Origin: Planctomycetota bacterium
GTDB taxonomy: Bacteria; Planctomycetota; E44-bin39
Direction of reading: 5' to 3'
Assembly: GCA_004376375.1 (NCBI GenBank)
Contig: SOJX01000053.1
Coordinates: forward strand, 1-52,587
DNA length: 52,587 nt
The notes beneath the pieces are model-generated. The model did not search any database. It was not told the origin of the DNA and worked only from the letters and a program-made list of their open reading frames with translations. The translations under genes were made by a program, and so were the position numbers. Of the stretch, positions 1 through 52,587 are shown piece by piece. Position 1 is the stretch's first letter. Each line of letters begins with the position of its first letter.

Positions 1-148
1 CAGGTGTCAGGTTATAGGTTTCAGGTGTCAGGTTATAGGTTTCAGGTGTCAGGTTATAGGTTTCAGGTGTCAGGTTATAGGTTTCAGGTGTCAGGTTTTA
101 GGTATAAGAAAATAATACCTGAAACCTAAAACCTGAAACCTGAAAATC
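1..148. repeat. Heptad array with inverted partner
   Basis: Positions 1-98 are a 21-bp higher-order tandem repeat made of three heptamers, CAGGTGT, CAGGTTA and TAGGTTT, in about 4.7 copies. Positions 115-147 carry the complementary heptads (CCTGAAA, CCTAAAA). The two blocks can pair, with AGGTAT/ATACCT closing the innermost stem around position 110. The array is cut by the window edge. There are no spacers, so it is not a CRISPR array. It lies upstream of the lipoprotein gene at 210. Confidence 0.9.
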
Positions 149-209
149 CGGCTGTATCACTGAAACTCTCCGGCGCGGCGGCGAACGCCGCGCATCCGGG
201 AGACTTGCC

Positions 210-770
210 ATGAACCGACCGATGATTCTGTGTTTCCTGTCCGTCGTATTGATCTGTGCGACGGGCTGCCTTCAGCATTTCTCGGGCGACTTCACCACGA
301 GGCTCGGCCCCGCGTCCGACCAGAAACTCATCTCGAAGACGCTGGCAAAAACCCTCGGCCAGCTCGGGCTCGGCGAGAACCGCAGACTCCTCGCGAGGCT
401 CAAGGGCAAGAAAGTCAAAATCAAGACCGCCGTCCTGCCATGCAGCGGTTCGGAACACCCCGCCGCGGCTCTGGTGCAGGCCGCGCTGATAAAAGAGTTC
501 GGCAATTACGGGATCAGGGTCGTAAACGATACGACGTCCAAGCCGGAGTTTATTCTGAACGCGATGGTGAACGTCTTCGGCATCGACGTCAAGGTCCGCG
601 CCTTCCCGGATTATTACCTGACGCTCTATTTCAGCGAGACGCGCACGGCCAGCATCGACATCACATTATACGCCTACAGCGTCGAGGATTTCCTGCCGCA
701 GGTGGACATCCACCTCGAAGACGAAATCGAGGAATCGAAGACCCTTCTGTTCTGGATTATTCCCTGGTAG
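210..770 (+). CDS. Putative outer-membrane lipoprotein, 186 aa, unknown function
   Basis: This is a secreted lipoprotein of unrecognised family. The first 20 residues form a signal peptide (MNRP, a hydrophobic core, then ATGC), and Cys20 is the likely lipidated residue. The mature part is a small mixed alpha/beta domain. It has a basic stretch near residues 64-74 (RLKGKKVKIK), then a beta-strand, a helix and alternating strands. The overall pattern recalls the CsgG/LpoB-type periplasmic fold, but I see no diagnostic motif, so that is only a possibility. It stands alone between two repeat blocks. The stop codon TAG (768-770) is followed directly by a TCGTGTG heptad array. The ATG at 210 is the only start that gives a complete signal peptide. 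Confidence 0.75.
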   Translation: MNRPMILCFLSVVLICATGCLQHFSGDFTTRLGPASDQKLISKTLAKTLGQLGLGENRRLLARLKGKKVKIKTAVLPCSGSEHPAAALVQAALIKEFGNYGIRVVNDTTSKPEFILNAMVNVFGIDVKVRAFPDYYLTLYFSETRTASIDITLYAYSVEDFLPQVDIHLEDEIEESKTLLFWIIPW

Positions 771-1010
771 TCGTGTGTCGTGTGTCGTGCGTCGTGTGTC
801 GTGCGTATTTTTTTCATAATTCATAATTCTGAATTCATAATTTCACTCGGTACTCGGTACTTCTTCCCCCTTGTTGCCTTGTTTCCCTATTGCCTTATCA
901 ACTTAAAAAAAGACATTCCTGTCTGTCGACCGCAGGCGCCGCCTGCGGCGCGTGTATGTAGAGGCGGACCTCCGCATCCGCCCGATAAATTGTAGGGGCA
1001 TTGGAATGCG
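771..1010. repeat. Composite block of four different repeat words plus palindromes
   Basis: Four separate short-period arrays follow one another: TCGTGTG/TCGTGCG heptads (771-805, starting directly after a stop codon), CATAATT heptads (814-843), ACTCGGT heptads (844-862) and CCTTGTT-type words (870-905). They are followed by compact palindromes: a CCGCAGGC/GCCTGCGG hairpin (930-948), GGCGGA/TCCGCC (963-983), and a lone GTAGGGGC half-site near 992. No gene is visible between 771 and 1055. Confidence 0.8.
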
Positions 1011-1055
1011 CTGAAGGTATTTCTGAAGATTTATAAACGCAAATCTTGGTATTAA

Positions 1056-2249
1056 TTATATTGCTTCTGGTGGGATCCTCGGCAATCCTTGTCGTTTCGC
1101 ATATAACGCATAACGCTGTTGAATGCGAGTTATATACGGTGGAAGTAATTGGCCAATACGGTATTGCTTAAACTCTCCCCATTTCTTCATGTATAAATTC
1201 TGAAAACTAAAATTAATTGTTTTTCCACCTGCGATACTAAACACAATAGTATTACTTACTGTTTCGTCAAAAGTGCCGTATTGCCTATTGTATTTTCTCG
1301 GTAGTTGTGTTTCAGTCACTTTACTTCCTTTTAATAGAAATAGTTCAATATCATCAATGGCTAAATTCCTTCTTGGGATACAATCACACGCAGGTCGTAT
1401 GTTAATGTAAAAATCCCCTCCTTGCTTAAAGACATCTCCAGTTGATATTACATCAGGATGTAAGGAATCGTTAGTATCAGAAATATAGCGTTCTCCTTCA
1501 AGAACTTTACGCATTTGGTCTTTTGATATTGTCATTCCGCGTTTTCTGAGGATATTATCTTCAAATTCAAAAGGTTTCATTCGTGTATAGAGGTTTCGAG
1601 TGATTACTTCACCAAGTTCTGCAGACTTATTCACACCATCCTCATCAAATATTTTCCATAGAATCTTTGGCCAATTAGGACTGATTTCATGAAACTCATG
1701 GAACAGTTTATTTTTAGCACTATTATATTCCGATTCCCATCTCTTAAGTGCATATACTGAAGGAGTTTTCTCAACCCATTCGTGAATAACTTTGAAGAAT
1801 TTCGTTCTCCCCTGCAAATCGCTTTTGCTTTTTACAAAAATATAATTTTGGCTTTCAGTTGAGTATAATCCATTCTCCACCAGTATTTGTATAATACGGT
1901 CAACGTTTTCGTTTGTGAAAATAAATACTGGAATAAAGCACGACTCCTTCAGCTTTTTTAAAAACTCAATATTAGATTCGACTGCAGCTTGGGTAATTCC
2001 TGCAGGCATAGTAACACCATCAGTAATCTCCTCGTCTGTTCTTTCGCCGGCCTGTAGTTTCCAATCCAAAAGTAGAAATGAAATCCCTTGAAAGTTTTTG
2101 ATCTCTTCCAAGCTTGGCAAAGCAGTGTATTTCAGATGTGGAATATTCTTTCGCTCTATCTGGGAAATGATATTGTCTATCTTCGCTTCACCGCCAATGC
2201 GATCATCAATAATAACGGCAATACCACTGAGTATATTTGCTGTAGGCAC
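1056..2249 (-). CDS. Receiver-domain (REC) response-regulator-like protein, 397 aa
   Basis: The N-terminal 150 residues look like a two-component receiver domain. It has an acidic pair (Asp15-Asp16 in IIDDRIGG), a phospho-acceptor candidate Asp62 in LLLDWK, the switch residue Thr112 in IFTNEN, and the conserved Lys140 in IFVKSKSD. The C-terminal 240 residues are not a known DNA-binding output domain. They carry a notable GDVF...YINIRPACDC patch around residues 285-305, and I do not recognise their function. The start codon is GTG, placed directly after the TAA of the upstream kinase gene (no spacer), which implies translational coupling. It is the last gene of an A+T-rich operon with a double-GHKL kinase and a DNA methyltransferase. 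It is probably the phosphorylation partner of that kinase; this is inferred from order and domain content. Confidence 0.75.
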   Translation of the reverse strand: MPTANILSGIAVIIDDRIGGEAKIDNIISQIERKNIPHLKYTALPSLEEIKNFQGISFLLLDWKLQAGERTDEEITDGVTMPAGITQAAVESNIEFLKKLKESCFIPVFIFTNENVDRIIQILVENGLYSTESQNYIFVKSKSDLQGRTKFFKVIHEWVEKTPSVYALKRWESEYNSAKNKLFHEFHEISPNWPKILWKIFDEDGVNKSAELGEVITRNLYTRMKPFEFEDNILRKRGMTISKDQMRKVLEGERYISDTNDSLHPDVISTGDVFKQGGDFYINIRPACDCIPRRNLAIDDIELFLLKGSKVTETQLPRKYNRQYGTFDETVSNTIVFSIAGGKTINFSFQNLYMKKWGEFKQYRIGQLLPPYITRIQQRYALYAKRQGLPRIPPEAI

Positions 2250-4496
2250 TTAATCATCCTCCGGAATAAAGCAAACAACAAAATTAGCACCGGACAATAT
2301 TCGTTCTGACTTAAATCGCGCAAGTTCTATCGTGTAGTCATGCCTTTCAAGTAATTGACGGGCAATATACAGGCCAAGGCCTCTTCCCTCAACTCCCTTG
2401 CCAGAATAAAATGGTTCAAAAATATACGGGGCATCATCCTTATCTACTCCGGGCCCATCATCCGAAAAGACCATTTTTCCATTGTTCCCATCGAGAAGTA
2501 TCTCAATTTTCTTTTTCTTTCTGTTCATTGTCTGTAGCCAGTAAACTGCATTATCAAATAAGTTCAGGAGTAACTGCAAGAGAACAGCATCAGTTGTTTT
2601 TGCTTTTAGAGGTGATCCTTTTTTCTTTATTTGAAATAATATTCCTTCATCTTTAAATTGCCTCTTATAAATACGCATAACTTTGTCAATAATATCCTTG
2701 ATTTCTATCAATCGGATTTTTTTCTTTGAAGATTTAAATAAAAGCTGGATGTCCTTTAATTGGGCTTCAATAAACGAGAGCATGCCTCGAAGTGCCTGCA
2801 GCTCTTTTTGAAGTTCATTTTTGTCGATTTTTACATCAAGCATTGTTTCTTTGATCACACTATCTATTAAGATCATAGCCTTACTCATAATAAGCATGAT
2901 ATCATGTGAAGCTACTTCAACTGATAGTCCAACCCCTGCAAGTTCTTCAGTCGTTTCCGCACGTTGAACCAGATACTCTCTTTCAGTTTTATATTCCTTT
3001 TCAACTTTGCTTATTATTTTAAGTGCTTTATTCTTTCCCTTGAATTCAGTTTTAAGTTCTTCAAATCTTAAGCTTATTTGCTCAGTTCTGAAAACGTCTT
3101 GGGCTTTCTTGCTTTTATAGCCTTCCAAATATTGAGCATAGGGTCCACGTCTTAGATATGCTAAAAACGTCTGTATTAAAATAATAAAATCATCGGTAGC
3201 GTTTCCTTGTTCAAGCAGCCCCTCTCGATTTGTTTTATCCATTAGTTTAGGATTATTTGCCTGCGAGATATTAATATACCCCACCACTTGATCGTTACTG
3301 AGGAAGTGGCCTGCTGCTACTATTCCCCTTAGTACATCAATACGCAACCAGTCGTCTTCCGGTTCACCATATGGATAAACTCGCAAACCATCCCTATAAA
3401 GATAAATTCTGTGGCTCTTTATTAATTTCCAGTCTTCTTTGTCCAGCAAGTACTTTGGAGGCGCTTTACGTGGGGCCATAAATATATAAAATCCAAATTC
3501 AAATGAACCACATTCAGTTGGCCTTTCATCAAGAATCTCACCTTTATTACCAAAATAGTCTTTAAACGTTTTCAATCCCGCAAGTTTTGTATCCCGAAGT
3601 TTAATTGCTTTGGGTTTTCCGTTTATCCTAAATGTGAATTCCTGTTTATCTTCGTTGTAACGCCCTTTTTCGATTTTAAAAACAGCTTGTCTTTTAAAAA
3701 GGGCATTAAGTTGTTCAACATAATTCTCATGATACTTCTGCAGTTTATCGTCTTTATAAACCCAAACTTGGAAATCACCCTCAATTGTTTTCTTTCTTTC
3801 TTTAATCACACTCTGAAAAATTGATTGCAGTTTTGTAATATCTTTATACACACGCTCCACTTTATTTTCTGTCCAGCTTCCTTTGAGATCAGAAATTTCT
3901 ATTCTAGTGCCATGAGGGAGCCTTGTTATTTTTCGCACTCCAAATTTGATACTTTCTTTCTTTATTATTAACGGTTTTCGGGTTTCGAATGGGATTGCCA
4001 AATCATCGATAAAAAGCTCTATTGGTTCACCATTCTCCTCTAAAAAATCATTATCATATTTTGAAAAATTGAAATCAACTATATGTTCGTTCTTAATGCC
4101 TTTTGGTTTGGTTATTATTCGAATGTTCTTGCCGAGTTTGAGAATTGCATACCGCCCAATTCCCTTTTCTCCTTGTATCACTCGACCTTTCCTAGTTGTC
4201 GCTTTTTTCTTTTTTCTTATTTTCTTTTCAGGCGTCGCCGGATTCAACCAATGCTTTTTGATGACATTTGCCTTCATCCCTATGCCGTCATCTTCGATAA
4301 TTATCTTTGACTTTTTTTTGATTTCATATTTTGGTCCAAAGCCCTTAAAAGTTACTTTAACCCAGGAAGCGTCCGCATCATATGAATTCTTAATTAATTC
4401 TATCAGTGCAATTCGTTCATTCTTAATTAACTGCTCGCCGAGCATAGTAAGCAATCTTGCGTAAGGTCTGATTTTCAGTTTCTGGGATTTAGGCAT
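2250..4496 (-). CDS. Double-GHKL ATPase: MORC/HSP90-like N-terminus fused to histidine kinase, 748 aa
   Basis: Two separate Bergerat-fold ATPase modules are visible. The first (residues about 10-230) has the N-box E33xxxNxxDA, the G1 motif EDDGIGM (68-74) and a GEKGIGRYA lid (109-117), as in MutL/HSP90/MORC ATPases. A middle region (about 320-435) has the RIYLYRDGLRVYPYGEP, DWL and NREGL signatures of an S5-like transducer. A coiled coil (about 470-515) leads to a probable phospho-acceptor helix with His531 in VASHDIML. The second ATPase (about 633-748) has N-box NLFDNA, SDDGPGVD and GRGLGLYIA, typical of histidine kinases. There is no membrane segment, so the protein is cytoplasmic. It starts 4 bp after the methyltransferase stop and runs straight into the receiver gene. 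MORC-like GHKL ATPases are known in restriction-modification neighbourhoods; a defence or DNA-status sensing role is inference. Confidence 0.8.
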   Translation of the reverse strand: MPKSQKLKIRPYARLLTMLGEQLIKNERIALIELIKNSYDADASWVKVTFKGFGPKYEIKKKSKIIIEDDGIGMKANVIKKHWLNPATPEKKIRKKKKATTRKGRVIQGEKGIGRYAILKLGKNIRIITKPKGIKNEHIVDFNFSKYDNDFLEENGEPIELFIDDLAIPFETRKPLIIKKESIKFGVRKITRLPHGTRIEISDLKGSWTENKVERVYKDITKLQSIFQSVIKERKKTIEGDFQVWVYKDDKLQKYHENYVEQLNALFKRQAVFKIEKGRYNEDKQEFTFRINGKPKAIKLRDTKLAGLKTFKDYFGNKGEILDERPTECGSFEFGFYIFMAPRKAPPKYLLDKEDWKLIKSHRIYLYRDGLRVYPYGEPEDDWLRIDVLRGIVAAGHFLSNDQVVGYINISQANNPKLMDKTNREGLLEQGNATDDFIILIQTFLAYLRRGPYAQYLEGYKSKKAQDVFRTEQISLRFEELKTEFKGKNKALKIISKVEKEYKTEREYLVQRAETTEELAGVGLSVEVASHDIMLIMSKAMILIDSVIKETMLDVKIDKNELQKELQALRGMLSFIEAQLKDIQLLFKSSKKKIRLIEIKDIIDKVMRIYKRQFKDEGILFQIKKKGSPLKAKTTDAVLLQLLLNLFDNAVYWLQTMNRKKKKIEILLDGNNGKMVFSDDGPGVDKDDAPYIFEPFYSGKGVEGRGLGLYIARQLLERHDYTIELARFKSERILSGANFVVCFIPEDD

Positions 4497-4500
4497 ACTC

Positions 4501-5766
4501 TTATTTTCTCCCGATCAATATAAACTCCTCGGCGTAAACCTGTCGGCCGTTCTTATCAGTCGTAAAACAACCTCGATCATCTCTATAAGGCGTAAGGATT
4601 TTCTTACTTATTTTTCTTTTAGTAATATATATTTTCTTGAAACCAGAACTTTGCATAGATTCGGCAAGGTGTTTTGCGTTATCAATTCTGACACTCCTGT
4701 ATTCCGTATTGCCGATTACAAATACGGCCAATCCCTTTTCCGACAGCATTTCATAACATTTATGTATAGCTTTTTGCATATCAAGAAAATACTTTGCTAC
4801 ATATTTTGCTTTATTCTTATCCTCACCGAGTAGCCTAAACACGATTTTTGATCCGGTATCGTTAAGCCTTTTTAACTCTTTCTCAAATTTATAAACGTGA
4901 TAAAGGCTTCCGAGCGATCCATTGCGGAGATCCCGATAATCATCTGCAAAATCTAACCATAATGTCGATAGTTGATGAAGATCAGCATACTCATATGAGA
5001 TGACATAAGGTGGACTTGTTATAATCATATCTACTTTGGGAATAGCAATCGTATCATCCAAAAAATTACGCGTAACTATTTCGGTGCTTGAAATTTCCTT
5101 TGCATCGCTTTCATGATTCGCATTCATCATGAAAAGGCACTGATCTTTGAATCCTGTTAAGACATCACCAGCCTCTTTTTCAGGATCGATTTGTGGTTTA
5201 ATCGATTTAGTCAGCCATCTTGAAGCAGATTTGAGGATGTTTGAGAAAGCACAAAAAAAGAACAAACGATACTTCCCCCTTTTGGGCAAAGCAATATCAA
5301 TTGAGTATTTCAGCCTGGATAGTTCGTGAAAAGGTTTCCTTTCATACCAGTGCTTAATCCGCTCATTTGCTTCGTTATATGAGCCACGATACTTGTATGA
5401 ACTTGAGTATGTAGATATTATGGAATCGAAATAGTTCTTGAGCCTTCCTTGCTGATAATTGTGGCTTTTAACCCGCGCGATCAAAGTTGCCACTGGATTA
5501 ATATCACATCCCCAGAAATTTACATCATTTCTCTTTGCTTCGAATGCAACCGTTCCACATCCGCAGAACACATCTGCAATTCGCTTGACTTTTATTCTTT
5601 CTCGTTTTGCATATGATAGAGCTTTTGTTGTAATAAATGCAGGAAATTTTGCAGGATAAGCATGTATCCGATGCATTTTCAATTCAGTATTCTTCCCAGT
5701 ATTCCATGAATCATCTATTGGAATAGAATCAAAGTTTAAGTTTTTGATATTCCTTAAAGATATCAT
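4501..5766 (-). CDS. DNA methyltransferase (SPPY class, N4-cytosine or N6-adenine)
   Basis: This is a SAM-dependent DNA amino-methyltransferase of about 421-426 residues. Numbered from the upstream TTG, the SAM-binding motif I is ADVFCGCGT (residues 69-77), followed by motif II GCDINP (91-96). The catalytic motif IV is TSPPY (255-259). SPPY rather than D/NPPY is commoner in N4-cytosine enzymes but does not exclude N6-adenine. A conserved HRIHAYPAKFPA segment (38-49) precedes motif I. Motif I comes before motif IV, so the order is not the beta-class order. I chose ATG at 5766. A TTG at 5781 would add five residues, but it sits directly on an AAGGGG sequence. It is the first gene of the A+T-rich operon. 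No restriction endonuclease gene is adjacent; the GHKL kinase takes that position. Confidence 0.85.
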   Translation of the reverse strand: MISLRNIKNLNFDSIPIDDSWNTGKNTELKMHRIHAYPAKFPAFITTKALSYAKRERIKVKRIADVFCGCGTVAFEAKRNDVNFWGCDINPVATLIARVKSHNYQQGRLKNYFDSIISTYSSSYKYRGSYNEANERIKHWYERKPFHELSRLKYSIDIALPKRGKYRLFFFCAFSNILKSASRWLTKSIKPQIDPEKEAGDVLTGFKDQCLFMMNANHESDAKEISSTEIVTRNFLDDTIAIPKVDMIITSPPYVISYEYADLHQLSTLWLDFADDYRDLRNGSLGSLYHVYKFEKELKRLNDTGSKIVFRLLGEDKNKAKYVAKYFLDMQKAIHKCYEMLSEKGLAVFVIGNTEYRSVRIDNAKHLAESMQSSGFKKIYITKRKISKKILTPYRDDRGCFTTDKNGRQVYAEEFILIGRK

Positions 5767-5781
5767 GTTTTTATTTATCAA

Positions 5782-6116
5782 CCCCTTAGAGAGGATAAAG
5801 CGCTTTAGTAAGTTACAATTTTCAACGGATATTTCATAATATTAAAATACCCATTTCAATTATCGGATAATTATACACAACGCACGTATTAAATTTGCAA
5901 ATATACATAAAAATCATGCATATTCAAGGTAAAATAAAATCCCAGATACATTCTAATTATAATTTGATTTATGAGATTATTAAGTCTTATTTGACTTCTC
6001 ATCCTGAAATAAAGTTAAAAGTTTAAAGTCTAAAGTCCAAAGCATTGATGTAACTTCAGATTACACTTTAAACTCTTAATTCCCGACAAAAACCATGCCG
6101 AAAAATTTCAGGGTTA
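5782..6116. other. A+T-rich intergenic region upstream of the methyltransferase operon
   Basis: No gene is supported here. The region is very A+T-rich and presumably holds the minus-strand promoter of the methyltransferase operon, but I could not choose a convincing -35/-10 pair. An AAGTTTA/AAGTCTA heptad array occupies 6011-6042, with a short inverted echo (CACTTTAAACTC) at about 6065. Confidence 0.5.
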
Positions 6117-6288
6117 CAAAACCGGAAAAACTGTCACAAAAAAACGACGAATACCGTCTTTTCGCAACCGATACCTCCCGATTGCGGCACTTTACCCCCC
6201 GTTTGCGCGCCTCCATGGGGTGTTTGTCGGCCTTAACGAACCGAAAAAAGTGGGAATTTTCCGCAAAATATGACAAAACTTTTACATT
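6117..6288 (+). repeat. Left arm of long inverted repeat flanking the amidase gene
   Basis: Two motifs mark this arm: a 21-bp motif at 6117-6137 (begins CAAAACCGG) and a 26-bp motif at 6263-6288 (begins GCAAAATATGAC). Both recur exactly, in inverted order and orientation, at 7487-7507 and 7413-7438. Similarity extends past the motifs, for example into ATACCGTC near 6150. The left arm holds about 125 bp between the motifs, the right arm only 48 bp. No convincing coding sequence is present. Confidence 0.85.
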
Positions 6289-6460
6289 GCAAAACCTGAC
6301 CTGTGGCCTGGCCGGCCACACTTTTGTGGAAAAACCCTGGAAAACCTGTTGAAAAAACTCCAGTTTTTCCACAATCCAGCCGATTTTACAGGTGGAGATA
6401 ATAGCGAAAGTATTTTTATTAACCTGGTCAAGTTGAACGCGTTATGACAAGAACGCGAAA

Positions 6461-6616
6461 AGCTGTCAGAATTCAGCTATCAGCTATCAGCTATCAGCTG
6501 TCAGCTTTCAGAATTATTATAATTAATAATATATATTCAGCTGATTGCTGTAAGCCGATTGCTGACAGCTAATTAGAAGCTGATTGCTGAGAGCCGATTG
6601 CTGACTGCTAATCAGG
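6461..6616. repeat. CAGCTAT / GCTGATT heptad arrays
   Basis: CAGCTAT, CAGCTGT and CAGCTTT heptads fill 6461-6512. After an A+T spacer, the complementary-sense words GCTGATT, GCTGTAA, GCCGATT and GCTGACA fill 6538-6616, so the two halves can pair. The last unit runs into AGGAG (6614-6618), which acts as the Shine-Dalgarno sequence for the amidase gene at 6626. Confidence 0.85.
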
Positions 6617-6625
6617 AGCTATACC

Positions 6626-7396
6626 ATGGTGCTTGCTCTCTACAACCCTAAGAATTTCAAGGGATTATGCGTGTCCGCCATCCGAATCGCGCTCTTTATT
6701 TTATTGCTTATGACTTCCACCGGATGCGTATCAGTTGACGATATAAAAGCGCCTGATGTAACCTGTTTCCCGGAACCGGGTTCGCAAATCTTCGGCAACC
6801 CAAACCTGTCATCGAGGTCGAATTTGAATACAGGCAAATCAGCATACGGCAAAAGGGCATGGGACACAACCTCCAACTACAAAAGCACTTGGGCACTTAT
6901 GGCTGCTGTCAGGAAAATCCCTGTCCGCCCGGTTTCTGCAGCCAGGACCAGCTCCAAAAGGAAATGGCGCTACATCATAATCCACCACTCGGCCGGCACG
7001 TCTGGAAACGCGCGCTCGATTGGCCTATATCATCTCAGGGTAAGGAGATGGAGCAGAGGCCTTGGCTACCATTTCGTCATCGGGAACGGCAGGAAATGCC
7101 CAAATGGAAGGATTGAAACCGGACCGCGCTGGCGAAAACAGCAGACAGGTGCACATGCCGGCGTAAATAAGTATAACAGGTACGGAATCGGGATCTGCCT
7201 TGTCGGAAGTCTCGATAAGACAAGGCCTTCTGCAAAACAGCTTGCCGCTTTGCGTGATCTTGTCCGTTATTTGTGCCGCCGTTATAACATCTCTGTTTCC
7301 AACGTGAAAGGTCATTATCACATCAAACGTACTCAATGCCCGGGCAAGTATTTTCCAATGGAAGAATTTCGAAAAGAACTCAAGCGCGTTATGTGA
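6626..7396 (+). CDS. N-acetylmuramoyl-L-alanine amidase (Amidase_2/PGRP fold) lipoprotein, 256 aa
   Basis: This is a predicted zinc amidase that cleaves the bond between N-acetylmuramic acid and L-alanine in peptidoglycan. Residues 1-34 form a hydrophobic signal ending in TSTGC, so Cys34 is a likely lipidation site and the enzyme is probably anchored on the periplasmic side. The catalytic domain spans about 113-250. It has IIIHHSAG (His120/121), GAHAGVNKYN (His177), KGHYHI (His230/232) and TQCPGKYF (Cys238), which match the His/His/Cys zinc ligands and surrounding motifs of the T7-lysozyme/PGRP family. The ATG at 6626 has AGGAG seven bases upstream. The gene is alone and bracketed by a long inverted repeat, which suggests it may have moved as a unit. 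Phage-type endolysins share the fold, but the lipobox favours a cell-wall remodelling role. Confidence 0.88.
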   Translation: MVLALYNPKNFKGLCVSAIRIALFILLLMTSTGCVSVDDIKAPDVTCFPEPGSQIFGNPNLSSRSNLNTGKSAYGKRAWDTTSNYKSTWALMAAVRKIPVRPVSAARTSSKRKWRYIIIHHSAGTSGNARSIGLYHLRVRRWSRGLGYHFVIGNGRKCPNGRIETGPRWRKQQTGAHAGVNKYNRYGIGICLVGSLDKTRPSAKQLAALRDLVRYLCRRYNISVSNVKGHYHIKRTQCPGKYFPMEEFRKELKRVM

Positions 7397-7412
7397 TTTT
7401 TTTCCGTGAAGT

Positions 7413-7507
7413 AATGTAAAAGTTTTGTCATATTTTGCATAAATTAGTACGGATATCGTAAAAACGACGGTATACGTACTTTTTTGGTGACAGTTTTTCC
7501 GGTTTTG
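7413..7507 (-). repeat. Right arm of long inverted repeat flanking the amidase gene
   Basis: Positions 7413-7438 and 7487-7507 are exact reverse complements of 6263-6288 and 6117-6137. The arm starts 17 bp after the amidase stop codon. Together with the left arm it delimits a unit of about 1.4 kb with a single gene. Confidence 0.85.
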
Positions 7508-7544
7508 CATGCGGAAATATTTCGGCCCTGTGACCTGATTTTCT

Positions 7545-7676
7545 TGGTCGAATGACCGAAGAACCGAATAACCGAATAACTGAATAACTGAATAACTGAA
7601 TAACTGAATAACCGGGCAACCGATTCATGCAACCTGATTTTCCGGCCGAATGACCGAGTGGCCGAAAAACCGAATA
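7545..7676. repeat. Octad array CCGAATAA / CTGAATAA
   Basis: An 8-bp tandem repeat with words CCGAATAA and CTGAATAA runs through 7553-7625, followed by a looser block (CCGAATGA, CCGAGTGG, CCGAAAAA) to 7676. The same word recurs at 32883-32940 and 37858-37893. With the arm above and the A+T-rich stretch to 7770, this fills the 410-bp gap between the amidase and the next ORF. No gene is seen in it. Confidence 0.85.
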
Positions 7677-7806
7677 ACTTATTTATAAAGGCGTTAATAT
7701 AATATATCTTAATATCTAATAAATAATTAGTATGTGTCCGGAGATTCGATCAGAATGATCAGGCCCGCACTTGGAACAGGCGCAGGGGACGCCGTGGAGA
7801 AGTAAG

Positions 7807-8151
7807 ATGTTCTGGAAGAAAAAGAAACCGACGGCAAAACCGGGCAGGACGACCACCCTGTCGGAGGTTCTCAAGGGGGTAACTCCCGGGAGAATCCAGA
7901 GCGTGGGTTATATACAGGTAATCCCTCTTCTGAGGGACATGGTCGACGACAGGTTCGTCGAGCCCGAGGAAGCCATCGTATCAACCACCGGTTACGGATC
8001 GATGGACTTTGAGAACCCTTCGGATAAAAAAGTCCTGATAATCCCGCTGCACGCAGGCTACGTGGTGAACCTTACGGCTGAAAACTTTTTACGAAAAAAG
8101 CCCGCTCACGCGGGCTTTTTTATTTCTTCAGGCAAAACGAGCAAGGCATAG
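7807..8151 (+). pseudogene. Probably 3'-truncated ORF, ARPP-like N-terminus, 115 aa
   Basis: The ORF begins MFWKKKK at an ATG with GGAG upstream. A conserved-looking block follows (GRIQSVGYIQVIPLL, then DDRF, GYGSM, LIIPLHAGYVV). From memory this resembles the start of ARPP-type domain proteins, which are longer; I hold that identification weakly. After about residue 97 the frame runs through a strong bidirectional terminator hairpin (8100-8115), and the last 18 or so codons (KKPAHAGFFISSG...) are simply translated terminator. This suggests the 3' part was lost and the frame now ends by chance at 8149. A TTG at 7771 would add 12 residues but has no better ribosome site. It converges on the icd operon. 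Confidence 0.55.
8094..8121. terminator. Bidirectional rho-independent terminator
   Basis: A-tract, stem GCCCGC (8100-8105), loop TCAC, stem GCGGGC (8110-8115), T-tract. The A and T tracts extend the pairing to 12 bp. It serves the minus-strand citrate synthase-aconitase-icd operon and overlaps the end of the plus-strand ORF at 7807. Confidence 0.92.
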
Positions 8152-8194
8152 CTTCGCCCATGCATGGGTACGAGTAAGTATTGTGTTCCCGGAA

Positions 8195-9469
8195 CTAATA
8201 TGCGTTTTTGATGTTCTCCACGACTCCGGCGCCAAACTGTGAGCACTTCACCTCCCTGGCGCCCTTGATCTGGCGGGCGAGGTCGTATGTAACAACGCCC
8301 TGGGCGATTGTCTTGACGAGCGCTTCGACGATCATCTTTGCCGCTTCTTTCCAGCCGAGGAAGCGAAGCATTTCGACTCCGGACAGGATGAGCGAGCCCG
8401 GGTTCACCTTGTCCTGCCCGGCATACTTGGGGGCCGTACCGTGGGTAGCTTCGAACAGCGCGCACTTGTCGCCGAGGTTGCCGCCCGGAGCCATTCCCAG
8501 ACCGCCCACCTGGGCCGCAGCAGCATCGGAGAGGTAATCGCCATTCAGGTTTGGAGTCGCGATTACATCATACTCCTCGGGTCGCAGAAGTATCTGCTGA
8601 AACATCGCATCCGCAATGCGGTCCTTGATAACAATTCGTCCCCGTGGAACCCGGCCCCCAAATTTCTCTTGCAGTTCCTTTTCAGCAATTGTCTGCCCTG
8701 GAAACTCCTCCCGTGCGAGCGCGTAGCCCCAGTCGCGAAAGGCCCCCTCCGTGTATTTCATGATGTTGCCCTTATGGACGAGGGTTACACTCTTGCACCC
8801 GTTCTCCAAAGCATGCAAAACGGCCACGCGCACCAGGCGGCGGGTGCCTGACTCGCTCATGGGTTTTATCCCCACGGCACATTCAGGAGAAAGCAAAGGG
8901 CTACCGGCGTCTGTAAGCAACTTGTTAATGAGTTCAAGCAATTCCCCGGCCTCGCTCGATCCAGCCGGCCACTCCACCCCGGCGTAAACGTCCTCCGTGT
9001 TTTCCCGAAAAATGACCATGTTCATCCGTTCGGGATGCCTGAGAGGAGAAGGGATTCCGGGCAGATGGCGCACAGGACGCACGCAAGCGTAGAGATCCAG
9101 ACTCTGGCGAAGCGCCACGTTCAATGAGCGATATCCACCTCCCACCGGTGTAGTCAACGGTCCCTTGATGGCGACACCATAGCGGGCGATTTCCTTGATC
9201 GTGTCCTCCGGCAGTGGAGTCTTAAGGCCGAAAACCTTTTGTGCCTTTTCGCCGGCGGGCAGCTCGCGCCAAATGATCCGCCTCTTTCCCCCGTAGGCCT
9301 GCTCGACTGCGGCGTCAAAGACAGGCCGCGCGGCGGCCCAGATGTCCGGCCCGATGCCGTCTCCTTCAATAAAAGAGATAATCGGCATTTCCGGCACACG
9401 GGGTTCCCCGTCCGGGTTCCATTCGATTATTTTGCCGGCATGGCCTGAGGAGTTGTTGTCAACCGTCAT
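8195..9469 (-). CDS. icd: Isocitrate dehydrogenase, NADP-type, 424 aa
   Basis: Oxidatively decarboxylates isocitrate to 2-oxoglutarate in the TCA cycle. The E. coli-type homodimeric family is clear from [12 protein letters not shown] (33-44), the substrate loop [10 protein letters not shown] (Ser115, Asn117, Arg121), CVRP (Arg131) and [11 protein letters not shown] (154-164). Cofactor determinants match the NADP enzyme: [16 protein letters not shown], and the downstream VTYDLAR with Tyr and Arg in the positions that bind the 2'-phosphate. Length is close to the 416 residues of E. coli Icd. It is the last gene of a three-gene operon, 6 bp after the aconitase stop, and ends ahead of a strong terminator. 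Ser115 is the site that AceK phosphorylates in enterobacteria; no aceK is in the window. Confidence 0.96.
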
Positions 9470-9475
9470 AGCTGC

Positions 9476-11407
9476 TCAAATCTCCAGATTCTTCAGCAGG
9501 TTCAGTTTCCCGCCCGCGAGGATCACTTTGCGCTCACGGTCCGAAAGGTCAAGCGAACCCTTAAAAGTAAAACTATTTCCGGATACGGTAACACTTGTTA
9601 CGCTACTTTCGGCAAGGGCTTTATGGATACCGGTAATTACGATATCCTGCCGCGCTTCCAGTTTATCATATACTTCCCGTGAAATTATTACCGGCAGGAC
9701 GCCGAAGTTTATCAGGTTTGCCCTGTGCAGCCTCGCGAAAGACATCGCCAGCACGACACGTACCCCAAGGTATCGCGGGGCGAGAGCGGCGTGCTCACGG
9801 CTCGAACCCTGGCCGTAATTGTGCCCGCCTGCAATTGCGATATCACCTGACTCCCCGGCGCGTCGCGCGAAGTCTGGCGCCTTCAGGGCAAAAGTATGTT
9901 TCGAGATTGCAGGCAGATTGGAGCGAAGCGGCAGAACCTTCGCGCCACCCGGAAGAATGTCATCGGTAGTAACGTTGTCACCGAGTTTAAGAAGAATGTT
10001 AACGTTCAGCTCATCCGGTACCGGGTCAAGTTCCGGGAGAGGTTTGATATTTGGTCCCATCCGGACTGTAACGGCCTCACCATTTTCAGGGGGTTTTATT
10101 ATCATCGAGTCATCCGGAACGATTTGATCCGGATCTTTAATCTCCGGCCGGTTACCCGTCTCACGGGGATTGGTCAAACGGCCGCTAAGCGCTGCAACCA
10201 CCGCGATTTCCGGCCCCGACAGATACACCTGCGCATCTGCAGTTCCACTGCGGCCGGGGAAGTTCCTATTAAAGGTCCTGATGCTGACACCGCCCGTCGG
10301 CGGCGCATGCCCCATCCCGATGCATGGCCCGCAGGCGTTCTCGAGCACCCTTGCCCCGGATTCAATTAAATCGGCAAGGCTTCCGTCGCGGGCAAGCATT
10401 GACATGACCTGTCTCGAACCGGGTGCGATTATCAGGCTGACTTCGGGGTGGACTTTTTTTCCTCTGAGCAGCGTTGCCGCCAGTTTCAGGTCGCGATACG
10501 AGGAATTCGTACAGCTTCCAATCGCTACCTGGTCGACTTTCAAGCCGGCAATCTCACAGACAGGTTTCACCGCATCCGGGCTTGACGGACATGCCACGAG
10601 CGGCTCGAGCGTGGAAAGATCAACTTCGATTACTTCCTCATACCCGGCATTTCGGCCCGCGGAGATGGGAATCCAATCATCTTCACGCTGCTGAGATTCC
10701 AGGAACGCCCTGGTCATTTCGTCGGAAGGGAAAATCGAAGTCCATGCTCCGAGTTCAGCGCCCATGTTTGTAATCGTTGCCCGCTCGGTTACTCCCAGGT
10801 TTTTCAGGCCCGGGCCTCCGTACTCCATGATCTTTCCGACGCCGCCTGTGACGGTCAGTTTCCGCAGCAGGTGAAGTATCACATCTTTCGCGCCGACCCA
10901 TTCCGGCAACTCTCCGACGAGTTGGACCGATACAATACCCGGCGCCTTCATATAGAAAGGAGCGCCGGCCATTGCAGTTGCCACATCCATCCCGCCTGCA
11001 CCTATTGCGAGCATTCCCAAGCCACCGCAAGTAGGAGTATGGCTGTCAGAACCCAGCAGTGTCCTGCCGGGAATTCCAAAACGCTCGAGGTGAATCTGGT
11101 GAGAAATACCGTTCCCCGGACGGGAAAAAGCTGCGCCATAACGTGCTGCCGCGGTCTGTAAAAACCTGTGGTCGTCTGCGTTCTCGCTCCCGGTCTGAAG
11201 CGTATTATGGTCTACGTAAGAAACGGAGAGATCTGTTTCGACACAATCCATTCCTAACGACATGAATTCCAGGTAGACGAGCGTACCTGTGGCATCCTGT
11301 GTGAGGGTCTGGTCGATACGGATACCTATTTCCCCGCCCGGGGTCAGCTCGCCTTCTGCGAGATGCTCGGCCAGTATCTGCCCCGCGATGGAATCAGCGT
11401 ATGCCAT
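9476..11407 (-). CDS. acnA: Aconitate hydratase, 643 aa
   Basis: Isomerises citrate to isocitrate through cis-aconitate with a [4Fe-4S] cluster. The three cluster cysteines are visible: Cys299 in IGSCTNSSYRD, and Cys359 and Cys362 in ACGPCIGMG. Other family motifs are VYLEF, SYVDHN (63-68), GSDSHTPTCGGLG (119-131) and, in the C-terminal swivelling domain, GQGSSREHAALAPRYLG. At 643 residues it belongs to the shorter bacterial/mitochondrial-like group rather than the roughly 890-residue AcnA/IRP group, so the symbol is used loosely. It lies between citrate synthase (14 bp upstream) and isocitrate dehydrogenase (6 bp downstream), and is almost certainly cotranscribed with both. Confidence 0.95.
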   Translation of the reverse strand: MAYADSIAGQILAEHLAEGELTPGGEIGIRIDQTLTQDATGTLVYLEFMSLGMDCVETDLSVSYVDHNTLQTGSENADDHRFLQTAAARYGAAFSRPGNGISHQIHLERFGIPGRTLLGSDSHTPTCGGLGMLAIGAGGMDVATAMAGAPFYMKAPGIVSVQLVGELPEWVGAKDVILHLLRKLTVTGGVGKIMEYGGPGLKNLGVTERATITNMGAELGAWTSIFPSDEMTRAFLESQQREDDWIPISAGRNAGYEEVIEVDLSTLEPLVACPSSPDAVKPVCEIAGLKVDQVAIGSCTNSSYRDLKLAATLLRGKKVHPEVSLIIAPGSRQVMSMLARDGSLADLIESGARVLENACGPCIGMGHAPPTGGVSIRTFNRNFPGRSGTADAQVYLSGPEIAVVAALSGRLTNPRETGNRPEIKDPDQIVPDDSMIIKPPENGEAVTVRMGPNIKPLPELDPVPDELNVNILLKLGDNVTTDDILPGGAKVLPLRSNLPAISKHTFALKAPDFARRAGESGDIAIAGGHNYGQGSSREHAALAPRYLGVRVVLAMSFARLHRANLINFGVLPVIISREVYDKLEARQDIVITGIHKALAESSVTSVTVSGNSFTFKGSLDLSDRERKVILAGGKLNLLKNLEI

Positions 11408-11421
11408 TTATTTCCCGGTTA

Positions 11422-12624
11422 TCAGCGGTCTTTGATCTGAATGTAAGGCCGGTTGTGGTCGCCCATGTAAAGGAGCTTGGGGCGAAACAGCCGGTTGGCG
11501 CTGACCTGCTCGAGCCAGTGGGCACACCATCCCGCGACCCTTGACATGGCAAATATCGCCGTGAACAGGTCGCTCGCAATACCGAGCGCTTCCATCACAA
11601 TGCCGGAGTAAAAATCAACATTCGGGTATAGATCTTTCTTGTTCAGCTTTTCCGTCACGACCTCTTCAAGCCGCAGAGCAATATTATAAAGTCTCTTTAC
11701 TTCTTCCCCGGAACACTGCTCTATCAGATCAGGCAGTATGCCTTGCAGGATGGTGGCACGCGGGTCTTTTACCTTGTAAACCCTGTGGCCGATACCCATG
11801 ATCTTCTTTTTGATTGAAAGCCGCTCCTCCACGAACGCTTCCACGTTTTCCGGGTCGCCGATTGAATACAGCATCCTCACGACACGCTCATTCGCACCGC
11901 CGTGCAGGAACCCGCTCAGCGCTCCGACCGCTCCGGATATCGAGGAATAGATGCTGGCATTCGTCGACCCGATAACCCGGGCTGTAAACGTGGAGTTGTT
12001 CATTCCATGCTCGGCGTGCAGGATCAGGAGAAGGTCCATCGCTTTAATGGCACACTCATGCGGAGGTTCCCCCGTCAGCATGAAAAGAAAATTCTCGGCA
12101 TGCGAATATTTCGACACGGGTGGAAGCGCTTGCTCGCCGTGCCTGTGTCTTTCGATCGCTGCGACCATTGTAGATGCCTTGGATATCAGGGAAACCGCAC
12201 GCCTCAGGTTATGATGCGGGTTTGAGATATCGTCCGCGTAATAATCATCTCCCTGCAGAAGAGCGATGAGCGCCTGCATGGCTATAAGTGGATGAATCCC
12301 GGCCGGAAAACCTTCAATCGGATTAAGAACGGGCGCGGGCAGACGTCTGAGTTTCTGCGAAAGAATATTCAACTGGTTCAATTCTCTCTCAACCGGAAGG
12401 TGGTTGTACAAAAGCAGGTAAATAGTTTCCTCGAAAGAACTGTGTTCGGCAAGGTTTTTTACATCGATACCCCTGTATTCCAGCTTGCCTGCCTGCCCAT
12501 CCACATGACAGATTGACGAACGGCAAGCCTGTACACCTTCCAGACCGGGCCTGTAACTGGGATCGTCCGAAATCGTGGGGATGGCCATCTTGGTAGTATG
12601 GTGTTTTGAACGAGTTGGATCCAT
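11422..12624 (-). CDS. gltA: Citrate synthase, 400 aa
   Basis: Condenses oxaloacetate with acetyl-CoA, the entry step of the TCA cycle. The catalytic triad is visible as His241 in GFLHGGANE, His280 in GIGHRVYK and Asp337 in NVDFYSG; HAEHGMNNSTFTAR (203-216) is also diagnostic. An N-terminal GLEGVQACRSSICHVDGQAGKLEYRG block is typical of the shorter bacterial type I synthases. ATG at 12624 has AGGAGG five bases upstream. It leads the gltA-acn-icd operon, which carries the first three TCA reactions in order. A sigma70-like promoter lies at 12798-12826, giving a leader of about 165 nt. Confidence 0.95.
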   Translation of the reverse strand: MDPTRSKHHTTKMAIPTISDDPSYRPGLEGVQACRSSICHVDGQAGKLEYRGIDVKNLAEHSSFEETIYLLLYNHLPVERELNQLNILSQKLRRLPAPVLNPIEGFPAGIHPLIAMQALIALLQGDDYYADDISNPHHNLRRAVSLISKASTMVAAIERHRHGEQALPPVSKYSHAENFLFMLTGEPPHECAIKAMDLLLILHAEHGMNNSTFTARVIGSTNASIYSSISGAVGALSGFLHGGANERVVRMLYSIGDPENVEAFVEERLSIKKKIMGIGHRVYKVKDPRATILQGILPDLIEQCSGEEVKRLYNIALRLEEVVTEKLNKKDLYPNVDFYSGIVMEALGIASDLFTAIFAMSRVAGWCAHWLEQVSANRLFRPKLLYMGDHNRPYIQIKDR

Positions 12625-12797
12625 TATTACCTCCTGCCTTGCTATCTGAAATCAGCCGAGACTACCCCTTATCTGAGTTTATGCTTTTTACCGCTTTATT
12701 CTAACCCTGTAAGGGAATTAATCTAAACGAGTGTGAGGAAAACGTCTTCGCAGTTTAGATGGCACTTTCAAGTAGTGCTTATTACAACATAAACGTT

Positions 12798-12826
12798 ATT
12801 CTACTGCAAGAAGAGCAAAATGTCAA
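12798..12826 (-). promoter_or_regulatory. Sigma70-like promoter of gltA-acn-icd
   Basis: On the minus strand: TTGACA (12826-12821), a 17-bp spacer, then TAGAAT (12803-12798). The -35 is a perfect consensus. Transcription would start near 12791, leaving a leader of about 165 nt in which I see no known riboswitch. Confidence 0.75.
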
Positions 12827-12848
12827 CTATTCTTGTATACCGTCGATG

Positions 12849-13679
12849 CTACTGGAGCGGGAAGGTGGAGGCCAGGTTAATCAATGTCCGGAGCGCCTGG
12901 TAGGCCTCGGTGTAATCGGCCGCCTTGCAGGCAAGGCCTTTGGGGGAAATGCGCTCCACCCGCGGCATCGAGCCGGCCGCGTCCGCGTGACCGGTGCGGA
13001 CGAAATCTATTTCGAGATGCACTTCACCTTCGATTCTATACGGCTTCATATTTCCCTTATTCGCGACAGCTTCTGCGGCGCCCGATTTAATCAGCTCGCA
13101 GGAAACTTCCGGGTGCAGGCTTTCGGCCGCGATCATTCCTATACCACGCTTGGTTTCAACGGTGATTATTCCGGGTATCAGTTCCTGCGCTTCCTCGCAC
13201 AGGGCGCGATCACCGCTTGCGAATATCACGGGCACGCCGAAGACGCCGGCCATCGCCGCGTTCAGGCCGAACTCGCCGATGGGGTTTCCGTTCAACCGGA
13301 TTTCGTAAATCGACCTGCCGCTGAAACTGTGGTTGAGGGTGCCGTGAAGCGTGTTGCGCATCGAATGGTAGCCGACGAACATGGCGGCTGCAAACGATTC
13401 GTCGACCCCTTCCATCATCGAGAGCGGGCGCTGAGTTCCCTGGATAAGTTTGACTTTTTTCGGCAAATCTTCATGAATCAAATTGGTTGAGTTGGCATGG
13501 CTGTCCGCGACAACCACCTCCCCGGCGCCTGATTCGAGCGCCGCGTTTGCGGCAGCCGCGACTTCGTTCGTCATGCGCCTGCGCATGACCTCGTAGTCAC
13601 GCGAGCCTTTCTCGGTCGAGTGCTCCCACGAGACGACTCCGGTAACGCCTTCGATATCGGACGAGATGTATATTTTCAT
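12849..13679 (-). CDS. dppA: M55 family D-aminopeptidase (DppA-like), 276 aa
   Basis: This is a zinc peptidase of the M55/DppA family, which releases N-terminal D-amino acids from short peptides and is linked to use of cell-wall-derived peptides. Metal-ligand motifs are visible: MKIYISSDIEG (Asp8, Glu10), VVADSHANS, FVGYHSM and IGEFGLNA. Length matches the 274-residue B. subtilis enzyme. I chose ATG at 13679, which has GGAG seven bases upstream and starts with the conserved strand; the frame is open 12 codons further but without a better start. The gene appears monocistronic. In E. coli dppA denotes a different protein (dipeptide-binding), so the symbol follows the Bacillus usage. Confidence 0.9.
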   Translation of the reverse strand: MKIYISSDIEGVTGVVSWEHSTEKGSRDYEVMRRRMTNEVAAAANAALESGAGEVVVADSHANSTNLIHEDLPKKVKLIQGTQRPLSMMEGVDESFAAAMFVGYHSMRNTLHGTLNHSFSGRSIYEIRLNGNPIGEFGLNAAMAGVFGVPVIFASGDRALCEEAQELIPGIITVETKRGIGMIAAESLHPEVSCELIKSGAAEAVANKGNMKPYRIEGEVHLEIDFVRTGHADAAGSMPRVERISPKGLACKAADYTEAYQALRTLINLASTFPLQ

Positions 13680-13715
13680 GGTTTGCTCCGCGAAAAGGTC
13701 AAAGGGAATAATCAC

Positions 13716-13842
13716 GCGCCACAGGGTGGCGCGGCTAAATAAGAAATCTGGATTCCCGCCTGCGCGGGAATGACGGCAAAAGAAGTACCGAGTATCGAGT
13801 ACCGGGTAACGAGGAAAAAACGCGCCACAGGGTGGCGGCGCT
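13716..13842. repeat. Palindrome / heptad cluster
   Basis: A GCGCCAC-AGG-GTGGCGC hairpin occurs twice, near 13717 and 13827. Between them sit a CCCGCCTGCGCGGG palindrome (13756-13769), of a type widespread in bacterial intergenic DNA, and a short CGAGTAT/CGAGTAC heptad run (13786-13812). Both hairpins could act as terminators for the minus-strand gene ending at 13845. Confidence 0.8.
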
Positions 13843-13844
13843 AA

Positions 13845-14393
13845 CTACTTGTAATCCGGGTCCTGTTCGACCAGTTTTTTGATTTTTTCGAGCTGGGCGG
13901 GGTCGAGGAACCGGCGCAGGCGGGCGCGGGCATCTGCTTCGACTTTTTTTCTTGCCTCGTCAAAAACGGCGGGGTCGTTTTCCTCTACGGCCTTTTTCGC
14001 CGCAAGGTCCATTTCAATGCTCGACTCCAGTATCACCTGCCGCAGAAGGCGCTTCTGACTGAACGACAGCTTTAGCCGTTTCTCGACGCCCGGCAGCTCG
14101 CGAAGGACGCGAACCTCGGCAGAAGTCAGTTTTCTTATCTGCTCATCGAGTTCAGGGCTTGTTTCGACCGGTTTATCTTCCCCGGGAGCCGCAGCCTTCT
14201 TCTCCGGCTCCTTTTCCTGCGGTATATCGCCTGTTTCGGCGACCGGTGCACCGCTTGGCGGCGCCGCCGGCGCCCGCGGACGCTCGGGAGGGTCTACCGT
14301 ATACTCCGCGGTCATGCTGCTCCAGACCATCGCCATAACACCCGCTATGACGAGGACGGCAAGCACAATCTGTACGGCTCTTTCCCATCCCAT
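13845..14393 (-). CDS. Single-pass membrane protein with Pro/Ala linker and helical tail, 182 aa
   Basis: Unknown function. From the chosen ATG at 14393 the protein starts MGWERAVQ and has one transmembrane helix at about residues 7-25. A low-complexity Pro/Ala/Glu/Lys linker follows (about 35-75). The rest is a highly charged helical domain (SAEVRVLRELPGVEKRLKLSF... to the C-terminus). The topology suggests a periplasmic helical domain tethered to the inner membrane. The frame is open for 22 more codons upstream, but the membrane segment follows naturally from 14393. It is divergent from the MarR gene, so both may respond to the operator-like region at 14523. I recognise no family. Confidence 0.65.
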   Translation of the reverse strand: MGWERAVQIVLAVLVIAGVMAMVWSSMTAEYTVDPPERPRAPAAPPSGAPVAETGDIPQEKEPEKKAAAPGEDKPVETSPELDEQIRKLTSAEVRVLRELPGVEKRLKLSFSQKRLLRQVILESSIEMDLAAKKAVEENDPAVFDEARKKVEADARARLRRFLDPAQLEKIKKLVEQDPDYK

Positions 14394-14522
14394 GATATTA
14401 ATGTTAAGGCACGACATATGAAAAGTCAATGCGAATTTCAGCCGCTCACGAATCGGCATTTTCGCAAATGAATAACGGCTATATCGCGCAGCCTGCAGGA
14501 GAGATAATTTCTTTATTTTATT

Positions 14523-14567
14523 GTTGACTACTCAACATTTATGGGTTATAATTGAGGTGTAATCAAC
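14523..14567 (+). promoter_or_regulatory. Sigma70 promoter with MarR-type operator
   Basis: TTGACT (14524-14529), a 17-bp spacer, and a perfect TATAAT (14547-14552) precede the MarR gene. The -35 is embedded in a perfect dyad, GTTGACTACTCAAC (14523-14536: GTTGA and TCAAC around 4 bp). A second dyad TTGA-N7-TCAA starts just past the -10. MarR proteins typically bind such dyads and repress themselves, so autoregulation is likely; this is inference. Confidence 0.78.
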
Positions 14568-14580
14568 AGAAGGAGGACGG

Positions 14581-15045
14581 ATGAAGCCCTCAAACGAATC
14601 AGACCTGCCTGTCGCATTCGAGAACAAGGCCCACGAGGCTATTGTGAGCGTCTGGTGGACCGGGGAGCAGCTGAAAAAGCTTTTCAGGAAGCTTCTGCGC
14701 TCATACATCCGCTCCGAGTCCCAGTTCAACCTGCTCATGGTGCTCAAGGACACGGGGCGCCCGATGACGCAGATGGAGCTCAGCAAAACGCTTCTCGTGG
14801 ACAGGTCCAATATCACGGGGCTGATCGACGGCCTTCAGAAGCAGGACCTCATCAGGCGCAACAGGGTAAAAGGCGACCGGCGGAGCTACCATATCACGCT
14901 TACCGCCGGGGGAAACAGGCTCACGCAGAAGATGGAAAAGATATACATGCGGAAGGTCAAGGAGATTACGGCCGGGTTCAGCGCAAGGGAGAGCGCCGAC
15001 CTCGCCCGGCTGACAAATAAACTTCGCATGGGGCTCGGAACGTAA
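14581..15045 (+). CDS. MarR-family transcriptional regulator, 154 aa
   Basis: Winged-helix dimeric repressor of the MarR/SlyA family. The sequence has N-terminal dimerisation helices (1-50), helix-turn-helix DRPMTQMELSK-like region around 60-85 (TQMELSKTLLVDRSNITGLIDGL), then the wing (VKGDRRSYHITLTAGG) with the DRR motif characteristic of the family, and a C-terminal dimer helix. AGGAGG lies five bases before the ATG at 14581. It is followed by a 28-codon membrane peptide and an alpha/beta hydrolase, which may form its regulon. The ligand is unknown. A self-operator is visible just upstream. Confidence 0.92.
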   Translation: MKPSNESDLPVAFENKAHEAIVSVWWTGEQLKKLFRKLLRSYIRSESQFNLLMVLKDTGRPMTQMELSKTLLVDRSNITGLIDGLQKQDLIRRNRVKGDRRSYHITLTAGGNRLTQKMEKIYMRKVKEITAGFSARESADLARLTNKLRMGLGT

Positions 15046-15069
15046 CGAATTACAGGAAAGGATTCCGTC

Positions 15070-15156
15070 ATGATACTGATAACCTGGCTGATCTCGCTGG
15101 TGATGCTGCTTATCTATCTTGCATGCGGCAAGGGCTGCGATATTTTCGGCGCTTAA
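15070..15156 (+). CDS. Small membrane peptide, 28 aa
   Basis: A short ORF starts at ATG 15070 with AGGAAAGG upstream (15053-15060). It encodes one hydrophobic helix (ILITWLISLVMLLIYLA) ending in CGKGCDIFGA. It has two cysteines separated by three residues just after the membrane segment. It sits between the MarR gene (25 bp) and the hydrolase gene (23 bp), consistent with an operon. Too short for conventional annotation. Its function is unknown, and expression is supported only by the ribosome site and spacing. Confidence 0.5.
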   Translation: MILITWLISLVMLLIYLACGKGCDIFGA

Positions 15157-15179
15157 AATCCACTTAATAAAGGACAGAC

Positions 15180-16070
15180 ATGGAAACCAAAACCAGATAC
15201 CGGCTGTTGAAACGGATTCCCTGGTTCGTGATTCCGTTTCTTCTGGCAATCCTGGGGAGCAGAACAATGGGCTGCGCAGACCGGCTTTTCTTTTACCCGG
15301 ACAGGGAAATCCACCTGAAGAAGGAAGCCCTCCCCTTTCCGGTTCGCGACGTCTTCTTTGAGAGCACGGACGGCACGAAGCTCCACGCCTGGTTCTGCAG
15401 CGCGAAAACGGAAAAGGTGAAAGGCGTTATTTTCTACTGCCACGGCAACGCGCAGAACCTGTCCACCCACGTCAGGTTCATCGAATGGCTGCCGCGTGCG
15501 GGCTACCACGTTTTCATCTGGGACTACCGCGGTTACGGCCTGTCCGAGGGCACGCCCACGAAACGCGGTTTGCGAAAAGATACCGAGGCCGCTCTCGAAA
15601 CTTTCCTCAACCTGCCGGAGGTGAAGGAAAGCGGGCTTCCTCGCATCGCGCTCGGCCAGTCGCTCGGCAGCGCATACGCGAGCTGGATCGCGGCCGAGCG
15701 GCCAGACGCTTTCGATGCCGTCGTCCTGGAAGGGGCGTTCTCGCGCCACAGGGGGATCGGGGCCGCGATGCTCAAGCGGAACTGCTGCACCTATATTTTC
15801 GCGTGGCCGGTTGCGTGGCTGCTCGTCAGCACGAGCCAGGACCCCGTGGACAATGTAAGAGGAATAAAAGTTCCCCTGCTTGTCGTACACGGGAAGAGCG
15901 ATCCGATTATTCCCTACAGGATGGGCGAGGAAGTCTTCAGTGCCGCGAACGAGCCGAAGGAATTCATTTCCCACCCCGGCGGTCACCTCTGCTATCCGTA
16001 CGAGGAGGAAAAGGAGCGCGTCCGCAAAGGCATGCTGGATTTTCTCGACAGGCATTCCGGAAGCAGGTAG
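15180..16070 (+). CDS. Alpha/beta hydrolase (Bem46/YfhR-like), membrane-anchored, 296 aa
   Basis: Serine hydrolase of the alpha/beta fold. An N-terminal hydrophobic segment (about 14-32, ending near TMGC) anchors or exports it. The oxyanion-hole motif is YCHGNAQN (87-93). The nucleophile elbow is GQSLGS with Ser161. The acid is probably Asp241 in HGKSDPIIPY, and the base is His269 in PGGHLCYP. WDYRGYGLSEG (114-124) is typical of the Bem46/YfhR subgroup of membrane-linked hydrolases. The substrate is unknown. It follows the MarR regulator and the 28-residue membrane peptide in the same direction and is likely part of that operon. Confidence 0.88.
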   Translation: METKTRYRLLKRIPWFVIPFLLAILGSRTMGCADRLFFYPDREIHLKKEALPFPVRDVFFESTDGTKLHAWFCSAKTEKVKGVIFYCHGNAQNLSTHVRFIEWLPRAGYHVFIWDYRGYGLSEGTPTKRGLRKDTEAALETFLNLPEVKESGLPRIALGQSLGSAYASWIAAERPDAFDAVVLEGAFSRHRGIGAAMLKRNCCTYIFAWPVAWLLVSTSQDPVDNVRGIKVPLLVVHGKSDPIIPYRMGEEVFSAANEPKEFISHPGGHLCYPYEEEKERVRKGMLDFLDRHSGSR

Positions 16071-16078
16071 ATCTACTG

Positions 16079-16106
16079 TTTGATTTTCTTCAAAGGATAG
16101 TATAAA
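16079..16106 (+). promoter_or_regulatory. Probable promoter of the clostripain-like gene
   Basis: TTTGAT (16079-16084), a 16-bp spacer, TATAAA (16101-16106). The -10 abuts an in-frame ATG at 16107, which argues that translation really starts at the GTG at 16149. Confidence 0.45.
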
Positions 16107-16148
16107 ATGTTCCAGGTAATAATTGTTATATTATTGAGGAGTAAAAAA

Positions 16149-17393
16149 GTGAAACTTTCTCTGTCAATTTTTATCCTTTCCTGCCTGTTCCTCGTTTCTT
16201 CAACGGTTTCATGCTCGTGCGGGACTGCATCGCCGACGGGTGAAAAGAAATCCGACGCTGCAAAACCTGATGCAAAAGCCCAAACCGCAAAATCTGTGGC
16301 GAAACCCGGGCAGCCGGCGGAAAAGGAAAAAAAGAAGCCCGATTACGACTGGGGCGTCATTTATTACATGCCCTACGACAACAACCTGGAACAGTTCGGC
16401 GAGCTCATTATCGACAGAATCAGGCAGGGCGTTGTTTCGGAAAAGCTCGTCGCCGCGGTGCAGGCGGATTTCAGCGACAAAGGCGGCATGTACCGCTACA
16501 CGATCACCTCGAAGGATATGAAGAAAACGCGGCTGAAATCGGACGACTCGGCCGACGAGAACCGGATAATGGAATACATGAACTGGTTTGCGAAAAAATT
16601 CCACTGCAAGAACTACATCGTCGTTTTTCTGAACCACGGCGGCAAGCTCGACGAGACCAGCCTCGATTTGCGCCATTCCCCAAAAGGGAAAAGATGGGCG
16701 TCCGGGCGGGTTCTGGGCGGGATGTTCCGCAAGTTCAAAAAAGACCTGCCCGGAAACTGGCCGCTGCTTTTTCTCCAGCAGTGCGGCCGCGGCTCGCTCG
16801 AAAACCTCTACAGTTTCAGGGGGACGGCCGAATATATAATGAGCTCTCCCGTGCCCGTGGGCGCGCCCAATACCTACTACACGGACGTTATCAAATGGCT
16901 TTCCGGAAAGCCCGACGCGACCGGCGACGCGATTGCGAAAAAAATCGCGGAAGAAGACGACCATTACTCTTTATACACCTGCCTGAAAACCGAAAAGCTG
17001 GACGAACTGCCGAAACGCCTGGACAAGATACTGAACAGGTTTCTGGAAAAAAATGAACTGACCAGGGTCCGCGTGCCGATTATATTCCGCCCCGAGCCGT
17101 GGGAAACGATCACGGACGCGAAAGCTCTTTTCCAGGAAATGGCCAAAAAGAATGGAACCGGTAAATCGGAAGTGGATGATTTCCTGAAATGGTTATCCGA
17201 TGAATTCTTTACAATGGTCCGTTTTCATGGAAGAGCCCGGCGCTTCTCGAGCAGGCTTTGCGGAGTCAGCATATATCATCCGCTATCCTCAAAAGACATT
17301 AAACGATACAGCAATCTGTACCTGTACAAAGACGGCAAGCTGCCCGAACTCTGGCGGAAGCTGGTTTCATCGCCGCCCGGGAAAAAGAAGTAA
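16149..17393 (+). CDS. Clostripain-family (C11) cysteine peptidase, exported, 414 aa
   Basis: Predicted secreted cysteine protease of clan CD, family C11, which cleaves after basic residues in known members. From GTG 16149 the protein starts with a signal peptide (1-20) followed by VSCSCG, so lipidation is possible although the lipobox is not canonical. An Ala/Lys/Pro linker (about 30-65) leads to the catalytic domain (DWGVIYYMPYDNN onward). The catalytic dyad is His163 in FLNHGGK and Cys212 in LQQCGRGSLENLYSFRG, matching the usual spacing. GAGGAG lies seven bases upstream of the GTG. An ATG at 16107 would add 14 residues but overlaps the likely -10 box. It converges on the toroid gene across a double hairpin. 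Confidence 0.85.
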   Translation: MKLSLSIFILSCLFLVSSTVSCSCGTASPTGEKKSDAAKPDAKAQTAKSVAKPGQPAEKEKKKPDYDWGVIYYMPYDNNLEQFGELIIDRIRQGVVSEKLVAAVQADFSDKGGMYRYTITSKDMKKTRLKSDDSADENRIMEYMNWFAKKFHCKNYIVVFLNHGGKLDETSLDLRHSPKGKRWASGRVLGGMFRKFKKDLPGNWPLLFLQQCGRGSLENLYSFRGTAEYIMSSPVPVGAPNTYYTDVIKWLSGKPDATGDAIAKKIAEEDDHYSLYTCLKTEKLDELPKRLDKILNRFLEKNELTRVRVPIIFRPEPWETITDAKALFQEMAKKNGTGKSEVDDFLKWLSDEFFTMVRFHGRARRFSSRLCGVSIYHPLSSKDIKRYSNLYLYKDGKLPELWRKLVSSPPGKKK

Positions 17394-17421
17394 CACGCCG
17401 CGGTGAGTTAAAAAAGCAGGA

Positions 17422-17473
17422 GCGGGTCAAAGACCCGCCCTTGAATTTTAATGGGCGGGTCTGAGACCCGCCC
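17422..17473. terminator. Double GGGCGGGTC-type palindrome between convergent genes
   Basis: Two hairpins with the same stem: GCGGGTC-AAA-GACCCGC (17422-17438) and GGGCGGGTC-TGA-GACCCGCCC (17453-17473). Positions 17424-17448 recur at 40853-40876, so this is a dispersed repeat that probably also terminates both converging transcripts. Confidence 0.8.
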
Positions 17474-17490
17474 CTACAATCAAAACGTCG

Positions 17491-19041
17491 TTATTCCTCT
17501 TCTTTCTCTTCCTTCTTTTCTTTGTCTTTCTTTCCCCTGCCCAGGTAATCACCGCCGGTGAAAATGGTTTTCTCCCTGATGAGCGGAGTCGTTGCCCTTT
17601 TCAGGAACAGGATGGCGAAGGATGTGTTCCACGTCGGTCCGTGCTGGAAGACCTGGAAGCCCTGTTCGGGCGCGGCCGAGGCCCCGGCCCACGAGCCGTC
17701 GCCGCTCTGCTCGGAAAGGATCCGCTCGCCGATTTCCTTGTACCAGTCATGTGTGCCGACCTTGTGCACGAGGGTCAGCACGCCGGCCCGCTCGAGCGCG
17801 TAATAGTAATAGTAGCGCCACGAGTCTTCCTTGGGCGTGTTCGGGTTCTGGCTGATCGTCCAGTTATGGGAAATCCACCCCAAGCCGTCGCGGATGGCTT
17901 TCCTGAGCCTTTTGCCGTTCTTCTTGTAGTATGACGTTCCTTCGAGCTCGGCCTTGCAGAGCATGCATGCGATAACGCCGCTTGCGGTCATGGTGCCGGT
18001 GTTGACGCTCATGAAGGCGGCGATCCCCCCTGTGCCGTGCTTTTCCTTGGGCAGGTAGGTCCACCCGCGGGCCTCCATGTCGGCACGCTCGTTGCCGTAT
18101 TTTTCGTCAATTACTTCACGCGGTATAGTCCTCGGATCGACCCCGGTGAATTTTTCTTTCTCTTTTTTCGCCTTCTTCGCCGCTTCCTTGATCTTCTTAT
18201 TGATTTCTTTCCTCCACCTCTTCTCCATGTCTTTCACATCTTTGAGGTTGATGTCGGCCCCGGGAACGGGAAACCCCTTGACCTTGGGGCCCTTGTCCTC
18301 CTGGTTTCTCATGTAATACTCGGCAACTTGCGGGTATATGCCCTGGGGAGCATTAATTCCAATGCGCCGTGCCGCGAAGAGCGCCATCATAACGAACTGG
18401 GTCGCCGACGCGTCCCGGTCGCCGCCGACGCCGCGTGTGCCGCCCGTCTCGCCCGGATTGCCGCCGGGATAACGCCAGACGGTCTTGGTCCGGACCCTGA
18501 CGATGTAGTTTACCGCCCGCTGTATCCAGGCCTTCAGCCACGGCGGCGCTTTCCTGAACTTTTTCTTACCCTCTTTGTCCGGGTCCGCCACGGGCTCCGT
18601 GCGCCAGCCCTTTTTTTCACCCTTCTCGCCGGGCTCCTCTTCCTCCTTGTCCTCGTCGGTTTCAACGAGCGCGACAAGCGCAAGGATGAGACAGCTCGTG
18701 GAGTAGGTGCCGGGGAAATCTTTCATCCCCTTCAGGAGGCTGAGGGCTTTCTTGACGCAATCGGAATCCTTGCCCTCACCGCCTTTTATTACCGCAAAAA
18801 GCACGAGCGCAGTCGTTCCCATGGGGTAGAATTTCTCGTACGTCGAGTCGCCGGCCCATGAGCCGTCACCTTGCTGGAGGCCTTTCAGGTATTCGACGGC
18901 TTTCTTGACGGCCGCGTCCACGCGCTTCTTGCCAAGCGCGGCCACCCCTTCATCATCGGCAACCGTCGGGGTCAACAGGGAAATGCAGAAAATGAGCGTC
19001 AGCGCAAAAAGAATTTTCATGGCGGCTTTCGTTCCCAACAT
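17491..19041 (-). CDS. Exported prenyltransferase/squalene-cyclase-like toroid protein, 516 aa
   Basis: Alpha/alpha-toroid protein related to squalene cyclase and prenyltransferase repeats. A signal peptide covers about residues 1-28. QW-like motifs, QQGDGSWAG near the start and SEQSGDGSWAGAS near the end, are typical of terpenoid-cyclase repeats. A long Lys/Glu-rich insertion lies around 260-320. I see no DXDD catalytic motif of hopene cyclases, so it is more likely a structural or protein-binding member than an enzyme. The C-terminus is an extreme Lys/Glu tail (KKDKEKKEEKEEE). Large families of such exported toroids are common in planctomycetes. Single gene, convergent with the C11 protease. 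Confidence 0.8.
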   Translation of the reverse strand: MLGTKAAMKILFALTLIFCISLLTPTVADDEGVAALGKKRVDAAVKKAVEYLKGLQQGDGSWAGDSTYEKFYPMGTTALVLFAVIKGGEGKDSDCVKKALSLLKGMKDFPGTYSTSCLILALVALVETDEDKEEEEPGEKGEKKGWRTEPVADPDKEGKKKFRKAPPWLKAWIQRAVNYIVRVRTKTVWRYPGGNPGETGGTRGVGGDRDASATQFVMMALFAARRIGINAPQGIYPQVAEYYMRNQEDKGPKVKGFPVPGADINLKDVKDMEKRWRKEINKKIKEAAKKAKKEKEKFTGVDPRTIPREVIDEKYGNERADMEARGWTYLPKEKHGTGGIAAFMSVNTGTMTASGVIACMLCKAELEGTSYYKKNGKRLRKAIRDGLGWISHNWTISQNPNTPKEDSWRYYYYYALERAGVLTLVHKVGTHDWYKEIGERILSEQSGDGSWAGASAAPEQGFQVFQHGPTWNTSFAILFLKRATTPLIREKTIFTGGDYLGRGKKDKEKKEEKEEE

Positions 19042-19266
19042 AACCTTCCCTCCCTGTAAATAAGTTTACAGCTTGGTGGCGGTTCTATTCAGTTCCTGGA
19101 TTTATTGCGGCTCTATTGATCGCTGTCGCGATATAACATTCTACATGAAAACAGAATACGAAATCAATACATTTCTAACCGCAAATCGGCGTGAAAGTTC
19201 CCAAAATCCGGTAAAAAGGCAGGAACCGGCGTTAAAACCCGGCATTTTGCATCATTTTCATCCTGC

Positions 19267-20301
19267 CTAAAGTTCGTAGCTGCCCTCGTGCGCGGTCTGG
19301 ATGAATTTCACAATCAGGTTGACCGCGGCCTGCACGTCCTTCATGGAAATCATCTCGACTACGGAATGGACGTAGCGGCACGGTATCGAGATTGTGATTG
19401 CGGCCGCAGCCCCGTGGCCGCGCTGCATCGCGCCCGCATCGGTCCCGCCGCGGGGCAGGATTTCCATCTGGTGCTTGATTTTATTCTTCTTCGCGATCTG
19501 GACGAACTTTTTCACCAGCTTCGGGTTCGAGATCGAGGCCGAATCCAGAATCTTTATCGCGCACCCTTCGCCGAGCTTCGTTATCGGGTCCGAGTTCGCG
19601 CCGGGTATATCGCAGGCCAGGGTAACGTCGAGCGCGATTCCGATATCGGGAGCCACGTCGAAAGTAGAGGTCATCGCGCCGCGGATACCGACCTCCTCCT
19701 GCACGGTGCCGACGCCATAGACGTCCACCTTGTGGCCACGCAGCTTCTTCATCACCTCTATCATTATATATACGCCGATGCGGTCGTCCATCGCCTTGCC
19801 GGTGACGTAATCGCCGACCGGCGAGAACGCGACGTCGAGCGTCACCTGGTCGCCGACCGAGACGGTCTTCCTGACCTTCTTGCCGGGCAGGCCGACGTCG
19901 ACGAAAAGCTGGCTTATCTCCGGGACCTTGCCGCGCTCTTCCGGCTTCATGATGTGAGGCGGTTTGGAGCCGATAACGCCGACAATAGATTTCGTTCCGT
20001 GCACCATCACCCTTTTCGTGATAAGCGTTTTCGGGTCGAACCCGCCTAGCGGGTGGATACGGATAAAACCTTTATCGTCGATGGACTGCACGACGAAGCC
20101 TATCTCGTCCATGTGCCCGGCGAGCATGACGCGCTTGCGCGTCCCTTTTCCGCTGCCGCGCTTGAAGGCAATAATATTGCCCATCGGGTCGGTCTTCATG
20201 GACGTGACCTTGCCCTTGAGCTCGCTGCTGACTATTTTACGGATAGCGTCCTCGCGGCCCGGAATGCCGCACGCCTCGGAAAGTTTTTTGAGCAGTTTCA
20301 T
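19267..20301 (-). CDS. M42 family aminopeptidase / glutamyl aminopeptidase-like, 344 aa
   Basis: Dinuclear metallo-aminopeptidase of the M42 (TET/FrvX/PepA) family, usually a dodecameric cytoplasmic peptidase that trims short peptides. Metal-site motifs are visible: LAGHMDEIG (His and Asp), KAMDDRIG (Asp), TVQEEVGIRGA (catalytic Glu and ligand Glu), ALDVTLACD (Asp) and RYVHSVVE (His). ATG at 20301 was chosen, with GGAG eight bases upstream; the frame is open 17 codons further without good signals. Length matches the family. It is flanked by palindromic repeats and appears monocistronic. Confidence 0.92.
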   Translation of the reverse strand: MKLLKKLSEACGIPGREDAIRKIVSSELKGKVTSMKTDPMGNIIAFKRGSGKGTRKRVMLAGHMDEIGFVVQSIDDKGFIRIHPLGGFDPKTLITKRVMVHGTKSIVGVIGSKPPHIMKPEERGKVPEISQLFVDVGLPGKKVRKTVSVGDQVTLDVAFSPVGDYVTGKAMDDRIGVYIMIEVMKKLRGHKVDVYGVGTVQEEVGIRGAMTSTFDVAPDIGIALDVTLACDIPGANSDPITKLGEGCAIKILDSASISNPKLVKKFVQIAKKNKIKHQMEILPRGGTDAGAMQRGHGAAAAITISIPCRYVHSVVEMISMKDVQAAVNLIVKFIQTAHEGSYEL

Positions 20302-20342
20302 GTTCGTCTCCTGTCGCGGTTTCGGTATCTGAAGTGCCTGAT

Positions 20343-20371
20343 AACTTAACAATATTTACGACAAAGTGCAA
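20343..20371 (-). promoter_or_regulatory. Possible promoter of the M42 peptidase
   Basis: Minus strand TTGCAC (20371-20366), a 17-bp spacer, TAAGTT (20348-20343). The -10 is weak. Confidence 0.35.
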
Positions 20372-20390
20372 GCATGTTTCGTAGACCCGA

Positions 20391-20484
20391 ATTAATGTAG
20401 GGGCACGGCGCGCGCTTGTTTTGTGCCCCTACATTAATTATTTCCGCGGGCTTCGCCTGCGGCCGGCAGACAGGAATGTCTGCC
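20391..20484. repeat. GTAGGGGC palindrome plus GGCAGACA palindrome
   Basis: A perfect 16-bp stem pairs 20391-20406 with 20423-20438 and has the core GTAGGGGCAC. It is followed by GGCAGACA/TGTCTGCC (20465-20484). The GTAGGGGC core recurs at 42451-42478 and as single half-sites near 992 and 17468. The GGCAGACA hairpin recurs near 45180. The first hairpin may terminate the rng transcript. Confidence 0.85.
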
Positions 20485-20512
20485 CCACGATTTAGTGGAT
20501 GCAAGAAGTGAT

Positions 20513-22120
20513 TCAGGATTGAGAGAACGAAATCTTCACTTCGTGGACGCGCAGCCGTATGCTGGGCAGGACCTTTATTATCTGGCCGAGCTCTTCCTCG
20601 AGCGCGACCAGCCTCTTCCTGTGCATGTTGGAAAGATATTCGGCGAAGGACGGATGGGCCTCGATGCGCACGGTCATCCCGCGCTGGCGGCGGACGGCAT
20701 CGGCGCGGACCTGGCGGAAAACTCCGACCATGAGAGATTCCCTGCTCTTTACCAGACCGCTGCCGCTGCAGGTCGGGCAGTCGACAAAAGTGGTCGCTTC
20801 CACGGACGGCCTCAGGCGCTGCCGGGTCATCTCGATAATCCCGAAGCGGCTCATCCTCGCCATCTTTACGCGTGACCGGTCGAACTTCATCGCGGCGCGG
20901 AGGCGGCGCTCGAGGTCACGGCGGTGCTTTTCCTCCCGCATGTCGATAAAATCGCACACGACGAGACCGCCAAGGTCGCGCAGTCGAAGCTGCCGTGCAA
21001 TCGTATCCGCGGCCTCGAGGTTTGTTTTCAGGGCCGTGTTCTCCGGGCTTTCACCGGCGCGGTACTTTCCGGAATTGACGTCGATTGCGACAAGCGCCTC
21101 GGCCTCGTCGATAACTATGCTGCCGCCGGAGGGGAGGTTCACGCGCTTTTTCTGAATCTCGGCAATCTTCGGCTCGACGCCGTACTCATGGAAAAGCGGC
21201 GTCTTGCTTTCGTGCAGGACGATGCGGTCGCGGTAACGCGGCATTATTGCAGCCATGAAATCGGCAGCCTTGTGATATGCATCCTCTCTGTCGATGGCAA
21301 TCTGGTCGATGTCGGTCGTAAAAAGGTCGCGTATGCTTCGAACGACAACGTCGCTTTCAAGGTAGAGCGGCGACGGTGCGGACTCGGTTTTGGCCCTTTG
21401 CTGGACCGCCTTCCACAGCTTCAGCAGGTAATCCAGGTCGCGTTTCAGCTCTGTGCGTGGACGGTCCTGGGCGGCGGTGCGGACGATAACGCCGATGTTC
21501 GAGGGCGGCTTCAGTTCGTTAAGCATGGTTTTAAGCTTTGCGCGGACGGCCTCGTCCTCAATCTTTTTCGAGACGCCCTGCCGGACAAGGTAGGGCATAA
21601 GCACGAGGTATCGCCCGGGCAGGCTGAGATAGTTCGTAAGCGTCGGCCCTTTGGACCCGATGGCCTCCTTTGTTATCTGCACGAGGACTTCCTGCCCCTT
21701 TTTCAGTACGCGCTGAATGGGCGGCAGGTCGCCCGAAACACCGGAGCGCGTCTGGCGGCCCCCTCTGCGCATACCACGGTTGCGATTCCTCATGCTGCGC
21801 TTGACGCTCTCCGGGATAATCACGTCGGAAGAGTGCAGAAAACCGTTCCTGTCGCCGCCGAAATCCACAAAAGCGGCCTGGATGGACGGCTCAAGATTCA
21901 CAATCCTGCCCTTGTAAATATTTCCGAGATAGTTTCTGTCTGAGACACGCTCGACGTAATATTCTTCCAGACCCTCCTCGGTAACAATTGCGACGCGATG
22001 CTCCTCCTCGTCCGCAACGTTAATCAGCATGCGTTTCCTGATTTTTTTCTTTTTGGGTGTTTTTACAGGCGTGCGCCGGCGGCGCACCGCGGGTTTGGTA
22101 CTTCTACGTGTACGATCCAT
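20513..22120 (-). CDS. rng: Ribonuclease G/E family endoribonuclease, 535 aa
   Basis: Single-strand-specific endoribonuclease acting in rRNA maturation and mRNA decay. A basic N-terminal extension (1-30) precedes the S1-like RNA-binding domain (about 35-150, YLGNIYKGRIVNLEPSIQAAFVDFG). The catalytic Mg2+ aspartates are in VAIDVNSGKY and VVCDFIDMREEKHR. The zinc-link CPTCSGSG near residue 445 is conserved. Length is between RNase G (489) and the catalytic half of RNase E, and the long RNase E scaffold tail is absent, so rng is the better name. It lies downstream of the pilus operon but behind a strong hairpin (22241-22266), so it probably has its own promoter. Confidence 0.93.
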   Translation of the reverse strand: MDRTRRSTKPAVRRRRTPVKTPKKKKIRKRMLINVADEEEHRVAIVTEEGLEEYYVERVSDRNYLGNIYKGRIVNLEPSIQAAFVDFGGDRNGFLHSSDVIIPESVKRSMRNRNRGMRRGGRQTRSGVSGDLPPIQRVLKKGQEVLVQITKEAIGSKGPTLTNYLSLPGRYLVLMPYLVRQGVSKKIEDEAVRAKLKTMLNELKPPSNIGVIVRTAAQDRPRTELKRDLDYLLKLWKAVQQRAKTESAPSPLYLESDVVVRSIRDLFTTDIDQIAIDREDAYHKAADFMAAIMPRYRDRIVLHESKTPLFHEYGVEPKIAEIQKKRVNLPSGGSIVIDEAEALVAIDVNSGKYRAGESPENTALKTNLEAADTIARQLRLRDLGGLVVCDFIDMREEKHRRDLERRLRAAMKFDRSRVKMARMSRFGIIEMTRQRLRPSVEATTFVDCPTCSGSGLVKSRESLMVGVFRQVRADAVRRQRGMTVRIEAHPSFAEYLSNMHRKRLVALEEELGQIIKVLPSIRLRVHEVKISFSQS

Positions 22121-22240
22121 ATTTTACTCTTGCAGTTTTGTGAGGATACGTCGGCTGGAAGATAAATCCTCTTGCAGCCAGCCGTCTTTATTATATGCAG
22201 CTATAATGCATAGCTGACCTCATCATGATAAAACAACGCT

Positions 22241-22266
22241 GCCGGCCGGGATTACCCCCGGCCGGC
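22241..22266 (-). terminator. Hairpin terminator at the end of the pilus operon
   Basis: GCCGGCCGGG (22241-22250) pairs perfectly with CCCGGCCGGC (22257-22266). On the minus strand it follows the pilQ stop and is trailed by a moderate T-rich stretch. It separates pilQ from rng. Confidence 0.7.
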
Positions 22267-22292
22267 GCGATATGCGTCCCCGAGTTCATATT

Positions 22293-24356
22293 CTACCGGC
22301 CGAACTCTCCCTCACCGGGCTCTACCGGCTCGTCGGGCGTATCCGGAGTTCCTTCCGGCTCTACGGGAGGAGCCTCCGGTGTCTCGCCGGGCTCTTCAAC
22401 GGGTTCTTCGCCCTCGCTTACCACGGGCCTGTCCCTCGGAATGGCCGCAGCCGCTTCCGCGGCAAGGGATTTCAAGTATGCATCAATGTTCTTCGTTTCA
22501 AAATCAATAGCGCTTGCCTGATACCGCTTCCAGAAATGGTCGTACTCTTTCTGGATATCAAGCATGCGTTTTGAAAGCCTGATCGAAGATTCGCGGTTTT
22601 TGATTATCGTGGGCGTGATGAAGATAATCAGGTTTTCGCGGACCTTAATCTTGCGCTTCCAGGTGAAAAGGTTTCCGAGGATCGGAATCGACGAAAGAAA
22701 CGGGATCTTTGCGACGAACTCGCGGCGGTCCTCTGAAACCAGGCCGCCGATAACGGCAGTCGAGCCGTCCCGTACGAGCATCTTCGTCACGATTATCTGA
22801 TCAAGCGTACGCGGCAGGTCGAGGAAACTCTCGGCGCCTCCGGGAAGAATCGCGGAGAACCGGTCGAAGCCGGGGTTGTCCTGCGAGCTTGTTCCGGTAA
22901 GAGTTGAGGTCTTCGGGATAATCGTAAGCATAATCTCGTCGGAATCCTTGACGACATGCGGAGTCACAAACAGCGTAAACCCGACCGCTATCGGGCTGTC
23001 CGGGTCCTTCGTGATGGTGATAATGACGTTACCCGACTGGTCAACCTGCGACTGCTGCCTGACGAACGGTACGCGCTCGCCCACGAAGATCGTGGCTTCC
23101 TGGTTGTTCAGGGCGAGAATCCTCGGCGCCTGGACAATACGGGTGTTTTCATCGCTTTTAATCAGGCGCAGCAGGATCTCGGTCTGCGTAAAGTCAATCA
23201 TTCCAACCGCACTGAAATCTTCGCGAATAGATTCCCAGCGCCCGAGGTCGAACTGGTAAGTGCCGCCGCCCGTGCCGGTCAGGAGATTCGGTGACGGAAA
23301 ATCGACCTTGAGGAATACCCCGTCCTCTTCCGGCGTATCGCTGAGATCGAAGCGGATGCCGCGCTCGGTCAGGCCGCTTATGGTCGTGCGAATGAACTTG
23401 ACTTCGAGGAATACCTGGGTCGGCGGCGCGTCGAGCTGCTTGATGATCCTGTCCATCTCATCCAGCTTCGGCTTTGTGTCGGTAATGATTATGGTGTTGG
23501 TGGCAAGGTCGTACTGCAGGTCGCCGAGTTCCTTTGAGAGCACGGCCTTCAGCGCGTTCAGGAGGGTGAAACGCTCGACCTGGTTTTCCTGGTTTTTCTC
23601 AACGAACGTCGCGCCGCTGGTTCCGCCGGCGCCCGGCCCTCCAGTAGTGGGGCCTGTGTGGAACTTGGCGCGATAATCTTCCGGCGGTCGGATATATGCG
23701 AGCTGGAAGATTCTGGTTTCCAGCTGGTCGCGCAGGCTCGCACGCGTGACGACGCGCATTATATTGTCGTCTTCCTTGACCACGACGAATCCGAGGGTTT
23801 TCACTATGGTATTGAGCGCAGACTCCCACGGCACGTTGTTGAGGTAGCAGGAAACCTTTCCGTTGACCTCGGGTGCGACGATTATGTTTACACCCGCCTG
23901 CTGTGCGAGAAGCTCAAGAACCACCTTGAGGTCGGCCTCCTGGAACTTCATCCAGACCTGCGGGGCCTGAGACACAAAGAAGGTCCGCAGGCCTCTTCTC
24001 CTCTCTTTCTCGACGACCTTGAGTTTTTTCTTCAAGGCGATGATGTCAAGCGCGTGCATCCAGTGGACCTGACGCAGATTCAAGGAAACCTTGAGGTCTT
24101 CGATCGCTTCCTCGAGCTCAATATTGATATTTACCTGAAGGGCAATATCACCGAAGACTCTCTTGAGTCTCTTTTCCTCAAATATGAGGTCGATGACCTC
24201 AAGCACCAGGGCTCCGCCGGGCTCCGCGCCCATAATTCCCTCGTCAGCGCCGGCCTCCTCGGCGTACAGCCTCGCGCCGCCGGAAAACAGCAAAAGACCC
24301 AATAGAGCAAGGAAAACAATTCCCACCGGGGTCTTGTAGCTATTATTAGTTTTCAT
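22293..24356 (-). CDS. pilQ: Type IV pilus secretin PilQ, 687 aa
   Basis: Outer-membrane secretin through which the type IV pilus passes. A signal peptide (about 1-32) is followed by two N0/STN-like modules (about 50-118 and 133-196). An N1-type domain (about 215-330) is interrupted by a Gly/Pro/Thr linker. The secretin core (about 335-605) contains the ILRLI, FVGERVPFV, GFTLFVTPHV and GGLVSEDRREFVAKIPFLSSIPILGNLF signatures. The last 75 residues are a Pro/Glu-rich tail, which is unusual for PilQ. AMIN domains typical of proteobacterial PilQ are not evident. It is the last gene of the operon, 36 bp after the TPR protein. Confidence 0.92.
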   Translation of the reverse strand: MKTNNSYKTPVGIVFLALLGLLLFSGGARLYAEEAGADEGIMGAEPGGALVLEVIDLIFEEKRLKRVFGDIALQVNINIELEEAIEDLKVSLNLRQVHWMHALDIIALKKKLKVVEKERRRGLRTFFVSQAPQVWMKFQEADLKVVLELLAQQAGVNIIVAPEVNGKVSCYLNNVPWESALNTIVKTLGFVVVKEDDNIMRVVTRASLRDQLETRIFQLAYIRPPEDYRAKFHTGPTTGGPGAGGTSGATFVEKNQENQVERFTLLNALKAVLSKELGDLQYDLATNTIIITDTKPKLDEMDRIIKQLDAPPTQVFLEVKFIRTTISGLTERGIRFDLSDTPEEDGVFLKVDFPSPNLLTGTGGGTYQFDLGRWESIREDFSAVGMIDFTQTEILLRLIKSDENTRIVQAPRILALNNQEATIFVGERVPFVRQQSQVDQSGNVIITITKDPDSPIAVGFTLFVTPHVVKDSDEIMLTIIPKTSTLTGTSSQDNPGFDRFSAILPGGAESFLDLPRTLDQIIVTKMLVRDGSTAVIGGLVSEDRREFVAKIPFLSSIPILGNLFTWKRKIKVRENLIIFITPTIIKNRESSIRLSKRMLDIQKEYDHFWKRYQASAIDFETKNIDAYLKSLAAEAAAAIPRDRPVVSEGEEPVEEPGETPEAPPVEPEGTPDTPDEPVEPGEGEFGR

Positions 24357-24392
24357 TATCTTTTTCCTCCACCATATCCGGTTGGTTATCTG

Positions 24393-25871
24393 TTATTTCG
24401 ACGTTTTTTCCCTGGTCGCAGAGAGCACCTTGGGCAGAGACTTTTTGACTTTTTCTCCCAGGTACTCGAAATGCGCATGGTCCCTGTCCAGGCCCGTGAG
24501 GATAAGATCCTCAATGCCGAAAAGCGGCTCCCCGATCCTGTAAACACGGTTATTGATAATAACGAGCTGAGGATGGATCAGTGCTTTAAAATCGGCGATT
24601 TTCTTTTCGATATCCTCGATGTCTTTCTGGGTAATGTCGGCCCAATCCCCGCTTGTCATTTCTTTCAGCTTTTTTTCATACTCAGCCACCTTTTCACGGA
24701 AATACTCCTGGCGCCCGGTATCCATGAGCACGATGCCTTTGAGTTCCAATTGCAGTTTGGTGAATCTTTCCCTGATCTTGGCTTTGGTGTCAATCTTGCC
24801 GCCTTCCGTGGAGAGCCAGTGCGCATTCTCTTTGAATTCCAGGTCCTTGTACGGAACCGCCCGGACATGCTGCGCAAGCCTGTTGTAGAGTGCATAAACC
24901 TTCAGGTATTCATCATTCTCGAGACGTTGCACCATCTTGTCAAGAATGTCTTCACCGCCCCTTTTGAAAAGCTGGAGGCGTACGGTTCTCAGCATGTCGC
25001 GAGTCTCGGGATCCTCGAGCCTGCGCCTGAGCTCGTTGAGCCTTCGCTTCTGCTCTACGTCGGTAAATTGACGTTCCCTGCCAAGGTCCAGGATACCCTG
25101 GAGCTTGCTCACGATGTCAAGCAGTTCGGACACGTTTACCTCTTCGCCCTGCCTGATCTTATCCAGCTTAATGGCGAGCTCGCCCCAAAGCCGGTACGCG
25201 TCATCCGTGATCCTTCTCTGTTCTTCGATGGTGAGAATTTCCTCAGGCTTTTGCTCGGTCGGGTCCGGCCCGGTCCTGGCAACCTCGGACACCTGTTGCA
25301 AAGGCACATCGAACGGGTCGTGCGAGAGTTCGGAGAAATCAAATTTTTCCTTGTTCAGCACGTCCAGGATGAAGCCGGTGTCTCCCGAGAGCTGTTTGAT
25401 CGCCTGCTCGTTACTTGTTTTGATAAAAGCCATGATATCATAGCCGCGCTTTGCGGCATCAAGCAGGCTGGTCCGCATCTTTGCCAGAAACCCGCTTTTT
25501 GCGTAGATTACCGCCATGTGTGCGTGCGGCTTGGCCCAGTCGCGGTCCAGCTTCATGGCGTCGCCGAGGTATTTCTCAGCCTGGAACTGGTTATTGTTGC
25601 CGAGATGCGACACGCCCAACCACAGGGCCACATCAGGCGCGGCCTGCAGTCCCGGAAGCTCACTTGTCCAGGTTTCCAGATAATCTTCGCAAGCCTTGAT
25701 GCAATCCACCCACTTCTCCGCATCGTAATATTTCTGAGCATCCTGGAGGTAGCTATTGCGGCGGATTTCAATCGGCACGGCCCCCCGCCCCCCCGGTTCA
25801 CCTGCAAATGCCGCGTCCGCTGCACCAAGCAGCATTGTTATGAACATAACCGTTACTACAACCTGACGCAT
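24393..25871 (-). CDS. TPR protein in the PilP position, with PilP/GspB-like C-terminus, 492 aa
   Basis: Exported protein of the pilus operon. After a signal peptide (1-23) comes a TPR-like helical region (about 30-175: AQKYYDAEKWVDCIKACEDYL, LWLGVSHLGNN, QAEKYLGDAMKL). A long charged coiled-coil region follows (about 215-430). The last 60 residues change character: QLVIINNRVYRIGEPLFGIEDLILTGLDRDHAHFEYLGE split by short turns, a small all-beta pattern like the PilP or GspB/GspC domain that docks on the secretin. In pilMNOPQ operons PilP sits between PilO and PilQ, exactly where this gene lies. I infer a fused TPR-coil-PilP lipoprotein substitute that bridges PilNO and PilQ; no lipobox is seen. 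Confidence 0.72.
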   Translation of the reverse strand: MRQVVVTVMFITMLLGAADAAFAGEPGGRGAVPIEIRRNSYLQDAQKYYDAEKWVDCIKACEDYLETWTSELPGLQAAPDVALWLGVSHLGNNNQFQAEKYLGDAMKLDRDWAKPHAHMAVIYAKSGFLAKMRTSLLDAAKRGYDIMAFIKTSNEQAIKQLSGDTGFILDVLNKEKFDFSELSHDPFDVPLQQVSEVARTGPDPTEQKPEEILTIEEQRRITDDAYRLWGELAIKLDKIRQGEEVNVSELLDIVSKLQGILDLGRERQFTDVEQKRRLNELRRRLEDPETRDMLRTVRLQLFKRGGEDILDKMVQRLENDEYLKVYALYNRLAQHVRAVPYKDLEFKENAHWLSTEGGKIDTKAKIRERFTKLQLELKGIVLMDTGRQEYFREKVAEYEKKLKEMTSGDWADITQKDIEDIEKKIADFKALIHPQLVIINNRVYRIGEPLFGIEDLILTGLDRDHAHFEYLGEKVKKSLPKVLSATREKTSK

Positions 25872-25894
25872 ACTTATCTCCTTACCCCGAAGGG

Positions 25895-26458
25895 CTATCT
25901 TGCCGATTTATACGTGTATGTGCTGATCGTAACAGTACAACGCTTCTCGGGTTCCGGCCAGACGCCGGGAGCCAACCTGTTGATGGAGATCTTAAATGCA
26001 TCTATCTTGAAGAAGCGTTCGTGGCTCTCGAACTCGTTTATGAACTTCACGATTTGTTCAGCATCGCCGGTGATTTTAGCCTGGTAGCGGTACCTGGTAA
26101 ACTGCCCTTCCTCCCCTTTTCCGAGCGGAGTCAGGGCTTCATGCTTGATACCGGACTTGGCTTTGAACTTGCCGCAGAGTTCGAGAAAGCCGTCGGTCCC
26201 TGCAACCGCGGCGGACGGAAGAATCTGCGATGCCTTAAGAACAAATTCCTTGAGACCTTCAAGCTCGGTCTGCATTTGCTTGACGTCGTTCTTAATCCGG
26301 AAGTAGTCGCCGCTCTTGCTGCGAAGGCCGGCAACTTTGGTTTTGACATCTTTGTTCTTCTGGTACAGCAAAAAGGTCCACGTGCCGAAGCCGCCCAGAA
26401 TAAGAACAATAATGACGACAATAATCGCTATCAGACGTTTTTCCGGTATACGTGCCAT
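25895..26458 (-). CDS. pilO: Type IV pilus assembly protein PilO, 187 aa
   Basis: Inner-membrane alignment-complex subunit that pairs with PilN. One transmembrane helix near residues 10-32 (IAIIVVIIVLILGGFGTWTFLLY) is preceded by a short basic tail. A coiled coil follows (about 36-75), then a ferredoxin-like periplasmic domain. FTRYRYQAKITGDAEQIVKFINEFE and RFFKIDAFKIS are the typical PilO features. GGAG lies eight bases before the ATG at 26458. It is 15 bp downstream of pilN and 23 bp upstream of the TPR/PilP-like gene. Confidence 0.85.
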   Translation of the reverse strand: MARIPEKRLIAIIVVIIVLILGGFGTWTFLLYQKNKDVKTKVAGLRSKSGDYFRIKNDVKQMQTELEGLKEFVLKASQILPSAAVAGTDGFLELCGKFKAKSGIKHEALTPLGKGEEGQFTRYRYQAKITGDAEQIVKFINEFESHERFFKIDAFKISINRLAPGVWPEPEKRCTVTISTYTYKSAR

Positions 26459-26473
26459 TATATATCTCCGTTC

Positions 26474-27109
26474 CTATGGCTGGCTCTTGATTGGTGGTGT
26501 AAACAGAGGCTTTTCCAGATAGAACACAAGCTTGTAATGAAGCGTGTCCTTTTCTTCCGGGCCGGCTCCCGGCCACTCTACAGCCTTCATCTCCGGAGGG
26601 CTTATTTCCTTGAAACCGGGCCAGAAGACCTTGTCTTTCAGGATATCCAAACGGAAATTCATGAGAGTTTCAGTCTGCGTGCCTTTCTGGTAGCAACTGA
26701 CCGTAAGTGACCCGCCGTCCCGAAGAGTGGGTGCCGGGTCGTGCTGCCTCATCTCCACGTACTGCCACCAGATGGTTCCGGCAGGAGTAAGTTTCGCCAG
26801 CCTCTCGAGCTTCTTTGCCCAGAGTATCCGGTTTTTCCGGATGCTGAGAATCGTTTCCCTCTGGTTGCGCTTGTCCGCCAGTTTGGTGCTCAGGCCGGTC
26901 ATCTCGATCAGTTTCAGATCCAGCATTATCTTCACGTTTTCGAGGTCCTGAAGCTCACCGGTGATCGTCTTCACCTGCTGGCTCATCCAGACAACCGCTA
27001 TAAGACCGAGTGCAAGAACAACGATCGCCACCAGCCCCAGAAGGAATACGGGCAACGGCGTTCCTTCCATCGTGCGGTATTCGGATGGTAAAAGGTTTAC
27101 TTTAATCAT
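26474..27109 (-). CDS. pilN: Type IV pilus assembly protein PilN, 211 aa
   Basis: Inner-membrane protein whose cytoplasmic N-terminus binds PilM. The start MIKVNLLPSEYR carries the conserved INLLP motif that lies in a groove of PilM. One transmembrane helix is at about residues 20-42. A coiled coil (about 45-90) and a ferredoxin-like periplasmic domain follow, with a Pro-rich C-terminus. The ATG at 27109 has GGAGGT nine bases upstream; an upstream in-frame extension exists but would place the INLLP motif internally. It is preceded by a miniature PilN-like gene in the same operon. Confidence 0.87.
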   Translation of the reverse strand: MIKVNLLPSEYRTMEGTPLPVFLLGLVAIVVLALGLIAVVWMSQQVKTITGELQDLENVKIMLDLKLIEMTGLSTKLADKRNQRETILSIRKNRILWAKKLERLAKLTPAGTIWWQYVEMRQHDPAPTLRDGGSLTVSCYQKGTQTETLMNFRLDILKDKVFWPGFKEISPPEMKAVEWPGAGPEEKDTLHYKLVFYLEKPLFTPPIKSQP

Positions 27110-27184
27110 AACGCATACACCTCCGTGCAATGCGGTTGCTGAACAGTATTTCGAAAAAGAGGACCGGTTTGTCGTCGGCGGCAG

Positions 27185-27415
27185 CTAGACGAAATGCGCC
27201 GGCAAAGCGTGGGGAAGGTTTGAGATTACGGTATCCATCGGCACCACGGGCGCCTGCACAGCCCTCCCCGCATCCGCAGGCGTCATGCATAACGCCGAGC
27301 AGGCAGCAGGCGGCGCCATATTCGCCAGAACCAACGCGCAACCGAGAATCGCCGCGACGAGGAACACCATTGAGGCGCGCCGGCGGCGATAATCCGGTAA
27401 CAGGTTGATTTTCAT
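27185..27415 (-). CDS. Miniature PilN-like protein, 76 aa
   Basis: The protein begins MKINLLPDYRRRR, a near copy of the PilM-binding INLLP motif of PilN. It continues into one hydrophobic helix (SMVFLVAAILGCALVLANMA), then a short tail of about 40 residues without the coiled coil or ferredoxin domain. TGGAG lies seven bases before the ATG at 27415, so it looks translated. It lies between pilM and the full pilN. It could be a remnant of a duplicated pilN cut after the membrane segment, or a working short competitor for the PilM groove. Cysteines are present in and after the helix. Confidence 0.6.
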   Translation of the reverse strand: MKINLLPDYRRRRASMVFLVAAILGCALVLANMAPPAACSALCMTPADAGRAVQAPVVPMDTVISNLPHALPAHFV

Positions 27416-27430
27416 CGATAACTCCAGTTA

Positions 27431-27527
27431 AGAAGTTCAGAGTATCGAGTTACGAGTTTCGAGTAAAAAAATAATAGACTCTTTACCTAGCACTCGCTAC
27501 TCGAAACTCGAAACTCGAAACTCATTT
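27431..27527. repeat. CGAGTTT heptad array, inverted pair
   Basis: The left half (27431-27463) has CGAGTAT/CGAGTTA/CGAGTTT heptads; the right half (27490-27522) has ACTCGAA-type complements, with an A+T-rich loop between. The left half is nearly identical over 33 bp to 31424-31456 and, in reverse complement, to 33669-33700. It ends two bases before the pilM stop codon and lies inside the pilus operon. Confidence 0.88.
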
Positions 27528-27528
27528 A

Positions 27529-28560
27529 TCAGCCGTCGATGCGCGCTCCAAGACCGGCGGCAACCGCGAACTGGTGCGCTTTGGCCTGGAGCAGGTTCTG
27601 GTCAACACGATCCGATCTGATTTCAACATTCTCCAGCGCGTTCCAGAAATTCACTTTGCGGCCGAAAATGCGCTCGAATGAATGATCGAGCCCCGCAAGC
27701 ATGGAGCTGCCGCCGGAGATGTAGACCTCGTCGACCTCGCGGTCAAACTGGTTCTCGTAATAGTCGAACGAGAGGTGAATTTCATTGCCGAGGTCGTCCA
27801 GCGTCGGCAATACACATTCTTCAACCTCCGCCGCCCGCTCGCCGGAATTGATCTTGAGCACCTCGGCCTGAGCGATGTCTATTTTCAGGCGGCGGCTGAC
27901 GGAGTCGGTAAAATCGTTGCCGGCAAGGTAAACCTCGCGTGTGAAATAAGAGGTATTGCCGCGTACGATATTGATATTTGTCTTGTTGGCGCCTATGTCG
28001 ATAAGCGCCACAACCCTGTCAGCATCCTCGACCTTGGGGCTGTAGCGGTTATGAAGTTCAAAGGCGTTCCCGAGTGCGAAGCTGTCGACGTCTATAATCA
28101 GCGGCGTTACTCCGACATCCTGCAGCATTGCGTAATGTTCGTCGATAAGGGCGCGTTTAACGGCCACAAGAAGAACCTTCATCTCCTTATCGCTCGCACC
28201 TGCCGCCTCCGGGTCCTCCAGCCGCTGGCAGTCGAGAACGGTTTCTTCTACCTCGAAGGGGATATACTTGTCCGCCTCGTAGCGGATGGCGTTGTGAAGA
28301 TCCTCGTCGGACATCCGAAGCATATTGACATAACGCATAATCACCGACCGTCCGGAGACGGCAGTAATGACGCGTTTCGTCTTGAAATTTCCCATCCGAA
28401 TTACTTCTCGAATGGTCTCTTTCATCGCGTCCTTAGATTCGATTTTTGCGATGGCCAGGCCGGCGACTACAATTCGATCGCCCTGTTTCCCAAACTCCAA
28501 AGCCTTAACTTCGCTCGAACCGATATCAAGGCCAACGACACTCTTTTTTCGGCCCAGCAT
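27529..28560 (-). CDS. pilM: Type IV pilus assembly protein PilM, 343 aa
   Basis: Cytoplasmic actin-fold ATPase (FtsA-like) that recruits PilN to the pilus base. It begins KKSVVGLDIGSSEVKALEF, the phosphate-1 loop of the ASKHA fold. AVSGRSVIMRYVNM, EADKYIPFE, LLVAVKR, VVALIDIGANKTNINIV and VYISGGSSMLAGLD are typical PilM signatures. There is no signal or membrane segment. GGAG lies six bases before the ATG at 28560. It is the first gene of the operon, and a near-consensus promoter lies 126 bp upstream. Confidence 0.93.
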   Translation of the reverse strand: MLGRKKSVVGLDIGSSEVKALEFGKQGDRIVVAGLAIAKIESKDAMKETIREVIRMGNFKTKRVITAVSGRSVIMRYVNMLRMSDEDLHNAIRYEADKYIPFEVEETVLDCQRLEDPEAAGASDKEMKVLLVAVKRALIDEHYAMLQDVGVTPLIIDVDSFALGNAFELHNRYSPKVEDADRVVALIDIGANKTNINIVRGNTSYFTREVYLAGNDFTDSVSRRLKIDIAQAEVLKINSGERAAEVEECVLPTLDDLGNEIHLSFDYYENQFDREVDEVYISGGSSMLAGLDHSFERIFGRKVNFWNALENVEIRSDRVDQNLLQAKAHQFAVAAGLGARIDG

Positions 28561-28685
28561 TCGCGGCTCCTAAGTAACCTTCGGCATATGATCTATGCCG
28601 CATCCCGCGCGAGGTATACCCGCCTTCCCCGCTTTGTCTTTCTCTTTGGCACAGAACAACTTATTCTGTCCAGTTAATGGCGAGC

Positions 28686-28714
28686 ATTATAATAAACGCC
28701 CAAATGACTGTCAA
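28686..28714 (-). promoter_or_regulatory. Consensus sigma70 promoter of the pilus operon
   Basis: Minus strand TTGACA (28714-28709), 17-bp spacer, TATAAT (28691-28686): both boxes are perfect consensus. The leader to pilM would be about 120 nt. Confidence 0.85.
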
Positions 28715-28825
28715 GAAAAAACTGCCTTTTTTACCTCGTTCAACTTATGGCGGTAAAAGCCGTTGGAGCGAATGGGCCTTGTGTAAAGCAGCTTCTTGCT
28801 CTTTGGCAGAAGGTATATTTTTTTA

Positions 28826-30565
28826 TCAGGTTGAAATGGCGGCAAGTTCTTCCCGCAGGTAATTTTCAATATCCCCGGCAGTTGAAAGCTTCATTGCATT
28901 GTGAGCAACCTCACGCGCATGCCTGAACGTAATATTTCTGATAATCTGCTTTATGCGGATAATCGCCATCGGCGTTATGCTCAAATCACGAAGCCCCATG
29001 CCGATAAGAAGCAAAGTCATAAGGGGATCGCCCCCCATCTCCCCGCACAGCGTTACTTCCACTTTCCGCTGCGCTCCCACGTCGATCACTTGTCTGATAA
29101 GCTCCAGCACGGACGGGTGCGTTGGCTGGTAAAGATTTGCCACGCGCTCGTTTATACGGTCAACTGCAAGCGTATATTGAATAAGGTCATTCGTGCCGAT
29201 GCTGAAAAAGTCGACCTCATCGGCAAATCCTTCGGCCTGGAGTGCCGCCGACGGCACCTCAATCATCGCCCCGATGGAGATATCCGGATTAAAGGTGACC
29301 TTCCGTTTACGCAGGTCATCCTTGACTGACTCAATCACACGTTTGGCGGAACCTAATTCTTCCAGGGTGCTGATCATGGGCAGAAGCATCTTCACGTTTC
29401 CGTATGCGCCCGCCCGCAGGATGGCGGCAATCTGGGGCCGGAAAATTTCGGGCCTGCCAAGACATAAGCGTATTGAGCGCCAGCCCAGATAGGGATTCAT
29501 CTCTTTAATATTCGAGACTTCCTCCGCGATCTTGTCGGCCCCGAGGTCGAGCGTACGAATCACAACACTGCGGTTCTTGAACTTTTCCGCCGCCTCGCGA
29601 TATACCTTGAACTGAGATTCCTCGTCAGGGATTTGCCGTCTTCCCGTATACAGAAACTCAGTGCGGTACAGACCGATACCGGCCGCGCCGTATTCAAAAG
29701 CCGAGTCGACCTCCTGAGGAAATTCCACGTTCGCGTAAAGCCGCATGCGCCGCCCGTCAATCGTTTCCGCCGGCAGGTACCGGAACTCGGTTCTCAGCAG
29801 CACCTGGGCCCGATTGTATTCCTCTTCGAGCGCCTCGTATTCGGCGCGGGTCTTGGCGTTAGGGTCGATCATCACCTTGCCCTTCACGCCGTCGATAATA
29901 ATCGTCTCACCACCCAATATGTCATTCGTTATGCCGTTCACCGCCACCACGGCGGGTATCCCGAGGCCTTTGGCTAAAATCGCCGTATGTGACGTCGGTC
30001 CACCCGACTCGGTTACGAAACCGACGACCTTATTTCTGTCCAGCCCTACCGTCTGGGCGGGGGTAAGGTCCCTGGCGACAATCACCACTTCAACAGGCAA
30101 ATCACTCATGCTCTCCTGCCGCAGACCCTGGAGGTGCCGCTGCAACCGTGTCTCAAAATCCTTCAAATCCGCCACGCGCTGGCGCAGGTACTCATTATCA
30201 CTGCCCTGAAGCGCTTTTATCGAGCGTCGGAGCGAAAGTGAGAGAGCATATTCCGGTGTGTTCAGGTCGCGTCCTATGCGCGTGATAACCTCTTCCCGCA
30301 TGTTTTTGTCGTCAAGGAGGGTAAGGTGATAATCCACAAGTATCTGGAGCATGTCCTGGCCCAGGAGTGCGCGCAGGCGCTCTTTCTCACCATATAGTTC
30401 GGCCTTGGAGCTCTCTACCGCCTCCAGGAAACGCTCTTTTTCGGCGTCGGCGCGGGAAGGGTCGGAGAAGGTTTTTTCCGTAATCTGTATGCCGTCGGCA
30501 TTCAGGAGATATGCCGTTCTGACCCGGTAACCGGGGGAAACAGGTATGCCTTGCAGAATTTTCAT
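28826..30565 (-). CDS. ptsI: PTS enzyme I (phosphoenolpyruvate-protein phosphotransferase), 579 aa
   Basis: Takes phosphate from phosphoenolpyruvate and passes it to HPr. The active histidine is His193 in ESGGPTSHTAILAKG. The N-terminal HPr-binding helical domain (1-145), phosphohistidine swivel domain (150-225) and C-terminal PEP-binding barrel are all present. YRTEFLY, LPMIS, GAMIEVPSA, SIGTNDLIQY and LCGEMGGDP line the barrel active site. There is no GAF domain, so it is ordinary EI rather than PtsP. It lies 57 bp after ptsH in the hpf-EIIA-HPr-EI cluster. No EIIB/EIIC sugar permease is nearby, so a regulatory phosphorelay is likely. Confidence 0.96.
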   Translation of the reverse strand: MKILQGIPVSPGYRVRTAYLLNADGIQITEKTFSDPSRADAEKERFLEAVESSKAELYGEKERLRALLGQDMLQILVDYHLTLLDDKNMREEVITRIGRDLNTPEYALSLSLRRSIKALQGSDNEYLRQRVADLKDFETRLQRHLQGLRQESMSDLPVEVVIVARDLTPAQTVGLDRNKVVGFVTESGGPTSHTAILAKGLGIPAVVAVNGITNDILGGETIIIDGVKGKVMIDPNAKTRAEYEALEEEYNRAQVLLRTEFRYLPAETIDGRRMRLYANVEFPQEVDSAFEYGAAGIGLYRTEFLYTGRRQIPDEESQFKVYREAAEKFKNRSVVIRTLDLGADKIAEEVSNIKEMNPYLGWRSIRLCLGRPEIFRPQIAAILRAGAYGNVKMLLPMISTLEELGSAKRVIESVKDDLRKRKVTFNPDISIGAMIEVPSAALQAEGFADEVDFFSIGTNDLIQYTLAVDRINERVANLYQPTHPSVLELIRQVIDVGAQRKVEVTLCGEMGGDPLMTLLLIGMGLRDLSITPMAIIRIKQIIRNITFRHAREVAHNAMKLSTAGDIENYLREELAAIST

Positions 30566-30622
30566 GAGCTTATGGAATCGACCGTAAAACGATGTGCCGT
30601 AGAAGTAGTCTGCCGTTTATGG

Positions 30623-30886
30623 TTATTTTCCCTCTAGAAGTATACTCAAGGCCTTGACGGCTTCTTCTGAATCAGGCCCTACCGCACGCAGAGTAAGTCG
30701 CGTACCACCGTCCGGTGCAAGCTCCATGAGGGAGAAAGCGCTCTTGGCATCGGCGACTTGCCCGTCTTTTATGATTGAAATCTCGGACTCAAACCCGTTC
30801 GCACATTTAACAATCTCAACTGCCGGGCGAACGTGCAGTCCCTGCTCAATCCCCAATACAATCTCTCTGGAGTGTTCTTTGTCCAA
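30623..30886 (-). CDS. ptsH: PTS phosphocarrier protein HPr, 87 aa
   Basis: Small phosphocarrier between EI and EIIA. The catalytic histidine is His18 in GLHVRPA. A regulatory serine is also conserved (Ser49 in DAKSAFSLMEL, equivalent to Ser46), so HPr kinase control is possible; no hprK is in this window. The start codon is TTG at 30886 with GGAGG five bases upstream. The NGFESEISI strand and C-terminal EEAVKALSILLE helix are typical. It lies between EIIA and EI. Confidence 0.94.
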   Translation of the reverse strand: MDKEHSREIVLGIEQGLHVRPAVEIVKCANGFESEISIIKDGQVADAKSAFSLMELAPDGGTRLTLRAVGPDSEEAVKALSILLEGK

Positions 30887-30916
30887 GCCAGCCTCCGTGG
30901 GAGCAAACCCGGATGT

Positions 30917-31393
30917 TCATCCACCGAAGCGCTCGTCCGCTTCGTTGAGAAGATCCACGATATCGCTCTCAGTTTCAGCATCAATGATAAAACCGCAAAA
31001 GCTCTGATCCTGCCCCATCTTGGCGATACTGCGGAGAGCCGCCAGGTGGTTCTCATTCGCGTCCTTGGGGCCGACTAACAGAAAGAAAAGGTTTGCCGGC
31101 TTGCCGTCGTTGGATTTGAAATCCACGCCCTGCTGGCTGCGGCCGAAAACGCCAACCAGCTTCTTGATGTGCGGATAGTCCTTGACGTGCGGAATAGCCA
31201 GGCCGTTCTGGATACCGGTTGAACCCTGCTTCTCGCGCATCATCACGCGCGCCACGACATCCGCTTTGCGGGCCTTCGGCAAGGCCTTTGCCGCAACGAG
31301 CTGTTCGACAAGCTCGGTGACAACTTCCTTTTTTTCCCTCGACTTCAGGTCCAGAATCAGGTTGCGCTTCGGGATAATGGATGCGAGTTTCAT
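30917..31393 (-). CDS. ptsN: PTS EIIA (fructose/nitrogen type, PtsN-like), 158 aa
   Basis: EIIA-2 family protein that receives phosphate from HPr. The acceptor is His69 in QNGLAIPHVKDYP. Other family marks are REKQGSTGI, FKSNDGKPANLFFLLVGP and NEHLAALRSIAK-like residues (ENHLAALRSIA). It is a single EIIA domain without EIIB/EIIC, which points to PtsN-like regulatory function rather than sugar transport. It lies downstream of hpf, an arrangement that parallels the hpf-ptsN linkage near rpoN in proteobacteria, although rpoN is not seen here. A folded heptad array separates it from hpf. Confidence 0.92.
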   Translation of the reverse strand: MKLASIIPKRNLILDLKSREKKEVVTELVEQLVAAKALPKARKADVVARVMMREKQGSTGIQNGLAIPHVKDYPHIKKLVGVFGRSQQGVDFKSNDGKPANLFFLLVGPKDANENHLAALRSIAKMGQDQSFCGFIIDAETESDIVDLLNEADERFGG

Positions 31394-31423
31394 TGCGGTT
31401 TTGTCCCCCGTTGGAGCCGTATG

Positions 31424-31518
31424 AGAAGTTCTGAGTATCGAGTTACGAGTTTCGAGGCAGGAACAACACTCTTTATCGGTTGATACTCGATACTCGATAC
31501 TCGAAACTCGATACTCAT
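31424..31518. repeat. CGAGTAT heptad array, inverted pair
   Basis: CGAGTAT/CGAGTTA/CGAGTTT heptads at 31424-31456 pair with ACTCGAT/ACTCGAA heptads at 31482-31515. The left half is a near-exact 33-bp copy of the one at 27431. It lies between hpf (its stop starts at 31525) and the EIIA gene and could act as a processing site or attenuator. Confidence 0.88.
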
Positions 31519-31522
31519 TCTG

Positions 31523-31915
31523 CTAGAGGTCCATCTGGTCGATTATTTCCTCGTAGGTCTCTTCAGCCTCTTCGGCTGTGACCTCCTGCGGCTCCGAATC
31601 GGGACCGCGGCCGCGGCGCTTGCCTCGTACTTTGGCTTTTTTCTTCTTTACCTGACGCTCCATCTTTTCAACAAGGATATCGATGCAGGCGGTAATCTCC
31701 TCCCCTTCCTTTCCTTCTTCCGATGCGGCCAGGCGGGTGCTCCGCCGGGCGGATACTATTATTTCGGCAGACGGGCGCCCGCGCTCGAAATTCAACGTCA
31801 CTTCGATGCGCGTAATCCCGTCCCAGAGCCTGTAAAGGCGCTCCGCTTTTTCCTCCGCATACTCCCGCATTAATGCAGTAACATCATCACCACGAGCCGT
31901 AACTTTTACTTTCAC
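31523..31915 (-). CDS. hpf: Ribosome hibernation promoting factor / RaiA family, 130 aa
   Basis: Binds the 30S decoding region and puts ribosomes into a stored state during starvation. The N-terminal beta-alpha-beta-beta-beta-alpha fold is visible (MKVKVTARGDDVTALMREYAEEK, IEVTLNFERGRPSAEIIVSA, ITACIDILVEKMERQVKKKK). The C-terminal 35 residues are a basic stretch followed by an acidic tail (EEAEETYEEIIDQMD), not the long-HPF dimerisation domain, so this is a short form with an unusual tail. The start is GTG with GGGAGG upstream. It heads the operon with EIIA, HPr and EI and has a near-consensus promoter at 31977-32005. Confidence 0.9.
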   Translation of the reverse strand: MKVKVTARGDDVTALMREYAEEKAERLYRLWDGITRIEVTLNFERGRPSAEIIVSARRSTRLAASEEGKEGEEITACIDILVEKMERQVKKKKAKVRGKRRGRGPDSEPQEVTAEEAEETYEEIIDQMDL

Positions 31916-31976
31916 ACAAACCTCCCTGTACGAATTCGCCAGAAATACCCGTCTAAAGCGGATTCTCTAACAGACT

Positions 31977-32005
31977 AGTATACCACCTTATATACGACCT
32001 GTCAA
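31977..32005 (-). promoter_or_regulatory. Sigma70 promoter of hpf-pts operon
   Basis: Minus strand TTGACA (32005-32000), 17-bp spacer, TATACT (31982-31977). A CAGATTG/CGGATTT heptad array begins right at the -35 box. Confidence 0.8.
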
Positions 32006-32043
32006 GATTGCAGATTGCAGATTTCGGATTGCGGATTATAGAT
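32004..32043. repeat. CAGATTG/CGGATTT heptad array
   Basis: Five to six heptads (AGATTGC, AGATTTC, GGATTGC, GGATTAT) directly upstream of the hpf -35 box. The rest of the gap to hicA (32044-32228) shows no gene and no clear structure. Confidence 0.85.
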
Positions 32044-32228
32044 AGTATTTTGGGGCGAAGCGTGGCGGGATTTGTCTGCTGGAATATTCTTCTCCTCCTT
32101 TCAGGTACTTGTAACCTTCCAGGAGAAGGGAATTAGTCTCCCTATTTATATGCTAAAAAGTGCCAACCTTTTGGTGAACGGGACAAGAGTATGCCCCATG
32201 AATTCAAGAGTCGGGTGATCTGCGTAAG

Positions 32229-32444
32229 CTATATCAGTTTGCGCAGATCGGCTACGGTAATTCCGGCTTTCTTGAGGATACTATGCAGCGTTCCCTTCTT
32301 CAACTCCTTGTGGAATGGAACAACGACGGAAGTGTTCTTATCCAAATTGTGCATGAAAATATGGCTGCCGCGCTGGTGGTCGACAACGAAGCCGAGTCTT
32401 CGAAGAGCCTTGACAACCTCCCTGCCTGAAAACGTCTTGCTCAC
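32229..32444 (-). CDS. hicA: HicA toxin (mRNA interferase), 71 aa
   Basis: Type II toxin with a double-stranded-RNA-binding-like fold that cleaves mRNA. The family hallmark is [22 protein letters not shown] with catalytic His28 in RGSHIFMH. The second half, [23 protein letters not shown], is equally typical. The start overlaps the end of hicB by 4 bp, so translation is coupled. The gene order is antitoxin first. Confidence 0.95.
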
Positions 32445-32656
32445 AATTTGATATCCACTTCCCGCAGAGTAACTCCTGGCCTGGACCTGATTTGATTCAC
32501 CTTCTCAAGACCCTCCAGGTAACAGATTATTGCCTCGACCGCATTTTTCAGCGCTTCTTCTTCCGTCTCGCCCTCTGTAAAACACCCATCCAGCGCAGGC
32601 ACCGATACATTGAACCCGCCTTCCTCCGCACGCTCCAGAACTACGTTGAATTTCAT
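32441..32656 (-). CDS. hicB: HicB antitoxin, short form, 71 aa
   Basis: Neutralises Hic[30 protein letters not shown] split around residue 15 is the partially degraded RNase H-like fold of HicB. The [13 protein letters not shown] helix follows. There is no C-terminal helix-turn-helix or ribbon-helix-helix domain, so this short form may not bind DNA itself. ATG at 32656 has AGGAGG upstream; an 11-residue extension is possible but lacks a ribosome site. A promoter with a 17-bp spacer lies at 32689-32717. Confidence 0.92.
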
Positions 32657-32688
32657 GACACATCTCCTCCTTTCCTTTGCCTCTCGCA

Positions 32689-32717
32689 TTTTAGCATAAA
32701 AATATCATTAAATCAAC
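32689..32717 (-). promoter_or_regulatory. Promoter of hicBA
   Basis: Minus strand TTGATT (32717-32712), 17-bp spacer, TAAAAT (32694-32689), about 33 nt ahead of hicB. Confidence 0.7.
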
Positions 32718-32731
32718 CTGCCAAACCCCGA

Positions 32732-32940
32732 AGATTGCGGATTTCGGATTGCAGATTGCGGATTATATTCAGCGGCGCAGCAATCTCGGAAAAGCTCTCA
32801 GCTATCATCTGTCAGCCGTCAGCGAATATAATAAAAATAATAAAGCTGAGAGCTGACCGCTGATGGCTGAAAGCTGATGTGTAACCGAACAACCGGAGAA
32901 CCGGGCAACCGAACAACTGATTAACCGAATAACCGGAATT
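32732..32940. repeat. Three adjacent arrays: CGGATTT, CAGCTAT, CCGAACAA
   Basis: CGGATTT/CAGATTG heptads fill 32732-32766. CAGCTAT-type heptads at 32795-32823 pair with AGCTGAG/GCTGACC heptads at 32848-32878 in a long hairpin. CCGAACAA/CCGGAGAA/CCGAATAA octads fill 32883-32938, ending about 6 bases before the ndk -35 box. With the two promoters these fill the 362-bp gap between hicB and ndk; no gene is seen. Confidence 0.88.
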
Positions 32941-32944
32941 TCAG

Positions 32945-32973
32945 TTGAAGCACGCCGGTAAGGAACATATACT
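32945..32973 (+). promoter_or_regulatory. Promoter of ndk
   Basis: TTGAAG (32945-32950), 17-bp spacer, TATACT (32968-32973). Confidence 0.7.
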
Positions 32974-33018
32974 GTCCCGGGCAAACGTTAACGCCTGCAG
33001 GACCAACGGGAGGACGGC

Positions 33019-33474
33019 ATGGAACGCACACTCATTATTCTCAAGCCGGACGCGGTCCAGAGAAGGCTGATGGGCCGGATTATCACGCGATTCGAGGAAA
33101 AGGGTTTTAAAATCATCGCCGCCAAATTCGTGCATATCGACCGGGCAATGGCGCAAAAGCACTACGCTGTTCACAAGAACGAAACCTTCTACGAATCTCT
33201 TCTCGAGTTCATCACCCGCGGACCTGTTCTCGCGTTCGTGCTCGAAGCCGAAAATGCTATTGAAGTTTCACGTAAAATGATGGGTAGCACGTTCGGCCAC
33301 GAGGCCGAGCCCGGCACTATCCGCGGCGATTTCGGCATAAGCCGCCAGTACAATCTTATCCACGGCTCCGACGCGCCCGAAACCGCTCTTAAGGAAATCA
33401 AGCTGTGGTTCAAGCCTGAAGAACTGGTCGATTACGAAATGCCGGACAGGTCGTGGCTGGAAATGGGAAAGTAA
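33019..33474 (+). CDS. ndk: Nucleoside diphosphate kinase, 151 aa
   Basis: Transfers the gamma phosphate between nucleoside triphosphates and diphosphates. The catalytic histidine is His115 in NLIHGSDAPETA. The N-terminal ERTLIILKPDAVQRRLMGRI and the RGDFG loop are standard. Length is a few residues longer than the usual 140-150. GGAGG lies four bases before the ATG. It has its own promoter and is followed two bases after the stop by a GAAGTAT heptad hairpin. Confidence 0.97.
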   Translation: MERTLIILKPDAVQRRLMGRIITRFEEKGFKIIAAKFVHIDRAMAQKHYAVHKNETFYESLLEFITRGPVLAFVLEAENAIEVSRKMMGSTFGHEAEPGTIRGDFGISRQYNLIHGSDAPETALKEIKLWFKPEELVDYEMPDRSWLEMGK

Positions 33475-33475
33475 A

Positions 33476-33566
33476 GAAAGTATGAAGTATGAAGGCTGAA
33501 GTATGAAATAAAGAAATGCTAATTTTCTTATTTCATCCTTCATACTTCAGCCTTTATACTTTCTTT
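33476..33566. repeat. GAAGTAT heptad array folded into a hairpin
   Basis: GAAGTAT/GAAGGCT/GAAGTAT heptads (33478-33507) pair with ATACTTC/AGCCTTT heptads (33529-33560). The array starts directly after the ndk stop and may work as its terminator. Confidence 0.88.
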
Positions 33567-33608
33567 ACATTGCCGTGACTCTCTTGTGACATGCGGCGGA
33601 TACAATAG

Positions 33609-33704
33609 ATAAGTTTCGAGTATCGAGTTTCGAGTTTCGAGTTTCGAGCGTCAAATGTAATTTCTTCTTCGAAACTCGTAACTCGATACTCTGAACTTCT
33701 TAAA
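33609..33704. repeat. CGAGTTT heptad array with inverted partner
   Basis: CGAGTAT/CGAGTTT heptads (33612-33648) face ACTCGTA/ACTCGAT heptads (33669-33700). The right half is the reverse complement of the 33-bp unit at 27431 and 31424. It ends about 12 bases before the rqcH start. Confidence 0.88.
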
Positions 33705-33716
33705 AGGTGCTTATTT

Positions 33717-35216
33717 GTGGGGATGACTGCAGAGGAAGTTTTTCGACTTACAGGTGAACTGGCCGGGGTATTGCCCGGCGCAAGGCTGGACAATGTTTTT
33801 TCACCTTCAGAGGAAGAGCTGGTTCTGCGTTTCCAGGGAGGACCTGAAAAACTCCGAAGGCACCTTCTGATCTCGGCCGCGAGAAACGCTGCCCGGATTC
33901 ATCTGCTTTCGCGCCCGTTTGAAGCGCCCGGAAAACAGACGAACTTCTGCCGGCTCTTGCGAAAACACGTACGGGATGCGCGCCTTCAAACAATTGAGGC
34001 CGCTTCCGGCGAGCGCATCGTTGATTTTGTCTTCGACCGGGGCGGCAATCGCCCGCGAATGACGCTCGTCGCTGAACTTTTCGGCGCCGGCGCGAATATA
34101 ATACTTGTAGATGTGGACAACAAGGTAAGGGGTGCGGTACGTGAACGGCGTGAAAAGAACCGGGACCTGCATCCCCACCGGCCGTACGTCCGGCCGTCCG
34201 CTTCGACCGGCGCGGCAAGACCGGGAAATGTTCCCGAACCGGTCGAAGGCGAAACGTTCAACCGGGCCGTCGAAGCGTATTTCGACGGGATTATTGAAAG
34301 CGAAAACCTCCGCAGGCGCGGTCGTGAGCTTCTAAGCCTGGTTTCACGCGAGCGCAAACGGGCAAAGGGGCGGCTCTCCAGGCTCGAGAAATCGCACGCA
34401 GAGGCGGCCGGCTTCGAGGATTTCAGGATAAAGGGCGAACTGCTCAAAATGAACCTGCAGGCGATAAAACCCGGATGCGATTCCGTGAAGGTCGAAAACG
34501 TCTTTGAGGACGGTTCGCCGCAGACGGAAATAAAGCTGGACCCGACGAAGACGCCCATCGACAACCTCGAGCAGTATTTCAAGAAGTATAAAAAACTGAA
34601 AAAGGGGCTTGTGAAAATCGACGAACTGCTGCCCGGGGCGCAGGACCGGATGGAAACGCTTCAGGAACTTGCCGACGACCTGAACGCCATCGCTTCCGGC
34701 GATACGCACGCGGATTCCGATACGCTTGAAGAGATATCGGAGCGGATCAGCTCGCTCGGCATCGCGCCCCGCCGCCGCTTCAAAGGCCGCAGGCAGGTAA
34801 ACCAGGGCCCGCGGCGCTTCCGCTCGTCCGACGGTTTCGAGATGCTCGTGGGTCGCTCGAACCGCGAGAACGACCAGCTCACGATCCGCATGGCGCGCGG
34901 AAACGATATCTTTCTGCACGCGGCGGGTTTCGCGGGGAGCCACATTATCGTCCGTGTGCCGCGCGGGAAAACGGCGCCGCTTTCGACATTGCTCGAGGCC
35001 GCGCATCTTGCGGCCCACTTTTCCAAGGCAAGGGACGCGGGCAGAGTGGACATCCACTATTCCCCGCGAAAGCATGTTTCCAAACCGAAAGGCGCGAGGC
35101 CCGGTCTGGTCCACCTGTCCCGCTTCAAGACGCTGTCGATAAAGAAAGCCGACCCCGCACGCGTAAAAATTCTTGGCCGGCGAATCCTTCCGGAAGAGGT
35201 TGAAAATGAAACTTAG
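33717..35216 (+). CDS. rqcH: RqcH / NFACT family ribosome-quality-control protein, 499 aa
   Basis: Bacterial Rqc2 homologue that binds stalled 50S subunits and recruits tRNA-Ala to add C-terminal alanine tails. Domains: NFACT-N (about 1-165; LDNVFSPSEEELVLRF, FEAPGKQTNFCRLLRKHV), helix-hairpin/coiled coil (about 185-345), NFACT-R (about 375-480; FRSSDGFEMLVGRSNRENDQLT, ARGNDIFLHAAGFAGSHIIVR, HYSPRKHVSKPKGARPG). It is about 70 residues shorter than the Bacillus protein. A palindromic repeat is inserted in frame at 34201-34248 and adds a low-complexity SASTGAARPGNVPEPVEG segment between domains. Start is GTG 33717 or ATG 33723. The end overlaps the next lipoprotein gene by 11 bp. Confidence 0.92.
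   Translation: MGMTAEEVFRLTGELAGVLPGARLDNVFSPSEEELVLRFQGGPEKLRRHLLISAARNAARIHLLSRPFEAPGKQTNFCRLLRKHVRDARLQTIEAASGERIVDFVFDRGGNRPRMTLVAELFGAGANIILVDVDNKVRGAVRERREKNRDLHPHRPYVRPSASTGAARPGNVPEPVEGETFNRAVEAYFDGIIESENLRRRGRELLSLVSRERKRAKGRLSRLEKSHAEAAGFEDFRIKGELLKMNLQAIKPGCDSVKVENVFEDGSPQTEIKLDPTKTPIDNLEQYFKKYKKLKKGLVKIDELLPGAQDRMETLQELADDLNAIASGDTHADSDTLEEISERISSLGIAPRRRFKGRRQVNQGPRRFRSSDGFEMLVGRSNRENDQLTIRMARGNDIFLHAAGFAGSHIIVRVPRGKTAPLSTLLEAAHLAAHFSKARDAGRVDIHYSPRKHVSKPKGARPGLVHLSRFKTLSIKKADPARVKILGRRILPEEVENET
34201..34248. repeat. In-frame palindromic repeat inside rqcH
   Basis: CTTCGACCGG (34201-34210) pairs with CCGGTCGAAG (34239-34248), with an inner GGGAA/TTCCC hairpin (34223-34235). Translated in frame it gives PEPVEG, the peptide trace of a dispersed CTTCGAC...GTCGAAG palindrome known from many bacterial genomes. 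Confidence 0.8.
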
Positions 35217-36006
35217 AATCGCGCTGAACTCTGCTGTCATTGCCGCACTCGTCACGTGCACATGGCTGGCATCCGGTTGCAACAGCACTCCCAAGCCGCA
35301 GGACCGGGTGCGGGAAATAAAAAAGGCCGTCAAAGCCTATAAAAGGGAGAAGAAAAACCTGGAGGGCGACTCCGAGGAGCCGCTGAAGCTCAAAAAATGG
35401 AAACTCAGCGTCAGGATATACAAGGACGTACTCGAATGGCTGAAGCACAACGCCAATGCCAAAGACCTGGAAATAATCGACCCGTCCATAACCGTTCTCA
35501 AAATGGCGCTTGATCTGAACTCCCAGTATTCAGAAGCGCGTTTCGTATACGGGTGGTGCCTGAAAGAGAAGGGGAAGTTTCACGACAACCGGGCCAACTG
35601 GCACGAAAGTATGGCAAACGGCAAGGTGTTCCACGCACCGACCCTCTCCTGGCGCGATGCAAAGCAGCCTCCGACGAAAGAGCAGGTCGCCGAATATCGC
35701 TATCTGGAAAAACAGGAAAGAGAAAAGGCGCGCCCCATTCTCCGGCAGGCGCTTCAGCAGATCACATCGGCCGCGCAGATTGCCAAAGCCGCGACGCCGG
35801 ACATGCTTAAAACGCAGGGCGAAATATACCTGCTGCTCGGAAAGCCGCTGGAGGCTTACGAAATATTTATTCGCCTCTCCCGGGACACGCATCTTGCGCC
35901 TTCCGAGCAGCAGAAATGTAAAAAATGGGCCGAGGCAATAAAGAACGACCCGGGGTATAAAAAAGCACTGCAGGAACACAACCGCCGCAGGTCTTCGCCG
36001 CGGTAA
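35206..36006 (+). CDS. TPR-like lipoprotein, 266 aa (paralogue A)
   Basis: Outer-membrane or periplasmic lipoprotein. The ATG at 35206 lies inside the end of rqcH, with GAAGAGG seven bases before it. A signal peptide ends in LASGC, with Cys25 lipidated. The rest is all-helical: a charged coiled region, a TPR-like motif (MALDLNSQYSEARFVYGWCLKEKG), and a second near the end (TQGEIYLLLGKPLEAYEIFIRLSRD). It resembles the next gene in layout, in spacing of the TPR motifs and in the (I)F(I/V)RLS(R/H)D signature, so the two are paralogues. Function unknown; the overlap suggests cotranslation with RqcH. Confidence 0.75.
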   Translation: MKLRIALNSAVIAALVTCTWLASGCNSTPKPQDRVREIKKAVKAYKREKKNLEGDSEEPLKLKKWKLSVRIYKDVLEWLKHNANAKDLEIIDPSITVLKMALDLNSQYSEARFVYGWCLKEKGKFHDNRANWHESMANGKVFHAPTLSWRDAKQPPTKEQVAEYRYLEKQEREKARPILRQALQQITSAAQIAKAATPDMLKTQGEIYLLLGKPLEAYEIFIRLSRDTHLAPSEQQKCKKWAEAIKNDPGYKKALQEHNRRRSSPR

Positions 36007-36024
36007 CGTGGAAGGAACCCCATT

Positions 36025-36780
36025 ATGCATAATCGTCTGAACATTGCTTTCCCGCTCCTCATCCTGGTTTCCATGATGGTTGGATGCGCAAATGACCCGC
36101 TTGCAGGCCTGCCGATGTTCCAGAGGATAAAGGAAAGCCGGAAGCTATACGCCAAGGCGCAGGAGGAAATCCGCAACCTGAAGGGCGACCCGATTGAAGA
36201 GGACCTTAAAAGGATTGAGAAAGCGGTGAAGTTGATAACCCGGGCAATAGAAGTAATCCCGAATGAGCCTGATTATAATTTCCTCTATGCCTATATTTTA
36301 TTCAACCAGGGCCGCTATTACGAAAACCAGTCGGTATTCTGGAAAAGCAGGGCCGACGGTTTCAGGCTCATTAAGGAAACCGGCGAATGGGTAAAAGCGC
36401 GCCCGCTTCCCGACAAGGATGACCGTGACACATGGAGGAAAAAGGCGGAACAGCACGGGGACGTGGCATCCGAGTTTTTCAATCGCGTCCTGCAGAGGCT
36501 CAACATACTGGACAACCTGCGGCCGGACAACCACCTTGTCCTCCACCTGCGGGGCAGGACATACGTCGCGATGCTGGAAATGAAGAAAGCGCGCGAGATA
36601 TTTGTCCGGCTTTCGCACGACTCCCGCCTGACCGATGCGGAGCGTGATGAAATGCTGCGGGTGGTAATCCTGATAGACAAAGATGAAGCCTATAAGAAAG
36701 AATTGAAAAATGAAGGCTCGTCACTCGACGAGCCCGGCGACCTGGAAGATCCCGGCAGCGGCGCGCCGATGCCGAAATAA
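36025..36780 (+). CDS. TPR-like lipoprotein, 251 aa (paralogue B)
   Basis: Signal peptide with lipobox MMVGC (Cys21). Helical repeats follow: EKAVKLITRAIEVIPNEPDYNFLYAYILFNQGRY near 75-105, and HLRGRTYVAMLEMKKAREIFVRLSHD near 175-200. This last segment matches the IFIRLSRD repeat of the preceding gene. The C-terminus is acidic and Pro/Gly-rich. Only 18 bp separate it from paralogue A, so they probably share a transcript. Tandem duplication is the simplest explanation. Function unknown. Confidence 0.75.
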   Translation: MHNRLNIAFPLLILVSMMVGCANDPLAGLPMFQRIKESRKLYAKAQEEIRNLKGDPIEEDLKRIEKAVKLITRAIEVIPNEPDYNFLYAYILFNQGRYYENQSVFWKSRADGFRLIKETGEWVKARPLPDKDDRDTWRKKAEQHGDVASEFFNRVLQRLNILDNLRPDNHLVLHLRGRTYVAMLEMKKAREIFVRLSHDSRLTDAERDEMLRVVILIDKDEAYKKELKNEGSSLDEPGDLEDPGSGAPMPK

Positions 36781-36817
36781 GAAAACGGCAACTGCTGTCA
36801 TACCCGGAGATCCTGCC

Positions 36818-37288
36818 ATGCCCACCCGCACGGCCGAGAAAACGAAACTCGGGTTGGTTGCGACGATTGCGATTATCGTGATCGGCGTGACCGCCTTTTA
36901 CGATGCTACCGATGAGACTCGCCGCCCCTTTTTCGCCTGTTTTGTAACCGGGCTCATCTGCGGCTTCCTTACCATCTTTCTCGACACCGTCGTCAAGGGA
37001 AAAGGTCCGAGAAAATTCGGGTGCACCGCGAAGTACTTCGGGTTTTTCGTGCTGTCCGCAGCCGCGGGTTTTCTTTTCACATGGTCGCGCGGCGCACTCG
37101 CAAAAATAACGGGCCACGCCGACTTCCTCTCCCCTGAAAAAATCAGCAACTGGCAGATATGGACCCGCTTCTTCATCGGCCTCGGCGCCTCGCTCCTGCT
37201 GTTTGAAGCCGCGCGTATTAAACTGGTCAAATGGGGAATCATCCGAACCGACAAACCGGAAGAAGAAAGTATGAAGGATGAAGGCTGA
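36818..37288 (+). CDS. Four-helix membrane protein, 156 aa, with repeat-encoded C-terminus
   Basis: About four hydrophobic segments are visible (LGLVATIAIIVIGVTAF, FACFVTGLICGFLTIFL, FGFFVLSAAAGFLFTW, RFFIGLGASLLLFEAAR), so this is a small integral membrane protein of unknown family. ATG at 36818 follows CGGAGA; an upstream extension overlaps the previous gene and looks spurious. The last residues (EESMKDEG) and the stop codon are read from a GAAGTAT/GAAGGAT heptad array (from 37267), so the array has overrun the gene end. Likely the last gene of the rqcH-lipoprotein operon. Confidence 0.65.
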   Translation: MPTRTAEKTKLGLVATIAIIVIGVTAFYDATDETRRPFFACFVTGLICGFLTIFLDTVVKGKGPRKFGCTAKYFGFFVLSAAAGFLFTWSRGALAKITGHADFLSPEKISNWQIWTRFFIGLGASLLLFEAARIKLVKWGIIRTDKPEEESMKDEG

Positions 37289-37453
37289 AGTATGAAAGGA
37301 AGATTATTAATAATATATTTAGCGGGCGAGCTTGCTCGCCGTTGATACCTAATTAGCCGCCGAGCGTAACCAGACCGGTTTGCTCGGCGTGTCCTTCGAT
37401 TTACGATTGAAAAAATAAAAATCGAAAATCGTAAATCGCAAATCGAAAATCCA
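37267..37453. repeat. GAAGTAT heptads, palindromes and ATCGAAA heptads
   Basis: GAAGTAT/GAAGGAT/GAAGGCT heptads (37267-37296) overlap the preceding stop codon. A TTTAGCGGGCGAGC...GCTCGCCG palindrome is at 37317-37342. ATTTACG/ATCGAAA/ATCGTAA/ATCGCAA heptads (37396-37452) form an inverted pair ending just before the HIT gene's ribosome site. Confidence 0.85.
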
Positions 37454-37467
37454 TTCAGGAGGCCGTC

Positions 37468-37812
37468 ATGAACGACGACTGTATATTCTGCAAAATAGCG
37501 GCAGGCGATATCCCGGCCGACAAGGTCTACGAAGACGAGGAAATCCTCGCGTTCAAGGACGTCAACCCGGTCGCGCCCGTCCACGTGCTTTTCGTGCCGA
37601 AGGACCATATCGCGGGCGTAAACGACCTGAACGAGCGCACGGCCGCCATCGTTGGAAAGATCTTCCTGGCGGCGCAGAAGGTCGCGGCCGAGCTCGGCGT
37701 CGCGGACAGCGGTTACCGCATCATCGCCAACACGAACCGCGATGCCGGCCAGGAAGTGTTCCACATCCACCTGCACCTCCTCGGCGGCAGGCGCATGGGG
37801 GCCATGGGATAG
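37468..37812 (+). CDS. HIT family (HINT-like) nucleotide hydrolase, 114 aa
   Basis: Histidine-triad purine nucleoside phosphoramidase of the HINT branch. The triad is His99-Ile-His101-Leu-His103-Leu-Leu. CIFCKIAAGDIP at the N-terminus supplies the zinc-site cysteines of the bacterial HINT type. VHVLFVPKDHI and SGYRIIANTNRDAGQEVFHIH-type motifs are also standard. AGGAGG precedes the ATG. It appears monocistronic. The C-terminus ends GGRRMGAMG, near the typical GGR..GWPPG tail but shortened. Confidence 0.95.
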   Translation: MNDDCIFCKIAAGDIPADKVYEDEEILAFKDVNPVAPVHVLFVPKDHIAGVNDLNERTAAIVGKIFLAAQKVAAELGVADSGYRIIANTNRDAGQEVFHIHLHLLGGRRMGAMG

Positions 37813-37827
37813 ACGTCCCGGCCATTT

Positions 37828-37893
37828 CGATTGCGGATTTCGGAATATTTTTTCAACTGAAAAACCGACAAACCGAATAACCGAATAACCGAA
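37828..37893. repeat. CGGATTT heptads and CCGAATAA octads
   Basis: A short GATTGCGGATTTCGGA run (37828-37845) and an octad block of CCGACAAA, CCGAATAA, CCGAATAA (37862-37891). The octads end about 8 bases before the -35 box of the next gene. Confidence 0.85.
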
Positions 37894-37899
37894 ACTTTC

Positions 37900-37928
37900 T
37901 TGCGGTAGAAGCCCAAAAACGCTATACT
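37900..37928 (+). promoter_or_regulatory. Promoter of the 822-aa lipoprotein
   Basis: TTGCGG (37900-37905), 17-bp spacer, TATACT (37923-37928). Confidence 0.6.
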
Positions 37929-38006
37929 GGAACGATATGCTGGTGCGAAATCCGTTCTGCAGGTTGGGTTTCCATTAATCATATCAGCGGGGACGAAAGG
38001 GCAATC

Positions 38007-40475
38007 ATGTCGATGACGTCATATGTGCGCCGGATTACCGTTTGCCTCACATGCTTAGCGCTGGCGGCGGCGCTCGGCTGCAACGGCAAGAAGAAAGACA
38101 AGTTCTTCCACACGCCCGGCGGAGCCTGGGGCGGTTCCGTCAGCAGCACGTTTACCGTCCGTTGTTTTGACATGGTATCCGGCCTGACCGTGCCCGGTGT
38201 CATCTGCACCCTCGGCGACGGCCAGTACAAGGTCACCGACGGAACCGGCGCGGTCGTCTTCAAAAACGTCTCCGGCCCGCAGACCGTTACGCTTGCGAAC
38301 TCCCGCTACGTTACTACCACCGTTTACCATATCAACTCCCAGTGGCTGGTCGCCTTGCTCGAACCTGTTAACGAGTCGGGTTACGTTACCGGTACGGTCA
38401 ATATGACGGTTCTCGGCGTTGACGCCGGCTCCGGTGATTCCAGCGGAATTGTCCGCTCCCGCGGCAGGGAAATTGCAAACTTCCTCATCCTCGACACCAC
38501 TACGACCCCGTCGACCCTCTCCTTCCAGGTAGTCGCCGGAAGGGTGAAGCCGCTGGAAGTGGTTATATACGACTCGTCCGGCGCTGAAGTCAAAAGCGGG
38601 CAGAAAACCCTCTGGTGGCCGTATCAGGGCGCACAGAATGTTACCGTCAGGGTCGCACCGGCCGACGAGGCCTACATGGCAAAACTCGTCTCCGGCACTA
38701 TCGACAATTCAGCGATAACAAAATTCACCCCCGAATTCGGCTTTGCCGGCTCGCACGCCGAAATCTATAATTACACCACGATGCGTTTCAGCGACGGAAC
38801 CTGCGACCTGGCCAACAACTCCTTTGAGGTTTACGTACCGCCGGCATGGGGTTCGATTTCACAGTCCGTGTGGGCGGGGCTCGGCGATTGCGAAGGAAAC
38901 CTGACCTACCGCCAGTTCAACGGAAACTATTTCTCGCTTACCGGCTCGGCGCTTTCGGGCGCGGTAAAAGACGTCCCGGAGATAACTTCGAACCTGGTCA
39001 ACGTCGAGCCGAACGGCTCGATAACATGGGACGGCGTCATCGAAACCAGCCGCTACCTGCTCGAACTGACGGAGCAGGCAACCGGCGCCAAGTGGCGCGC
39101 GATAGTTCCCGGAGGCACCACCGCGATCGACATCCCGAACGCCGCCGGCATACTTGCGCTCAGAAATTACACAGCCGACATCGCGTCGGAAACGTACGAC
39201 AATTTCAACTACAACTGGTATTATACATACCGCCTGCCTTCGAAGCTGACCCATCGAAGCGAGGCCGCCTCCAGGGAGCTGACGACTTCCGGCGGCGGCA
39301 CCGGCGGCGGGCCGATCACCGGCGATATAACGGTTACGGTAACCGACGAGTTCACGCATTTACCGCTCGCGGACGTGGAGGTCTACCTCGACGGCCTCCC
39401 AACCATGTTCACCACAAACTCGTCCGGCATCGCGCTCGTCGACGGCGTTTCCGGCGCGCAGACGGTAACCCTGTACAAGGAAGACTACGAAAGTCTTACC
39501 CTGTTTAACATCGACGCGACCGAGATAACCTTCCCGCTGACGCCGCTCTATCTGAGCAGCACACCCCTCTCCAATTTTGAGATAAACCTCACGGAGCTGG
39601 ACTGCACAAGCGACGCCTATACGCTTTACCTGTCAGACATGTACGCCGCCGCCGGCATGGTTGTAGGCGGCCGCCCTTCACCGGACGACCCGATACTGAT
39701 CGACTGGCCGGCCGGGCTGCAGAGCCATCCCGCGGTTCTCGTTTACGATAACACGGTTGTCGGGCCGACGCGGTACGGCTACACGATACTTCCACCCACC
39801 ACGCCGGGCACGGTCGCCGTCAACATCGTACCCAGAGAACTTATAACCTACGGCCCCGACTTCCAGACGCTTCCGGGCTCGCTGGACACAAGCGGCATTG
39901 CCGGTTTCATTCCAACCCAGGGAGTCGTGGAGGCATTCGCGGTGCTCGCGGACTGCTCCAGCGTATTCACAGGCGCGGCGGACTACTTCCTCGGCAACGG
40001 TCTTTTCGACGGCGGCATATTCGACATACCGGAGGCCACACGCTACCGCCTCGAGGCGTCGGTGGAAAATGCGGCGGGACAGTTTTCCGTGAGCATGGTG
40101 AACGGCGACTTTTCCGACTTCGCGGCCGCTTCCACAAACATCGCTCTCAAGGATATCCCGACGGCGACCTCGTCATTCAGCTCGCCGCCCGCCGCGATGC
40201 CTGTTTCATGGACGGCCGTTCCCGGCACCGATTATTACGCAATCGCCATCGACGGACCGGATTTCTTCTGGTACGGCCTTGTGCCGGGAAGCACGACCGG
40301 CGTCACGGTGCCCGCCGACGTCGGCCTTGCCCCGGGAATAAACTACGGCTGCTCCATCGAGGCGCATACGGTGGACAACTTCGACTACAACCAGTTCACG
40401 CCCTTCGGCGTACGCGTCAGCCGGACAAGCCTGTCGATCTGGGTCCTCGGCGGTACGTTTACGGTTTCACCATGA
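38007..40475 (+). CDS. Large surface lipoprotein with duplicated halves, 822 aa
   Basis: The signal peptide ends in LAAALGC (Cys25 lipidated), so the protein is probably surface or periplasm exposed. The mature protein is beta-rich and consists of two similar halves. Each half has a regulatory-like beta-sandwich (SGLTVPGVICTLGDG near 60; FTHLPLADVEVYLDG near 455), both followed by VSG(P/A)QTVTL. A middle beta domain comes next. Each half ends in a module with SRYLLELTEQ / TDYYAIAIDG, a VPG(G/S)TT turn and a DNFNYN / DNFDYN motif (near 405 and 795). No catalytic motif is seen; adhesion or structural use is a guess. It has its own promoter and no clear operon partner. Confidence 0.78.
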   Translation: MSMTSYVRRITVCLTCLALAAALGCNGKKKDKFFHTPGGAWGGSVSSTFTVRCFDMVSGLTVPGVICTLGDGQYKVTDGTGAVVFKNVSGPQTVTLANSRYVTTTVYHINSQWLVALLEPVNESGYVTGTVNMTVLGVDAGSGDSSGIVRSRGREIANFLILDTTTTPSTLSFQVVAGRVKPLEVVIYDSSGAEVKSGQKTLWWPYQGAQNVTVRVAPADEAYMAKLVSGTIDNSAITKFTPEFGFAGSHAEIYNYTTMRFSDGTCDLANNSFEVYVPPAWGSISQSVWAGLGDCEGNLTYRQFNGNYFSLTGSALSGAVKDVPEITSNLVNVEPNGSITWDGVIETSRYLLELTEQATGAKWRAIVPGGTTAIDIPNAAGILALRNYTADIASETYDNFNYNWYYTYRLPSKLTHRSEAASRELTTSGGGTGGGPITGDITVTVTDEFTHLPLADVEVYLDGLPTMFTTNSSGIALVDGVSGAQTVTLYKEDYESLTLFNIDATEITFPLTPLYLSSTPLSNFEINLTELDCTSDAYTLYLSDMYAAAGMVVGGRPSPDDPILIDWPAGLQSHPAVLVYDNTVVGPTRYGYTILPPTTPGTVAVNIVPRELITYGPDFQTLPGSLDTSGIAGFIPTQGVVEAFAVLADCSSVFTGAADYFLGNGLFDGGIFDIPEATRYRLEASVENAAGQFSVSMVNGDFSDFAAASTNIALKDIPTATSSFSSPPAAMPVSWTAVPGTDYYAIAIDGPDFFWYGLVPGSTTGVTVPADVGLAPGINYGCSIEAHTVDNFDYNQFTPFGVRVSRTSLSIWVLGGTFTVSP

Positions 40476-40496
40476 TTAATTGAAGCCGAAATTCTC

Positions 40497-40525
40497 TTGC
40501 CTGCCGCTTCGTCTATCAGTATAAT
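40497..40525 (+). promoter_or_regulatory. Promoter of the 82-aa protein
   Basis: TTGCCT (40497-40502), 17-bp spacer, perfect TATAAT (40520-40525). Confidence 0.7.
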
Positions 40526-40558
40526 CACACCTCTGAATTCCTGAAGGAGGCAAGTGAG

Positions 40559-40807
40559 ATGAAAAAAGACCTCGAGATCACATGTGACATCGTTGCATCC
40601 ATGGCGACGCAATTCAACGGCGACGGACGGCTCGCGGCGCAGGCGCTCCGCAAGGTCTCGATGACCATCCGCCAGCATGCAAGCGAGGATGCAAAGGATA
40701 TCGCGCGCGCCATCATGATTAAAATGGGCCCGAGCTTCGAAGGGAACATAAACCTGGCCTGCGACGCCCTCGAGCGTATCCTCACAAGCATGGTCGTGAA
40801 AAAATAA
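40559..40807 (+). CDS. Small helical protein, 82 aa, unknown
   Basis: A short soluble protein predicted to be all-helical, with no signal peptide. It consists of two or three amphipathic helices (KDLEITCDIVASMATQF, GRLAAQALRKVSMTIRQHA, DIARAIMIKMG, NLACDALERILTSMV). GGAGG precedes the ATG and a good promoter lies 34 bp upstream, so it is very probably expressed. A GGGCGGGTC-type hairpin follows 40 bp after the stop. I recognise no family. The helical pairs could form a small dimer or bind a partner protein. Confidence 0.7.
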   Translation: MKKDLEITCDIVASMATQFNGDGRLAAQALRKVSMTIRQHASEDAKDIARAIMIKMGPSFEGNINLACDALERILTSMVVKK

Positions 40808-40846
40808 CCGCGCCCGATTTGCTTCGGAAACTGTTTTAAAATAAAC

Positions 40847-40869
40847 AGGGCGGGTCAAAGACCCGCCCT
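40847..40869 (+). terminator. GGGCGGGTC-type palindrome
   Basis: AGGGCGGGTC-AAA-GACCCGCCCT hairpin (40847-40869), followed by TTGAATTT. Positions 40853-40876 match 17424-17448. It probably ends the 82-aa gene transcript. Confidence 0.75.
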
Positions 40870-40934
40870 TGAATTTATTAACTCCGCGGCCGCGTGCAAA
40901 TCCATCGCTTCTCTAATGCAAAATTATGGAGAAG

Positions 40935-40963
40935 TTGAACTATTTACATTGTCCGCATAATAA
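40935..40963 (+). promoter_or_regulatory. Promoter of the coiled-coil protein
   Basis: TTGAAC (40935-40940), 17-bp spacer, TAATAA (40958-40963); about 33 nt leader. Confidence 0.55.
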
Positions 40964-41002
40964 AATTAATCGGAGCGCGTTATACCTGCAGGAGGATAAT
41001 CC

Positions 41003-42439
41003 ATGCGTACTGCATTTAAACGGCTTTTCACTTTCCTTGTCCTGCTCGTCCCCGTCGTGGTCGTGATCGCTTTCCTGGTTTACTCGGGCCGGCTCTCCAA
41101 AGAAGATGGCGCGAAGTCTTCCACCTCTTCCAGGAAATCAAGAATGGTTTTGGCCAGGGAAAGGGAAATAAAGTTAGCAAAGAAAAGTTTCTCAGATACG
41201 GCGATAGATGGCGAAGGCGGGATTTTCGACTTTACCGGTGCAGGCATTCGCCGTGAAGGCGAGGGGCTCGCAAAGCCCGAAGGCGAAAGCGGCAAAGAAG
41301 GGAAAGAGGAAGGCGATTCGAAAAACGATGAAGGCGAACACGAGGAGAGCGAAGAGCATAAGCGTGAACGCGAAGCACACAGGCATATCCATGAGACGAG
41401 GGAGAAAATTGAAAGCCTGCACCATAAAGCCGACAGGCTCGAGGAAGAAGGCAAAGAGGAAGAAGCGAACGCCCTGCGCGAAGAAGCCGGGGAGATGGAG
41501 AAAGAGCTTCGCGAATATATCAAAGGGTTCCGCGAGGAAAATTTCGCAAGGATACGCGACCGGATCGCAGAGCTGAAAGCGGAAGCGGAAAAAGCCCTCG
41601 CCGATGGCGATCCCGAAAGGGCGCGTCACCTTCTTGCGGAAGCGGACGAGATCGCCTTCCATCTCGAGCGCGAAACGAGCCGGCAGGCGGCCCGTGAAGA
41701 ATATCATTCAATGGAATCTCGCATCCACGACCTGCGCCGGCAGGCGCACCAGTTGCACGAGGCCGGGCGCGAAGAAGAAGCCGAGCAGCTTCACCGGCAG
41801 GTCGATGAGATGGAAAGAGACCTGCACGATTACGTCCGCCGGTACCACGCCTCCGATGCGGAAGCACACCTGAACAGGTACAACACGCTCGCCGAAGAGG
41901 CCGAGTCACGGGGAGACGAGGAGAAGGCACGCCATTACAGGTATGAGGCGGAAGAAGCCGAAATGAGGCTCAGGGCTCAGGCCGCGCGGAAAGAGACCGA
42001 GGATAAAGTCGCGAAGATGCGCGAGGAAGCCGAGGCGCTGTTCCACAAAGCCCATGAAGCGTTCGAGTCAGAGAACGATGAAGAAGGCGAAAGGCTCAAG
42101 CGCGAAGGCCATAAAATCGAGGAAAAAATCGAGCAGACCTGGCGGGACCACCGCATAAGCGAGCTGGAAAACGAAATCAAAGTCCTTTCCGAGCGTGCGA
42201 AAAATGCCAGGGAAAGCGGGCGCGATGAAGAGGCAAGACATATCGAATCGGAAATCGAAAGCCGCAAGCACCGCCAGAACGCCGTCCGCGAAGACGAGGA
42301 TGAACACGTGGCAGCCCTCGAGTACGACAACGGAAAGCTACGCGAGGAAGTCCACCACCTCCGCGAAGAAAACGAACACCTTAGAAGAGAGATCGAACGG
42401 ATCAAAAGCGAACCCGAAACCGAACCGGAAGAGAAGTAA
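41003..42439 (+). CDS. Membrane-anchored long coiled-coil protein, 478 aa
   Basis: One transmembrane helix at about residues 8-28 is followed by a Ser/Lys linker. From about residue 90 to the end there is an almost uninterrupted charged coiled coil, rich in Glu, Lys, Arg, Ala and His. Internal units recur at about 45-60 residues and contain forms of the motif LR(E/R)EA..ME(K/R)(E/D)L (for example EEEANALREEAGEMEKELREY, EEEAEQLHRQVDEMERDLHDY and DEEGERLKREGHKIEEKIEQ, each truncated here to the core). Coiled coils of this kind act as spacers or scaffolds at the envelope. AGGAGG precedes the ATG. It ends next to a perfect GTAGGGGC palindrome. Confidence 0.78.
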   Translation: MRTAFKRLFTFLVLLVPVVVVIAFLVYSGRLSKEDGAKSSTSSRKSRMVLAREREIKLAKKSFSDTAIDGEGGIFDFTGAGIRREGEGLAKPEGESGKEGKEEGDSKNDEGEHEESEEHKREREAHRHIHETREKIESLHHKADRLEEEGKEEEANALREEAGEMEKELREYIKGFREENFARIRDRIAELKAEAEKALADGDPERARHLLAEADEIAFHLERETSRQAAREEYHSMESRIHDLRRQAHQLHEAGREEEAEQLHRQVDEMERDLHDYVRRYHASDAEAHLNRYNTLAEEAESRGDEEKARHYRYEAEEAEMRLRAQAARKETEDKVAKMREEAEALFHKAHEAFESENDEEGERLKREGHKIEEKIEQTWRDHRISELENEIKVLSERAKNARESGRDEEARHIESEIESRKHRQNAVREDEDEHVAALEYDNGKLREEVHHLREENEHLRREIERIKSEPETEPEEK

Positions 42440-42450
42440 TAACTAAAATA

Positions 42451-42478
42451 GTAGGGGCGCAGCATGCTGCGCCCCTAC
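42451..42478. repeat. Perfect 28-bp GTAGGGGC palindrome
   Basis: GTAGGGGCGCAGCA is followed directly by its exact reverse complement (42451-42478). It separates two converging genes and could terminate both. Confidence 0.85.
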
Positions 42479-42481
42479 AAC

Positions 42482-43180
42482 TTATTTCCTTGTTCCCTTA
42501 TTTCCCTGCTTCTTTAACTCCTCCCCCGTCTTCGCGCCGTGGGAGCGGAGGAGGTCGGCGATATCCTTGTGTCCACGCCAAATGGCCCAATCAAGTATGG
42601 ACCCTTCACTTCGGTCTAATGAATTAACATCTGCTCCTTTTTTAATTAGCAACTCCACTATCTGTTTATAACCTATCATTGTGGCTAAACAGAGCGGGGT
42701 CCGTCCATTGACCTCTTTTTTATCTACCTTAGCGCCATTCTTAATAAGCAACTCCAAAATACGTTTGTCGCCTCTTATTGCAAATGATTGTACATAACTA
42801 AAGTCTTCAGGTGTTGCATTTACATCGGCACCTTTTTCAATCAGTAGAGCAGTAATATCATTGTGCTTCTCCAATACGGCCCAATACAGCGGCGTATTGC
42901 CTGATTTATCTTTCGCGTTCACATCAGCACCCTTAGCGATTAACTCCTTTGCCTTTTCTGTTTTCCCATGTTTTGCAGCCGAATGAAGTCCAGTAAGGCG
43001 TGTATTGTCTTTTGAGTTGATACTCGTGCTATCAGTCGCTGGTGCCTGTATGTATCTGTTGTCGGCTTGTCCCTCTCGATTTTCAGTTTTTTTTTCTACA
43101 TCGCTACCGGTGCAATTTAGTGTAATCAGTATAGGAATGAAAAGCAGAATTGCGAGAAAGGTCTTAGGCAAGTACACCAT
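42482..43180 (-). CDS. Ankyrin-repeat exported protein, 232 aa
   Basis: A hydrophobic N-terminus (residues 5-22, ending LNC) targets it to export, possibly as a lipoprotein, although the lipobox is imperfect. About five ankyrin repeats follow from residue 62 (TGLHSAAKHGKTEKAKELIAKGADVN; TPLYWAVLEKHNDITALLIEKGADVN in part; then VQSFAIRGDKRILELLIKNGA; TPLCLATMIGYKQIVELLIKKGADVN in part; ILDWAIWRGHKDIADLLRSHGA). The gene is more A+T-rich than its neighbours, which suggests acquisition. The last residues (KKQGNKGTRK) are encoded by a CCTTGTT-type repeat, so the array supplies the C-terminus. Confidence 0.82.
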   Translation of the reverse strand: MVYLPKTFLAILLFIPILITLNCTGSDVEKKTENREGQADNRYIQAPATDSTSINSKDNTRLTGLHSAAKHGKTEKAKELIAKGADVNAKDKSGNTPLYWAVLEKHNDITALLIEKGADVNATPEDFSYVQSFAIRGDKRILELLIKNGAKVDKKEVNGRTPLCLATMIGYKQIVELLIKKGADVNSLDRSEGSILDWAIWRGHKDIADLLRSHGAKTGEELKKQGNKGTRK

Positions 43181-43269
43181 TACTCTCCCTTCTTCCTTTC
43201 CGCCGCTTCTTTGCGAAGTTCCTCCGCCATCTGTCGAGTAGGCTAATAGTTCTGAGGCATAAGTCTACA

Positions 43270-43335
43270 GACTTGAGGAAAGAACCTCAAGCCTCAGGTC
43301 TCAAGCCTTTCCTGTCAACGCGCCGCAAGCGGCGC
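43270..43335. repeat. AAGCCTC heptads and GCGCCGC palindrome
   Basis: CTTGAGG...CCTCAAG/CCTCAGG/TCTCAAG words (43270-43308) are followed by a GCGCCGC-AA-GCGGCGC palindrome (43320-43335). The same palindrome core occurs near 45108 in the other orientation. Confidence 0.75.
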
Positions 43336-43344
43336 TGCCAAATA

Positions 43345-44490
43345 TTAATCTTTCAGAAGCATGCCCGATATCACCATGCGCTGGACTTCGGAGGTGCCTT
43401 CGTAAATCTCGGTAATCTTCGCGTCGCGCAGCAGCCGCTCCGGCAGGTACTCGGTCGAGTAGCCGTAACCGCCGTGGATCTGGAGCGCCTTGTTCGCGCA
43501 GAAACTCGCGACCTCCGCCGCCTTCAGCTTCGCCATCGCCGATGCCATCGAATAGCGCCCGCTCTTCTGGTCTTTCTGCCACGCCGCGCGGTGAACGAGC
43601 AGCCGGGCAGCGTCGAGCTCGCACGCCATGTCCGCTATCATCCACTGGATGGCCTGGAAAGCGGCAAGCGGCTTGCCGAACTGCTGGCGCTCCTTTGCGT
43701 ACGCGCACGCGCAATCCAGCGCTGCGCGGCCGATGCCGAGCGCCTGTGCCGCGATACCGATGCGGCCGCCGTCGAGCGTAGCCATTGCGACCTTGAAGCC
43801 TTTCTCCTCCTCGCCCAGGAGTTGCGAAGCGGGGATGCGGCAGTCCTCGTAAACCAGCTCCGCCGTCGACGAGCCGTGGATGCCGAGCTTTTCCTCGATC
43901 TTGCCGACGGAATAGCCGGGCGTGTCTTTCGAATGGACGAACGCGGTGATTCCGCGGTGCTTCTTTTCCTTGTCGACAGTCGCAAAAACGATTATCGAAT
44001 CGGCCTCGCGCCCGTTTGTGATAAAGAGCTTGGCGCCGTTGAGGACGTAGTCGTCGCCGTCGCGGACGGCAGTCGTCTTGACGGCTCCGGCGTCGGTGCC
44101 GGCGGACGGCTCGGTAAGCGCCATGCATCCGAGCTTCTCGCCCGACGCGAGCGGCTTGAGCCACTCCTCTTTCTGCCCGTCCGTCCCGAAAGTGAGCAGC
44201 GGGTCGCACACGAGCGAGTTGTTCACGCTCATGATAACGCCGGTGGAGGCGCACTTCGCGGAGATTTCCTCCATCGCGATAACGTACGCGAGGTTGTCCA
44301 TCCCCGCGCCGCCCCATTCCTCCGGCACGGCCACGCCCATCAGACCGAGCTCCGCCATCTTTGCGACGAGCTCCTTCGGGTAATAATGTTCTTTGTCGAT
44401 TTTTTCCGCAAGCGGCTCGACCTCGCGCTCGGCGAAATCGCGCGCCATGTCCCTTATCATCTCGTGTTCTTCGCTCAGCAGGAAGTCCAT
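43345..44490 (-). CDS. Acyl-CoA dehydrogenase, 381 aa
   Basis: FAD-dependent dehydrogenase that introduces the alpha,beta double bond into acyl-CoA thioesters. Family signatures: MDFLLSEEHEMIRDMARDFAE at the start, ALTEPSAGTDAG (FAD/substrate loop), QFGKPLAAFQAIQ and QIHGGYGYSTEYLPER. The catalytic base is Glu in EIYEGTSEVQR. Length and pattern fit short-chain (butyryl-CoA) dehydrogenases of the BcdA type. ATG at 44490 has GGAG six bases upstream; 26 more codons are open upstream but overlap the promoter. No etfAB or other beta-oxidation gene is adjacent, so the pathway cannot be set from this window. Confidence 0.95.
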   Translation of the reverse strand: MDFLLSEEHEMIRDMARDFAEREVEPLAEKIDKEHYYPKELVAKMAELGLMGVAVPEEWGGAGMDNLAYVIAMEEISAKCASTGVIMSVNNSLVCDPLLTFGTDGQKEEWLKPLASGEKLGCMALTEPSAGTDAGAVKTTAVRDGDDYVLNGAKLFITNGREADSIIVFATVDKEKKHRGITAFVHSKDTPGYSVGKIEEKLGIHGSSTAELVYEDCRIPASQLLGEEEKGFKVAMATLDGGRIGIAAQALGIGRAALDCACAYAKERQQFGKPLAAFQAIQWMIADMACELDAARLLVHRAAWQKDQKSGRYSMASAMAKLKAAEVASFCANKALQIHGGYGYSTEYLPERLLRDAKITEIYEGTSEVQRMVISGMLLKD

Positions 44491-44523
44491 GCGCAGCTCC
44501 TTTCGTGCGATGGTGGGGAAGCG

Positions 44524-44552
44524 ATTATAGGTTTTCGCTCCATGCGTGTCAA
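44524..44552 (-). promoter_or_regulatory. Consensus sigma70 promoter of the acyl-CoA dehydrogenase
   Basis: Minus strand TTGACA (44552-44547), 17-bp spacer, TATAAT (44529-44524): both boxes perfect. Confidence 0.85.
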
Positions 44553-44566
44553 CCTGATTCGATGTC

Positions 44567-44613
44567 ATTTCGATTTCGGATTTCGGATTTCGGATTGCGG
44601 ATTTCGGATTTCT
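44567..44613. repeat. CGGATTT heptad array
   Basis: CGATTT, CGGATTT, CGGATTT, CGGATTG, CGGATTT, CGGATTT in direct repeat, starting about 15 bases upstream of the acyl-CoA dehydrogenase -35 box. Confidence 0.9.
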
Positions 44614-44659
44614 GGTGTAATCTATTTGCGTAAACGGGACGCTTTTTCAGGATATCCGG

Positions 44660-45082
44660 ATGCCGATAAAAACCGTGAAATCGCCGTGGTGGGCAAAAGG
44701 CCTCCGCTTCGAATGCAAAGGCTGCGGAGCGTGCTGCACGGGCGAGCCCGGCCATGTCTGGCTCACAAAGCAAGAACTGAGGGACATCGCGGAATACTGC
44801 GCAATAGAGCCGCGCAAGTTCAGGAAAAACTCGACCCGAAGAGTCTGGAGGAAAATCACCCTGATTGAGCAGAAAAGCGGCGACTGCCTCATGTACCACC
44901 GCGGCCGCGGCTGCCTCATCTACCCCGTCCGGCCCGCACAGTGCAGGACGTATCCGTTCTGGAAAAACATCCTGAAGTCGCCCCGCTCCTGGAAACGCGA
45001 AGGACGCCAGTGCCCGGGAATCGGTGGCGGCAGGAAATTCCCGCTGGAGGAGATAAAACACAGGCTCGAACAGAAGTGGTAA
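44660..45082 (+). CDS. YkgJ-type cysteine-cluster protein, 140 aa
   Basis: Member of the YkgJ/CxxCxxCC family (zinc- or iron-binding, role unclear). The defining cluster is FECKGCGACCTG near residues 17-28. Later cysteines in GDCLMYHRGRGCLIYPVRPAQCRTYPFW and RQCPG complete the metal site. Fits the family length of about 120-150. A start with AGGATA upstream at 44660 is reasonable. It stands alone, divergent from the acyl-CoA dehydrogenase. Some relatives act with iron oxidase or methyltransferase partners, none of which are here. Confidence 0.9.
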   Translation: MPIKTVKSPWWAKGLRFECKGCGACCTGEPGHVWLTKQELRDIAEYCAIEPRKFRKNSTRRVWRKITLIEQKSGDCLMYHRGRGCLIYPVRPAQCRTYPFWKNILKSPRSWKREGRQCPGIGGGRKFPLEEIKHRLEQKW

Positions 45083-45097
45083 CAGCATATTCATGTC

Positions 45098-45300
45098 TTA
45101 TTTAGCGGCGCCGCTTGCGGCGCGTTGAAATAGAAACAAGCGAACAAGAAAACAAGGAAACAAGGGAAAAAGAACGGTATGGCAGACATTCCTATCTGCC
45201 AATCAATAATGCGCGGAGCTCCTTAGCACTTGTTGCCTTGTCAACTTGTTACCTTGTTCCTTCTCCCAGAGCAAGCGGGCAAGCTCGACCGCTAAATATA
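45098..45300. repeat. Palindromes and AACAAGG octads
   Basis: A GCGCCGC-TT-GCGGCGC palindrome (about 45108-45123), octads AAACAAGC, GAACAAGA, AAACAAGG (45131-45175), a GGCAGACA-like hairpin (about 45180-45202), CTTGTTGC/CTTGTTAC words complementary to the octads (45236-45270), and a GCAAGCGGGCAAGCTCG-type half palindrome near 45283. No gene is visible between 45083 and 45505. Confidence 0.8.
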
Positions 45301-45318
45301 TCGATTTCCGATTAAGAC

Positions 45319-45346
45319 TTGATTTCTGATACAATTTATGTAGTAT
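45319..45346 (+). promoter_or_regulatory. Possible promoter of prfB
   Basis: TTGATT (45319-45324), 16-bp spacer, TAGTAT (45341-45346); leader of about 150 nt. Confidence 0.4.
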
Positions 45347-45505
45347 TACTCCGGTAGATAAGATGCCGTCAACCGATTACCAGATCCGAATACACACCCC
45401 TGCGAAACCGGAATTCGCATTAACCCACGGTTCAGCCTGACCGACACCAGCCTTTCGCCGTCATCTGTTCGATACCAGCACAGCCCGTAACACGTAAGAT
45501 GTAAC

Positions 45506-46621
45506 ATGAACCCCGAAGAAATAAGAGAAGCGCAGAATCTGCTTAAGATACTTTCCGACCTGAAGGAAAAGCTCGCCTACGAGGAAAGCCTGAAGGAGAT
45601 CGCGTCCATTGAAGAGAAGATGAACGAGCAGGATTTCTGGGACAACCAGGACGCGGCACAGAAACACGTCGAAGAGCTGAAGAACATCAAGGCGGTCGTC
45701 GCACCTTTTGAAAAGGTGGAGGCGGTCGCGGGCAACATCGAGACCGCGCTCGAGCTTGCCGCGGAAGCGGAGGAAGCCGCCGAGGCGCTTGGAGATGAAT
45801 TCTCGGCCGACCTCGAAAAGCTCCGCGGCCTTATCGCCGAGCTCGAGTTCCGCCTGTCGCTTACGGGAGAGCACGACAAGAGCGACGCATTCATGGTAAT
45901 ACACTGCGGGGCCGGCGGCACGGACGCATGCGACTGGGCGCAGATGCTTCTGCGCATGTACCTGCGCTTTCTCGAGCGCCATAACTTCACGGTCAAGGTC
46001 CTCGACATAAACTACGAAGACGAGGCTGGAATAAAAGACGCGACGCTCGAGGTAAAGGGCCGCTATGCCTTCGGCTACCTGAGAAGTGAAATCGGGGTGC
46101 ACCGGCTGGTGCGCATCTCGCCCTTCAATTACGCCGCGAAACGCCACACCTCGTTCGCGTCCATCGACGTTACCCCGGTCGTCGACGAAGACATCGACAT
46201 CGAGATAAACGAATCGGACCTGAAGCTTGATTTCTTCCGCGCCTCCGGCGCGGGCGGGCAGCACGTCAACGTCACCGATTCGGCCGTCCGAATCACGCAT
46301 ATCCCGACCGGAGTAGTCGTCTCGTGCCAGAACGAGCGCTCGCAGCACGCGAACCGCAGGACGGCGATGCAGATACTTAAATCAAGACTTTACAAGCGGG
46401 AGATGGACAGGCGCGCCGAGGAGCGTGCGAAGGCATACGGTGAGAAAATGTCCACCAGCTTCGGAAGCCAGATACGGAACTACGTCCAGCACCCGTACCG
46501 GCTGGTGAAAGACGTGCGCACCGGACTCGAAACGGGAAACGTGGACGCCATCCTCGACGGCGACCTCATGCCGTTCATCAAGGCCTATCTGAGACACCAG
46601 ATAGGAAAGGGCAGGCAATAA
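45506..46621 (+). CDS. prfB: Peptide chain release factor 2, 371 aa
   Basis: Recognises UAA and UGA stop codons and triggers peptide release. The anticodon-like tripeptide SPF (in VRISPFNYAAKRHTSF) identifies RF2 rather than RF1. The peptidyl-transferase GGQ is in SGAGGQHVN. The frame is continuous from ATG 45506, and there is no internal UGA or CUUUGA near codon 25, so the programmed +1 frameshift that regulates RF2 in many bacteria is absent. The start codon lies at the end of a GTAACAC/GTAAGAT/GTAACAT heptad run (45484-45508), and no clear Shine-Dalgarno sequence is present. The next gene starts 17 bp after the stop. Confidence 0.95.
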   Translation: MNPEEIREAQNLLKILSDLKEKLAYEESLKEIASIEEKMNEQDFWDNQDAAQKHVEELKNIKAVVAPFEKVEAVAGNIETALELAAEAEEAAEALGDEFSADLEKLRGLIAELEFRLSLTGEHDKSDAFMVIHCGAGGTDACDWAQMLLRMYLRFLERHNFTVKVLDINYEDEAGIKDATLEVKGRYAFGYLRSEIGVHRLVRISPFNYAAKRHTSFASIDVTPVVDEDIDIEINESDLKLDFFRASGAGGQHVNVTDSAVRITHIPTGVVVSCQNERSQHANRRTAMQILKSRLYKREMDRRAEERAKAYGEKMSTSFGSQIRNYVQHPYRLVKDVRTGLETGNVDAILDGDLMPFIKAYLRHQIGKGRQ

Positions 46622-46638
46622 TATTACCTGGGGGAGAT

Positions 46639-49600
46639 ATGAAAAAGACGCTGTTCTGGCTGCTTTTTCTCGCTATCCCGGTTGTTGCCGTAATCATAAT
46701 CACACTGGGCTCCGAACCCGCCGACAGAGAATCTCTTCCGACCCCCGTGGTCGGACTCTCGGCAAGTCCTGACGCCAAGAAAACTGCAGACGACACGAAA
46801 GATTCGGCCGCAAAGAGAAGAACCGCAGACGACAAGACCGGAACGTCAACCTCCGACCCCGAAAAAACCCGCGGCGGCGGGCGGGACCGAGGCGATGGAT
46901 ACGGAGACGACCCCGACGGGCGCCGACGGAAAGGGGATTCCACATCCGGAGGCACACGCGGAGGCAAAGGAACTGCCGGAGGAACGCCTGCGTCGAACAT
47001 CCGTGCAGGCGGCACATCGCGGAAAAAATCGGGTACGTCCAAAACTCCGGAAGGAACCGCAGTCACCGGCGGCGGCGCAACAGTTGAAGTAGAAGAAGTG
47101 GAGAAAGAACCGGAGAATATCCCCCCGGCCTCACTGAGTGGAAGAATCGTGGACGTTTTCAGGCATCCTATTCGAGGCGCGGCAATAATCGTCGAAGGTG
47201 AGACGGTAAACTGCCGGGCTTCAAGCGGACTGAACGGCATATTCAATCTCGAGAACATCACACCTTCAACCAGTTTCTGCCTGACCGTCACGGCGATCGG
47301 GATGATCGATTACGTAAAAGAGGGGCTTTCACTGGGAAGCGGCGAGCACCGCAATATCGGCGAGATAAAACTCTCATCGAACGGCAGCCTGCGCATATAC
47401 GTTATGAGCGAAGGGAGCCATCCCGTTCCGGATGCAAGAGTCAAACTGGAAGTCGTATCAAGCAACTGGGTCGAGGGACTGGACGTACACCACAAGGAGC
47501 TTTCGAGCAAACACACCGACCTGTACGGCCTGGCGGCCTTTGACAGGATCGCGCCGGGCGAATATGAAATCGAGGTCACGCATCCCGACTACGCCACCTC
47601 CCGCGTCCGGGAAATAAACATCGGCGGCGAAGGCTCCCAGGACGTAAACGTAAAACTCGTTAACCAGGTAACCATATCGGGAACCATCGTCAACGAGTAC
47701 GAAAACCCGTTCCCCGGCGTCAAGGTCGAGGCGCATTCCCATATCATAGGGGCCAGCTTCAAACAGCACGTCTTTTCCGACGATAAGGGCAACTATGCCG
47801 TGCCCGTACAGCCACGGTCAAGATGCCGCGTTATCGTGTCTGCATACGGCTACAAAACCAAAACATACATCAACGTACAGGCCGGAACGCACGGCTACGA
47901 CATCAAGATGGAACCGGAGCCGGGTTTTTTCCTTAGCGGGCGGGTTATCGATGAAACGACTCGCGAGCCGATAAAGAAATTTGCCATAAACGACCAGTGG
48001 TTCGATAACGCCAGCGGCACCTTCAGAGTCCGCCGAACGCCGGGGCAGCACACCATTACGGTTTCCGCGCACGGTTACGCCCAGAAAAAAGTCACCTTCC
48101 AGATGCCTCAGAGCGGTGAGTTCGAGCTTCCGGATATCGAGATGACGAGAGGCGCCATGATTTCGGGCACTGTCCTGAATCCGGCGGGCCAGCCTCAGCC
48201 CGGGGCGAAAGTTACGGTGCATAATACCAACTGCGCCGACGACACCAATAACGAAGGTGTTTTCGTCATATACCACATCCCGGCCGGAGACCATAAAGCC
48301 ATCGCCACGCATCCTGATTACGGAGCGGGAGAAGTCAACGTCCCCGGTCTCGTCGAAGGCGGCAATGCCGCCGGGCTCGTAATACGTTTGAAGGCAGGCG
48401 GTTTTTCCGTAAAGGGTTTTGTCGTGAATGCCGCCGGAGACAAACTGAACGGCGCGCTCGTCCAGGTCATCGGCACGAATTACAGCGCCACGACCGACGA
48501 TAACGGCGCCTTCATAATAAGCGGTCTTCCCAACCAGAAAATCAGATTGAAAGCTTCGCTTGAAGGATATCTCCCGAAGGAAACCGGCGAACTCACCGCC
48601 GCCGCTGAACCTCCTGCGGTTACAATCACCCTTTCAAGTCCCACCATCATCCACGGGCAGGTTATAGTCGGCGAAAATCCCGCTCCCGAGGGGGTTGAAG
48701 TCAAACTGCTGGACGTCCACAGGAAACCGCGTGTTACGCTTACGGATAACGAGGGAAAGTACGTCTTCAACGACCTGTCGCCCGGAACATACTATGTGGG
48801 AATTCCGTCGATGTTCCTGGTGAGGCGCCGCGTGGACCTGGCGGAAGGGGAACCGGTCCAGAAGAACTTCAAGGCTTCGCCGGTCGTATGGACCGGAACC
48901 GTCATGAACACGAATGGAAGCCCCGTGCCGAACGCGTTTGTAAACGTATTCAGGCAGGACAACTGGGCGCTCATCACCAGTTTCACCGCAGACCTCCAGG
49001 GCGCTTTCCGGGTCCCGTACCTGAAGCCCGGCAAATACGTGCTGCATCTTTCCAAAACAAGCTGCGTGACCAATTACTTTTCCCTCGACGTCGAGATGCC
49101 CGACGAGCCGGGAGAATTTCGCAGCGACCTTTACTACCTCCCCACGCCCGGCAAAATGCTCATACGCGTCACCTTTCCCGACGGCTCGTCCGCGGCAAAC
49201 CTGGACCTGCGCATCGAGGAAATGGGGCCGTCGGTGCCCAACATGCACGCCGGCCTCGGCTCCACAAACGCAAGCGGCATCTCAATCGTCGAGTATCTTA
49301 TAACGGTTCCGCACCGCGCCTGCGTTATAAGCTGGAAGGACCACAAATACGACAAGCCGGGCGTGAGCTATTCGCCTGTTGTTGAAATACTGGAAAACGG
49401 CAGCGCAGTTGAAACCGAGGTCGTCGTCGAGCCGGTCGGCAAACGGCTTTTCGGAAAGGTCAGCGTTTCAGACGGCGACCGCCCCGACTATCTCTATACA
49501 TGGGTGCTTGACGAGAACGGACACCTGCTTGACCATACGCCTTATTCGAATACCGATAAGTACTGGATCGACTCGATCCCCCCGGGACCGTGCACGGTAC

Positions 49601-49701
49601 GTTTCAGCTCGCCCGGCTACAAGGTAAAAAATATTCAGTTGACCATCCAGGGCAATCAAAAGGGATGCCCGGCCGTCGTCCTCGAGAAGGAGCCGGAATA
49701 A
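46639..49701 (+). CDS. Surface protein with about ten carboxypeptidase-regulatory-like domains, 1020 aa
   Basis: An N-terminal hydrophobic helix (about 5-24) exports or anchors the protein. A low-complexity Gly/Arg/Asp/Thr linker (about 30-160) follows. From about residue 163 to the end there are roughly ten tandem beta-sandwich domains of the CarboxypepD_reg-like type. Each starts with a pattern like SGTVLNPAGQPQPGAKV (for example SGRIVDVF, SGTIVNEYENP, SGRVIDETTREP, KGFVVNAAGDK, HGQVIVGENPAP, TGTVMNTNGSP). Each has a DxxGxF turn (NNEGVFVI, DNGAFII, DLQGAFRV) and a (S/A)PG(T/K/E)Y edge strand. No enzyme domain is present, so it is structural or adhesive. Start has GGGGGA upstream. It is 17 bp after prfB and may share its transcript. 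Confidence 0.85.
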   Translation: MKKTLFWLLFLAIPVVAVIIITLGSEPADRESLPTPVVGLSASPDAKKTADDTKDSAAKRRTADDKTGTSTSDPEKTRGGGRDRGDGYGDDPDGRRRKGDSTSGGTRGGKGTAGGTPASNIRAGGTSRKKSGTSKTPEGTAVTGGGATVEVEEVEKEPENIPPASLSGRIVDVFRHPIRGAAIIVEGETVNCRASSGLNGIFNLENITPSTSFCLTVTAIGMIDYVKEGLSLGSGEHRNIGEIKLSSNGSLRIYVMSEGSHPVPDARVKLEVVSSNWVEGLDVHHKELSSKHTDLYGLAAFDRIAPGEYEIEVTHPDYATSRVREINIGGEGSQDVNVKLVNQVTISGTIVNEYENPFPGVKVEAHSHIIGASFKQHVFSDDKGNYAVPVQPRSRCRVIVSAYGYKTKTYINVQAGTHGYDIKMEPEPGFFLSGRVIDETTREPIKKFAINDQWFDNASGTFRVRRTPGQHTITVSAHGYAQKKVTFQMPQSGEFELPDIEMTRGAMISGTVLNPAGQPQPGAKVTVHNTNCADDTNNEGVFVIYHIPAGDHKAIATHPDYGAGEVNVPGLVEGGNAAGLVIRLKAGGFSVKGFVVNAAGDKLNGALVQVIGTNYSATTDDNGAFIISGLPNQKIRLKASLEGYLPKETGELTAAAEPPAVTITLSSPTIIHGQVIVGENPAPEGVEVKLLDVHRKPRVTLTDNEGKYVFNDLSPGTYYVGIPSMFLVRRRVDLAEGEPVQKNFKASPVVWTGTVMNTNGSPVPNAFVNVFRQDNWALITSFTADLQGAFRVPYLKPGKYVLHLSKTSCVTNYFSLDVEMPDEPGEFRSDLYYLPTPGKMLIRVTFPDGSSAANLDLRIEEMGPSVPNMHAGLGSTNASGISIVEYLITVPHRACVISWKDHKYDKPGVSYSPVVEILENGSAVETEVVVEPVGKRLFGKVSVSDGDRPDYLYTWVLDENGHLLDHTPYSNTDKYWIDSIPPGPCTVRFSSPGYKVKNIQLTIQGNQKGCPAVVLEKEPE

Positions 49702-49760
49702 ACAACCGGACGCGACGGATGTTCGGGGAATTACTGATTCCAAAAGAGGTAAAATAAATT

Positions 49761-51413
49761 ATGTCAATGCAACTTTCTATCGGGAAAACACTGACTCTCA
49801 TCTTCCTTGCCGGTCTTCTACTCTACGGCTGCAGCAGGAAAAGCGGCGACAAAATCATGTTCCCTTCGCCTGCGAAGGCCGGGAACCCGTCGCCGGCGGA
49901 CGCTTCAACTGACGCATCCATTAATACCGACCTGACGTGGAACACCGCCGCCATGGCAGATTCCTACGATGTATACTTCGGTACAGTTGAATCGTCGGTG
50001 ACAAACGCCACAAGTGCAAGCCCGGAATTCAAAGGAAATCAGACCGGTACGGCCTACACGCCCGGAGCCCTCGCATACTCGACGACCTATTACTGGCGCC
50101 TTGATTCAAAAAATACTTACGGAACCGCGAAAGGCGACGTCTGGTCCTTCACCACCCGCGCACAGCCTTCGGCTGACGCGTGGACCCGGACCTGGGGCGG
50201 TTCCAACGGAGACTATCTCCTTGGAATCGCATTCGATTCAAGCGGAAACGTGTACAGTGCCGGTATAACATTCAGCTTCGGCACCGGCGGATTGGACACC
50301 CTGGCGCTTATGCACAACGAGTTGGGCGAGCTTCAATGGGTAAAAACGTGGGGCGGCAACGGCGGCGAGGAATTATTTGACGTCGCGGTCAGTGAAAGTG
50401 GGATTATGTACTGCGCCGGCTCAAGCGGAAGTTTCGGCGCGGGAAGTACGGACGGCCTGATACTCGAATATAATTCATCGGGTGTACTTCAGAATGCGGT
50501 CACATGGGGAGGTGGAAACGGAGACAGGTTCTCCGGCGTAGCGCTTGATAATGACGGCAACATATATTGCGCCGGCTACACCGTAAGCTTCGGTGCAGGA
50601 GGGTCCGACGCGCTGCTCGTAAAGTTCAACAACTCAAACGAGCTGCAATGGGCGAAGACCTGGGGCGGAGGCAACCACGACGAAATAAGCGGCGTCGCCG
50701 TCGATTTGAACGGCGACATATACTGCGCAGGCTGGACCTACACCTATGGGGCCGGAGACCGGGACGCGCTTCTTCTGAAATACAACAGTTCCGGAGCGCT
50801 GCAATGGGCAAAAACCTGGGGCGGCGGCGAGTGGGACGAGGTTTACGGCGTTGCCGTGGATTCCAACAACAACGTTTATTGTGCCGGAACCACATACGGC
50901 TTTGGCGCAACCAGTTGCGATTCACTGCTGCTGAAGTTCGACGGCACAGGCGTGCTGCAGTGGGCAAGGACCTGGCACGGCAGCGGTCATGACGAAACAG
51001 GCGGCGTCGCGGTGAATTCAGATGGACACGTGTACTGCGCCGGGAACGCCCAGGGGGGTGGCTTCGGACCCGGGGGTGATGACGCACTTGTACTAAAGTA
51101 CGACGGCTCCGGAACGTTGCTCTGGGCGAAGATATGGGGCGGCGACTCCGGTGACAACGCATACGGTGTTGCGGTCAGAGCGGGCGGCAGCCAGCTGGGG
51201 CTTTGTGGAGAAACCCAGAGCTATACGGGCTCATGGCAAGACATCACTTCAGGCATCGGTGCAAACCCAACCGGCACACAAGGCTCGCCTGCCGGGCTTG
51301 AAAGCTCCCCTTCAGGAACTACCGGCGTGGCATCAGGCACTGAAAACTCCCCGACCGGCAGCGAATCGGGCGCAGGCGATTCTGATGCGCTTATTCAGAT
51401 TACAGGACAGTAA
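49761..51413 (+). CDS. Seven-bladed SBBP beta-propeller lipoprotein with FN3-like domain, 550 aa
   Basis: The signal peptide ends LLLYGC (Cys24 lipidated). An FN3-like beta-sandwich follows (about 45-135; TDLTWNTAAMADSYDVYFG, TYYWRLDSKN, VWSFTTRA). Seven repeats of about 52 residues (about 140-550) each have the form W(A/V)KTWGG...GVAVD..GN(I/V)YCAG....G..DALLLKYN.SG.LQ, the SBBP propeller signature. Blades 2 to 6 share YCAG. Blade 7 carries an extra loop of about 45 residues made of PTGTQGS-like heptapeptides before the final DALIQI strand. Sixty bases separate it from the 1020-aa gene in the same direction. Surface-exposed; function unknown. Confidence 0.87.
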   Translation: MSMQLSIGKTLTLIFLAGLLLYGCSRKSGDKIMFPSPAKAGNPSPADASTDASINTDLTWNTAAMADSYDVYFGTVESSVTNATSASPEFKGNQTGTAYTPGALAYSTTYYWRLDSKNTYGTAKGDVWSFTTRAQPSADAWTRTWGGSNGDYLLGIAFDSSGNVYSAGITFSFGTGGLDTLALMHNELGELQWVKTWGGNGGEELFDVAVSESGIMYCAGSSGSFGAGSTDGLILEYNSSGVLQNAVTWGGGNGDRFSGVALDNDGNIYCAGYTVSFGAGGSDALLVKFNNSNELQWAKTWGGGNHDEISGVAVDLNGDIYCAGWTYTYGAGDRDALLLKYNSSGALQWAKTWGGGEWDEVYGVAVDSNNNVYCAGTTYGFGATSCDSLLLKFDGTGVLQWARTWHGSGHDETGGVAVNSDGHVYCAGNAQGGGFGPGGDDALVLKYDGSGTLLWAKIWGGDSGDNAYGVAVRAGGSQLGLCGETQSYTGSWQDITSGIGANPTGTQGSPAGLESSPSGTTGVASGTENSPTGSESGAGDSDALIQITGQ

Positions 51414-51466
51414 TGCCTTGGTCACAGAACGCAGAGAATCTGAATTCACATCTTCAATGATAACCC

Positions 51467-52417
51467 TTACGGCTCATCGCGCTTGAGGAAGCCGGTCATG
51501 CAGTGCATTGCGCCGCCGCTTTTCTGAATCTCCTTCAGGTCAATCTCAATGACCGTGCAGCCCGAATCCTCAAGGCGCTTCTTCGTCACAGGATTGCCGG
51601 CCGGCATGACAAGCTTCCCCGGCTCCAGCGCGACGACGTTCCCCGGCATATAAAGGTCATCGTCCGACACTTCCAGAATGCGGAAGCCGCGCCCGCGAAG
51701 AACATTAACAGCCGATAAAGGCGTTTCTCTTGCCCTTACAAGCACAAGGTCGCGGTCTACCAGCCCCAGCACCCCGTCGAGATGAACCGTCTTGTAGGGA
51801 AGGTGAAGGCGCACGACCTCGCTGAAACCGGCCTGCCTGAGAGCCCACTCCACCTGCTCCGCGCCCGCCCGGTTCGTTCGCGTTCCCTCCGCCACGAAAG
51901 CAAGCCCGGGCCCCGCCAGCACAGCGTCGGCGCCCTCGAAAATACCGTTGCCGTGCACGGTCATGAGTATCGGAACGCCCAGCCCGGCCAGAGCCTCGGC
52001 GACAAACTTTTCCTCGCCCGCACGCTGCACGGAAGCGGGGCGTGCAACAATCGCTCCTTCGGGCGTCATCAGCATCAGGTCGCGAATGAAGTGAAGGTTC
52101 GGTTTGTCGAGTGGACCGTTCCCCACGTAATGAACCTGCACGCCGCCTGCCCGATATGCTTCCGCCAGCGCGTCATGCTCGGCGCGCGCCTTCCCGGGGT
52201 CCATCACCTCCGCCCACAGCACCCCGTTGGGATCGGTTATATTTTCAATCTCCGGTCCCGGACGGTGCAGCAATACGTCCCGCAACCGTCCGAACTCGGA
52301 AGAAACGCCCCAGCCGCCCCATATTTCTTTCATTTCTTCTTTAAACGCGGCTTCGCGGGCACGCCAGCCTTTACCACCCCTCCGCGCCTCTCCCGCCCCG
52401 CTCAAATCCTTTTCCAT
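51467..52417 (-). CDS. Amidinotransferase-fold enzyme (arginine deiminase / DDAH-like), 316 aa
   Basis: Guanidino-group-modifying enzyme of the pentein fold. Residues visible: SEFGRLRDVLLHRPG, FIRDLMLMTPEGAIVARP (aspartate of the FxRD motif), GNGIFEGADAV (Glu-Gly-Ala-Asp), the catalytic His in KTVHLDGVLGLVD and the catalytic Cys in GGAMHCMTGFL. This set fits dimethylarginine dimethylaminohydrolase or arginine deiminase; the substrate cannot be fixed by eye. The length is shorter than ADI (about 410) and closer to DDAH (about 260-300). ATG at 52417 has GGGAG seven bases upstream. It faces away from the right edge behind a terminator. Confidence 0.85.
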   Translation of the reverse strand: MEKDLSGAGEARRGGKGWRAREAAFKEEMKEIWGGWGVSSEFGRLRDVLLHRPGPEIENITDPNGVLWAEVMDPGKARAEHDALAEAYRAGGVQVHYVGNGPLDKPNLHFIRDLMLMTPEGAIVARPASVQRAGEEKFVAEALAGLGVPILMTVHGNGIFEGADAVLAGPGLAFVAEGTRTNRAGAEQVEWALRQAGFSEVVRLHLPYKTVHLDGVLGLVDRDLVLVRARETPLSAVNVLRGRGFRILEVSDDDLYMPGNVVALEPGKLVMPAGNPVTKKRLEDSGCTVIEIDLKEIQKSGGAMHCMTGFLKRDEP

Positions 52418-52472
52418 TCCATTTCTCCCGTTACTTTTGCCAGGGCCGACCGATAACCTGATATTATTCTGC

Positions 52473-52502
52473 AAAAAACAAGGCAGGCTGAAAACCTGCC
52501 TT
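52473..52502 (-). terminator. Minus-strand rho-independent terminator
   Basis: AAGGCAGG (52480-52487) pairs with CCTGCCTT (52495-52502). On the minus strand the hairpin is followed by a run of six T (52478-52473). It probably ends a minus-strand gene beyond the right edge, just upstream of the amidinotransferase-fold gene. Confidence 0.85.
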
Positions 52503-52587
52503 TACTCGTTTCTCGTTTCTCGTTACTCGTTACTCGTTTCTCGTTTCTCGTTACTCGTTACTCGTTACTCGTTTCTCGTTACTCGTT
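52498..52587. repeat. CTCGTTT/CTCGTTA heptad array, cut by window edge
   Basis: Twelve or more direct heptads CTCGTTT or CTCGTTA run to the end of the window. The two forms alternate irregularly. The array extends beyond the edge. Confidence 0.92.

Follow-up and report, generated by a model that had tools for sequence, protein, structure and literature searches.

Why should the intergenic DNA of one bacterium be filled with short tandem arrays that have a period of 7 or 8 bases in common and spell many different words? The question is raised by the window analysed here, a stretch of 52,587 nucleotides from a Planctomycetota genome that makes up an entire contig (C11), both ends of which lie within arrays. 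Comparable repeats are familiar from cyanobacteria, in which the STRR sequences are intergenic heptads that vary in length, lie near ORFs and use just a single word or a few different ones in each genome. From the evidence set out below, the paired arrays appear to be non-autonomous, REPIN-like mobile hairpins that would be copied as single-stranded DNA by Y1 transposases of the IS200/RAYT type, a reading to which we assign a probability of roughly 0.5.

Arrays of period 7 and 8 in the window and the genome

The arrays of the window are given here together with the arms of hairpins, which are laid out as a word, a loop and the reverse complement of the word, a structure absent from the earlier note on this DNA.

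1..103, plus strand: 5' arm of CAGGTKT heptads, cut by the contig start
117..145, minus strand: 3' arm (ACCTGAA), partner of the arm at 1..103
770..806, plus strand: unpaired TCGTGTG array abutting the stop codon of gene 210-770
813..842, no strand: unpaired TTCATAA heptads
845..861, minus strand: short array of the CGAGT family (ACTCGGT)
869..896, no strand: weak octad array (CCTTGTTG)
6011..6042, plus strand: 5' arm of AAAGTTT heptads, with its 3' arm at 6061-6079
6430..6461, plus strand: left-end relic of the CTCAAGTTGACTG MITE beside the CAGCT hairpin (87.5% over 32 bases)
6461..6515, plus strand: 5' arm of CAGCTAT heptads
6539..6604, minus strand: 3' arm (GCTGATT) of the CAGCT hairpin
7549..7612, minus strand: octad array CCGAATAA, inverted partner not found
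13784..13811, plus strand: unpaired CGAGT-family heptads (AGTACCG)
27440..27464, plus strand: 5' arm of CGAGT heptads
27499..27523, minus strand: 3' arm (ACTCGAA), 5 bases outside the stop of minus-strand gene 27529-28560
31427..31456, plus strand: 5' arm of CGAGT heptads
31482..31516, minus strand: 3' arm (GATACTC), 6 bases outside the stop of minus-strand gene 31523-31915
32005..32037, plus strand: unpaired GGATT-family array (AGATTGC)
32733..32764, plus strand: unpaired GGATT-family array (GATTGCG)
32793..32823, plus strand: 5' arm of CAGCT heptads
32844..32877, minus strand: 3' arm (AGCTGAG)
32883..32935, no strand: octad array AACCGAAC
33478..33510, plus strand: 5' arm of TGAAG heptads, beginning 3 bases past the stop of gene 33019-33474
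33539..33561, minus strand: 3' arm (TTCATAC)
33612..33648, plus strand: 5' arm of CGAGT heptads
33669..33697, minus strand: 3' arm (TCGAAAC)
37267..37296, plus strand: TGAAG array over the 3' end of ORF 36710-37288
37395..37409, plus strand: short 5' arm of CGATT heptads, identified by eye
37418..37451, minus strand: 3' arm (AAAATCG)
37855..37893, no strand: octad array AACCGAAA
44572..44612, plus strand: unpaired GGATTTC array
45135..45172, plus strand: 5' arm of AACAAGG octads
45229..45258, minus strand: 3' arm (CTTGTTAC)
52502..52587, minus strand: TTACTCG array of the CGAGT family, truncated at the contig end

The earlier note had placed more than twenty arrays at 26 positions. Tandem Repeats Finder (score of at least 30) or a lag scan recovered 24 of these with a period of 7 or 8; the one at 31424 is seen solely as the inverted arm 31427-31456, and 43270 was not recovered. 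Within the intergenic DNA of the window, runs of 8 matches number 110 at lag 7 and 37 at lag 8, against 0-1 at lags 2-6 and 9-13, with the multiples 14, 16, 21, 24 and 28 likewise populated. Over 422 kb, lag 7 yields 80 segments and a Markov resample none. Across 821 kb of the same genome, intergenic tandem segments number 132 at lag 7 and 53 at lag 8; lags 4, 5, 10 and 13 have none and the other short lags hardly any. The suggested comparison of period 7 with other periods thus comes out as an enrichment in the lag scans, one that period 8 joins, and the 7-bp tandem units are in excess between genes, as in SSR/STRR repeats. Over-representation of heptamers in bacteria is itself already in print (PMC4692102, which quotes a 2007 survey). 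An Rfam scan of the window returned no matches at gathering scores, and 20 stretches from 14 relatives in the phylum, chosen regardless of arrays, were nearly free of heptad arrays, with two weak segments in all.

Assembly artefacts can be set aside, because arrays of the same kind occur inside a contig of 2.76 Mb from G170, whose assembly has six contigs. Contig ends do fall within arrays in 8 of 32 sampled cases (2.5% expected; two of the 32 read N), and the longest arrays here are therefore cut short.

It had been proposed that each array has its own word, with period but not sequence in common. The common period holds, but the words recur: there are 69 distinct words among 211 heptad arrays, where 188 would be expected, and 581 identical-word pairs against an expected 25. 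Similarly, the description of a unit with five stable bases followed by two variable ones applies to part of the heptads, in which the two most variable columns are neighbours in 78.1 of 148 arrays (49.3 expected), but not to octads (17.5 of 54; 15.4 expected).

Pairing into hairpins of fixed polarity

By sequence complementarity, 125 of the 283 sampled heptad and octad arrays (~44%) are arms of hairpins, that is, inverted pairs with a spacer as in REPINs; for the other 56% no partner was found at the pairing thresholds used. An inverted partner lies within 120 nt for 92 of 211 heptad arrays, compared with 7-11 in five permutations and with 6 partners in direct orientation. For octads the figures are 19 of 72 inverted and 2 direct. 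Each word keeps to one polarity in all 125 arms and, counted by hairpin, in all 41 hairpins of the 15 words that form more than one. Among the G and C letters of the 5' arms, G prevails over C by 1316 to 690. A second palindrome (TTTAGC to GTTAA) showed no excess, its pattern count being 14 against 10 in shuffles.

The same polarity is seen across the phylum, in which GGATT-first hairpins are patchily distributed over 26 of 392 genomes (100 overlapping matches summed), whereas the opposite polarity gives 1 match in 1 of 392. Reversed-letter controls of these scans were non-empty, with 6 matches in one genome in one scan and 7 matches in three genomes in a second, 5 of them in the genome studied here; in a further pattern scan the control matched several genomes, with 36 matches in G170 against 24 for the TGAAG pattern. 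Among 80 named loci examined from several phyla, 18 have a partner, all of them GGATT-first, and 62 have none.

Similar loops at dissimilar sites

If hairpins of one word are copies of one another, resemblance should extend into the loop and end at the element. Loop similarity is 0.43 within families and 0.33 between them, a difference reached in none of 500 label shuffles, in a set of 28 hairpins from which flagged MITE-borne and neighbouring hairpins had been removed; sets of 37 and 41 hairpins again gave 0 of 500. The outer flanks, in 28 similarly chosen hairpins, are no more alike within a family (0.155) than between families (0.158), with 367 of 500 shuffles reaching the observed value. 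Same-word hairpins are thus alike in their loops and unlike in their outer flanks, which is the pattern of copied units and, as in REPINs, of dispersed copies whose homology ends at the element. The window hairpin at 33478 and L069 form a clean pair of such elements. The arms agree with this picture: across nine families, comparison of 5' arms between copies gives 0.88-0.94 and comparison of both arms within one hairpin 0.81-0.91, the former being higher in 8 of 9.

Individual loops vary in how they compare. By eye, three hairpins on different contigs of G252 have a loop sequence in common, and three same-arm hairpins of G246 have loops that appear unrelated. Several of the top-scoring single loop pairs, among short loops, cross families. 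An alignment count, in which 55 of 64 hairpins aligned to another hairpin, was dropped as proof because same-word arms align anyway and inflate the figure.

The same word, similar loops and a single orientation at unrelated sites therefore point to mobile elements as the likely source, as opposed to separately grown arrays. The earlier note's observation is partly confirmed and its interpretation, a copying process of set length rather than the spread of one selfish sequence, partly supported. Unit length is indeed tightly set at 7 or 8, and a single selfish sequence is insufficient as an explanation. The independence of the words finds no support: a small vocabulary is reused, also in other phyla, and same-word hairpins agree in polarity and loops, which suggests that many related element families have spread, in place of copying site by site.

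Whole-unit presence and absence, and possible growth in place

Several sites hold or lack a hairpin as a whole. One lies in frame within hypD; seven genomes have it and four outgroups do not. A TGAAG hairpin follows a HIT-domain gene in G170 and is missing at the same place in its congener G055. The G121 and G152 stretches offered one orthologous array site only, and the 58 other genomes drawn are related to that of the window at no closer level than the phylum. At the hypD site, over a span of 77-89% in protein identity, the core word does not change; the copies do differ in how many units they contain and in the pair of variable bases. The note's question whether words change at orthologous gaps is thus answered in the negative there, but words do change among paralogous copies of the CTCAAGTTGACTG MITE family, from a CAGCTTT heptad to a AAAGGTTC octad, and these copies vary in unit number too. 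By eye, two CAGC copies contain an octad hairpin within their loop, and the loops of other copies lack it. Terminal inverted repeats, as in MITEs, are seen in this family, and 4 of its 9 copies with both ends carry target duplications of 7-9 bp. Hairpins generally show no excess of such duplications: among 63, those of at least 8 bases number 5 against 2.9 expected, which fits Y1 transposition and not classic MITEs.

A different account would have each array lengthen where it stands, the polymerase slipping by preference 7-8 bases at a time, with hairpins arising because short palindromes promote the slippage. Among short lags only 7 and 8 are well populated, and a polymerase-footprint slippage idea is present in the literature (PMC4692102). 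Copies of a single MITE, and likewise copies at the hypD site, differ in how many units they have. Among same-word arms, agreement in the order of unit variants was significant for none of seven families (the observed value was reached in 19 to 189 of 200 shuffles), as slippage would have it, though the test was weakened because 5' and 3' arms were pooled. Against this stand word recurrence far above chance, a polarity that never flips per word, loops common within a word, and copies that come and go as whole units. We regard slippage as a rather unlikely origin of the arrays.

Y1 transposases as candidate mover

Y1 transposases are the candidate enzyme for mobile hairpins. At least five occur in 22 of the 26 genomes with GGATT hairpins and in 77 of the 366 others (P 6e-11; Y1 alone counted, as raw per-genome numbers with a highest class of at least 11). 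Without families f22 and f42, the proportions are 9 of 13 and 56 of 340 (P 6e-5), and on further removal of a fifth of the zero-match genomes, 9 of 13 and 56 of 310 (P 1e-4). Set against other genomes with at least one match, hairpin genomes have more Y1 matches within family f22 but not within f42 or f46, which slightly lowers the odds of the mobile-element reading. The genome studied here has only five Y1 matches, and the adjacency to RAYT genes typical of REPINs was not found around them: 6 arrays lie in the 14.8 kb beside these genes, with ~5 expected from the genome rate.

In the proposed mechanism, a Y1 transposase would copy the hairpins in single-stranded form. Arrays with no partner would be worn or one-armed copies, slippage may drive turnover in unit number and in both variable bases, and the word would serve as a family tag that the enzyme perhaps reads 7 or 8 bases at a time. 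A bolder version, tentative and rather doubtful as it stands, is a bacteria-wide foldback superfamily in which the 7- or 8-base word is the family address, one class of single-strand (HUH) enzyme fixes the facing orientation, and words are rewritten while the ends persist, as the MITE copies might illustrate.

Other explanations

The arrays could instead be landing strips for a lattice-forming protein that places one subunit on every 7 or 8 bp, recognizes a 5-bp core and is the reason why selection keeps facing pairs. Such a lattice has models in the pSM19035 omega heptads and in the 8-bp boxes of MetJ. The five-plus-two design in part of the heptads, the fixed facing polarity and the preserved hypD core with its changing variable bases would all suit it, and opposite-strand heptad pairs in Geobacter metallireducens were interpreted as regulator sites (PMC2700814). 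However, the many words per genome would demand many proteins, and the phylum distribution of GGATT hairpins is patchy; this explanation is correspondingly improbable.

Selection for hairpins at RNA 3' ends, as terminators or mRNA protectors, would account for the 89 arrays found no more than 15 nt from a stop codon (32 under random placement; for starts, 23 and 23). Yet the arms match no better within a hairpin (0.854) than between different hairpins of a family (0.863), which argues that pairing is not maintained, and one copy is translated within hypD, so that we give this role little credence. Addition of repeats to both 3' ends of a double-strand break by a telomerase-like or terminal-transferase-like activity, followed by joining, would explain the polarity, the unlike arms, the G excess of the 5' arms and the lack of target duplications, and one reverse transcriptase in the genome would suit it. 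Loops common within a word and many words per genome speak against it, and it is very improbable. The reverse transcriptase, which has a single weak octad segment nearby, was itself rejected as a generator.

Relation to known repeat systems

Mobile hairpins of this kind would most resemble REPINs, inverted REP doublets tied to RAYTs that, like the present arrays, are spacer-separated inverted pairs able to fold into hairpins and present in many intergenic copies (PMC3116915). The same source describes REP singlets as likely remnants; here there is a genome-wide association with Y1 transposases, but no enrichment beside the genome's own Y1 genes. The arms here are tandem 7-8 bp units instead of single REPs, in dozens of words per genome; REPINs are otherwise marked by arms that each contain a palindromic REP and by a tag, GTAG or CGTC (the tags from PMC3733652). 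BrickBuilt MITEs of Porphyromonas gingivalis likewise combine terminal inverted repeats with internal tandem repeats, but these are 23-nucleotide direct repeats (PMC4596501), whereas the units here are 7-8 bp in two facing arms, with target duplications of 7-9 bp in one family and no excess of duplications among hairpins generally.

Paired tandem heptads on opposite strands are scattered genome-wide in Geobacter metallireducens as well, although they fall into few classes, and the passages cited contain no polarity rule or dispersal analysis (PMC2700814). The GGGAATC and GGGGAYT heptads of Xanthomonas and Nostoc (PMC4692102), for which inverted-repeat stem-loops are mentioned, and the TAACTGA repeats of Beggiatoaceae (PMC4679880) are also intergenic, variable in length and near ORFs; they differ in that each genome uses a single word or just a few and in that, in the passages cited, they are not treated as mobile hairpins.

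Implications

Heptad repeats are usually classed among the simple repeats and attributed to slippage. Given a polarity that rarely flips in several phyla, common loops and an in-frame insertion, many of them would be mobile hairpins. The extra HypD peptide of seven genomes would then be explained as a translated element. Such a reading supplies a testable mover in the Y1 transposases, and it would explain both why the intergenic DNA of such genomes fills up with arrays and why the present assembly breaks at them.

Arrays, periods and words

The window is the whole of contig C11, one of 157 in a source genome of 5.68 Mb. A direct scan of it recovers 24 of the 26 period-7 or period-8 arrays that the earlier note had placed there; the one at 31424 is visible only as an inverted arm, and no array is recovered at 43270. 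Lag 7 accounts for 110 eight-base runs in the window's intergenic DNA and lag 8 for 37, compared with 0-1 for each of lags 2-6 and 9-13; in its coding DNA no lag has more than 11. Across 41 loci (821 kb), divided into coding and intergenic DNA by gene calls from our own simple codon model, lag 7 has 132 intergenic segments and lag 8 has 53; lags 6, 9 and 12 have 4-5 each, lag 11 has one, and lags 4, 5, 10 and 13 have none. Contig ends lie inside arrays in 8 of 32 cases where 2.5% is expected, both ends of the window (1 and 52587) among them; assembly therefore breaks at long arrays.

The arrays counted comprise 211 heptad and 72 octad arrays. The idea that each has a word of its own is refuted, as the heptad arrays share 69 canonical words where a composition-based null (200 draws, minimum 173) expects 188, and identical-word pairs number 581 against 25 under that null. 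The TGAAG, GGATT, CAGCT, CGATT and CGAGT families are the most frequent. A unit of five stable and two variable bases describes heptads in part and does not describe octads. Arrays within 15 nt of a stop codon number 89 vs 32 under random placement, and those within 15 nt of a start codon 23 vs 23 (267 observed arrays, compared with about 234 random placements).

The window has two further features:

1056-5781: A+T-rich block (35-37% GC at 2001-6000), perhaps an acquired island; its genes encode a protein with a pair of GHKL-type ATPase domains, an N6/N4 DNA methylase and a protein that matches no Pfam family.
37318-37345 and 45098-45127: a second palindrome, running from TTTAGC through a GC-rich stem to GTTAA or GTTGA. 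An array is found within 60 nt of 5 of its 9 forward-strand copies, and the Y1 transposase locus L083 contains one copy; the pattern count shows no excess (14 vs 10 in shuffles).

Hairpins of constant polarity

A reverse-complement partner lies within 120 nt of 92 of the 211 heptad arrays, compared with 7-11 in five permutations and 6 arrays with a direct-orientation partner; for octads, 19 of 72 have an inverted partner and 2 a direct one. At a slightly lower score, 125 of all 283 arrays are 5' or 3' arms of hairpins. Polarity is constant for each word, the same form always occupying the 5' arm in 125 of 125 arms, a count into which agreement between the two arms of one hairpin is built; counted as hairpins, none is reversed among 41 in the 15 words with at least two. 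The 5' arms contain 1316 G vs 690 C.

This polarity rule is not confined to the source genome. Among 392 genomes of the phylum, 26 carry GGATT-loop-AATCC, with 100 forward matches in total (overlapping), and the mirror polarity gives a single match; of two reversed-letter controls, one matches 6 times, in a single genome, and the other 7 times, in 3 genomes. Named genomes hold at least 117 GGATT stretches, which among the matches listed fall in cyanobacteria, acidobacteria, chloroflexi, planctomycetes, verrucomicrobia, bacteroidetes, xanthomonads and others. Of 80 examined from these, 18 have a partner arm, with GGATT first in all 18, and 62 have none.

Hairpins as likely copied units

With cores masked and flagged MITE-borne and neighbouring hairpins left out, loop similarity is 0.43 within words vs 0.33 between words, a value reached in 0 of 500 label shuffles, several of the best single pairs being short loops from different words. 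The outer sequence 20-55 nt beyond the arms shows no within-word excess (0.155 vs 0.158). In 8 of 9 families, 5' arms match better across copies than the two arms do within one hairpin; the element is thus an asymmetric, inherited unit in which perfect stem pairing is not maintained. Evidence against copying as units is that a shared order of unit variants is not significant in any of the 7 families tested; either the arms turn over rapidly or they are to some degree independent.

A MITE family with changing words

One MITE family consists of CTCAAGTTGACTG ends and an inner hairpin. When at most 2 mismatches are allowed, the source genome has 29 such ends, 14 of them forward and 15 reverse, against 1 for the reversed-letter control. 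Target duplications flank 4 of 9 two-ended copies (7 bases in three and 9 in one, read by eye), and hairpins in general show no excess of them. In the window, the array at 6461-6604 adjoins a relic of this family (MITE-related stretch 6430-6604; other loci L314-L342). The word differs by copy, with CAGCTTT heptads in some and AAAGGTTC-type octads in others, and some copies nest an octad hairpin in the CAGC hairpin loop, which lacks it in others. Word identity thus changes at a homologous site, by replacement or insertion.

Orthologous sites

Within a gene of G121, G152 and G048, identified as HypD (PF01924, E 2e-145) and found in 14 of the 33 genomes of their family, lies a GGATT hairpin. It is in frame in these three and in G291, G399, G400 and G394 (L392-L398), flanked by the FDA motif (YDA in G152) and the CxCG motif, and its translation places peptides such as RISDFGFRINSEIRNPKS within HypD. 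Its arms are rearranged in G401, G266 has another, degenerate insert, and the outgroups G105, G167, G257 and G247 all have no hairpin; the motif comparison does not cover the two fragments of G393. The core of the word is constant at this site; the 5' arm has from 1 to 4 units, and the variable pair is either GA or GC. At a second site, a TGAAG hairpin lies 3' of a HIT-domain gene in G170 and is absent from its congener G055.

Y1 transposases as possible movers

The source genome has five Y1_Tnp (PF01797) matches, and no array enrichment was found around them; the closest array behind a Y1 gene at these loci is an octad array (L082, 2198-2275) 76 bases beyond the stop codon of a RAYT-like gene. 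The source genome also has a single reverse transcriptase match (PF00078), at L086. Across the phylum, at least one Y1 match occurs in 25 of 26 GGATT-hairpin genomes vs 220 of 366 others and at least five in 22 of 26 vs 77 of 366 (Fisher 6e-11), a raw-count correlation among related genomes, for the Y1 family alone and not per genome size. Without families f22 and f42 the latter becomes 9 of 13 vs 56 of 340 (Fisher 6e-5), and P is 1e-4 after also removing a fifth of zero-match genomes. Within f22, hairpin genomes have 8-11 matches and others having any 2-11, where 11 means at least 11; within f42 and f46, hairpin genomes do not have more than others having any.

Interpretation

Published work already covers heptamer over-representation and a slippage idea (PMC4692102) and, for G. 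metallireducens, heptad arrays in pairs (PMC2700814). In listings and excerpts of openly licensed papers, neither the polarity rule nor a mobile hairpin with heptad arms was found described. The paired arrays are not filed as REPINs because RAYT adjacency is not found in the source genome. We take them as arms of REPIN-like foldback elements that moved as units. Y1 enzymes are predicted to move such elements, slippage would adjust the number of units in their arms, and unpaired arrays are likely their remnants.
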